A stretch of 35,261 nucleotides of DNA from positions 1 to 35,261 of the forward strand of contig JABXJW010000011.1 in the NCBI GenBank assembly GCA_013375395.1. The letters are read 5' to 3'. Under the pieces are notes generated by a model, which was not told the origin of the DNA, did not search any database, and was given only the letters and a program-made list of their open reading frames with translations. This document shows positions 1-35,261 of this stretch, piece after piece. How positions within the stretch are numbered: position 1 is the stretch's first letter; the number at the start of each line of letters is the position of its first letter. This stretch comes from Desulfobacterales bacterium. GTDB taxonomy: Bacteria; Desulfobacterota; Desulfobacteria; Desulfobacterales; C00003060. Made by a program: the position numbers and the translations under genes.

Positions 1-870
1 CAAGACGTGCTAGAGGCTTGCCTCACACTGCGAGAGAAGTTCATAATCCTAGGGCTCAGATCAACCGGAATGTCACCAAAAGATTTCGTTAGCCTTAAGA
101 TAGGCCAAGCGTATATCAAAGAAGACCTAGCAAGAGACGAAGCGCGAATATACATTGAAAGACGAGGAATCAAAGAAATGACACGAACCCAGGTATTCTT
201 CGACTTAGAAGCCACGAAAGCTCTCAAGGACTACCTCAGATACAGAAGAGACAAACTAGACGAAAAGATCACAGATGAAACTCCACTTGTAAGATCAGAG
301 CACGCGACTGAAGCAGGAGAAGTTGAAGCCATAACAACCGGTCAACTAGGCAGGCTAGTATCAGAAATAGGTGAAAGAGCCGGCGTAAAAATCACACCTA
401 AGATCTTCAGAAAGTACTTCAGAACCCAGTGCGGAAACTCAATCGGGCGAAAGAATGAGCACATACTGATTATGGGAGGCTGGAAGATTCCAGGAGCCGG
501 TCCAAACTATCAGTACCCAAGCAAAGAAGAAATGCTAGACGACTACATCAAAAGCGAACCTTTCTTGAGGTTCCAGAAGCCACAAGCAGAGGAGAGTGAA
601 GAAGAACGCAACCTGAGAACTCTAAAAGACATAGCGAGAAGCCTAAACATGGATCCACTTGAAGTATTCAAAAGAAAGACCAAGGACAAACCGCTAACAA
701 TGCAAGAGAAGAGAGAAGCACTGCTCGCAGAAATCACTTTCGTCAAACAAAGAATGCGAACAGAACCAGCCGGTGGCGGCCTAGCTTACACTCAAGCACT
801 TGCGAAAGAACTAGGAAAAGTAATCGCCGATGCAATTAGAGAAACAAAAGAGCAGCTGAAACAACAATAA
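1..870 (+). CDS. Tyrosine recombinase / integrase, 5'-truncated by window edge
   Basis: The frame is open from the first base, so the gene starts upstream of the window. What remains is the catalytic domain of an archaeal-type tyrosine recombinase, which would integrate or excise the viral genome. Visible marks are the first catalytic Arg in GLRSTGMSPKD, a PKIFRKYFRTQCG segment matching the usual HxxR helix (His replaced by Lys), then MGGWKIPG and an aromatic stretch ending in DDYIKSEPFL. The catalytic Tyr is one of those in PNYQYP or DDYIK; I cannot tell which. The C-terminal 90 residues are charged and helical. It is followed by a T-rich tract. The family is clear; whether it is active is inference. 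Confidence 0.82.
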   Translation, partial: QDVLEACLTLREKFIILGLRSTGMSPKDFVSLKIGQAYIKEDLARDEARIYIERRGIKEMTRTQVFFDLEATKALKDYLRYRRDKLDEKITDETPLVRSEHATEAGEVEAITTGQLGRLVSEIGERAGVKITPKIFRKYFRTQCGNSIGRKNEHILIMGGWKIPGAGPNYQYPSKEEMLDDYIKSEPFLRFQKPQAEESEEERNLRTLKDIARSLNMDPLEVFKRKTKDKPLTMQEKREALLAEITFVKQRMRTEPAGGGLAYTQALAKELGKVIADAIRETKEQLKQQ

Positions 871-889
871 TCTCTCTTTTTCTTTTTTT
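871..889 (+). terminator. T-rich tract after integrase
   Basis: Runs of T broken by single C residues directly follow the integrase stop. Archaeal RNA polymerase terminates at such tracts without a hairpin. No stem is seen. Confidence 0.5.
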
Positions 890-916
890 GCATACAGCTG
901 CAGAACTGTGGCAACC

Positions 917-925
917 TTTATATTT
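917..925 (+). promoter_or_regulatory. TATA box of first early operon
   Basis: TTTATATTT lies 28 nt upstream of the GAGGGGTCGGGCA leader element and 46 nt before the ATG at 971. With a usual archaeal start about 25 nt downstream of TATA, the mRNA would begin a few bases before the leader element. GGCAACC just before the box and GGTTG at 939-943 form an imperfect dyad around it. Confidence 0.6.
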
Positions 926-953
926 CAGGCTGCAACGAGGTTGTAGCAGAAAA

Positions 954-966
954 GAGGGGTCGGGCA
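954..966 (+). promoter_or_regulatory. Leader element copy 1 (GAGGGGTCGGGCA)
   Basis: Exact copy of the 13-base element, 4 nt before the ATG at 971. The GAGG part could act as a Shine-Dalgarno core, but the TCGGGCA part is not explained by 16S pairing. Confidence 0.75.
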
Positions 967-970
967 ACAA

Positions 971-1135
971 ATGGAAAAAGAGACTTTATGGGACTTAACC
1001 TTTGAGTGCATGCGCTGCGGAGAAATTAGATATAGATCCGTGGTCGCAAAAACAGCCAAGAAAGCGAAGGAGAAGGCACAAATTGAACACCCATGCCATA
1101 CTTACCGTTTCAAAAGGTGGGGAAGGGAAATATGA
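971..1135 (+). CDS. Small zinc-ribbon-like protein (54 aa)
   Basis: A 54-residue ORF starting 4 nt after leader element copy 1. CMRC near residues 14-17 and a later H-P-C-H group (about residues 39-42) could bind one zinc ion. The middle is rich in Lys and Ala (VVAKTAKKAKEKAQ), suggesting a basic helix. It is the first gene of a short operon; its stop lies just before the DUF488 gene, and its last codons carry that gene's G-rich ribosome site. Function unknown; a nucleic-acid-binding or regulatory role would fit a virus early gene but is inference. Confidence 0.65.
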   Translation: MEKETLWDLTFECMRCGEIRYRSVVAKTAKKAKEKAQIEHPCHTYRFKRWGREI

Positions 1136-1136
1136 A

Positions 1137-1496
1137 ATGTTAAAAGAAAGCTATATCGCCAATTGGAAGAACCTACCCGCCGATGCGGTGAAAGTTCGTG
1201 TGGCTCGGCCTAGTCTCTTGGCCCCGCCAAGCTTTTTATTGTATAACTATAAAGATGCGGAGAAATATTTTTTGGAATGCGAAGGATGCTCCAAAATGGA
1301 AGCCCGGAAAAGAGCCTGGGAAGCCGTTGCGTTTGAAGAAATTTTTAGAAAGTATATCCTGAGCCACGGCCGTTCCATAGAAAAGCTGAAGGCCCTTGCT
1401 GAGCTTGCGAAAGAAAAAGATGTTTACCTGATATGCTTCGAAAAAGACTGGCCTTGCCACCGGTTTATTTTATTGGACATGGCTAAAAAGCTGTAG
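1137..1496 (+). CDS. DUF488-like protein (119 aa)
   Basis: The C-terminus has LICFEKDWPCHR (residues 98-109), matching the DUF488 signature in which a Cys-x-Glu stretch is followed by a Cys-His-Arg group. The N-terminal part carries an Arg-rich segment with VKVRVARPS. I choose the ATG at 1137 because GGTGGGGAAGG lies about 10 nt upstream and the previous gene stops at 1135. The frame stays open further upstream from a TTG at 1002, but that stretch overlaps the zinc-ribbon gene and is very basic. The biochemical role of DUF488 is not settled. It shares a transcript with the zinc-ribbon gene. Confidence 0.75.
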   Translation: MLKESYIANWKNLPADAVKVRVARPSLLAPPSFLLYNYKDAEKYFLECEGCSKMEARKRAWEAVAFEEIFRKYILSHGRSIEKLKALAELAKEKDVYLICFEKDWPCHRFILLDMAKKL

Positions 1497-1523
1497 CGAC
1501 CTTTAAATAAGTCGGTGCTACAG
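1491..1523 (+). promoter_or_regulatory. TATA box flanked by perfect 7-bp inverted repeat
   Basis: CTGTAGC (1491-1497) and GCTACAG (1517-1523) are perfect inverted copies that bracket the TATA box TTTAAATAA (1502-1510). This is the geometry of a repressor operator that would block TBP. The left arm overlaps the end of the DUF488 gene. The leader element follows 27 nt after the TATA box. Confidence 0.6.
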
Positions 1524-1537
1524 GACGCCACAAAAAA

Positions 1538-1550
1538 GAGGGGTCGGGCA
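1538..1550 (+). promoter_or_regulatory. Leader element copy 2 (GAGGGGTCGGGCA)
   Basis: Exact copy, 5 nt before the GTG at 1556. The match to copy 1 extends on both sides (AAA before, ACAAA after). Confidence 0.75.
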
Positions 1551-1555
1551 ACAAA

Positions 1556-1696
1556 GTGAAAGTAGACTGGAGTCAAGTTCTAGAAATCTCCGAAGAAACC
1601 GGAGTCGAAAGTAAAAAGGTTGCTGAAGTACTCTCCTACTTTTTCGAAATAGGAGAACCAAAACAGGCCCAGATCATCAAACATTGGGAGTTGTAA
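1556..1696 (+). CDS. Small helix-turn-helix-like protein (46 aa)
   Basis: GTG-start ORF directly after leader element copy 2; first gene of the second early operon. The sequence WSQVLEISEETGVESKKV resembles the helices of a compact HTH domain, and EPKQAQIIKHWE closes it. The size and its place behind a dyad-flanked promoter make an autoregulator plausible, but this is inference. No family is recognised with certainty. The next gene starts 3 nt after its stop. Confidence 0.6.
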   Translation: MKVDWSQVLEISEETGVESKKVAEVLSYFFEIGEPKQAQIIKHWEL

Positions 1697-1699
1697 CAG

Positions 1700-1867
1700 A
1701 TGGGCCGAAGAAGAAGGAAAATGCCAATCAAACAGCCACCTAAAATGCGCTTAGAAGTCCAACTCCTACACGGTCGGCATGAATTCTGGTTTGTGACAGG
1801 GAAACAGTATGATGAGTACCTCGAAACCGGAAAGCTCCTAGGAATGAGAGTAAAGGTGGTTGATTGA
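1700..1867 (+). CDS. Hypothetical basic protein (55 aa)
   Basis: ATG ORF 3 nt after the previous stop. The N-terminus is very basic (GRRRRKMPIK), followed by a beta-rich stretch with EFWFVTGKQYDEYLETGKLLG. The last part looks like a small OB or SH3-like strand set, but no family is recognised. It is part of a run of tiny genes with almost no spacing, which supports it as real. Confidence 0.55.
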   Translation: MGRRRRKMPIKQPPKMRLEVQLLHGRHEFWFVTGKQYDEYLETGKLLGMRVKVVD

Positions 1868-1869
1868 GA

Positions 1870-2031
1870 ATGATCGGCTTTCGGTACACATTGAGTGAGA
1901 GAATCAGGGACCTGGTTGACGCGCTCTCTGAAATCATCAATAACTTGGGTGAGCATCTGATGTTCCGGTTGAGCTGTAAAGCTGATGACCTCAATTATTT
2001 CCTTTCAAGGAAAAGGAGCAAAAATCGATGA
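1870..2031 (+). CDS. Hypothetical protein (53 aa)
   Basis: ATG ORF 2 nt after the previous stop, overlapping the next ATG by 4 nt (ATGA). The sequence is helical (SERIRDLVDALSEIINNLGE) with one Cys and a basic C-terminus (SRKRSKNR). No family recognised. Support comes from tight packing in the operon. Confidence 0.5.
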   Translation: MIGFRYTLSERIRDLVDALSEIINNLGEHLMFRLSCKADDLNYFLSRKRSKNR

Positions 2032-2138
2032 CTGACAAGACAGAATTAGAATACCTGCTGATGTTCGCCCTTGTTATGGGCCTTTTCGATTACGATCTGT
2101 TTCGATTCCTATGGGATGCTCTGCAGGAGGAATTCTAA
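2028..2138 (+). CDS. Hypothetical protein (36 aa)
   Basis: Very short ATG ORF joined to its neighbours by an ATGA overlap at the start and a TAATG overlap at the end. It is acidic and hydrophobic with LLMFALVMGLF in the middle, so it might be a membrane-associated or protein-binding peptide. The coupled overlaps are the main support. Its last codons carry the GGAGGA site of the next gene. Confidence 0.45.
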   Translation: MTDKTELEYLLMFALVMGLFDYDLFRFLWDALQEEF

Positions 2139-2632
2139 TGGCCGAGCATTGCCCGATTTATCCAAATCACAACATCCGAAAGGATGGAACCTGTGCCCGA
2201 CAAGCCTGGTGCATTCCTTACCAGGTAAGGCGTGACCCGCGCTGTTTGATTATAGCAGCTCGGGTCTCTCGTAGTCCTAAAAAGACCCCGGTGCAGCAGG
2301 GAGTGGCTGCAAAAACGAAAAAGGAGGATGAAGAATTGGGTAAGAAGAAGTCCGCACAAGCGGAAACATCTCCGGAAACACCGGTAGAAGAAACGCCGGT
2401 AGCAGAGAAGGAGAAGAAAGTGACAAAGCAACAGCGAGTCTATGAGCGATACCAAGAGGAAATCGCTAAAGGGACAAAGCCCAAGGAAGCCTACGACTTA
2501 GTGGGCCCAGAGTTTGGGATTTCACCGCGAGCAGTGAGAAGCTACGTCTGGCGAGCAGAGCACCCGGAAGAGTTCAAAGCCATGCTGAAGAAATACGCTG
2601 CGGCAAGAAAAGCAAAGAAGGCGGCTGAGTAA
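2138..2632 (+). CDS. Cys-rich N-terminus plus helical DNA-binding-like C-terminus (164 aa)
   Basis: The start at 2138 is chosen because CAGGAGGA sits 6 nt upstream and the start overlaps the previous stop. Residues 1-36 hold C5, H11, C19, C25 and C36, a possible zinc site. Residues 45-95 are a low-complexity linker of Lys, Glu, Pro and Thr. The C-terminal 70 residues are helical with FGISPRAVRSYVWR, which reads like a recognition helix, then a Lys/Ala-rich tail. A transcriptional or DNA-packing role is inference. The stop overlaps the next ATG (TAATGG). Confidence 0.65.
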   Translation: MAEHCPIYPNHNIRKDGTCARQAWCIPYQVRRDPRCLIIAARVSRSPKKTPVQQGVAAKTKKEDEELGKKKSAQAETSPETPVEETPVAEKEKKVTKQQRVYERYQEEIAKGTKPKEAYDLVGPEFGISPRAVRSYVWRAEHPEEFKAMLKKYAAARKAKKAAE

Positions 2633-2847
2633 TGGCCCAGCGAGAATACGAAAAACCCCTGATCGACCTGCCGCACTTCACCAGAGACAAGCAACTATCG
2701 TCATGCTTACAGGTCAGGGACGCAAAAGACGGCAGCCTCTTCTTCAACATCAGAAGCCAGAAAGGAAAAGCCTCAACAAAACTCGGCAGATCTGAAATTG
2801 CGCTGATAGTCCTGGAGCTACAGGCCTGGTTCAACAGAACAGCCTAG
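2632..2847 (+). CDS. Hypothetical protein (71 aa), PC4-like fold possible
   Basis: ATG overlaps the previous stop by one base. The sequence alternates short strands and one C-terminal helix (RSEIALIVLELQAWFN). The order of strands then helix, with a basic middle (NIRSQKGKASTKLG), is reminiscent of PC4-like single-strand binders, but similarity is too weak to claim. It is followed by a T-rich stretch (2851-2865) and a GGGGATGAG site for the next gene. Confidence 0.6.
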   Translation: MAQREYEKPLIDLPHFTRDKQLSSCLQVRDAKDGSLFFNIRSQKGKASTKLGRSEIALIVLELQAWFNRTA

Positions 2848-2879
2848 ACTCTTCTCTTTCTTTTTATGGGGATGAGAAA

Positions 2880-3092
2880 ATGAGATATGAAATTGACAGA
2901 GAACACAATATCGTCGATTTCTACATTGAGGATGAACACGGGCGAGAACAACACTCTGCGATGGGACTTGATGAAGCATCTGAATTGGCAAAAGAACTGA
3001 TGAAAAACCTAGATGCTAGTGAAGAAGCGCCTGACTGCGACAACTGTGATGAACGAATGGGTGAGCCAATGATAAATGAGGGATATCTCTAA
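2880..3092 (+). CDS. Hypothetical acidic protein with CxxC (70 aa)
   Basis: ATG preceded by GGGGATGAG. The first half is strand-rich and acidic, the middle is a helix (DEASELAKELMKNL), and the end has CDNCDERMG. One CxxC suggests a metal site shared between subunits or a partial zinc finger. The stop codon's last base is the A of the next ATG, so translation is probably coupled. Function unknown. Confidence 0.6.
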   Translation: MRYEIDREHNIVDFYIEDEHGREQHSAMGLDEASELAKELMKNLDASEEAPDCDNCDERMGEPMINEGYL

Positions 3093-3286
3093 TGCCCTTT
3101 GAACTTCTGACAAAAGGAAGACCAATAGAGCGGGAACGGATCGCATGCCCAGGTTGCAGCTCAAACATCAGTGTGACCTATGATATTGAAACAAGGGAAA
3201 TTGTTTCATCTACTGACAAAATCGACGGAGACAAAATAATCTGCTTACGCTGCGACACTGTTCTAAAGTGGACGCCGCCAGCTTAA
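3092..3286 (+). CDS. Zinc-ribbon protein (64 aa)
   Basis: Two CxxC knuckles, CPGC near residue 19 and CLRC near residue 51, with about 28 residues between them form a classic zinc ribbon. The intervening region is beta-rich. The start overlaps the previous stop by one base. A T-rich tract (3290-3302) follows. Such ribbons occur in many archaeal virus early genes; the target is unknown. Confidence 0.65.
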   Translation: MPFELLTKGRPIERERIACPGCSSNISVTYDIETREIVSSTDKIDGDKIICLRCDTVLKWTPPA

Positions 3287-3315
3287 ACCCTTCTCTTTTT
3301 TTGTGGTGATAAAAA

Positions 3316-3486
3316 ATGAATGAGGTTCAGCAGTTATTCCTGAAGTTACTAATTCATCAGCCGCTGATCGGCGTAACCTATGAAACTGAAGGCCAAGTTA
3401 GTCTCCATTTCCCCGATGCCGTGATCCAGGTCCCCAAGAATGAGTTGCGCGTGTGCCGAATACTGCAGAGGATCAAAGGAGAGTGA
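3316..3486 (+). CDS. Hypothetical protein (56 aa)
   Basis: ATG preceded by GGTGAT, the archaeal Shine-Dalgarno extension, 6 nt upstream. The protein starts with a helix (NEVQQLFLKLLIHQ), has two short strands, and ends with a basic helix (NELRVCRILQRIKGE). No family recognised. The next gene starts 9 nt after the stop. Confidence 0.55.
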   Translation: MNEVQQLFLKLLIHQPLIGVTYETEGQVSLHFPDAVIQVPKNELRVCRILQRIKGE

Positions 3487-3495
3487 ACGGAGAAA

Positions 3496-3633
3496 ATGAA
3501 GGGCCTAAGATATGTAATAGACATAAAGAAAAGTGACGAAAAAATCTTCTTTGAAGAAGCTTTGTACCCAATGATAAAGAAGGGAATACTCAAGACTAAA
3601 AATATTCACATGCGCGAACAAGAAATCACCTAA
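3496..3633 (+). CDS. Hypothetical protein (45 aa)
   Basis: Last gene of the plus-strand early operon, ATG preceded by GGAG. Mixed alpha/beta with EKIFFEEALYPMIKKG. No family recognised. It converges with the minus-strand operon, whose last stop lies 33 nt away. No clear terminator is seen in that gap. Confidence 0.5.
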   Translation: MKGLRYVIDIKKSDEKIFFEEALYPMIKKGILKTKNIHMREQEIT

Positions 3634-3666
3634 TTTATTACCATAATCATAGTCACAAATTGAGAT

Positions 3667-3867
3667 TTACAAGCCAAATCCTTTGTAACCAAGAATCGCC
3701 AGCAACGCCGCAATCAAAGCAACAATTAACCGGCGCGCCCACTCAGACCAACTATCTTTTTTCAGCGAAGCGACTTCTTTCTCCAAAGCTGTGATACGCT
3801 TATGCAGGTTCACAACTGTCTGGAGTCTCGCTGCGCGTTTGATTTCTTCCTCTTCTTCATCATTCAT
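3667..3867 (-). CDS. Coiled-coil protein with C-terminal membrane segment (66 aa), XhlA/holin-like possible
   Basis: An acidic start (NDEEEEE) leads into a heptad coiled coil (residues about 18-38), then a WSEWARR interface and a single membrane helix with LIVALIAALLAILGY at the end. This layout resembles XhlA-type small membrane proteins next to phage lysis genes. It is the distal gene of the long minus operon and follows the terminase genes, which would suit a late lysis or membrane role. The function is inference. It overlaps the previous gene by 8 nt. Confidence 0.6.
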   Translation of the reverse strand: MNDEEEEEIKRAARLQTVVNLHKRITALEKEVASLKKDSWSEWARRLIVALIAALLAILGYKGFGL

Positions 3868-4054
3868 TTTTGGGACGCAACTTCTTTAGTCTTTTTATGC
3901 ATTCTTTACAGTTATCCGGGCTATTGTCGTTTCCTTGCTCAACTGGTCCAAGCCAAATATACCGACCGCAAAGAGAACGATGGTCTTCTTGAATGTAGTG
4001 CGCTTTTTTAGAAGCGAACCTAGCACCATAAACAAAAGCCCAACCTTCACTCAT
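3860..4054 (-). CDS. Hypothetical Cys-containing protein (64 aa)
   Basis: Starts with an ATGA overlap at the end of the terminase nuclease frame. The sequence has C29 and a C-terminal CKEC group near residues 49-52, followed by basic residues (RLKKLRPK). A zinc-binding role is possible; no family is recognised. Coupled translation with the terminase suggests a packaging-stage protein, but this is context only. Confidence 0.55.
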   Translation of the reverse strand: MSEGWAFVYGARFASKKAHYIQEDHRSLCGRYIWLGPVEQGNDNSPDNCKECIKRLKKLRPKNE

Positions 4055-4815
4055 GGCACAAACACACCTCCGCCTTTCTCATGCTCAACCACAAGAATGT
4101 AACTCAGATTCGCAACGCAGTCAGCGAGGTCAGCTGTGTAGCCCTGGGCCGGCTCAACGCGAAACCGGTTACTCAGCTGGATCCGCTGAAGAAACTTCAT
4201 CTCCGTGGTGAGTGGTTCATACACCGGGGCCCTGAAGTGCCCCATATTAACCAACTCAAGCAGGCACTGATAAATTTCGACGTTGTAGCTGGCTGTAAAG
4301 ACTGTTTCTCGGATATGAATTTTTTTCTGGAGCCGTTGAATAGTTGCTGCTGATTGATGTTGATCTAGAGCGTTATCAACAATTCGGTATTTCCGGTTCA
4401 AGCCCAACAGAAAATCTTCGACTTCAACGATTTGAACCGGGTTCTCTCTTGTTCCCTGCCACAAACGTAGATAATCAGCAATAACCTTCGGTTTTTCAAA
4501 GTGACCCATGGCCAAAGCGTACGCATTACCTTTGAGGCCCGGGTCTAGAGTCACAACATAGCGAGTTCTTGAAGAAGCATGTGGCAGAATATTGGGTCGT
4601 TTCTTGTCAACGCAAGCTACAACTTTATCAGAGATGAAGAAGGCATCAACTACATCAGCAAATTCAGCACCCCACTCCATCATGGCGAAAGCTGAGTCTT
4701 TGTCAAACTCTTCCTGCAGACTTTCCCGCGTAATAGTCGGGTTCATTTGCCAGGTTGGTGCCTGAAACACCAGCATGCGACCTTTACTTCCCCGCCTCAT
4801 TCTCCAAAGCCCCAA
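4051..4815 (-). CDS. terL: Large terminase subunit, C-terminal nuclease frame
   Basis: Encodes the RNase H-like nuclease half of a large terminase, which cuts concatemeric DNA during packaging. The acidic metal sites are the Asp in TLDPGLKGNAY, the region IVDNALDQHQ, and the Asp in ADLADCVANL. The TWQMNPTITRE segment is the usual linker after the ATPase domain. The frame is +1 to the ATPase frame and overlaps it by 32 nt. No strong ribosome site precedes its possible starts (TTG at 4815, an in-frame ATG at 4800). A +1 shift at AAG-TAA would yield one protein of about 502 aa, the normal terminase length. Separate translation of a two-part terminase is the alternative. Confidence 0.85.
   Translation of the reverse strand: MGLWRMRRGSKGRMLVFQAPTWQMNPTITRESLQEEFDKDSAFAMMEWGAEFADVVDAFFISDKVVACVDKKRPNILPHASSRTRYVVTLDPGLKGNAYALAMGHFEKPKVIADYLRLWQGTRENPVQIVEVEDFLLGLNRKYRIVDNALDQHQSAATIQRLQKKIHIRETVFTASYNVEIYQCLLELVNMGHFRAPVYEPLTTEMKFLQRIQLSNRFRVEPAQGYTADLADCVANLSYILVVEHEKGGGVFVP
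4783..4796 (-). other. Putative +1 recoding site in terL
   Basis: On the minus strand the ATPase frame reads GCG GGG AAG then TAA. Skipping the T gives AAA GGT CGC and enters the nuclease frame. The G-rich run directly before the shift codon could act as an internal Shine-Dalgarno stimulator, as in bacterial RF2. The exact slip codon cannot be fixed from sequence; a -2 shift gives the same frame. Confidence 0.5.
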
Positions 4816-5560
4816 TTATTTGGTCTTGCATAACGTACCAATAGTTTTCCCAAAGTATGCCTTGCCTGCCTGCAGGCGAGCTGATATTGATTACTTTTCC
4901 GTCGCCTCGCCACTTGAAGGGTTTGACATTCGGTTTTAAGGCGTTATACACCATTGTGCCGGACTGGTTACCGGTTTTGGTGTCAATGTAGTGGCCAATC
5001 TCATCGAAGATGATAACGATGCATTGGTAGCCCCGGCCTCCACGGGCTGAAGAGCTATGCGCAAGCGCGATGATGTTCTTGTAGAACTCCAATTCGCCGC
5101 CTTTCTCTCTGACATCGACAATACATTCTTCGAGATACCAGCTACTTTCAGCCAACGTTAAAATCGCGTCAAAAGTCACATCGATAGCCTGGTCCCTATT
5201 CGTCGCCACATTCATGGCGTAAATGTTTTTCTTGGCCAATCTGTAGTACTTGCGCGGCTCCTTAATCTGCAACAGTTTATAGACTTCAAACAATGTAGCA
5301 TCAGCAGACATTTCTGTTTTAGCGCTCTTTCTGCCCATCACAAGAACCAATTCATCATAGAGGCTTACCGGTGTTATGTTGCAGCGCCAGCATTCTTCGT
5401 TAAATGGGCAAGGAAAAGGAAACCCGTAAAAATCCATTAACACACATTTCTGATTCGGAGAAAACTCGTAAGGCATGTCCAGTATGTATTTCGTGAAAGC
5501 CATTGGGCACACTTTGGCGCGGCGAACGCAAGCAACGAAATCCTGTTTATCCAGGCTCAT
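4784..5560 (-). CDS. terL: Large terminase subunit, N-terminal ATPase frame
   Basis: Packaging motor ATPase. Walker A is GRKSAKT (residues 76-82), Walker B is IVIIFDE (181-187, D186 and E187), and the coupling motif ISSPAG is at 226-231. The domain ends after ENEAGK at residue 258, where a typical terminase would continue into its nuclease. I choose the ATG at 5560 because GAGGAG lies 4 nt upstream; earlier in-frame starts overlap the previous gene more deeply. The gene order (TerS candidate, two small genes, TerL) fits packaging. The downstream nuclease half lies in the +1 frame. Confidence 0.88.
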   Translation of the reverse strand: MSLDKQDFVACVRRAKVCPMAFTKYILDMPYEFSPNQKCVLMDFYGFPFPCPFNEECWRCNITPVSLYDELVLVMGRKSAKTEMSADATLFEVYKLLQIKEPRKYYRLAKKNIYAMNVATNRDQAIDVTFDAILTLAESSWYLEECIVDVREKGGELEFYKNIIALAHSSSARGGRGYQCIVIIFDEIGHYIDTKTGNQSGTMVYNALKPNVKPFKWRGDGKVINISSPAGRQGILWENYWYVMQDQIIGALENEAGK

Positions 5561-5819
5561 CAAGCTCCTCAATCGTGATGCGATACTTACCTTGTTTCCA
5601 GGGTATTTTTGTGCCCATGCTATGCATCCAGTCTTCACTTTGAAAATCTAACTCCCACACTTCACCGTGACGGTAAGGATCATCGTCACCGCCTTCACAG
5701 ATGATTTCTTCGCGGTTGATTTCCATTTCGACAATATCATCATCCTCAAAAGTGTCCAAGTCAAACCAGTCTTTACTTGGTGCATACACGTCCCGTTTCT
5801 TGCTATACCAGACTTTCAC
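5547..5819 (-). CDS. Hypothetical acidic protein (90 aa)
   Basis: Strongly acidic (WFDLDTFEDDDIVEMEIN, EGGDDD) with many aromatic residues. Its stop lies inside the start of the terminase ATPase frame. Its start overlaps the previous stop by 4 nt. Position between the zinc-ribbon gene and terL suggests a packaging accessory, but no family is recognised. The acidity could mimic DNA; that is speculation. Confidence 0.6.
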   Translation of the reverse strand: MKVWYSKKRDVYAPSKDWFDLDTFEDDDIVEMEINREEIICEGGDDDPYRHGEVWELDFQSEDWMHSMGTKIPWKQGKYRITIEELDEPG

Positions 5820-6088
5820 GGTTTAAGCCCCTCTGAAGGTCGTCTGAATCGAAATTCAAATCCATGCTGACGAATAGAACCGTCCGGCAATATGTCCAAC
5901 TCCAAAAGAATCCTTAGCCGATCATTTGGCTGAAATTCGATGTTGTCGAGAGCACGAATTAGATCTGGGTTCTCACAGAGTTTTTTTAGAAAAGGAATAA
6001 TGACGCGACTAACTAATTTGTAGCCGCACCTGGGACAGATCCACCAATACGACTCCTCTTGATATCCGCATTCAGGACAATTTTTCAT
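5816..6088 (-). CDS. Zinc-ribbon protein (90 aa)
   Basis: An N-terminal ribbon is formed by CPECGY (residues 4-9) and CPRCGY (18-23), a spacing typical of double-knuckle zinc ribbons. The rest has a helix (FLKKLCENPDLIRALD) and an arginine-rich C-terminus. It overlaps both neighbours by 4 nt, so it is translated with the terminase small-subunit candidate and the packaging genes. Target unknown. Confidence 0.65.
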   Translation of the reverse strand: MKNCPECGYQEESYWWICPRCGYKLVSRVIIPFLKKLCENPDLIRALDNIEFQPNDRLRILLELDILPDGSIRQHGFEFRFRRPSEGLKP

Positions 6089-6519
6089 GGTCTGGTGAAC
6101 TCCTCCGCCAGCTCTTCAGCTGTCTTAAACTTCTTCTTCTTTACATACCGCTGCGAAGTATAGCTTATTCCCATGCGGCTCATCAAAAGCATACAAGTGC
6201 GAGTCAGCTGAGTTAACCGGTCAAAAGCAGCAGCTTTGCCTTTCGTCACTGCGGGGTCATCAATGAACTCTTCGACTCTTTTCATTCGTAAACGCGTATT
6301 AAGCATGTCTTCAAGAAGATCCAGCATAGCCGGCTCGCTTAACTGTGGATAAAACTCAATGTACTCAAGCTTCTTCTTTTCAAGCCATTCCTGCTCCTTT
6401 TCGTTCATCGGCTGCCGAACATAACCGCCATGTTTATATTGTGGATTCTTGAGCCCTTTTTGAAACTGCCAGGGTTTCTTATTGGGATTCGCGTTCACCA
6501 CTTCAGTACGTCGACTCAT
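6085..6519 (-). CDS. terS: Terminase small subunit candidate (144 aa)
   Basis: The N-terminal segment KPWQFQKGLKNPQYKHGGY is of the kind found in many predicted small-terminase or DNA-recognition proteins. It is followed by long helices (residues about 40-115) suited to a ring-forming coiled core. It ends with a basic stretch (YVKKKKFK) and an acidic helix. It lies three genes upstream of the large terminase in the same operon. The family assignment is by layout and this motif, not by a decisive signature. Confidence 0.6.
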   Translation of the reverse strand: MSRRTEVVNANPNKKPWQFQKGLKNPQYKHGGYVRQPMNEKEQEWLEKKKLEYIEFYPQLSEPAMLDLLEDMLNTRLRMKRVEEFIDDPAVTKGKAAAFDRLTQLTRTCMLLMSRMGISYTSQRYVKKKKFKTAEELAEEFTRP

Positions 6520-6683
6520 TATTCTTCCTCCACAATAATCTCAGCGCCACAAGAAGGGCACTGAAAAACCTTTGTCTTTTCTTTCTTGAATCTCTCGGCT
6601 AGTGGCCTCGCAGATTCGGTAACGTTTCTCATCAAGATGTACGCATTAACACGACGGCCAAAATGCGAACAAAATAGTCTCAT
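6519..6683 (-). CDS. Small zinc-finger-like protein (54 aa)
   Basis: ATG overlaps the previous stop (TGATG at 6681-6685) and the stop overlaps the next ATG, so it is locked into the operon. C5 and H7 near the N-terminus and CPSC near residues 43-46 could bind zinc. The end is acidic (EIIVEEE). No family recognised. Confidence 0.55.
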   Translation of the reverse strand: MRLFCSHFGRRVNAYILMRNVTESARPLAERFKKEKTKVFQCPSCGAEIIVEEE

Positions 6684-7387
6684 CAGATTACCTCCGCAAG
6701 TTTGTCAATCAGCTTTTCTTTTCGGTCATACGCAGCCTTTTCAATCACTTCTTTGAGCGCGTTGAAGGCATCGACGTAGACTGATGTCATTTCGTCCGTG
6801 ATGACCGCTTCAAGAAATTCATGTCTGACTGTGGCCAAAGCGACTTGCTCATCACTTTCATACACGTAGATTGTGGTCCCGACGACTTCTCCGCTCAGTT
6901 CAACCGGTTTTCCACCAACTTGAGATACTGATTGAACAAGATCTGGCAGCCATGCAAGCTTAAGTTCCAGACCGAGCCTGTATCTTTTCTGCAATCGGCT
7001 CAATTCTTTTTTGAGTCTCACAAGTATTCTTCGCCGATTACCTTCACTGATCTCTAGCAACTGGTCGCCGCTAACCCTGAGTTTCATGCGCAAAGTTCTA
7101 CCGGTGCGTAGATTTCTGAAGAATACCTTCTCCATCATAGCTTTCGTGTGGCCACGAACAGCAAGCACTGGAATCATGTGTTTGTGGCCGCCGGCCCATT
7201 CAAGCAGTTTTCGCTTTTCTCCCTCAGTTATTCCTTTGTTGCCGCCTTTACATTTAATGAGCCACGTAATGCCATTCCGCATCGCAATAAGATCAGCTGA
7301 ACCAATTTGTGGCCTAACAACAGTCCAATCGCAACGCTCAAGCATCTTGCGAACACGGCGTTCAAAACCGTAGCCTTTACGAGTCAA
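6683..7387 (-). CDS. Hjc-like nuclease domain fused to HEFLE-motif domain (234 aa)
   Basis: Residues 1-105 align by eye with archaeal Holliday junction resolvase Hjc: KGYGFERRV (E9), SADLIA (D32), WLIKCKGG (K47) and VLAVRG. In Hjc the position two before the Lys is a catalytic Glu; here it is Lys (K45). Residues 130-234 form a second domain with TVRHEFLEAVITDEM, a metal-binding-like HExxE pattern, and a helical tail. Hjc normally resolves recombination intermediates; the altered active site makes catalysis doubtful, so a binding role or use of another acidic residue is possible. It sits between nucleotide-metabolism and packaging genes. Confidence 0.7.
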   Translation of the reverse strand: MTRKGYGFERRVRKMLERCDWTVVRPQIGSADLIAMRNGITWLIKCKGGNKGITEGEKRKLLEWAGGHKHMIPVLAVRGHTKAMMEKVFFRNLRTGRTLRMKLRVSGDQLLEISEGNRRRILVRLKKELSRLQKRYRLGLELKLAWLPDLVQSVSQVGGKPVELSGEVVGTTIYVYESDEQVALATVRHEFLEAVITDEMTSVYVDAFNALKEVIEKAAYDRKEKLIDKLAEVI

Positions 7388-8094
7388 TCTTTAGCCACCT
7401 CGTCATACCAGTACAAGAACATCGCATTACAGCTGATGTGGCAAAGATGACTTAGACCGGATTCTGGATCTATATTCTCACCTTTGTGGTATGCAAGCAC
7501 GTGTCTATAGAGAGCGGCCAGAATGCGCGGAGCTTCAAGGCCTTTCTTCCAGGTTTCGATGCCATATTTTTCTGCGCCCATAGTCAGTACTTTGGCAATG
7601 TCTTCGACGAATTCTGGCACCAATAGATCAACCATTGGTTTACCCTGGTCATACTTTACGCCTGTTCCTCGTGAGAATTCAGCTACCTTTCTGCGTGCCT
7701 TGATAGCTTCAAGAAGCGCACTTTCTTCAATGAACACCTGGCCATGCGTCATTAAGAAAATATGGTAACGCATGTCTTCGCTGGTTAAGATATAGACTGG
7801 CTTACGATATTCAGCGTAAGCAGCCCGGATTTCCATGTGCGTACCAATGCTTGCAGCTTCACCATGAGTGATAGCGATAACAAAGTCCGCTGTACCAATA
7901 CCTATATTGACGTCTTCATAAACAGCTTGCTCCGCCTTTTCCATACTGATCTCTTCAGTAGCCTTCATTCGTTTCCATTCTTCGGCAAACGGGTTATCCA
8001 CAACAAAGCCTGCTTCTTCCAGCTTTTTCTCTAGCTTAAACCCGTATTCCATCAATTGGCTCGGATGAGCTAAGTAGAGTCTTTCTTTTCGCAT
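7384..8094 (-). CDS. Nucleoside 2-deoxyribosyltransferase-like / dATP-dGTP diphosphohydrolase-like fusion (236 aa)
   Basis: Residues 1-115 look like a nucleoside 2-deoxyribosyltransferase: YLAHPS (7-12), TADFVIAI (D70) and SIGTHMEI (catalytic-type E88), then KPVYIL. Residues 142-230 match the dATP/dGTP diphosphohydrolase N-terminal family (PF18909/DUF5664): KYDQGKPMVDLLVPE, TMGAEKYG, ALYRHVLAYHKGE and DPESGLSHLCHISCNAMFL. Together they could process deoxynucleotides during replication. The ATG at 8094 is chosen because leader element copy 3 ends 1 nt before it; the frame is open upstream but would run through that element. Domain identities are strong; substrates are not visible. Confidence 0.8.
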   Translation of the reverse strand: MRKERLYLAHPSQLMEYGFKLEKKLEEAGFVVDNPFAEEWKRMKATEEISMEKAEQAVYEDVNIGIGTADFVIAITHGEAASIGTHMEIRAAYAEYRKPVYILTSEDMRYHIFLMTHGQVFIEESALLEAIKARRKVAEFSRGTGVKYDQGKPMVDLLVPEFVEDIAKVLTMGAEKYGIETWKKGLEAPRILAALYRHVLAYHKGENIDPESGLSHLCHISCNAMFLYWYDEVAKD

Positions 8095-8219
8095 TTGCCC
8101 GACCCCTCCATTTCTCCGAATAACTTTTTGTATACACAATAGCCGAAAACATCGCAATGTGGAAATCCATCATCTAGACAAAGCCCACAAATCGGAGGAA
8201 GACAACACTCATCGCTCAT
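8070..8219 (-). CDS. Cys-rich small protein (49 aa)
   Basis: Follows the PolB stop by 1 nt, with GAGGAGG 7 nt upstream of its ATG, so initiation is well supported. Cysteines at 5, 6, 11, 14, 22 and 28 and a His at 21 suggest a metal-binding knot. Its C-terminus runs through leader element copy 3 (giving EGSG) and overlaps the start of the next gene by 25 nt. No family recognised. Confidence 0.6.
   Translation of the reverse strand: MSDECCLPPICGLCLDDGFPHCDVFGYCVYKKLFGEMEGSGKCEKKDST
8096..8108 (-). promoter_or_regulatory. Leader element copy 3 (GAGGGGTCGGGCA)
   Basis: Exact copy on the minus strand, 1 nt before the ATG at 8094. It lies inside the 49-aa gene in mid-operon, with no convincing TATA box, so here it must act on the RNA rather than mark a promoter. 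Confidence 0.75.
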
Positions 8220-8220
8220 T

Positions 8221-10434
8221 TCATAACCTCCTCTGCCCGTTCAACATCTCATAAATCGATTTGCTATCGTAACCGAGAGTAGATTCCAGGACGCGAGCTA
8301 ACACATCCGCAATTCTTTTCTTGTAATACTTATAGTCCAGCAATTCATTGGGCGCGTGAAGGTGAGCCGGCCGGAAGCCCCGCACTGTCTTAACAAAACT
8401 TATCTCGTCGCCAAAACCTAGTTTGACGCCTTTCTTTTCAAATTGATAAGTAAGTTTGCTGTACATGCTGGTCTTGGCATAGTCATGCGGGTCCTTGCTG
8501 AGCTCAACAGTCATGGTGAAAAGACGATATGGAAACTTTTCAAGGCTGTAATAATCCCAAATAGCTTTGTCAACATTCTCACCTGCGAAGTAAGTATTGA
8601 GAACTTCTTCCAGGGCGTTATCGCAAATGCGAGGCAAATGACGGCCTTTAAGACCAGAACCGTGAAATATGAAATGATCACCTTCTTGTAGAACATAATT
8701 CTTTTCTTCGTAGAATATGCCTGCATCGTACTTGTCGACGTCTAAGCTGAGATAGTCTCCTCTGAATTGTGGAGGCACAAGTGTACGAAGATACTCGGTG
8801 CATTCTTTTGAAAGGTCCGGGCCAACATAGTAAACTCCGTCAGTATCAACTTCGATAAGCTGCACTTCAGGATGCTTGTCAAGAAAGTCTACAGCCTGTT
8901 TCATAAAGTAACGCCCGATCCCGGTTGTCAGTATGGCCACTAAAACGCTGCCCCACCTTGCGTAGCGATTACCATGATATCCATAGCTCGCATTCACACA
9001 GACTTTTAGGGCCCACTGTTGGCAGTAGAGACGCTTGTTCTGCGGGTCTTTCTTCATCTGCTTTTTTATCTCAGCCCGGCGAGACATGAATTCAGCAAAA
9101 CGCTTTCTGGTAACACTGGCCACATCCAGGTCAATCTCGCATTTCACCTGGCCAAGCTTAGCATCCGGCACCTCAACAATGTTGCCATCAAACTTCATTT
9201 CGCCCAGCGGCCAAGTACGCGATATAAGCTTGATAGACTCAGGCGACAAATTGTAGCACATCATAATCGAAGGATACATACTCTTGAAGTCGAGTTTCTT
9301 TACAGGCTTGAAAAGCCCAGCCTGGTACAACTCACAGAGGCCACCGCCGAAAAGCTTTCTTTCTCCCGCAAAAATCTCTGGGAACCTATCCTTGTTAATC
9401 TTGTCAGCTACGATACCAAGCTTCGTAAAATCTCGCCCGTAAATATACCTCGGGATATGACTTGGGTATCGTTCGATGAGCATGTTGAGTGGCGCATCGA
9501 ATATTTCAGCTAAAGCGTACAAGTTAGGCAAATAAACTTCTGTGGCGAGCCGATAGGTAAGATGAGCATCAGAACTGCAATATTCTATTAACTCTTCATG
9601 CGTTAAACTACTCATTTCATAATAATCTACTTCGACCACTTTCTCTTCCGGGAAGAAGTACCGGCCCACAGTTTTCAATCCATGGCTCTTAATGCCGATT
9701 AAACTGCTGTCCATACGGATTTCAAATTCAAGATCAAAATGCTGCCGACCGTTGATGCGGATAAGATTGACGCTCTTTCCTTTGCCTCCACCGGTGCTTG
9801 TGTATCCTAGCTTTCTCCGGCCCTTCAATATGTAGACGTTTCCATTATTGCGGCCAATTCTGAAAGGAATGCCTAGGATGTTGCAGCGTTGCATGACGTA
9901 AGGGAAATCGAAGCCGGAGCCGTTCTTTGTTGTGACAATATCTGGATTCTTTGAATTAGTGGACCTAATGAAATTCTGGATGATGTCTCTTTCATCACCA
10001 GCCCAGGATTCAATGCCGTCCTGAGTTTCCGTTGATATTGCGATTATCTTTTCCTTTCGAGGTGACGGAAACAAAGCCGAACGTTTGTTGACTTCAGTTT
10101 CAATGTCGAAAGACATCACACTAGGCAACGGGCTTTCAATTTTGAAGCCTCGCTCACAAACTATCCGCTGAAGTAGAGACAATTCCTCGCAACTATGAAC
10201 GCATCGATTATCATACATGTCCTTCTCTGTTGGGAAGAAACACTTGTAGAACATCCTTCGCTGCATATCTGACAGACTTTTTTTCGTAACTTTAATGGCG
10301 GCCCCAATCGGCATCGTACTGTAGAAGAACGGCTTGAAAGGCGGGTCCACAGTCTCAGGTTTCCCGCCGCCTATGGGCCAAATATGCAGCTTAGTTTCGC
10401 CAAATATGTTAACTGTCTCCGCACTCAGAAGCAT
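8221..10434 (-). CDS. polB: Family B DNA polymerase (737 aa)
   Basis: Replicative polymerase with 3'-5' exonuclease. Exo I is SFDIETE (D110, E112), Exo II is NGSGFDFPY (D176), Exo III is YCSSD (Y285, D289). Polymerase motif A is DFKSMYPSI (D382), motif B is KVCVNASYG (477-485), motif C is DTDG (530-533). All catalytic residues are present. At 737 aa it is compact relative to cellular PolB, as is common in viruses. The ATG at 10434 lies 3 nt after leader element copy 4 and inside the end of the upstream gene. It shares the operon with a primase-helicase, forming a near-complete replisome. Confidence 0.95.
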   Translation of the reverse strand: MLLSAETVNIFGETKLHIWPIGGGKPETVDPPFKPFFYSTMPIGAAIKVTKKSLSDMQRRMFYKCFFPTEKDMYDNRCVHSCEELSLLQRIVCERGFKIESPLPSVMSFDIETEVNKRSALFPSPRKEKIIAISTETQDGIESWAGDERDIIQNFIRSTNSKNPDIVTTKNGSGFDFPYVMQRCNILGIPFRIGRNNGNVYILKGRRKLGYTSTGGGKGKSVNLIRINGRQHFDLEFEIRMDSSLIGIKSHGLKTVGRYFFPEEKVVEVDYYEMSSLTHEELIEYCSSDAHLTYRLATEVYLPNLYALAEIFDAPLNMLIERYPSHIPRYIYGRDFTKLGIVADKINKDRFPEIFAGERKLFGGGLCELYQAGLFKPVKKLDFKSMYPSIMMCYNLSPESIKLISRTWPLGEMKFDGNIVEVPDAKLGQVKCEIDLDVASVTRKRFAEFMSRRAEIKKQMKKDPQNKRLYCQQWALKVCVNASYGYHGNRYARWGSVLVAILTTGIGRYFMKQAVDFLDKHPEVQLIEVDTDGVYYVGPDLSKECTEYLRTLVPPQFRGDYLSLDVDKYDAGIFYEEKNYVLQEGDHFIFHGSGLKGRHLPRICDNALEEVLNTYFAGENVDKAIWDYYSLEKFPYRLFTMTVELSKDPHDYAKTSMYSKLTYQFEKKGVKLGFGDEISFVKTVRGFRPAHLHAPNELLDYKYYKKRIADVLARVLESTLGYDSKSIYEMLNGQRRL

Positions 10435-10627
10435 TGGTGCCCGACCCCTCCTGCTCCTTCAATCTCGTGTATTCTTCGATCAGAATGTCAATAATCTGGG
10501 ATCTCTGAAGCTTTTTGCGTTCATATTCTTCGCGATGTTTCTGGTAAAGCATACCAGAGACCGCGCTAATAACCGAAACAAGAAAAGTGAGTATGCTTAT
10601 GGCGATAATGATGAGCTCAATGTTCAT
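10409..10627 (-). CDS. Membrane-anchored coiled-coil protein (72 aa)
   Basis: An N-terminal membrane helix (IIIAISILTFLVSVISAVSG) is followed by a charged coiled coil (KHREEYERKKLQR). The start overlaps the primase stop (ATGA at 10627-10624) and the end overlaps the PolB start by 26 nt. Its codons in the overlap cover leader element copy 4, giving EGSG. It could anchor a replication complex to the membrane or act in lysis; neither is shown. Confidence 0.6.
   Translation of the reverse strand: MNIELIIIAISILTFLVSVISAVSGMLYQKHREEYERKKLQRSQIIDILIEEYTRLKEQEGSGTNASECGDS
10438..10450 (-). promoter_or_regulatory. Leader element copy 4 (GAGGGGTCGGGCA)
   Basis: Exact minus-strand copy 3 nt before the PolB ATG, preceded by G (GGAGGGG). 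It is inside the upstream 72-aa gene without a TATA box, again pointing to action at translation. Confidence 0.75.
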
Positions 10628-13035
10628 TTAAACACCTCATCGTATTCCGCCAATTGTTGTTGTCCCACACGACCTGTCTGACCTAAGCCTTCCTCCCTAT
10701 TCTCATACCCCTCTTTTTCTTCTCTCCCTTCTTCTGAAATCCTCACCACAACTAAGGGAGGATCGCTAGGGCCAGACAGGTCAGATGGGACAAAAGTTAT
10801 GTCTTGCCAAAAGTTTGCTCGTTTTCCGCCTATTCTTTTACGCGTGTAAGTTAGTCCAGGAACGAACTCAGGTATTTTCATCGAAAACACATTTTTCGCT
10901 ACTGAGGGCAATCTATGCTCGCGACAATAATTAATGAAATGTTCGTAGAGTTCATCTTTCGATATGTATTCTCCAGCTTTTCTATCAATGCAGTCCATGG
11001 CGAAAGCTTTGACCGGCGAGCTTGCTCGTATATATTGTTCTCGGATTTCTTCGACAGTCTGAGACAGTTTGAATCCACTGTCTTTTAGCAGCTTTTGTAA
11101 TCCTTCCAGGGCCCAGTTGAGAAAGCCTGAGAGTTCTTCTTTCGACGTTAATTTCTCTAGTATGTTAGGATCTGTCTTTGGGTCATCCGCTAAGAACTGG
11201 TTCGGAAAATTGAGTATGACCCATCTACGGAAAAAAGCTACTGTGTCGTCAACTGTTTCTGGTATTTTGTTTGCGCTGAAGACAAGTTTGGCGTAATTGA
11301 CAAAGAAGAATATGTCTCTGTATTTGTGCTCAGCTGCAATCTTGTCGCCGCCTGTTAGGGTTTTGAATACTCCTGTCTTTTTTAGAGCGATGTCGGGAAG
11401 ATCCGGGTACATGTTCGCCATTTTTCCGTACAGAGATGATACTGCAAACCTATTTCTATCGAAGTCTTGGAGAGGAATTGTCGAAACATTTTCGTCTCCA
11501 AGCATAGCTCTTAACAGGTTTATGAGGGTGCTTTTCCCATTTGCGCCGTCGCCTGTGAACATGAATGCTTTGTGAAATCGATATTCTCTGAAAAGGCAGT
11601 AGCCAGCTGTTTTTTGTACTGTTGTGACATCGGCGGAGGCCACTACTTCACTCACGAATTTTTGGGCTTTGGGGCACTTGGCTGCCGGATTGAAATGAAC
11701 TGGGAGCGCATTTATCATAAAGTAGTCAGCTGTGAAGGGTCTTAGTTGTCGCGTGAAAATGTCGAGTAAACCATTTTCTACCACGACTAAGTTTGCTGGC
11801 GCTTCTACGATTTCCTTATATGTTTCGTTTTGGACGAAATTGATTACTTCGCTTTGTCTATGAATAGTTGAGTATTCTTCTAGTAGGTTCTGCATTTCTC
11901 CTTTGATTCTTTCTTCTCCATCTGGCGTATAGATTCCTTTGTCCGAGCTATAGATGAACATGAGTTTGTTGTCTTTTCTAGTAATGATGCAAAATTGTTC
12001 CATTAGTTTTCTCGCCATCTTTGCGTGATTGAATCTAGGAGGCGAACCTGTGAACCACTCTTTGATTACCGTAGTTTTCTTTCTAAGCTTCTCGCTGTCA
12101 ACGTCGAATCCTTCTTGTTCGGCAATCTTGACTGATTTCCAGAACAATTCTCCTCTGAGGACGCCTCTTTTTGCGTCTTCGCATTTTATTAGATCTTCTT
12201 TTATGGCGAGCCAGCTTAATGGGCCGCCGCCACTATTGCAGCGAAAACAGTGCCAACAGTTTTTCTTGGTGTTTACGCAGAAGTTTACGCCAGTTGTTGA
12301 ACCGTGAATAGGATGCGGGCCTTGAAATTCGTCATGCCCGATATCTCTCAGTTCTGATAAGTCAATGACGTCTTTTATGGGTATTACGAAGCCTAGTTCT
12401 CTTGTTTCCCATTTGGCTTCCATTTCGTTGAATGCTTGCTGCTTTTCTGCCCAGTGTATTGTTTTTCCGAAAATTATGTCGATTTCTTCTTTGCCTATCC
12501 ATGCGACTGGCAGGTCTTTTAAGATCTTGTAGACTCCACCGGTGTAATGGTTGCATCCAGGGCCGACAACGTATTTGTTTCGTGCCTGAATGTTGCCTAT
12601 GTTTATTTGTTTGTCATCTCTGTAAGTTAGAATCGTTGCATTATCTCTGACATCACTGCGATAAATGAAATGGCGGCCTTTTCCGCTTCCGCTTTGTATT
12701 ACTAGTGTTTCAGGCAGTTTTATTGGGATATCTGGGAAAAGCTCGTAGCATTCTTGATCGATGTCCATTGCAATTAATCCTTCACCGCATACGACTCCAT
12801 AATTGTTTCCGGCTGAAACCCACCTTTGTACTTCAGCATCATTCGCTTCATAAGGACGGGTTTGCCACCCGTGTTCAACTGCTCTCTTACCGGTCTTGTC
12901 TTGGTGTAAGATCGGCTTAGAAACTTTGATGTATCGGGGCCCAAATGGTTTCAGTTTTCTTATGAGTGACGTCGGTATTCTTACAGGCCCAAATTGCACC
13001 GCTTTTATCAGCTCTTTCTTAGCGGCTTCACTCAC
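10624..13035 (-). CDS. Primase-polymerase / D5-type SF3 helicase (803 aa)
   Basis: Replication initiator combining priming and unwinding. The Prim-Pol (AEP) domain at residues 15-190 has AMDID (D91, D93), SGSGKGRH (H122) and GPGCNHYTGGVY. A CHC2-like zinc site follows with H241, H244, C253, C260, C263 and C266. The D5_N region leads into an SF3 helicase: Walker A GDGANGKST (495-503), Walker B YPDLPD and sensor SANKIPE (N589). A wHTH-like tail follows. It starts with GTG at 13035, overlapping the previous stop by 8 nt. All key residues are present. The family is shared by plasmids and viruses of both prokaryotic domains. Confidence 0.93.
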   Translation of the reverse strand: MSEAAKKELIKAVQFGPVRIPTSLIRKLKPFGPRYIKVSKPILHQDKTGKRAVEHGWQTRPYEANDAEVQRWVSAGNNYGVVCGEGLIAMDIDQECYELFPDIPIKLPETLVIQSGSGKGRHFIYRSDVRDNATILTYRDDKQINIGNIQARNKYVVGPGCNHYTGGVYKILKDLPVAWIGKEEIDIIFGKTIHWAEKQQAFNEMEAKWETRELGFVIPIKDVIDLSELRDIGHDEFQGPHPIHGSTTGVNFCVNTKKNCWHCFRCNSGGGPLSWLAIKEDLIKCEDAKRGVLRGELFWKSVKIAEQEGFDVDSEKLRKKTTVIKEWFTGSPPRFNHAKMARKLMEQFCIITRKDNKLMFIYSSDKGIYTPDGEERIKGEMQNLLEEYSTIHRQSEVINFVQNETYKEIVEAPANLVVVENGLLDIFTRQLRPFTADYFMINALPVHFNPAAKCPKAQKFVSEVVASADVTTVQKTAGYCLFREYRFHKAFMFTGDGANGKSTLINLLRAMLGDENVSTIPLQDFDRNRFAVSSLYGKMANMYPDLPDIALKKTGVFKTLTGGDKIAAEHKYRDIFFFVNYAKLVFSANKIPETVDDTVAFFRRWVILNFPNQFLADDPKTDPNILEKLTSKEELSGFLNWALEGLQKLLKDSGFKLSQTVEEIREQYIRASSPVKAFAMDCIDRKAGEYISKDELYEHFINYCREHRLPSVAKNVFSMKIPEFVPGLTYTRKRIGGKRANFWQDITFVPSDLSGPSDPPLVVVRISEEGREEKEGYENREEGLGQTGRVGQQQLAEYDEVFK

Positions 13036-13405
13036 TGCTTTGGGCCTCCTTCTGTTCTAGGATGCTTTTCAGGGCCTCTGCGAATTCGTCTATGTCAACG
13101 TACAAGTCTGCCCGGGACTTCTGGATCTTTTTACTCCGCATTCTTTCGAAGCTGTAAGCCTCAGAATCTGAAACAGAAAGGCCGAGATGAACTCTTATTT
13201 CGCCAACATTCTTGGTGTGGCCCAGTTCTTCTTTTGCTTCCATAAGCTCAATATAGATCGGTACATCAGAAGCGCGAACAACCAGATGCTTGTCTGGCAA
13301 AAAAATGTAGAAATTATGTGCAGTAAGTTTGATAGTTTCACCATGCTTTTTTGGTAGCTTCTTTGGGTGAAGCTTTAAGACCACTATGGCCTGAAGCTTG
13401 TCCAC
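13028..13405 (-). CDS. Hypothetical replication-operon protein (125 aa)
   Basis: GTG start with AAGGTGAG just upstream. The N-terminal half is beta-rich with KLTAHNFYIFLPDKHLVV; the C-terminal half is helical and charged, ending in an acidic helix (DIDEFAEALKSILEQKE). It lies between a DNA methylase and the primase-helicase, so a role in replication or DNA binding is suggested by context only. No family recognised. Confidence 0.6.
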   Translation of the reverse strand: MDKLQAIVVLKLHPKKLPKKHGETIKLTAHNFYIFLPDKHLVVRASDVPIYIELMEAKEELGHTKNVGEIRVHLGLSVSDSEAYSFERMRSKKIQKSRADLYVDIDEFAEALKSILEQKEAQSSE

Positions 13406-13409
13406 TTTC

Positions 13410-14210
13410 TCACCTTATTTTGTACAGCGGCTTTTTCTTCTCTAAGATTGGATAATTGGCGATTATCGCGTTCCCAAAATCAGCTCTTTTTGTGCCGGCT
13501 TTTGCATAAGAAGCGGTTTTCTTCATCTGCTCGATGATTATGTCATATTTTTTGTACCAGTTCAGAATTTGCGAGTGATCATTGTAAGTCAGTAGCCATT
13601 TACCTTTTGTTTTGCCGAGCAAAATTCTTAGATCGATATGATCGCGTTCTGTAAACCCGAAAACATAATAGTTCAGGCCGTAGTAAGGCGGGTCTAGAAA
13701 GAAAAAAGTGCGTGGGCTGTCCCATTTCTTGATACATTCTCTGAAGTCTAATTGATCAACCTGGACATTCTGGAGCCTTCTAGATACTCTCACCAGGCCT
13801 GTAAATGAATTGAAGAAGCTTTTGGCTCTGTTCTCTTTTTTGCTTCGCGACCAGCTTACCATGGCCGCTGAGAAGCTGCATCTGAGAAGGTAGTACGTTC
13901 TGACTGCTCTTTCAATGTCGTCTTCCGGTTTGGCATTCTTGAATCGGTTGAGGAGCTCTTTTGAGTATATGAGTAGCTCACATCTCTCTAAGAATTCATT
14001 GAGTTTGTCCCGGACTACTACGAACAGGTTTGTCATGTCGCCGTTTATGTCATTATAGCATTCGACTCGACTTGGGTCTTTGTTTAGCAGAAAAGAAGCG
14101 CCGCCTCCAAAGACTTCAACATAAGTGTGATGTTCTGGCATTAGCGCATTGAGTTTTCCGAATATGCTGAATTTTCCGCCGACATAAGGGACGAAGCACA
14201 TCTTCTTCAT
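13410..14210 (-). CDS. DNA N6-adenine methyltransferase, Dam/D12 class (266 aa)
   Basis: Transfers a methyl group from S-adenosylmethionine to adenine in DNA. FVPYVGGK (residues 6-13) and EVFGGGASFLLNK (32-44) form the SAM-binding part; the catalytic DPPY is at 173-176; LTYNDH follows. All D12-family landmarks are present. The start at 14210 overlaps the previous stop as ATGA; an in-frame ATG at 14222 would overlap more. No cognate restriction enzyme is seen, so it is probably an orphan methylase that protects viral DNA or marks replication; the target site is unknown. Confidence 0.88.
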   Translation of the reverse strand: MKKMCFVPYVGGKFSIFGKLNALMPEHHTYVEVFGGGASFLLNKDPSRVECYNDINGDMTNLFVVVRDKLNEFLERCELLIYSKELLNRFKNAKPEDDIERAVRTYYLLRCSFSAAMVSWSRSKKENRAKSFFNSFTGLVRVSRRLQNVQVDQLDFRECIKKWDSPRTFFFLDPPYYGLNYYVFGFTERDHIDLRILLGKTKGKWLLTYNDHSQILNWYKKYDIIIEQMKKTASYAKAGTKRADFGNAIIANYPILEKKKPLYKIR

Positions 14211-14881
14211 GCGGCTTCGCACTCCTCTTTGTATTCGCAGCTTTTGCAGATCCAGGATTCTTCTTTGCTGGGCGGCGTGTCAGATTCAAGTCCATAATAG
14301 AGTATCTTTGCTCGACCTTCGATTTCTTTGACAAGCTCTCTCTGCGCTGTGTCGGTTACTTTCATTAGTGGCGAATTGGTTTCATCGAATTTCTTGCAGT
14401 CTTTGAAGTCTACGTAGTAAAGTCTTATCTTGTCGATCGCATTGGTCCAGGAATAGAACAGAACCTGCTTCACATGTTCCGCTTTCGGTCCCTTCAAGTA
14501 TCGTAGAGATGCATAAGTCTTCAAGTCTGCTATGGCGCCATCATCATCTATGAAGTCGGCGCGGGCGACAACTACTACCGGGGAATCTGGTACTCTGTGT
14601 GTGCAGCGGATTTGTCGTCGTTCAAAAAGCGGCGTCCATTCTTCATCGAACAGGGTTCCGCGGTATAGATACCAAGCGTGTTGTAACGTGATTTTTTTGC
14701 CGATCTTTCTTGAGAAGTATGCTTTCCGAAGACAGTAAAGCAGTTCCGTCAGGTATACTTCGTTGTGTCTCCGCTTGAAGTCGCGAGTCACTTTGCCTAG
14801 AATTCGTTGTTTGATTGGCTCCGGAAGATCGTCAATACTCATTCGTCGTACTTTGATTCCGGAGAGTCTTGCGCGTTTCAT
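14207..14881 (-). CDS. Cas4-like RecB-family nuclease with Fe-S cysteines (224 aa)
   Basis: PD-(D/E)xK exonuclease of the Cas4 type. C50 (LLYCLRKAY) and the C-terminal trio C212, C215 and C221 (ICKSCEYKEEC) form a four-Cys iron-sulfur site. Nuclease residues are D109 (ARADF), D119-x-K121 (ADLKTY) and the Q139 region (HVKQVLFYSW). No cas1, cas2 or repeat array is nearby, so it is a viral stand-alone copy, probably for end processing or recombination. It is the second gene of the replication operon. The Cas4-like family is well supported; the role is inference. Confidence 0.85.
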   Translation of the reverse strand: MKRARLSGIKVRRMSIDDLPEPIKQRILGKVTRDFKRRHNEVYLTELLYCLRKAYFSRKIGKKITLQHAWYLYRGTLFDEEWTPLFERRQIRCTHRVPDSPVVVVARADFIDDDGAIADLKTYASLRYLKGPKAEHVKQVLFYSWTNAIDKIRLYYVDFKDCKKFDETNSPLMKVTDTAQRELVKEIEGRAKILYYGLESDTPPSKEESWICKSCEYKEECEAA

Positions 14882-14886
14882 GGGTG

Positions 14887-15339
14887 TTACTCTCCGGGTT
14901 TTGTTTTGGCCAAGCTTTTGAGCACGTCTTCTTCAAGCATCACAATGTAGTCGTAGTAGTCTTTGCCCGGAACTTTGCCAAGGTTCATTATGTAGAATCG
15001 CTTGCGAGTTAGCGGCGTGAAGACTAGAATCTTGTCCTCTAGCAACTTATGCTTCAGCAGGATTGTCCATTCTTTACCGGTCTGTGGGTCCTCCACGTCA
15101 ACGACGGGGATAGGCCCGTATCTTGTCTTGATCATTCGTGGTTCATCAAGACATTCAACCAGGACCGGTTGCTTCACTTTGAATTCTGCGAAGTCTCGCC
15201 TCTTGGCTTTGTTGGCCAGCGTGACCAACTGGTCTGCTGATAGTTCTTTAGTCTCTGAAAGCAGATCTTTGGCTTTCTGTTTTGGCACCAATATCGGGTG
15301 CAGACTTAGATACTTGAAGGCTTTTTCATCTTTTTTCAT
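14887..15339 (-). CDS. Possible OB-fold single-strand DNA-binding protein (150 aa)
   Basis: First gene of the replication operon, starting 3 nt after leader element copy 5. Residues 50-135 are strand-rich with VLVECLDEPRMI, PIPVVDVEDPQTGKEWTILL and RKRFYIMNLG, resembling an OB-fold barrel. A helical N-terminus and a Lys-rich tail flank it. Its place ahead of a nuclease, methylase, primase-helicase and polymerase makes a single-strand binding role reasonable, but no diagnostic motif is present. Confidence 0.65.
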   Translation of the reverse strand: MKKDEKAFKYLSLHPILVPKQKAKDLLSETKELSADQLVTLANKAKRRDFAEFKVKQPVLVECLDEPRMIKTRYGPIPVVDVEDPQTGKEWTILLKHKLLEDKILVFTPLTRKRFYIMNLGKVPGKDYYDYIVMLEEDVLKSLAKTKPGE

Positions 15340-15342
15340 GGT

Positions 15343-15355
15343 TGCCCGACCCCTC
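15343..15355 (-). promoter_or_regulatory. Leader element copy 5 (GAGGGGTCGGGCA)
   Basis: Exact minus-strand copy, preceded by G, 3 nt before the ATG at 15339. A TATA box lies about 33 nt upstream, so the element would be near the 5' end of the mRNA. Confidence 0.75.
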
Positions 15356-15365
15356 CTTTATTGTA

Positions 15366-15400
15366 CACGATTTTCGTGACTGTGAAAAGCTTTTTAAACC
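15366..15400 (-). promoter_or_regulatory. Promoter of replication operon with small dyad
   Basis: On the minus strand a TATA box GGTTTAAAAAGC covers 15389-15400. A 5-bp dyad CACGA-TTT-TCGTG (15366-15378) lies where transcription would start, a possible operator. This drives the 15339-to-3667 operon. Confidence 0.55.
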
Positions 15401-15462
15401 ATAAAACAACATTATCTTGGGTGCCTCCTAGAGGTGCCTGCGGGAATCTCGTTGTAGTGGTC

Positions 15463-15475
15463 TGCCCGACCCCTC
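15463..15475 (-). promoter_or_regulatory. Leader element copy 6 (GAGGGGTCGGGCA), no adjacent start codon
   Basis: Exact minus-strand copy, preceded by G, with a TATA box CATTTAAAAACG (15495-15506) 19 nt upstream. No ATG, GTG or TTG follows within 40 nt. The region to the next gene (15340-15692, 353 nt) otherwise holds a direct repeat GGTGCCT (15419-15425 and 15433-15439), a short ORF with its own AGGAGG site (15326-15412, 28 aa, minus) and the replication promoter. It could be a leader RNA or a relic of a lost gene. Confidence 0.65.
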
Positions 15476-15541
15476 CGAATTCCCGTGAGAGCAACGTTTT
15501 TAAATGAGTCTAACGATGCTAAATGAACGAGGAAAGAAATC

Positions 15542-15649
15542 ATGCCTGATAGGATTTTGGCGACGCTTCTGGCCTTCGACCTTTGCTTGGGAATGATATT
15601 AGTTTTCTGCATTTTCGTTATGATCAAAATGCTACGGAAGAAGACTTGA
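15542..15649 (+). CDS. Possible 35-aa single-span membrane peptide
   Basis: Plus-strand ATG ORF with CGAGGAAAG upstream, about 35-40 nt downstream of the shared TATA-like TTTTTAAAT (15497-15505). The product is an almost pure membrane helix (LLAFDLCLGMILVFCIFVM) followed by a basic KMLRKK end. Size and hydrophobicity fit a viral membrane peptide, yet a chance ORF cannot be excluded. Confidence 0.35.
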   Translation: MPDRILATLLAFDLCLGMILVFCIFVMIKMLRKKT

Positions 15650-15692
15650 AGCGTTTTTAGGTTCATATTTTCCCATCTCTGAATTGATCAAC

Positions 15693-18600
15693 TTATGGCG
15701 CTGAAGTGGCGTGCAGATGCTTCTTGTACTGGCACACGCTGAAGTTTCCGCTCAAGGCGACCGGCACCGATCCCGCTGGATCATACCTTTTCGCGATCAG
15801 CCTCAGTTGGGAGCGGTTGCTCAACTTATTGTCGGTGAAGTAGGTCTTCCATATCTGGCAATCTGCTGTGGCCTGTATTATACGACAGTCTCTGAAGACA
15901 GAAACCCAAGCAGCACCACTCCAATACTCAAATCTCCACATGACCATTAGAGTCGTTCCACCGCCAGAATACCGGTTGATCGCAAGGACAATGTATGCAG
16001 CATTAATAGCGTCTGGTTCAGATTGAATCGACGTGTCCTTCGCTAGTTCAGTCCAACTAGTGTTTGAAACTGCCTTATTACTGAAAGTCCCTGAGCCAAT
16101 AACTGTTACTCCCATCCCCGACATCGCGCTTACATCATGCTCATGTATGTCATAAATGGATTTCTCTAGTGGTATCTGAGGTATCTTTGCCAGGTCTGCT
16201 GATGAGTATGTCGGGGAAAACCGCAACTGGTTAATGTCGCTTCTCCACCACATTTTTCCCGGCGCCAGTGACGGGTCACTTGTCCGTCGATCGAATCGGA
16301 TTTGGTCTGTATGGACTGTACCAGTGTAGATGTCTCCTCCGTCGATCAAGGTCAGATCGCTCGCATGCCTCCAGCCTTGCATGGCGTCCCTGATAGATTG
16401 CGAACCAAACATCCTGGCAATCGCGTCAGCACCCAGCTTGCCGACTATTACAGTTCCGGTGTAAATCTTTCCACCGTCGATCATAGTAACATCGGTAGTA
16501 TGCTGCCATGCCTGGACTCTGTCGCTTGCTCCTGCAGAATCAAACAACCGGGCGACAGCGTCACTGCCGAGTTTTCCGACTACTACAGTGCCAGTGTAGA
16601 TTTTTCCACCATCAATTAGAGTGACGTCTGAACCATGTCTCCACGCAGCAGGCATCTTGGCGTATCCGTCGCTATCCACACACTTGCCAACAAAGATTTT
16701 CCCTGAAGCGTCAAGCATGACGAGGCTGACTTTTCCATATATGTCGCCGTTTATGATGTCATCTAGGTCCCCCACACACTGGGCGAGAACAATGTTTCCT
16801 GCTGAAATACTTGTGAGATTCACCTTCCCATAGTCGTCTCCGTCTGAGATATCATCAAGGTCGCCTCCAATCTCGATTAGGTTTATGATGTCGGTCCGTC
16901 TCCACCAAGTTCCATCCCATCGCTTCAGTTCGGGAGGGGAGACACTTATGTCAAGCCACAGATGCCCTATGTTTGGACTCTCAGGAGGAGTATCGCTCAC
17001 GGTCCAGTCCATTATCTTCCCTATTGTCACCGCGTAATCCTGGATCTGTTCGGTCCCGATCGAACCCGGAATCAGTTCTTTGCTTCCTATTGGTGCATAA
17101 CTCTTCACTCCGAGCTGCTTGCTTGCCTCAAGCCTTTTTATCCGGTCTTCAAGCGATAGGAAAACGTAGTCTATTTCGGAGGGTTCATTTGAAAGAGACA
17201 GGAAAGTCTTCCAGTCAACACCTCTAACAGAATGTCGGATTTCCAGGATTCTGAAGAAATCGTCGATGTTGTCATTCGCAATTTGAACCTGCTGCTTGTC
17301 TCCCTGGACAAAAGAATTATCACCTTCCACTTCAAAACTAGAAAGAGTGATGACCTTGTCTTTGAGGAATGAGACTACGCTTTTCGCCTTTGCTTCGCAC
17401 TCAACGTTTGACGTCAGCGAGTCGTCGATTATGGGCTCTTTGGTTCTTACATTATACTTCGCTTGGCTAACTGGGTCTTCGCAACTCGCTTCATACCTTT
17501 TAGGATAAAAGTAGAAACCGTCAATGTTAATAGTGTAGCCAGAAAATTGCCAGGAAGCTTCCCATTCTATCGCTTGAATGTTATACCAGCTTGGGCTGCC
17601 TGTTTTGGTCCATGGTCCTTGAGGATTAATGTCAGCGTCATATTCTCCTTTCGGGCCTAAAAGGAATGAATTGAGGAACCAGCCGATTGACCATGTCGGA
17701 TAGAGACAATCGGCCTCAAAATAGTTATCCACGTCAGGCGCCAATAATCGCACTTTGTTAGCGGTGAGGAAACCTGGTGTTGCAGGAAAAATGTAGAAGA
17801 ACAGTTTAGATTCACCCATCTTTGGGATTGCGATGGGTTTAGTCAATTTGAACTTGACTGTTGTTCCGGTCCCTGTTTCCCCCTTTATGGATGCCGTGCC
17901 TACTTTCTTATTAAACGTGTCGAGAACGACTGAACCTTCACTAGCTGACCAATCCGTAATGCTTTCTGTCCAAACATCCCGGTCGCTTGGAAGCGAATCT
18001 TCTGCTGCACCATAAACTTTCTGCTTGTTGATGATACGGTGGACATCTTCCTTCTTGGTGTAGTTCGCTATCTTACCCGAAAGATCGACAGTGCTTGTGT
18101 ATTTGCTCCGTTTAAAGACGTGCAAATTGCCGGCAGGGTCAACATAAGCGTCAAAACCGACTACGCCGGCGGCCGTTCTCGCATTAGCGCATATCTCCTT
18201 AATGGGTGCGTTAGGAACAGTTTCACTGAAGATAACGTCATGACTTGTTGCTATGTCATTGTCAATATCAACAAACTTCTTGCTGACATAATTAGTCAGT
18301 TCAGTAGCGTCCTGAATGATAACCTTCCCACTTGTTGCTTTGTAGTCCTTGAACACCAACTGCGGAGGAACAAAGAACTCTTCAGCGTAGCCCATGCCTT
18401 CTATTGAAATATACTGTTCCTGGCTGCTGCCAACACCTTTGGATCCTGGAACATGTATTGTGCCTCCGAAGATCTTCTTCATAGAGGCGCCTTTTCGCCA
18501 GAGATAGAGTAAGACCCGATCGAAATCGCCGATCTTTCCGGTGTATTCACCATTTTGGTTTGGAATAACACACTTGAGGCCAGCGGCGCCGCCAGTTAGT

Positions 18601-19097
18601 AGAGGAAGAGTGATTTCAATTTGACCGACTATGTCACTCTTTGATTCGTCTATTGGGACAAGCAACATATCCTGACAGATTGCAGCATAATCAATCTCTA
18701 CTTTTTGGGTTTCTGATCCGTTGACTTCTATCTCGATCTTGTCGCAGTCAAAGTGGACCGACCCGTTTTCTGTGTAGAGGTCGATTTCTTTGATGCCTGT
18801 GGTCATGTATGTTTTTTCAACTTTCTGTACGCCCTGATATTTGAACCGTGCTTTCCAGTTTGTCGCGTTCAGCGCTGTGCATTTAATGATTGCGTAGCGG
18901 TGAGGGTCCGTATTGAAACTGACCGTTTTTGTTATTCGTCCTTGACCTGTTGCGCCGACAGTTACGGTTTCTATGTCGCCGTCTGTTTCTTGCGTTCCCC
19001 AATCAAGCGTCCAAGGGCTCTTGTAGAAGTTGTCGTCAAAGAACTTTGGTGGGCCTCTAAAGATTTCCATGCGGATTTGCGGGATCGCCAGGCTCAT
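15693..19097 (-). CDS. Tail-tip / baseplate hub and fibre protein (1134 aa)
   Basis: Last and largest gene of the tail operon, overlapping the tape measure stop by 4 nt (ATGA). The N-terminal part has beta-rich domains and a hub-like segment with ICANARTAAGVVGFDAYVD then GNLHVFKR, typical of tail-associated (Tal/gp27-like) proteins. The middle has TPPESPNIGHLWLD-type fibre linkers. Then come two copies of GDLDDI-x2-GD-x-YGKV and three copies of an IDGG-x-IYTGTV unit. The C-terminal 100 residues look like a compact beta domain, a candidate receptor binder. Position after the tape measure supports this role. Confidence 0.75.
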   Translation of the reverse strand: MSLAIPQIRMEIFRGPPKFFDDNFYKSPWTLDWGTQETDGDIETVTVGATGQGRITKTVSFNTDPHRYAIIKCTALNATNWKARFKYQGVQKVEKTYMTTGIKEIDLYTENGSVHFDCDKIEIEVNGSETQKVEIDYAAICQDMLLVPIDESKSDIVGQIEITLPLLTGGAAGLKCVIPNQNGEYTGKIGDFDRVLLYLWRKGASMKKIFGGTIHVPGSKGVGSSQEQYISIEGMGYAEEFFVPPQLVFKDYKATSGKVIIQDATELTNYVSKKFVDIDNDIATSHDVIFSETVPNAPIKEICANARTAAGVVGFDAYVDPAGNLHVFKRSKYTSTVDLSGKIANYTKKEDVHRIINKQKVYGAAEDSLPSDRDVWTESITDWSASEGSVVLDTFNKKVGTASIKGETGTGTTVKFKLTKPIAIPKMGESKLFFYIFPATPGFLTANKVRLLAPDVDNYFEADCLYPTWSIGWFLNSFLLGPKGEYDADINPQGPWTKTGSPSWYNIQAIEWEASWQFSGYTINIDGFYFYPKRYEASCEDPVSQAKYNVRTKEPIIDDSLTSNVECEAKAKSVVSFLKDKVITLSSFEVEGDNSFVQGDKQQVQIANDNIDDFFRILEIRHSVRGVDWKTFLSLSNEPSEIDYVFLSLEDRIKRLEASKQLGVKSYAPIGSKELIPGSIGTEQIQDYAVTIGKIMDWTVSDTPPESPNIGHLWLDISVSPPELKRWDGTWWRRTDIINLIEIGGDLDDISDGDDYGKVNLTSISAGNIVLAQCVGDLDDIINGDIYGKVSLVMLDASGKIFVGKCVDSDGYAKMPAAWRHGSDVTLIDGGKIYTGTVVVGKLGSDAVARLFDSAGASDRVQAWQHTTDVTMIDGGKIYTGTVIVGKLGADAIARMFGSQSIRDAMQGWRHASDLTLIDGGDIYTGTVHTDQIRFDRRTSDPSLAPGKMWWRSDINQLRFSPTYSSADLAKIPQIPLEKSIYDIHEHDVSAMSGMGVTVIGSGTFSNKAVSNTSWTELAKDTSIQSEPDAINAAYIVLAINRYSGGGTTLMVMWRFEYWSGAAWVSVFRDCRIIQATADCQIWKTYFTDNKLSNRSQLRLIAKRYDPAGSVPVALSGNFSVCQYKKHLHATSAP
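16310..16625 (-). repeat. Three tandem IDGG-IYTGTV units in tail protein
   Basis: Three coding repeats of roughly 43-44 residues. Each begins with TLIDGG or TMIDGG followed by KIYTGTV or DIYTGTV; a G-K-LG-DA-AR segment follows the first two. The DNA copies are still similar but diverged at third positions, so they are old or under selection. This pattern is common in fibre shafts. Confidence 0.7.
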
Positions 19098-19666
19098 ATT
19101 ACGCCGGCCCTCCTCAGTTTGTCCACAATCCTCTCGCCGGTTCTGTCGGCGTCATAGTCAGAAGCGAACCGATTATCATGCACGTCAAAGATTAAGACCT
19201 GGCGCTGCCTGGTTATCTGCTGCATCGGAATGTGTTCATAGGCACCACTTGGAATTTGGGAAGTCAATGCTATACCTACAGCCGCAGCTGCGGCAGCCCC
19301 TGCCAAAATAGCCCATCCCGGGGGCCCAGACAAAGCATGAGCGACGGCATGAGCGACAGCGCGCGCTTTTTCAGCTCCTACAACAGCCCAAATGTTGGCT
19401 ATGAGAGTCATAAATATCGGTATGAGTCTGATAGCTCCTTCTAGAATATTCATCTGGCCGGAGGCCACTCTTTCTAGTGTGCTTTCAAGAGCCATGCCTG
19501 CGGTAACGGTTGCTGAGAATCTGTAAGCTAGTGTCCGAAATTCTGTGCTTGCTTTCTTGGCAGTTTCACTTGTTTTCTTAGAGGCCTCAGCAACTTCTTG
19601 GAATGCAGCCTTAACCTGTTCTAGGCCTTCAACAGAAAGCTCAACCTTGACCGGTGGTGTCGACAT
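19094..19666 (-). CDS. Short tape measure-like protein (190 aa)
   Basis: Lies directly between the chaperone pair and the tail-tip gene, where a tape measure belongs. The N-terminal 60 residues form a heptad-like helix (VEGLEQVKAAFQEVAEASKKTSE). A hydrophobic middle (LIPIFMTLIANIWAVVGA; GWAILAGAAAAAAVGIAL) follows, and a basic C-terminus ends it. Tape measures set tail length at about 0.15 nm per residue, so 190 residues would mean a tail near 28 nm, far below usual siphoviruses. It may be a true short form, or only part of the tail ruler. Confidence 0.6.
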   Translation of the reverse strand: MSTPPVKVELSVEGLEQVKAAFQEVAEASKKTSETAKKASTEFRTLAYRFSATVTAGMALESTLERVASGQMNILEGAIRLIPIFMTLIANIWAVVGAEKARAVAHAVAHALSGPPGWAILAGAAAAAAVGIALTSQIPSGAYEHIPMQQITRQRQVLIFDVHDNRFASDYDADRTGERIVDKLRRAGVI

Positions 19667-19778
19667 TCTTCATTTCCTCCCGCATTTTCCTTATCAAGGC
19701 CTTTTTCCTTTCAACATCATCTGCAAACGTGAAGTATCCTCGCACAGCTTCATAGTCGAAAGTGAACAATTCAACATC
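19641..19778 (-). CDS. Tail chaperone extension frame (T-like, 45 aa)
   Basis: Open frame that begins right at the stop of the preceding gene, in the +1 frame, and ends inside the tape measure start. It encodes DVELFTFDYEAVRGYF then a charged helix (ERKKALIRKMREEMK). No ATG or GTG lies near its beginning; only a TTG four codons in. In lambda-like tails, gpG is extended by frameshifting to gpGT at exactly this place in the order. This frame fits the T part; the fused product would be about 150 aa. Confidence 0.6.
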   Translation of the reverse strand, partial: DVELFTFDYEAVRGYFTFADDVERKKALIRKMREEMKNVDTTGQG

Positions 19779-19788
19779 ACTTCCTCCC
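19776..19788 (-). other. Putative +1 recoding site, tail chaperone
   Basis: The minus strand reads GGG AGG AAG then TGA. Skipping the T gives GAT GTT GAA and enters the T-like frame. GGGAGG directly before AAG could act as a Shine-Dalgarno stimulator. The form is the same as at the terL site. A -2 shift would reach the same frame. Confidence 0.5.
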
Positions 19789-20094
19789 AGCTTTAGCAGT
19801 TCTGACGGCCTTTTGTGCAGAATTATCCCCAGTTCCGCTGCCTTGAGAAGCCACGGATTCTGGAAGTTGACGAAAAAACTTTGTCTGAGACAGTTTCTCC
19901 TGCGTATAGCTGAAAATCTCCATCAGCAGTTTCAATTTGGCCTGGTCATTCTCCGGTTGTGGTTCACAGGCGTCCTTAGTGACTTTCTCAGCTACCTGGT
20001 GCATTTGTTGGACGGCATCAAAGACTTCCGGCGCAAGATCTATCGGCAAAACTCGTATCTTGTATTTTTTACCGTCGATCTTAACCGTCTTCAC
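19777..20094 (-). CDS. Tail assembly chaperone (G-like, 105 aa)
   Basis: Starts with KTVKIDGKKYKIRVLPI, a short beta domain often seen in tail chaperones, followed by helices and an Ala/Lys-rich end (AVRTAKAGRK). It lies between the tail tube and the tape measure, the conserved position of gpG-type chaperones that load the tape measure. The assignment rests on position and fold-like features, plus the overlapping extension frame that follows. Confidence 0.7.
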   Translation of the reverse strand: MKTVKIDGKKYKIRVLPIDLAPEVFDAVQQMHQVAEKVTKDACEPQPENDQAKLKLLMEIFSYTQEKLSQTKFFRQLPESVASQGSGTGDNSAQKAVRTAKAGRK

Positions 20095-20106
20095 TTCTGC
20101 CCCGTC

Positions 20107-21048
20107 CTAAATGCTTGTTTCCTTGTTCGTGACTTCGATCATTACTTCATACTGATCTGACGGATTATAGAAGGCCTGGAAAGGAGCATCTAACAGTATT
20201 TGCTCTCTTCGGTCGACGTGTGGCGCCGTATCCCTAAGATAGACGCATTTCGGCAATGTGATGTCGAAACGGTAGTAGTAGCTGCCGGTTATCACTGGTC
20301 CTTGAGTTAGCAGTTCCAATTTGAACTCTGTCCCAGCCAGGAAGCGGGCATACTCAGTTGTGTCGTCAAAAGCAAGGGATAGTCTGCCGTCAACCAGTCG
20401 CTTCCCCACTCTTATCTTCGGAAAAGTGTCATCGCCGATAACGCCAAAGTCAAATGGTATTCGATTGTTGATCCTTACTTCCCCTTCTGCGACTATTGCT
20501 TTCGCGCTCTCGGCGAATTCTACTGAGCCCTGGCTGAAGACAAAAGCGTCAAGATCTGAGAATGTCGCTGAACCAATGGCGCCATGAGTTTCTTTTCCCG
20601 CGTTGAAGACTTCCGCTATCGCTTGCATCTCTCTTCCATGAGCAAACCGGACTGTCAAGGCATTCGCCAAGCATCCACCTAGAATCCGCTCGCGTGTTGT
20701 GACATCTGAGACGCCTACTCGCCCAGTGAAACTTTTGATAGTGTCAGCAGGCTTGAAGGTGTGTTTCCAGGCTGCTGTTCCGCCTTGCTGTGCCGATGTT
20801 TTGCTGCCTAGGAGCCAGTAGAGAATCTTTGTTATGCCGTTTTCCGGTTCTATCGGGAACTCAACGTTTCCTCTTCCCCGGTATGCCCCTGCAGTCTTCT
20901 TTTCAAAGGCCCGTCTTCCCGCTGTCTCTGGGATTATCCAGCCGGGGTCTGGTATGATGCTTTCTCGGTAGATATCGATGTACTTCGCTGCTGCTTCTGC
21001 ACTCTTGAAGGTCCCTTCTTCTCCGATTCCGAAATACATGTCTGCCAT
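20107..21048 (-). CDS. Major tail tube protein (313 aa)
   Basis: Beta-rich protein with GIGEEGTFKSAEAAAKYIDI at the N-terminus, repeated strand pairs and a VITGSYYYRFDITLPKC segment, as in tail tube subunits that stack into hexameric rings. GGAGG precedes its ATG. It is followed by the chaperone pair and tape measure and preceded by completion proteins, the normal head-to-tail order. No diagnostic catalytic residues exist for this family, so position and length carry the call. Confidence 0.72.
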   Translation of the reverse strand: MADMYFGIGEEGTFKSAEAAAKYIDIYRESIIPDPGWIIPETAGRRAFEKKTAGAYRGRGNVEFPIEPENGITKILYWLLGSKTSAQQGGTAAWKHTFKPADTIKSFTGRVGVSDVTTRERILGGCLANALTVRFAHGREMQAIAEVFNAGKETHGAIGSATFSDLDAFVFSQGSVEFAESAKAIVAEGEVRINNRIPFDFGVIGDDTFPKIRVGKRLVDGRLSLAFDDTTEYARFLAGTEFKLELLTQGPVITGSYYYRFDITLPKCVYLRDTAPHVDRREQILLDAPFQAFYNPSDQYEVMIEVTNKETSI

Positions 21049-21076
21049 CTTTTTTCATTCCTCCTTGGTTTCATGA

Positions 21077-21499
21077 CTATAATCTGACTGTTTTTCTCGC
21101 GAATAATGGAAGACGGGCGCCAACAGTGATATAATCCCTTGTTGGCACCCAGTCAAGGATGATGCGGCCTCTAAAATAAGAATCTGTAACAAGGCCGCCA
21201 AGAGTTGGATTAGCATTCAAGATCGTCTGAATATTTTCCGCTTTATTTAGTACGAACTTGAGCGCTTGTTCTTTGTCTTGGCCTCTAGCTATGACTGTCA
21301 CGAAAAAGTCCATATTGTGGTTTTCTTTGCCGCTAAACGGTTGAACGTCATCCGCGCTTAGCTCCGCCCAGACATGAGGATACTTAACTCGCACATCATT
21401 GATTGCTCGCTCGCCAAAGTAGTATTCTTTGACGGCCACTTTGAAGTCCCGGTCGGCTGCAAGTAGATCTAGGATCTTTTGCGTTATCTCCTCATACAA
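21077..21499 (-). CDS. Tail terminator/completion protein (140 aa)
   Basis: An alpha/beta protein with a helix (EEITQKILDLLAADRDFK), then HVWAEL, MDFFVTVIARGQ and a late strand set, resembling gpU-type tail terminators. TTG start: GGAGGG lies 8 nt upstream, while the nearby ATG is out of frame. Order between HK97 gp10-like protein and tail tube supports a tail terminator. It overlaps the previous gene by 8 nt. Confidence 0.65.
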   Translation of the reverse strand: MYEEITQKILDLLAADRDFKVAVKEYYFGERAINDVRVKYPHVWAELSADDVQPFSGKENHNMDFFVTVIARGQDKEQALKFVLNKAENIQTILNANPTLGGLVTDSYFRGRIILDWVPTRDYITVGARLPLFARKTVRL

Positions 21500-21944
21500 C
21501 GTGCAAATCCCTCCAGAGTTGACTTACTATGTCGAAAATTCTAGGCTTGGAAGTCTCCTTCGTCTTTACTGCGAAGAATCTACCCGGGAAACCTGGGTGC
21601 CAAACCCTCTTGAGAAACCACTCTCGCCCCATCCACTCAAAATGAAGTGCTTTAGCTTTCTTAGCTACGATTGGATAAGGTCCGCGGCCCCAAATCCCAG
21701 TTCCACGCTCTACAAACAAAGCGTAAGAAGCTGTGGCGATTACAGCGAATCCAGTTTCGGTGAAAACTACATCTATGTTCTGTTTCATAAAACCGGTTCT
21801 TTCTGGCATGTGCCGAATCATTTCTTCATGAACAACATCGCTTCCCTCTTGACGAATGAAAGTCATGATTCTGTTAACCCTTTCAGGTTCATTGTCAGCC
21901 CACGCAAGGAAGCCGGTGATGTCCATTTCTATTCTTACGCTCAA
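21492..21944 (-). CDS. HK97 gp10-like head-tail protein (150 aa)
   Basis: The segments YALFVERGTG, PYPIVAKKAKALHFEW and VWHPGFPGRFF are the hallmark of the HK97 gp10 family, which completes the neck or tail end. The N-terminal helix and HMPERTGFMKQNI also fit. It starts at TTG in a TTGA overlap with the previous stop; an in-frame ATG at 21926 is the alternative. It lies between the connector and the tail terminator. Confidence 0.82.
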   Translation of the reverse strand: MSVRIEMDITGFLAWADNEPERVNRIMTFIRQEGSDVVHEEMIRHMPERTGFMKQNIDVVFTETGFAVIATASYALFVERGTGIWGRGPYPIVAKKAKALHFEWMGREWFLKRVWHPGFPGRFFAVKTKETSKPRIFDIVSQLWRDLHVV

Positions 21945-22258
21945 CCTTTGTACAAACCACCTTTCGCGTAAGTTTTCTTGATGTATGTGGCCAGTTTTTC
22001 TTGGCCACTCTTCCAGAACTTGTTTTCTAGGCCATCAGGGCTTCTTCTGGAGCGGAAAATCCCGGCCGCTAAGTCAGCGCTAATATGCTTGATTCTTACC
22101 GGGACCGAAGACAACGGAACAGTCGTGTAAGGTTTGAGTTGCGTGTCAATTTCTGCATCTGCTTCTTCTATGCAATCGTCGATTTCAGCGTCATATGTTA
22201 AGGCAGTGACTTTTTCACCCAGCCGCTTTCGCACATCCACTTTGGTGCAATAAACCAT
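21941..22258 (-). CDS. Head-tail connector/adaptor, gp6-like (105 aa)
   Basis: Helical protein with YCTKVDVRKRLG, then DDCIEEADAEIDTQLKPY, and HISADLAAGIFRSRR, the usual pattern of gp6-like connector rings. It is the first gene of the tail operon and starts 5 nt after leader element copy 7. The next genes are gp10-like and tail terminator proteins, which supports the call. Confidence 0.72.
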   Translation of the reverse strand: MVYCTKVDVRKRLGEKVTALTYDAEIDDCIEEADAEIDTQLKPYTTVPLSSVPVRIKHISADLAAGIFRSRRSPDGLENKFWKSGQEKLATYIKKTYAKGGLYKG

Positions 22259-22263
22259 GTGGT

Positions 22264-22276
22264 CGCCCGACCCCTT
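22264..22276 (-). promoter_or_regulatory. Leader element copy 7 (variant AAGGGGTCGGGCG)
   Basis: Eleven of 13 bases match the consensus; the core AGGGGTCGGGC is kept. It lies 5 nt before the ATG at 22258. The loss of the leading G of GAGG weakens pairing with 16S rRNA while the TCGGGC part stays intact. Confidence 0.7.
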
Positions 22277-22320
22277 TACTGGCTTTTAAGAAGTACAGTA
22301 AACTAAGTTGTTTATATAGC
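22275..22320 (-). promoter_or_regulatory. Promoter of tail operon with perfect 7-bp inverted repeat
   Basis: On the minus strand a TATA box GCTATATAAA covers 22311-22320. Between it and the leader element lie TTTACTG (22275-22281) and CAGTAAA (22296-22302), perfect inverted copies 14 nt apart, across the expected transcription start. This is a possible operator. Confidence 0.6.
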
Positions 22321-22322
22321 TT

Positions 22323-22375
22323 TTTTACAAAAATAAACTTAAAAAACAAATGGTCTTAAAAAATAAGTAAGAAAA
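22323..22375 (-). terminator. T-rich termination region after head operon
   Basis: Reading the minus strand after the wHTH gene there are repeated T-runs (TTATTTTTT, GTTTTTT, TATTTTTG) over about 50 nt. Such tracts terminate archaeal transcription and would separate the head operon from the tail promoter. Confidence 0.55.
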
Positions 22376-22391
22376 TCAAACTGACAAGTAG

Positions 22392-22634
22392 CTACAAAAG
22401 CTCCATATATTTCCTGCCGGTTTCAGTTATCGCATAAATCCCTCTCGCAATGCGTACAATGTATTCCTTTTTAAGCAAATATCGAAACCTGTTGCAGAAT
22501 CTGCCGTAAGTGGCCCAGGGATGACAGCTGGCTAAGACCTTTTTTTCAATGTCTTTCCTTCGCAGTTTTCCTTTAGAAAGAATTTCAAGTATTGTTTTAT
22601 CGAGCATATCCTGTTCTTCTCTGTGCTTGCTCAT
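22392..22634 (-). CDS. Winged-helix protein (80 aa)
   Basis: A compact wHTH: helix LDKTILEILSKG, second helix RRKDIEKKVLA, recognition region WATYGRFCNRFRYLLKKEYI and a wing ending in GIYAITETGRKYMELL. It starts with an ATGA overlap and is the last gene of the head operon. Situated just before the tail promoter dyad at 22275-22302, it could regulate that promoter; this is inference. Confidence 0.72.
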   Translation of the reverse strand: MSKHREEQDMLDKTILEILSKGKLRRKDIEKKVLASCHPWATYGRFCNRFRYLLKKEYIVRIARGIYAITETGRKYMELL

Positions 22635-22915
22635 TGTAGACTTACCTCCACGGGCATTCGCGCCGAGTAATATCTGCAGGTTGAGCAGTAGTAAAGAATC
22701 TTCACGGGCGATTCTGTGTCGCCTACTGCTGTATCGGATTCTATTGGCCCGTATGTTGAAGGCGATAGGTCAGGTGTGTACGGCTCCATTTTGTTGTCGC
22801 ATAATGGGCAGTATTGGAAACAGTCACATACTGCATAGTCAGTTGGTCGTCTTCTTCGCAGTGTCCTACCGCATTCTGGGCAAGTACCTTCGGCGTAGCC
22901 TATTTTTACGCTCAT
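22631..22915 (-). CDS. Multi-zinc-ribbon protein (94 aa)
   Basis: Start at 22915 overlaps the previous stop (ATGA); the open frame continues upstream to 22954 but inside the previous gene. Cysteines occur in CPECG, CDC, CPLC and CSTC groups, enough for two zinc sites. The middle is Arg-rich (TLRRRRPTD). No family recognised. It lies between a structural gene and the wHTH gene. Confidence 0.6.
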   Translation of the reverse strand: MSVKIGYAEGTCPECGRTLRRRRPTDYAVCDCFQYCPLCDNKMEPYTPDLSPSTYGPIESDTAVGDTESPVKILYYCSTCRYYSARMPVEVSLQ

Positions 22916-23208
22916 GGCGCAGTCACTTCGAACTGCTTGACCTGGACGCCCCACCTGTCCACGGGGTCTGACAGCTTCTTTGCTTTGGCTATGAGTTTCC
23001 AGGGCCCGGTCTCGCCGTCCTCCGGGACCAGGTAGTCGTATCGGTAGACTCCTTCCGAGACTATACTCAAATCATCTTCCGCCAAAGTCTCTTTTGTGAC
23101 ACCTTTGGAGTCTTTGATTATCCATTCTTGCGTGTCCGGCGTCAGAAGTGTTTCGTCGATGTCTCTCCAGGTCACCCGCAGCGTCTTGGTCGCTCCCAAA
23201 TACACCAT
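22912..23208 (-). CDS. Hypothetical beta-rich virion protein (98 aa)
   Basis: ATG at 23208 is chosen because GAGGAGG lies about 11 nt upstream; a TTG at 23217 is too close to that site. The sequence (TLRVTWRDIDETL, TQEWIIKDSKGV, GVYRYDYLVP, GPWKLIAKAK) is a chain of strands like an immunoglobulin-type domain. Domains of this type are common in virion surface proteins. It follows the giant repeat protein and may attach to or support it. Confidence 0.6.
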   Translation of the reverse strand: MVYLGATKTLRVTWRDIDETLLTPDTQEWIIKDSKGVTKETLAEDDLSIVSEGVYRYDYLVPEDGETGPWKLIAKAKKLSDPVDRWGVQVKQFEVTAP

Positions 23209-23213
23209 TTTTC

Positions 23214-26200
23214 TCAATCCTCCTCTGGTATGATTTCAATATCTGCTGTGATCTCCGGCATCTCGATCTCTCCGCCGATCTCGTAAAAGTCTATTGTGCC
23301 TAGCAACAGCCCGAAGAACGGGGAGAAAGACGTGAAAATGTCTGTTCCTAAGCCGGCGTCAAAGAAGTTCTGGGGCCGGCGCAGCAAAAAGGCGTCTAAG
23401 CCTTCACCCAAATCCTGAAACCTTATTATCTTGTATGGAATGAGGAAAAGATCTGTTCCCTCCCCCAACTCCGCGAAATCAACCGATTTCATTGTCAGGA
23501 TCTTCGAAAAAACTTCTGCTCCATGTGCAGTATCGGCGAAAAACACTTGTCTGTACGCTGTTTCAAAAGCGTCGGTTCCCAGACCTGAATCTCCAAAGTC
23601 TGTGGTTTTAAATGCGAGAGCGAAGACATCAGTTCCCAGTCCAGATTCAATGAACTCCATTTCCCTATGTGGAATAGCAAATTCGTCTGTTCCCAATCCT
23701 TCTTCGGCGAAACCTTTTCCTTTGAAGAAAATCACAAAAGCGTCTGAGCCGTAACCGGATTCGAGAAATTGTTTCGGTACGACTCCGAATATTTGTTTCT
23801 GAAACAGGTCTGCTCCCGAACCCGTGTCACCGAACTCCTTTCCAAGAATCACTACAAAAACGTCTGCTCCTGAGCCTTCCTCTATGAACTTCATTTCTCT
23901 ATACGGTGTCACGAAACTGTCTGTTCCAAGACCGGAATCAACGAAAGGTAGGGCCTTATAGATTATTGCGAATATATCTGTTCCCGTTCCAGTATCATTG
24001 AAGAACTTATCTAACCAACCGACAAGTATCTGCTCGAATACGTCTGCCCCAGATCCCACATCAGCAAAATATTTGAAGACTGCTACTTTGAAAATATCAG
24101 ATCCAAGACCATCATCTGAGAAACCTAATCCTTTGAGTGGAATCACAAAAACTTCGATTCCTGAGGCCTCATCTGAAAACCCAAGTTCTCTGTATAACAT
24201 AGAAAACACGTCGGCCCCAGAACCGGAATCCGCAAAGCCCATGTCTCTGTAGGGAGTAGTGAAGATGTCTAGCCCTTCTCCAGCATCAAGGAATGCTAAT
24301 TGGTTAAGGAAAACTTTGAAGACTTCGCTTCCGATTCCAATATCAGAGAATCCTTTAGTCAGAAAAGGAATTGAAAATGCATCCGCTCCTTGCCCAATAT
24401 CAAGAAAGTCCATTTCCCTGTAGAGAATGTTAAAGGCGTCTGCTCCTTCACTAATGTCTGAGAAACCTTTCGACTGAATGCCAATCTGGAAAACATCGAT
24501 TCCATTTCCTGTATCCATGAAAAATCTGAGTACAATATTTGTGAAAGCGTCCGCTCCAGAGCCAATATCAGTGAATTTCACTTCCCTATATGGAGTCTCA
24601 AACGCATCAATTCCCTCTCCAACATCCGAAAACTGAGCCTTCAAGAACGTTATTATCTTGCTGAAAACGTCAAGTCCCTCTCCAACCTCGGTGAAGTACT
24701 TGTTCTGAAAAACTCCGAAAGTCTCCGAACCTAATCCTTGATCCAAGAAACCCATACCTTTAAACGGAATTTGAAAAGCCTCAATTCCACCACCAACTTC
24801 ACTGAAGGGAAAAGCCTTGAAAGGAGTCCCGAAAACTTCTGCTCCACCACCAATATCAGAAAAGTCTTTTTCAATGAGAGGAAACTCTTCTTCTCCCCAA
24901 CTTCCATGACTAGGCTCAGGTTCAGCGTACTTTCTGATCAGAATCCAGTCACAGTATAGATCATATTCCGAGTCTCTACAGTAGAATTGTGCACCGATAG
25001 TTCCTGTATCGGGATCCGCATCCCCGGTGTTAATTAGCGATTCGCTTACGCAATACTTTGCGGTTGTGCCGTTTCTTAGAATGTCATATCTTAACCAAGC
25101 ATCGAAGTAAATATTGCTAATAACGTCTTGGTCGAGATTCCCGTCGTCGTCTCTAGTATTTGTGAATCCCGACCCTTGATAATGTTGAAAAGTGGCTGAG
25201 GGATTTATGCCCCAAGTACCCCATCCGAGTTGAGTTATTTGTTGTGCAGCAGCCGTTTTTTCGAGTTTCGCAAAGAAACGTAAGGCTGTAAATGGTGATG
25301 CTCTATAAGGGGCTTTCGAACAGAAAGAGTATCTATAATTTCCCGGATTGCCTTCGACTTTAACTATGCTATCAGCAACAGTAACTTGCCCATCCGAAGC
25401 ATCTACATTCCAAATTGTGGGATTCAAACTATCGCCAAGGAAATCGTCAAATAAAGTGGGAAAGGTAGCTACTCCATCACTTGTTGTAGTCGCCTCTGAG
25501 TTACCATAGTAGATATAGATTGTTACTGAACCGGGACTCGCAGGAATAGTTGGAATCTTAACCCAAATGATAGCACGTCCACCATAATAATCGAAAGTTT
25601 CAAGCCAAGGGACAAGTTCCGTAGTGCCGTCGTCTTTAGTAAACCGCAAGTCCCCTCCATCAGTCTTCATCTTCTTAAACATATCCATGTAGCCTACTGC
25701 AGTTTCTAATGTTGCAGTCGTGTACCCAATGTGCCAAACTATTGCAGTACTACAAGCTGAATACCAGATTTTCACAGTTGAACCGCTTAGGATAAATGTT
25801 GACTTGTAAGCCAACAAACTATCCCATGCTCCGCCCTTTGGCTTCAACCACACTTCAGGATATAGATACCAGTCAATTGCGTCCATACTCCTTGCAAACA
25901 TTTGCCAACTTCCGCTTCCTGATTGCCCCAAATTGCAGACTGTCAGCATTGCCCAATATTCACTATGTGCACTTATCCAGCGAACCTCAAGATGCCAAAG
26001 TTCTTTGCCACTCGGCATTGCGCCATAGAGGTTGCAGGAACCCTCAGAACCCCACGTTTCGCCATCAGTAGAAGTTCGGTGTTTGAGAGTATTCGGTGAA
26101 TCTGCCGTGTTTCCATACCATAAGTGATAGGTGCTACCAACTTTTTCAACGGAAGGAGATATAAGATTACCGGGGCTTAAATCCAAGAGCAGAGTTCCAA

Positions 26201-26693
26201 GACCTGTTCCACCCCAATTCACACCATCACTGGATTTCTTCAGGTAAAGCCGATTATATGTGGCTGAGACTTTCCGATAATAGACCCAAAGTTCATCAGT
26301 AGCCTCATTATAGAACAAATTTGGATCGGTGTTTGGATTAGTAGCATCACGGGCAACAATGGGATTCGTCAGTCCAGTTGGAACTACCCAATTAACGCCA
26401 TCGTCACAAACCAAAATCTCGGGTGTTTCATAATCATCATTTTCTCCCGGATAAGGTGTCATTACCATCCAATATTTGTAGCCATTCCATCCGTCAGGGA
26501 AATAGAGTATGCTCGGATGAACACATTGACCGCTACCATCACTTGTTGGCGTGGTCTGAAAAGAAGCAGCGTTTTCTGGAAGGTCTGAGAATATGTCAAA
26601 AACGTGCTTAATCTGATAATCCGTCTGTTCCCCTGCTTCAGACCCTTCAATTTCGTGGCTTTTTCGGTAACTCCAACCAGTAAGCCAACCCAT
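23214..26693 (-). CDS. Giant virion protein: DUF2341 with inserted beta-propeller, lectin-like domain, 27 short repeats (1159 aa)
   Basis: The first residues WLTGWSYRKSHEI and a later block (GGDLRFTKDDGTTELVPW, IIWVKIPTIPASP, TIYIYYGN) are two halves of a DUF2341 domain. Between them, residues about 50-345 form a five-bladed propeller like GH43-type glycosidases (HPSILYFPDG, LWVYYRK, YHLWYG, STDGETWG, WMVMTP). Residues about 410-600 resemble a concanavalin-like fold. From about 609 to 1115 there are 27 copies of F-x-D-x-G-x-G-x-D-x-F. It is probably a surface fibre or adhesin that binds or cuts cell-surface sugars. Domain calls are by eye; glycosidase activity is not shown. Confidence 0.75.
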   Translation of the reverse strand: MGWLTGWSYRKSHEIEGSEAGEQTDYQIKHVFDIFSDLPENAASFQTTPTSDGSGQCVHPSILYFPDGWNGYKYWMVMTPYPGENDDYETPEILVCDDGVNWVVPTGLTNPIVARDATNPNTDPNLFYNEATDELWVYYRKVSATYNRLYLKKSSDGVNWGGTGLGTLLLDLSPGNLISPSVEKVGSTYHLWYGNTADSPNTLKHRTSTDGETWGSEGSCNLYGAMPSGKELWHLEVRWISAHSEYWAMLTVCNLGQSGSGSWQMFARSMDAIDWYLYPEVWLKPKGGAWDSLLAYKSTFILSGSTVKIWYSACSTAIVWHIGYTTATLETAVGYMDMFKKMKTDGGDLRFTKDDGTTELVPWLETFDYYGGRAIIWVKIPTIPASPGSVTIYIYYGNSEATTTSDGVATFPTLFDDFLGDSLNPTIWNVDASDGQVTVADSIVKVEGNPGNYRYSFCSKAPYRASPFTALRFFAKLEKTAAAQQITQLGWGTWGINPSATFQHYQGSGFTNTRDDDGNLDQDVISNIYFDAWLRYDILRNGTTAKYCVSESLINTGDADPDTGTIGAQFYCRDSEYDLYCDWILIRKYAEPEPSHGSWGEEEFPLIEKDFSDIGGGAEVFGTPFKAFPFSEVGGGIEAFQIPFKGMGFLDQGLGSETFGVFQNKYFTEVGEGLDVFSKIITFLKAQFSDVGEGIDAFETPYREVKFTDIGSGADAFTNIVLRFFMDTGNGIDVFQIGIQSKGFSDISEGADAFNILYREMDFLDIGQGADAFSIPFLTKGFSDIGIGSEVFKVFLNQLAFLDAGEGLDIFTTPYRDMGFADSGSGADVFSMLYRELGFSDEASGIEVFVIPLKGLGFSDDGLGSDIFKVAVFKYFADVGSGADVFEQILVGWLDKFFNDTGTGTDIFAIIYKALPFVDSGLGTDSFVTPYREMKFIEEGSGADVFVVILGKEFGDTGSGADLFQKQIFGVVPKQFLESGYGSDAFVIFFKGKGFAEEGLGTDEFAIPHREMEFIESGLGTDVFALAFKTTDFGDSGLGTDAFETAYRQVFFADTAHGAEVFSKILTMKSVDFAELGEGTDLFLIPYKIIRFQDLGEGLDAFLLRRPQNFFDAGLGTDIFTSFSPFFGLLLGTIDFYEIGGEIEMPEITADIEIIPEED
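23330..24870 (-). repeat. 27 coding repeats of about 19 residues
   Basis: The repeat consensus is F-(S/A/L)-D-x-G-x-G-x-D-x-F followed by 8-11 variable residues, often PYREM or PFKG. Spacing is 18-22 residues. The Gly/Asp core is nearly fixed while the rest drifts. DNA repeats differ at third positions. Confidence 0.85.
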
Positions 26694-26935
26694 TAGTGAA
26701 CTCGATTTCCCTCTCTAACACCAGAGGAATCTCCTACAACTTTTCCAGATTTTTCTGGAACATCAACAACTACAATAATGCCGTAAGAACGTTGAATAAT
26801 ATCCACTACAGTCAAATGTCGTTTAACATGGAAGGCTTTCTTTGCTTCTGCACAACCGATGTCAATAACTTCACGCAAATCAATCGGTGCATCCCGCTTT
26901 GGTGGATGAATCAAAATAGTCTTAAACAACTTCAT
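26693..26935 (-). CDS. Hypothetical protein (80 aa)
   Basis: Alpha/beta protein with FKTILIHPPKRDAPIDL, a helix, then SYGIIVVVDVPEKSG. The last base of its stop is the A of the next ATG, so it is coupled to the giant virion protein. The ATG is preceded by GGAAGG with almost no spacing. No family recognised; it may assist folding or assembly of the large protein (context only). Confidence 0.55.
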   Translation of the reverse strand: MKLFKTILIHPPKRDAPIDLREVIDIGCAEAKKAFHVKRHLTVVDIIQRSYGIIVVVDVPEKSGKVVGDSSGVREGNRVH

Positions 26936-26950
26936 CCTTCCAAGTTTTCT

Positions 26951-26975
26951 GTACCCAAAAAAAAGAAGGGGGTAC
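26951..26975 (-). terminator. Hairpin with T-run between head genes and fibre genes
   Basis: GTACCC (26951-26956) and GGGTAC (26970-26975) are inverted copies; on the minus strand the loop holds eight T residues. It may partly terminate transcription or adjust the ratio of capsid to fibre gene products. No promoter is seen after it, so readthrough must serve the genes below. Confidence 0.5.
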
Positions 26976-26984
26976 GTAGAGAGT

Positions 26985-27488
26985 CTAACTCCACGTAATG
27001 GTTCCTGTCAGTCTCCAAGTCTGCCCTGTCGGCTTGGTCCCGAGGTTGGTGTTCTGCCTGCAGAGGTTCTTCCCGGTGTCGTCTGCGGCGTTCACTATGG
27101 TTTCTTCCAGCCAGGCCCATTCTGCTTCTCCATCAACGAAGTCTGACTGAAAGACAGAGTTTTGGGCTGATTTCTGCGGATACCCGGTGTTCATGCCCTT
27201 GTAGAGTTTGTTTGTTCCTAGCAAACCGGTCTGTGTGGCTACTGGGGCAGTTGCGTCGTCGCCTACCCCGATCCTAGTATTAGCCTCGTCCCACTTAGTT
27301 GGAGTTCCGAGCCCGCAGATCAGGTCTATGAGTTCGCCGATGCCTTCATTCAAGAGACACATAGATTCTTTTTCAACGGTTTCATAGGGTTCTATATCTT
27401 TCTCTTTGATTTCCTTGCCGTCCTTGGCCTTGAACTTCTCCAGTTTCCACGTTAGTTTCCCTTTCGCATGTTCCTGAAAGTCACTCAA
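26985..27488 (-). CDS. Virion structural protein (167 aa)
   Basis: TTG start at 27488 supported by GGAG 6 nt upstream. Contains CLLNEGIGELIDLICG, then IGVGDDATAPVATQTGLLGTN, KGMNTGYPQ, QSDFVDGEAEWAWLEETIV and GQTWRLTGTI. This array is typical of small virion surface proteins found next to capsid genes in many tailed viruses. The exact role is not known. It overlaps the previous gene by 8 nt. Confidence 0.65.
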   Translation of the reverse strand: MSDFQEHAKGKLTWKLEKFKAKDGKEIKEKDIEPYETVEKESMCLLNEGIGELIDLICGLGTPTKWDEANTRIGVGDDATAPVATQTGLLGTNKLYKGMNTGYPQKSAQNSVFQSDFVDGEAEWAWLEETIVNAADDTGKNLCRQNTNLGTKPTGQTWRLTGTITWS

Positions 27489-27672
27489 CTTCTACTCCAC
27501 TCCCTTCAACCAGGGCCATTAGGCTCTTCAGTTCCTTCAAAGATGTTACTGAAAGATCAAGTTCCGTTTCGTCCGTTCGAGATTCGGCCGTTACTGAACC
27601 GTCAACTTCCCTGAAGAGAATCCATTCAGCATTGGAGGCTAACTCCGTTCTTACTTTTTCTTGTTCTTCCAT
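27481..27672 (-). CDS. Hypothetical acidic protein (63 aa)
   Basis: Acidic ORF between two structural genes. It has EWILFREVDGSVTAE and ELDLSVTSLKELKSLMALV, a strand-then-helix pattern. Its stop lies inside the start of the next gene. It could be a small structural or assembly factor. No family recognised. Confidence 0.55.
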   Translation of the reverse strand: MEEQEKVRTELASNAEWILFREVDGSVTAESRTDETELDLSVTSLKELKSLMALVEGSGVEVE

Positions 27673-27688
27673 TTTGAGTCACCTTATT

Positions 27689-28090
27689 CTAGGCTGGTGT
27701 GCCTATGACTACGTAGTTTACGTTGGCTGCTACTGTGGCTGCAATAGGAGTAACGTTTGCTGATGTGCCGTTTACTGCTGTAGGCTTCCAGACTTTGAGA
27801 TCGATATGCCCGGCGACTGCGCCTTTAGCAGCGGAGACCCACATCGCGTCAGCAACTGGGTCACCCGCTAAAGATGCTACAACCCTGTCTATCACTGAGA
27901 ACTCCGCTGTGAGGTCCACGTCCAAGGTGCCGGTTACAGCCCCTTGGCCCATGTAGACTTTCTTGACTGAAAGCCCTGTTTCCAAGAGGAGAGTGCGTAT
28001 AATGTCGAAAGTGTCCTTGACAAATTCCGCGTCTTTGCTTCTGCTCTTGAACAGAGCGATTGCCGCTTGAAGATCAGAATAGTTTGTCAT
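27689..28090 (-). CDS. Structural protein next to major capsid protein (133 aa)
   Basis: ATG at 28090 with GGGGTA upstream; an in-frame TTG at 28096 is less likely. N-terminal helices (SDLQAAIALFKSRSKD) lead into a strand-rich part with GAVTGTLDVDLTAEF and HIDLKVWKPTAVNGT. The end, ANVNYVVIGTPA, is like receptor or decoration proteins. It directly follows the major capsid gene, so a capsid-associated role is likely but inferred. Confidence 0.6.
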   Translation of the reverse strand: MTNYSDLQAAIALFKSRSKDAEFVKDTFDIIRTLLLETGLSVKKVYMGQGAVTGTLDVDLTAEFSVIDRVVASLAGDPVADAMWVSAAKGAVAGHIDLKVWKPTAVNGTSANVTPIAATVAANVNYVVIGTPA

Positions 28091-28108
28091 TGTCAATACC
28101 CCGCTGTT

Positions 28109-29101
28109 CTAAGGCGTAACATCCAGTCTGCAGATTGCTTCTGTTCTCAACGTTCCAAGGCCGTATCGCCTAGTGCTTATGGCTCCTTGGTAGAGCTTCT
28201 CTTCGTACGGCTGCGTTGTGATGTCCCGTCTCATTGTGCATACTGCTGCTTTGTCCAGGTCAACTAGGTAGACCAAATCGGAAGCGTCAACCATCAGGTC
28301 GGTCTCTACGATCTTGAAGCCTAGGTATGTCTCTCCAAGGACACCTCTTGCTACATCAGCCTTGTCACCAAAGTAGAAAGCATTGATGAACTTGTCATCG
28401 TTCCACAGGTCTGCTATCTCGTTTGGATGAATGATCGCCGCGTCGGCTGTGAATCCTTCAGTTTTGAGCGTTGTCCAAGCGTTTACCAGATCGGCCCATG
28501 TAAGAGTTCCTGAAGCAGCCACATCTACATTCGCACCGCCGGCCAAGTCTGCCTCTGCTATGGCATCGTAAAGCGCTATAATGTCGGTTGTTAACTGCTC
28601 CTCTAGAAGCTGTCCACAGTCAGCAATTGCTCTCTGAAGAACTGCTAGTGGCATGTCTTCAATGTATGACTGGCTGAAAAGTGCGTCTTGTCCCCACTCA
28701 TATTCCAGAGTGATGTCAACCGGTGTAAAGCGCTCTGGCGATTGTATTGGTGGCCCTTCACTGATCCGCCATACTGAACCTCTTACTGCTAGGAAGAATC
28801 TTCGTAGTGGTTCGGTTACGTCAATCTTCCAGATAATATCGTCTGCTACAGCTATATTTGTCGCCGCTTCAATGACTAGATCATGAATGACGCCGAGCGC
28901 GTCGGCCTGTACATTCACAGCACTGACATCTGCGGTCAGACCTTCTCGAATGAATTTCTGATACAGCGCGTTTCCTCTAGTCTTCTCTAGAAAATGTTCC
29001 TGCCAGTCCAGGTCGTCCATCCTGTTGACGGACTCTTCCAGCCTGTTGACGTACTCGCCCGCTTCGATCTTCATTCTCGCTTCTCTAAGAATGTCCATCA
29101 T
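28109..29101 (-). CDS. HK97-fold major capsid protein (330 aa)
   Basis: Forms the icosahedral shell. Features include a long N-terminal helix, an E-loop-like region, TWADLVNAWTTLKTEGF then AIIHPNEIADLWND (P-domain helix and the usual capsid strand), GETYLGFKIVETDLM and the end ISTRRYGLGTLRTEAICRLDV. This succession is the HK97 major capsid pattern. The ATG at 29101 is chosen because GGTGATC is directly upstream and it follows the decoration gene stop; a frame from 29134 would overlap that gene. It lies after a protease-scaffold and a decoration gene. Confidence 0.85.
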   Translation of the reverse strand: MMDILREARMKIEAGEYVNRLEESVNRMDDLDWQEHFLEKTRGNALYQKFIREGLTADVSAVNVQADALGVIHDLVIEAATNIAVADDIIWKIDVTEPLRRFFLAVRGSVWRISEGPPIQSPERFTPVDITLEYEWGQDALFSQSYIEDMPLAVLQRAIADCGQLLEEQLTTDIIALYDAIAEADLAGGANVDVAASGTLTWADLVNAWTTLKTEGFTADAAIIHPNEIADLWNDDKFINAFYFGDKADVARGVLGETYLGFKIVETDLMVDASDLVYLVDLDKAAVCTMRRDITTQPYEEKLYQGAISTRRYGLGTLRTEAICRLDVTP

Positions 29102-29108
29102 GATCACC

Positions 29109-29516
29109 CTATATCGTGCACTGGATGCCGACAAATATGATGAACTCGTCGTCCTCTTCGCCTGCGCTCATCATCGCTTGCCCGCCTCCTACTCCTGTAG
29201 TCGCTGCTATCGCCTTGCCATTTGTGTCTGACGCTACTGGATCGCCTGCTGCTACGATTCCGCCTGCAAGCACCTTCACAAGCCCGAACTTCAGGAGAGG
29301 AACAAAGTCTCCGTCGTCTCCCGCTTTGAGGAAGACACCGTCGAATATTCCCGCTCCCGCTCCATCGGCGTGAGGTGGCCAGGTTTCGCCATCAGCGAGC
29401 GCCCCAAGTTGCCCCTTAGTTACGGTGCCGTCTAGCTCCACGGTGATTTTTACATCACCGGACATCAGTGATTCTCCAAGTTCTACCTCTGAAACCAAAT
29501 CTTCTGGTGCTGCCAT
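29109..29516 (-). CDS. Capsid decoration/stabilising protein, DUF2190-like (135 aa)
   Basis: Small beta-rich protein with ITVELDGTVTKGQLGAL, AAGDPVASDTNGKAIAATT and DDEFIIFVGIQ. The AGDPV-x-SD-x-NGKA motif with a late strand pair is typical of DUF2190-type cement proteins that bind capsid surfaces. It is directly upstream of the major capsid gene. About 80 nt without a gene lie between it and the protease-scaffold gene; nothing is seen there. Confidence 0.72.
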   Translation of the reverse strand: MAAPEDLVSEVELGESLMSGDVKITVELDGTVTKGQLGALADGETWPPHADGAGAGIFDGVFLKAGDDGDFVPLLKFGLVKVLAGGIVAAGDPVASDTNGKAIAATTGVGGGQAMMSAGEEDDEFIIFVGIQCTI

Positions 29517-29597
29517 ATTCTATCCCTCTTCTTATCCGTCTCCTTTCCCCGTTCCATCGCGGGTACTTTGGGCGTTGTCATCTAAGTGAATTGATGA

Positions 29598-31349
29598 CTA
29601 GGAATTCGCTAATTTTTCAATTAGCTTCTGTATCATGGTGTTCTGTCTGTAAGGCCCGTAGCCCCATTGATGAGGTACTCTCTGCAATACAGATTCTTTG
29701 AGTTTGCTGATGACTTCGTCTTTCTTGGCGAATCCGTGTTTCTTCATGAAGGCTTCGACTATCTCCGCCTGCATGGGTTCCGGCACCTGTTCAACACTGG
29801 TTACCGGTGCGGCTTGTAGTTCCTGCAGTTTCGCGTTTAGGCCGTCAATCTCAGCTTGTAAAGCAACTTTCTGAGATTCCAGGCTCTTCAGTTCTTCCTG
29901 TTTGCTCGCTAACTCAGAACGCAAGTTTTCAACCGTAGCTGCCTGATCGGTGACCTGTGGCTCTAACTCTTCGACTTGCTCCTGAAGCTTCTTAATAGTT
30001 TTCCGTAGGCCTTCAACTGTACCTTCTGTTGGTACGCACTTTTGCTGGTCATCGTTCCATGTCTCTTCACCAATTACGCAGCTATGTTCATCTCTTTCAG
30101 GCTCTTCTTCTTGCTGTTCAGATAGGGCTTTTGCTAGGTAACCGACGACTTTATCTTCTGATACTTTCTTGGCTATCAGATCGACAGCTTCTTCTAGAGT
30201 CTTAGCGAGGCCTTTGTCTAGCGAATGTTGCACTACTCTGGCCTTTATGGCGCCGCAAGTTTTCTTGGCTGTTTCTTCGTCGTATCCTTGGGCTCTCATG
30301 TCGGCCATGCATTGCTCCCAAGGATATTCCGCTTGTTCTTTTAGCCACTGAGCTAAACCGATGATGAAAGGTCTTTTCCCTTCCTCGATGATTGGGACGC
30401 ATTTTTCGCCGTCCCAGTTTTCCTTGCCGATTACGCAGCCATGCTCATCAGTTTCAGGGGCCTGAGTCGCAGCGTCTTCTTGTTCCTTGAGTTTGAGCAC
30501 TTTGGCAAAATCTTCAGGTTTCCAGCCTTCCCAGCTTGCTCCTTTTCCGCCAGGCACATGATAGTAGATGTGACCACAGACTGCAGACACTTGTTCTTCT
30601 GTGTACTCAGGGTTGCTGCTGTTTACATTCGCAACACACTTGTCCCACCAGTCTTTAGGTGGGCGCTCGTTTTCTTCTAGGGCTTCGTACAATTGGCCTA
30701 TCTTTTCTTTGTCCATTAGGTTTTCACCTTTCTGCCCTTTTCTAGGTGCAGGGTGACGGCTCTTAGCCATTTTCAAATGCTTGATTACGCCTTCCCAGAT
30801 CTGAACCGTGGTTTTCGGGTCGCCTGGGTTGAGATTCTTGAGAAGCGACAGATGAGTGAATTCTATGCCTTTGGGGGCTATTCCGTTAAGTTTTTCCAGT
30901 ATTTTCCAGTCGAACTCAACAGAACAGTGTTTTATGTTGCCCTTCTCTATGTCATTTAGAACTCGCTCATCATTAAGTGAAGCTATGTATTCTATTGCGC
31001 CATCTTCATAGTGGGCACCCATAACTTCGCCTTCAACTGGAAAATAGTGATCTAGAAACAGAGGTTTGCCGATTAAGCTTTGAACCGACTTTTCCAGTTC
31101 TTCTTCTAAGAAAACGCGCACGTTTGGCCATTCATCTGGATGATAAGTTTTGACTGGATGAATTGCTTTTCCGGCTATGAGATGCTTGTATGGCCTTTGA
31201 ATTTCCACGTCGCTGATCCAAGCAAAACCTTCTTCTAGCTTCGCTTGGAGTTTGCCACAGACCTGCCTTGCAGTTTCTTCGTCATAATTCTGAGTCTTCA
31301 TCATGTCAGCAACGCAAGCGTCAAAGTCCGCCCATTTCCCGAATGGCAT
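29598..31349 (-). CDS. Prohead protease fused to scaffold-like coiled coil (583 aa)
   Basis: Residues 42-150 form a prohead-protease-like domain with IGKPLFLDHY (H101), GEVMGAHYEDG and KHCSVEFDW (S143), consistent with a His/Ser active site. The rest is modular: three copies of a C-x3-M or C-x3-V helix ending in CG (residues 12-35, about 230-262, about 345-372), two copies of an EHxCVIG...KCVP unit, and a coiled coil at about 445-530. The C-terminal helix-rich end fits a scaffold. Fused protease-scaffolds are known in tailed phages. It is the first gene of the head operon; a TATA box lies about 50 nt upstream. Confidence 0.8.
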   Translation of the reverse strand: MPFGKWADFDACVADMMKTQNYDEETARQVCGKLQAKLEEGFAWISDVEIQRPYKHLIAGKAIHPVKTYHPDEWPNVRVFLEEELEKSVQSLIGKPLFLDHYFPVEGEVMGAHYEDGAIEYIASLNDERVLNDIEKGNIKHCSVEFDWKILEKLNGIAPKGIEFTHLSLLKNLNPGDPKTTVQIWEGVIKHLKMAKSRHPAPRKGQKGENLMDKEKIGQLYEALEENERPPKDWWDKCVANVNSSNPEYTEEQVSAVCGHIYYHVPGGKGASWEGWKPEDFAKVLKLKEQEDAATQAPETDEHGCVIGKENWDGEKCVPIIEEGKRPFIIGLAQWLKEQAEYPWEQCMADMRAQGYDEETAKKTCGAIKARVVQHSLDKGLAKTLEEAVDLIAKKVSEDKVVGYLAKALSEQQEEEPERDEHSCVIGEETWNDDQQKCVPTEGTVEGLRKTIKKLQEQVEELEPQVTDQAATVENLRSELASKQEELKSLESQKVALQAEIDGLNAKLQELQAAPVTSVEQVPEPMQAEIVEAFMKKHGFAKKDEVISKLKESVLQRVPHQWGYGPYRQNTMIQKLIEKLANS

Positions 31350-31399
31350 TTATGAAGGAGCCTTCTGTAAGAAACTTTTGTGTGGAAATTATTAACAAC

Positions 31400-31430
31400 A
31401 CTTTTATATATAAGTTTGATGTTAAACTTA
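31400..31430. promoter_or_regulatory. Divergent promoter between head operon and portal operon
   Basis: TTTTATATATAAG (31402-31414) is nearly symmetric and can serve as a TATA box for both strands. TAAGTTT (31411-31417) and AAACTTA (31424-31430) are perfect inverted copies overlapping its right side. A second TATA-like CTTTTTAAG lies at 31441. A shared operator for capsid and portal genes is likely. Confidence 0.55.
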
Positions 31431-31465
31431 CCAAAACTCACTTTTTAAGCAAGGATGCGGGAATG

Positions 31466-31478
31466 GAGGGGTCGGGCC
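31466..31478 (+). promoter_or_regulatory. Leader element copy 8 (GAGGGGTCGGGCC)
   Basis: Twelve of 13 bases match, preceded by G. It lies 52 nt downstream of the shared TATA box and 15 nt before the GTG at 31494, farther than in other copies. Confidence 0.7.
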
Positions 31479-31493
31479 TTGGGAAATAGAATT

Positions 31494-31628
31494 GTGAGGT
31501 CAATCTCATTCGAAAGAGAACTGTTTTTCAAAATGGAAAGAGTGCGCGGAAAAGTGAATAGATCAGTTTTTGTCAATGACGCACTTCGTGAAGATCTTGC
31601 AAAAAGAACGATTAAAGGAGCTCGTTAA
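31494..31628 (+). CDS. Possible small basic protein before portal (44 aa)
   Basis: GTG-start ORF that ends one nt before the portal ATG; an internal ATG at 31533 would give 31 aa. The sequence is charged with REDLAKRTIKG. A different frame (from about 31576) is also open into the portal, so this stretch may be a leader instead. The portal's own AAAGGAG site lies inside it. Confidence 0.35.
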   Translation: MRSISFERELFFKMERVRGKVNRSVFVNDALREDLAKRTIKGAR

Positions 31629-31629
31629 G

Positions 31630-33015
31630 ATGTCGTTTTTTAGGAAGTTTCTGCCCTTTCGCAGAAGCAAAGGTGTCCTTGTTCAGTCGTCCCCCAGAAA
31701 GAAAGGAAGCGAAGGCATAGTTATCCCCAAATGGAAACTTGGCCAGGGTGAAAAACCAGCAATCGATTTCGCGACTCAGATTTACGTTTACACTCATGAC
31801 ACGATGACCGGCACGGTAATCGATTTTCAGGCTGGCCAGGTAGCCGGGCCTGGTTTTCACACAACTATGGAGTCTGATTATGAAGAGGTTAAAGTCAAGG
31901 AAAAAACCGCTAAAGACTTTATTGACGACTTAAACCTGGGTCTTAACCTTGATGAGAAAATGCAAACAGCAGCCGGCGAATGCATTGCTTTCGGCAATAG
32001 TTTCTGGTGGAAACCGGAAGGAAAACTTGACGACTTAGAAATTCTTCCTCTTACTGCTGTTGAGAAGATTTTCAGGAATGAGCGAGGTAAGTTTGAAAAG
32101 ACCAAAGAGACAACAGCGGCCAAAATAAACGACAAGTTAGGATACAAACTAACGACTGCTTACGGCGGCAATATTATCCCTCCCGACCACATGATCCATT
32201 TCCGTTGGCATCCTGTCAATAATGAAGCTTTTGGCTCAGGCGTTATGCGCAAGCTTTGCGCACCCATGGATGTAGGTGACGGCGAACAAAGAAAAGCCTT
32301 CTTTCAGATCAAGGGCCGCATAATAAATGCTTCTGACCAAATCCTGGAGAAATCAGCGGCTTCTAATGAATTGTGGAACTTCCCGGGTAAAGACGACGAA
32401 GACGTTAAAGCTTGGGCCAAACTTATCAAAAAACTGCCTAAGAAAGGTGCCCGGTTCACTACTAACGTTGAAGGTGCGAATGTCTTAAGTATTGTTCCTG
32501 AAGTTCTCCGTGGCTGGAATCAAGTTGTCGAACTAATCTTGGGCGAGTATATTCTTGGCCTGGGTTCTCCTGTCGCTAAAGCCATGACTACGCCTGGATA
32601 CACCGAGGCCAGCATTAAGGGTGCTATAGAGCTGCATGAAAAGATGCTGATCATGCCGCTTCAGCGCTTTTTGAAGCGAAGAATAGAAGAGAATCTTTGG
32701 ACCCCGTCCTTGAAGACAGGGGGTTTCGAACCGATTAAAGCGGGCGTCCGACTCAACTGGGGTTTTGAAGAAAAACTTGAAGTCGAAACTATGGAAGTTA
32801 TTCATGCTTGGGAAACCGGCTTAATCAGAACCGGCGAAGCGCGCACAATCTTGATTGAGGCCGGTGGTTGGCCACTTGAAAAGTTGGAAGAAAGAGTACC
32901 TGTTGGGCCTGCTGGGGTACTGTCGGATACGGAATGGGATGTAATTCACCGAGTTATTAGAGAATCGGTCCTGCGAAATGTTAGAAGAAAGCAGGCTGAC
33001 GCTCGTTTAGGATAG
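31630..33015 (+). CDS. Portal protein (461 aa)
   Basis: Dodecameric channel protein at the capsid vertex. Recognisable pieces are FATQIYVYTHDTMTGTV, the wing region, NSFWWKPEG, IIPPDHMIHFRWHP then GSGVMRKLCAPM, and the helical crown with EASIKGAIELHEKMLIMPL. The ATG at 31630 is chosen because AAAGGAG lies 8 nt upstream; an in-frame extension of 20 residues exists but lacks a good ribosome site. It is divergent from the capsid genes, with head morphogenesis genes following. Confidence 0.8.
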   Translation: MSFFRKFLPFRRSKGVLVQSSPRKKGSEGIVIPKWKLGQGEKPAIDFATQIYVYTHDTMTGTVIDFQAGQVAGPGFHTTMESDYEEVKVKEKTAKDFIDDLNLGLNLDEKMQTAAGECIAFGNSFWWKPEGKLDDLEILPLTAVEKIFRNERGKFEKTKETTAAKINDKLGYKLTTAYGGNIIPPDHMIHFRWHPVNNEAFGSGVMRKLCAPMDVGDGEQRKAFFQIKGRIINASDQILEKSAASNELWNFPGKDDEDVKAWAKLIKKLPKKGARFTTNVEGANVLSIVPEVLRGWNQVVELILGEYILGLGSPVAKAMTTPGYTEASIKGAIELHEKMLIMPLQRFLKRRIEENLWTPSLKTGGFEPIKAGVRLNWGFEEKLEVETMEVIHAWETGLIRTGEARTILIEAGGWPLEKLEERVPVGPAGVLSDTEWDVIHRVIRESVLRNVRRKQADARLG

Positions 33016-33024
33016 TGGTGGCAA

Positions 33025-33864
33025 ATGCCTACCGAAGTTGAAAAACACTTAAAGTACGTTCCCGGCGGCGTTCTTGAGCAAGTTGGCTTTGTGAAGCCCA
33101 TACCCAGAAATCGACTTTCAGACTCAATGAGGCTCCAAGCTGAAGAAGAAGAATGTAAGTGGGTGACTATTCACGGCCGCGCTGTTTGCATAAAGCCCGG
33201 TGAAACTCCAGAGCAAGCTTTTAAAAGGATTGAGCAGGAGGTGCCAGGAAAACCAAAGGAGAAACCGGAAGTGGCTCCAGAAAAGAAGAAGTACTGGACG
33301 CCTGAAAAGAAAGAAGAGTGGCGAAAAAGAAGCAAGCTTGCACGGGAGAAATCTAAGGTTTTCGAAGACTATGATAAAGACGTGGCGAAAGAGCTTAGAT
33401 ATTACAAAAGTGGAGATCTTGAAAGCGTAGAACTTCGTTATACTACAGGGGAAGGATTTGACAATTTCTTCGGGGAAGAGGGTGCGTCTGATAAGTGGGG
33501 TGGTTTTTACGCTCCCTTGGATAAAAGGATTGTCGTTAATTCCCAGTACAGAGCTATATCGCCCAACAAAGCCATAACTCATGAGATGGGCCACCACATC
33601 GCAAAAATGAGGCATGGAACTACCAGACCAAGTTGGTGTAGGAAATTTCTTCGCAGCAAAGCAAAGAAAGATTCTGTTAGAAAATATATCTCTTCATACG
33701 CACTAACAAACGAGGCTGAGTTATTCGCTGAAGGGTTTGAGTTAATGCGTACTCAGCCCAAGCAGGTAAGGTACGCGATGGAACAAGATTCAGTCATCAG
33801 AGCTTTTTTCAATCAATTACAAAAAGAAAGCGGTTACCGCATAAGAAAGAAATCGAAGAAGTGA
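33025..33864 (+). CDS. Zinc metallopeptidase-like head protein (279 aa)
   Basis: Residues 186-190 are HEMGH, the HExxH zinc motif, with Glu candidates at 230, 232 and 236 (TNEAELFAEGFEL) for the third ligand. The N-terminal part has CKWVTIHGRAVCIKPG, a segment often attached to virion morphogenesis proteins, and a Lys/Glu-rich middle. A protease placed between portal and minor head genes may process head proteins or be packaged into the virion to act at entry. Both are inference. Confidence 0.75.
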   Translation: MPTEVEKHLKYVPGGVLEQVGFVKPIPRNRLSDSMRLQAEEEECKWVTIHGRAVCIKPGETPEQAFKRIEQEVPGKPKEKPEVAPEKKKYWTPEKKEEWRKRSKLAREKSKVFEDYDKDVAKELRYYKSGDLESVELRYTTGEGFDNFFGEEGASDKWGGFYAPLDKRIVVNSQYRAISPNKAITHEMGHHIAKMRHGTTRPSWCRKFLRSKAKKDSVRKYISSYALTNEAELFAEGFELMRTQPKQVRYAMEQDSVIRAFFNQLQKESGYRIRKKSKK

Positions 33865-34184
33865 TGAAAATGGAAAAAGCAGACGAAACCAAATTGGAAA
33901 GTCTCGAAGCTGAGTTAGCAAAGCTAGTAGCTCCACCAGTGCCGGAGCCGGTCATTCCTTTCGACATAGATAAGGAGAAAAACCTTGTCTTGGCAAGAAA
34001 GTATAATGGCGAGAAAATCGCAATAACATCGTTCAAAGCAGAAGGCCTGTGGCTACCTGTTTTTGACTACTTCTCTAAGCAGCAAGAAATAATGGACCAG
34101 ATGGAGAGCATTCTGAAAAAGTATCCTGAATACGATGTTGTCGTCGAAGAAGTAGAACTTGGCGAAGAAGAGTTACAAGAATGA
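33864..34184 (+). CDS. Hypothetical protein (106 aa)
   Basis: ATG overlaps the previous stop (TGATG at 33862-33866). An N-terminal helix (ETKLESLEAELAKLV) is followed by a Pro-rich turn, a strand segment with NLVLARKYNGEKIAITSF and an acidic end (VEEVELGEEELQE). Its place among head genes suggests an assembly or scaffold helper. No family recognised. Confidence 0.6.
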   Translation: MKMEKADETKLESLEAELAKLVAPPVPEPVIPFDIDKEKNLVLARKYNGEKIAITSFKAEGLWLPVFDYFSKQQEIMDQMESILKKYPEYDVVVEEVELGEEELQE

Positions 34185-34567
34185 GCGAGGAACTAGTTGC
34201 GCCGATTCTTGACTTGGTTAACATGTGGCCAGGTAGACGCGTGGCTAGTATAGCTGCTGAGCTTGATCTTCCTTATGAAGATGTTTATTATGCGCTTCAT
34301 AGGCTTCAAGCGGAAAATCTTTTGGTTAGAAGAGATTTTCGCTGGTTTCCATTCTACGAACCTGTAGAAGGGGTACTTTGGGGTTTTGAGGCTGAAATTG
34401 ATGACAGAACTTGTGAAAAGTGCCGGCTTCTCCATGGAAGAACCTTCATCGAGGAAGAACTTACCAAAGACTTTCTCTACGTCAGAAAGGTTGCGCCTTA
34501 TGTTTGGCGTCCTCAAGTTCATCCTAACTGCCGCTGCAGGCTGATCAGGTTGGTGGCAATAAGATGA
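34181..34567 (+). CDS. Winged-helix domain fused to Cys/His minor head protein domain (128 aa)
   Basis: Residues 1-60 form a wHTH (APILDLVNMWPGRRVASIAAELDLPYEDV is the helix set; RRDFRWFPFYE is a wing), described here in parts. Residues 65-125 match the C-terminus of SPP1 gp7/Mu F-type head morphogenesis proteins: C78-x2-C81, LLHGRTF (H85) and HPNCRCRL (H114, C117, C119). The fusion is unusual because these head domains normally follow a longer helical region. It overlaps the previous gene by 4 nt. Confidence 0.72.
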   Translation: MSEELVAPILDLVNMWPGRRVASIAAELDLPYEDVYYALHRLQAENLLVRRDFRWFPFYEPVEGVLWGFEAEIDDRTCEKCRLLHGRTFIEEELTKDFLYVRKVAPYVWRPQVHPNCRCRLIRLVAIR

Positions 34568-34674
34568 GTAAAGCCCTAGTTTTCTTGCTTCTGCCCGCAA
34601 TTTGTTTTCTTTGGTTTATCGGCTGGTCATTATGTTGGATAGGAGAAAGCATCGATCGATTCCATGAGAGTTGA
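34564..34674 (+). CDS. Single-span membrane peptide (36 aa)
   Basis: ATG overlaps the previous stop (ATGA). One membrane helix (LVFLLLPAICFLWFIGW) is followed by a short charged tail. Size and tight coupling in the late plus-strand operon would suit a holin or membrane effector, without proof. Confidence 0.5.
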   Translation: MSKALVFLLLPAICFLWFIGWSLCWIGESIDRFHES

Positions 34675-34679
34675 TTAGC

Positions 34680-34997
34680 ATGAAAGAATGTAAATATGAC
34701 AAAGAAGCTGTATGCCAATACCCGAAGAAAAATCTCAGAAAAGAGAGCTGTTTTGTTTGTCTCGCGAATCATCTAAGCCGAACTGTTGACCATCTTGTCA
34801 GCCATATTCTTGATTTGCCTGTGAAGATGAGAGAAGCTGGTTGCATCCATCAGACTATTCTCGATATGCAGAGAGTTCAAAACTCGATTGATGGGTGGTT
34901 CAAAGAGAACGCACCACCCGGAATGACGATATCTCCAGTCAAACTGAAGATCCCCAGTCTAGCGAAACGCTTCAAAGAAAACCCTTTGGTGGAGTGA
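34680..34997 (+). CDS. Cys-rich helical protein (105 aa)
   Basis: ATG at 34680 begins KECKYDKEAVCQYP, then ESCFVCLANHLSR. The four N-terminal Cys (C4, C12, C24, C27) could hold a zinc or iron-sulfur site. The remainder is helical (LILDMQRVQNSIDGWF), ending in a basic stretch. A frame opening 9 nt earlier exists but overlaps the previous stop. No family recognised. Confidence 0.55.
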   Translation: MKECKYDKEAVCQYPKKNLRKESCFVCLANHLSRTVDHLVSHILDLPVKMREAGCIHQTILDMQRVQNSIDGWFKENAPPGMTISPVKLKIPSLAKRFKENPLVE

Positions 34998-35006
34998 ACG
35001 AGGAAA

Positions 35007-35261
35007 ATGGGTCTGAAAGATGACATTATAGCTTGCGCAATAATTGCTGTGATTATAGGAGTCATAATTTTCGCGTTTGCTTATGGAGCGTCTTTTGTCG
35101 CTACTGTTACTTTTCATGGCCAACGCTACGAGGTTACTATTACAGTCCAGGCAGTTGAGTATTCGACAAGATTTGGAGAGCACACTAATGTGTGGGCCAA
35201 AGTCTATGGAGAACAGGACATAACATATCGATTCTTTGGGCGAGTAGAAGTTGAAATTGGG
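35007..35261 (+). CDS. Membrane-anchored beta-rich protein, 3'-truncated by window edge
   Basis: ATG preceded by CGAGGAAA. An N-terminal membrane helix (IIACAIIAVIIGVIIFAFAY) is followed by beta-rich sequence (SFVATVTFHGQRYEVTITV). The frame is open to the last base, so at least 85 residues are encoded. It could be a membrane-anchored surface or lysis-related protein. Confidence 0.55.
   Translation, partial: MGLKDDIIACAIIAVIIGVIIFAFAYGASFVATVTFHGQRYEVTITVQAVEYSTRFGEHTNVWAKVYGEQDITYRFFGRVEVEIG

Follow-up and report, generated by a model that had tools for sequence, protein, structure and literature searches.

In actinobacteriophages, start-associated sequences (SAS) have been on record since 2011. 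The cluster K mycobacteriophages carry 11-19 copies of a 13-nt SAS (GGGATAGGAGCCC) that usually precedes start codons by 3-7 nt and in which the first base and positions 10-13 are, according to its authors, conserved without pairing to rRNA (PMC3203893; the same element is treated in PMC11373665 and PMC12699233). Upstream of some copies is an ESAS, in which a putative promoter is accompanied by an inverted repeat, and an effect on translation is unproven even for these known SAS (PMC11373665). In the cluster EF Microbacterium phages there are ten copies of another 13-nt sequence, GGGAAAGGACCCC, none of which departs from the consensus by more than one mismatch (PMC7302621). Among viruses of archaea, the head-tailed viruses described for the Bathyarchaeia ('Fuxiviridae' and 'Kunpengviridae') have Caudoviricetes gene sets with a Cas4-like nuclease and a methyltransferase, and PolB in Kunpengvirus (PMC10848311). 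A term search of that paper found no mention of a repeat of this kind, and no publication describing such an element for an archaeal virus came up under the search terms that we used.

The stretch of DNA analysed here (the window, 35,261 nt) has the gene set of a head-tailed virus, with PolB, a Prim-Pol/D5 primase-helicase, a Cas4-like nuclease, an HK97-type capsid and an integrase fragment. It resembles the Fuxiviridae and Kunpengviridae in its Caudoviricetes gene set, Cas4-like nuclease and methyltransferase, and relatives of its capsid (55-57% identity) are found in three Bathyarchaeota MAGs, with one viral contig at 59%. In the bin that holds the window, neither a TFIIB nor an SSU rRNA fitting the archaeal model was found, and the bin is, by inference, bacterial. 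Judged from these sequence comparisons, the best reading of the contig is that of a bathyarchaeal virus placed by mistake in a bacterial MAG, and the virus probably infects the archaeal class Bathyarchaeia. The two ends of the window share no overlap and the N terminus of the integrase is missing, so that the window is incomplete and further copies of the repeat described below may exist. A reading of the window as one circle was discarded, since its ends do not match.

Scanning the window for the 13-mer GAGGGGTCGGGCA recovered six exact copies, one with one mismatch and one with two, in agreement with the preliminary description of this DNA, which had listed eight copies (six exact and two near-exact) at the same coordinates. 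The 11-nt core AGGGGTCGGGC is present in 8 copies, whereas unrelated 11-mers of the window have at most three copies each and the commonest 11-mer in each of 60 dinucleotide shuffles reached 2-4. A loose scan with three mismatches allowed gave 11 sites against 5.6 expected, a figure that understates the enrichment because loose matches are counted. GGGC is invariant in all eight copies, and in five the 13-mer is preceded by an extra 5' G; the copy at 22264 was seen to lack GAGG. The flanks are unrelated at most copies, and selection on the short sequence is therefore likelier than block duplication. All eight are sense to transcription, on both genome arms. No known RNA family of Rfam matched the window. 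A protein-coding repeat (E-G-S-G, in frame at the three operon-internal copies) was considered and is not the general cause, as the other copies lie in leaders or in other frames.

On the plus strand, the exact copy at 954..966 ends 4 nt before the ATG (971) of a 54-aa Cys-containing ORF and that at 1538..1550, also exact, 5 nt before the GTG (1556) of a 46-aa ORF. Their TATA boxes (TTTATATT and TTTAAATA) start 37 nt upstream of 954 and 36 nt upstream of 1538, respectively, within similar promoter sequence that has GTRGCRACC beside the TATA box in both. Four exact copies are on the minus strand. The one at 8096..8108 lies 1 nt before the ATG (8094) of a deoxyribosyltransferase/dATP-dGTP diphosphohydrolase fusion and shares sequence with the 3' end of a putative small Cys-rich ORF beginning immediately after PolB. 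The copy at 10438..10450 is 3 nt before the ATG (10434) of DNA polymerase B (8221..10434, minus; Pfam DNA_pol_B, 1.6e-22), within the 3' end of a 72-aa ORF (10409-10627), and has no TATA box. At 15343..15355 the element precedes by 3 nt the ATG (15339) of a 150-aa protein (14887..15339, minus), the first long ORF of the replication operon, which has no family match and a low-confidence mixed alpha/beta model; here a 28-codon leader ORF, starting near 15412, runs with its end into the element. The last of the four (15463..15475) is the only copy of all eight without a start codon. Its TATA box (TTTAAAAA) starts 29 nt upstream of 15463, which places it where the mRNA of the replication operon is expected to begin, and it would lie inside the ORF 15412-15666 if that ORF is real.

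The two imperfect copies are also the two located in the head module. One of them (22264..22276, minus; AAGGGGTCGGGCG, two mismatches) lies 5 nt before the ATG (22258) of a Mu Gp36-like head-tail gene. The nearest-scoring TATA box is too close to this element, and TATATAAA, starting 42 nt upstream of 22264, has been taken as the plausible one. The other (31466..31478, plus; GAGGGGTCGGGCC, one mismatch) directly abuts (0 nt) a tentative TTG at 31479, the start of a 49-aa ORF (31479-31628, plus) that ends at the portal start. An upstream frame (ATG CGG GAA TGG...) is in frame with this ORF. By eye its product had been considered a ribbon-helix-helix protein, a candidate that we dropped: neither a family nor a PDB entry was found to match it, and modelling from the single sequence gave one helix.

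Seven of the eight copies are thus followed by a start codon (971, 1556, 8094, 10434, 15339, 22258 and, tentatively, the TTG at 31479), 1-6 nt past the core or 0-5 nt past the end of the 13-mer. The preliminary description had found this linkage at six; the TTG at 31479 brings the number to seven. With a lenient definition of a start, the probability of at least 7/8 copies lying before one is 6e-8, and conditioning on the presence of an SD-like 4-mer in that position still leaves P = 4e-6 for the start linkage. The reading of the repeat as an initiation or leader signal remains the best one in view of the position at the ribosome-binding site, the sense direction and the location of some copies inside operons and within upstream coding sequence. 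Calling it virus-wide was too strong, the element being found at 7 of about 43 starts examined.

The closest known parallel, the actinobacteriophage SAS, had not been named in the earlier reading. Like the cluster K SAS, the element of the window is an asymmetric repeat of about 13 nt, with many identical copies in the sense direction a few nt before starts; it includes an SD core, is conserved beyond the part that pairs with rRNA, is nearly absent from hosts and has a promoter upstream at some copies. As a control, the same measurement applied to part of the genome of phage Anaya found 15/17 SAS sites followed within 2-8 nt by an annotated start, while one site pointed the other way. The differences are also clear. 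The window element has the SD at its 5' end followed by GGTCGGGC, whereas the SAS has AGGAG followed by CCC; the cluster K consensus (GGGATAGGAGCCC, up to two mismatches) is not matched. The predicted pairing is stronger, -11 to -15 kcal/mol for most copies against about -6.6 in Anaya. The SAS is confined to non-structural genes, whereas the window element stands also before head genes (22264 and 31466) and, inside operons, across coding sequence. The host is probably archaeal, and the ESAS-like inverted repeats seen at some copies are not significant. The cluster EF repeats share the 13-nt length, the position at the ribosome-binding site and the near identity of the copies, but have an unrelated sequence, are all tied to an upstream ESAS and belong to phages of a bacterial host. 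Taken by analogy, the best supported classification is that of a SAS-type initiation element in an archaeal virus, that is, of a kind already known from actinobacteriophages.

The relation of the element to the ribosome can be dissected by its two halves. Bathyarchaeal 16S genes, as read in bathyarchaeal genomes, end in ...CCGGATCACCTCCT, and (A)GGAGGGGUC can pair with this tail, GAUC(A)CCUCCU, if a single A of the rRNA is bulged, over 8-10 contiguous mRNA bases in the prediction. The pairing of GAGG had been recognised before; the GGTC half is included as well, and GGGC(A) alone is left out. It has no partner in the 16S tail and yet keeps GGGC invariant. The predicted duplex energies with the tail are -15.3 kcal/mol for both PolB and the 150-aa ORF and -14.6 for both the nucleotide-metabolism fusion and the 31479 ORF, and these four genes are the top four among 43 starts. 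The medians are -14.6 kcal/mol for the genes with the element and -8.65 for the others (P = 8e-4). When only the bare 13-mer is considered, 13% of composition shuffles pair as well, a proportion that falls to 2% with the extra 5' G. The SD-to-start spacing is 9-14 nt (mean 11.7) at the element genes against a mean of 9.2 at other starts, and with such a long spacing the ribosome may not make use of the bulged pairing to its full extent. An ordinary archaeal SD (GGAGGTGAT) likewise pairs with the 16S 3' end upstream of starts, but has neither the fixed identity over 11-13 nt, the rRNA bulge needed for full pairing, the extra GGGC nor the longer spacing. A strong SD by itself would account for where the element lies and for its 5' half, but not for its 3' half.

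We consider it probable that the 13-mer is a start-associated ribosome-binding element of fixed sequence, acting on the viral mRNA, with a second contact at GGGC(A). The 5' part, (A)(G)GAGGGGUC, would pair with the 16S 3' tail (5'-GAUCACCUCCU-3'), leaving one A of the rRNA bulged, and this pairing would recruit the 30S subunit to chosen genes: those of early or replication functions, of DNA polymerase and of nucleotide metabolism, and two of the head module. GGGC(A), the 3' part, located between the pairing and the start codon, would be held constant by the second contact, most likely with an initiation factor or with an RNA-binding factor of viral or host origin, which would set initiation jointly at all these genes, raising or timing it. 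A dedicated recognition factor is a possible candidate for this role. Less easily reconciled with this reading are the copy without a start codon (15463), the one lacking GAGG (22264) and the tentative nature of the TTG after 31466. More tentatively, a viral or host factor might read the GGGC half together with the 16S pairing and switch or time initiation at replication and head genes, making of them a translational regulon.

It is less likely, but deserves consideration, that the repeat is merely a strong Shine-Dalgarno sequence spread by copying, with recombination or the exchange of gene cassettes carrying the ribosome-binding site along with its gene and no further recognition involved. 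The good pairing with the 16S tail would be expected, and the similar promoter sequence at 954 and 1538 looks as it would after a duplication. However, copying alone does not account for the invariance of a GGGC that has no partner in the tail, nor for a spacing that exceeds that of the remaining SDs in this virus; the flanks are mostly unrelated, and the perfect complement of the tail (AGGAGGUGAUC), which would pair better (-18.8 kcal/mol), is not the sequence that is repeated.

The promoters bear on a further alternative, that the repeat acts in transcription as an initial-transcribed or downstream promoter element; it might then belong to a promoter-operator unit in which inverted repeats surround the TATA box. 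TATA-like boxes (at least 7/8) are present upstream of 954, 1538, 15343, 15463, 22264 and 31466, that is, at six of the eight copies (the preliminary description had counted five) versus 4/36 of the other starts. Together with the GTRGCRACC common to 954 and 1538, this is what a transcription signal would predict. Against it, the distance from TATA box to element varies while that from element to start codon is held at 1-6 nt, and the copy at 8096 has only a weak box. The three operon-internal copies (8096, 10438 and 15343) overlap the 3' ends of upstream ORFs, all in the same frame, and these ORFs (small and putative at 8096 and 15343) stop just past the next start; with 10438 devoid of a TATA box, this argues against a purely promoter-level signal. 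That such copies imply recognition on RNA, as originally argued, is reasonable although not conclusive. Inverted repeats are visible at 954, 1538, 15463 and 31466 and were equalled in 20-70 of 150 shuffles; an ESAS-like operator at the leaders is thus suggested by eye but not supported by the shuffles. On balance we regard a transcription signal as rather improbable.

Still less probable is a DNA site (a recombination boundary, a replication or packaging site or the operator of a DNA-binding protein) that falls between genes by chance. An asymmetric, nearly identical and dispersed element could be one, and the copy without a start codon at 15463 would fit, but the narrow register of 1-6 nt and the constant direction to starts on both arms would be unexpected. 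Finally, mimicry of 16S helix 39/40, by which a ribosomal protein would be titrated or borrowed, is very improbable: GGGGTCGGGCA does occur in the sense direction in a variable hairpin of 2/12 bathyarchaeal 16S genes, but these two are related, the other ten have no match, and the chance of an 11-nt match among 12 genes is roughly a few per cent.

The main weakness of the proposed reading lies with the relatives, none of which carries the 13-mer. The PolB relatives (37-41% identity) and capsid relatives (49-59%), all of them distant, have neither the element nor any comparable start-linked repeat, and pattern scans of IMG/VR gave only single, mostly GC-rich chance matches among the matches listed. 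The element offers a compact and testable case for the role of the conserved part beyond ribosome pairing. An example in an archaeal virus, with another sequence and the same anatomy, would indicate that the strategy is not peculiar to one phage group; if the translational regulon were real, archaeal and actinobacterial viruses would have reached the start-associated strategy independently. In the host class the sequence is close to absent: 257 Bathyarchaeia genomes contain one exact 13-mer in total and the rest of the bin outside the window none, which rules out a genome-wide host element. That sole copy in the Bathyarchaeia lies, perhaps by chance, just before the ATG of a gene whose product resembles by eye a TfoX N-terminal protein.

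Between the element copies at 15463 and 15343 lies a possible leader ORF of 28 codons (window 15326-15412, minus strand) that has a good AGGAGG site. Its 3' end overlaps the start of the next gene, an arrangement that suggests coupled translation of the two. The two left promoter regions (window 908-966 and 1493-1550, running from upstream to the end of the element copies at 954 and 1538) have the motif GTRGCRACC in common, immediately 5' of the TATA box, and in both the TATA box is flanked by imperfect inverted repeats; taken alone, this is not significant. A different interspersed repeat, ATCAAGGATA, which is not the element of the window, appears throughout L166, a viral contig related through PolB (13 copies in 16.5 kb, on both strands).

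The window (1-35261) is a virus contig of archaeal type placed in a bacterial MAG, and in this bin neither TFIIB nor an archaeal SSU rRNA match was found. A variable 16S rRNA hairpin in the helix 39/40 region of two bathyarchaeal genomes (L148 and L149) holds GGGGTCGGGCA, a match of 11 identical nt to the element that probably arose by chance. The exact 13-mer was found only once among 257 Bathyarchaeia genomes (at L147). This copy is located immediately 5' of the ATG of a gene whose predicted product, on visual inspection, resembles a TfoX N-terminal protein.
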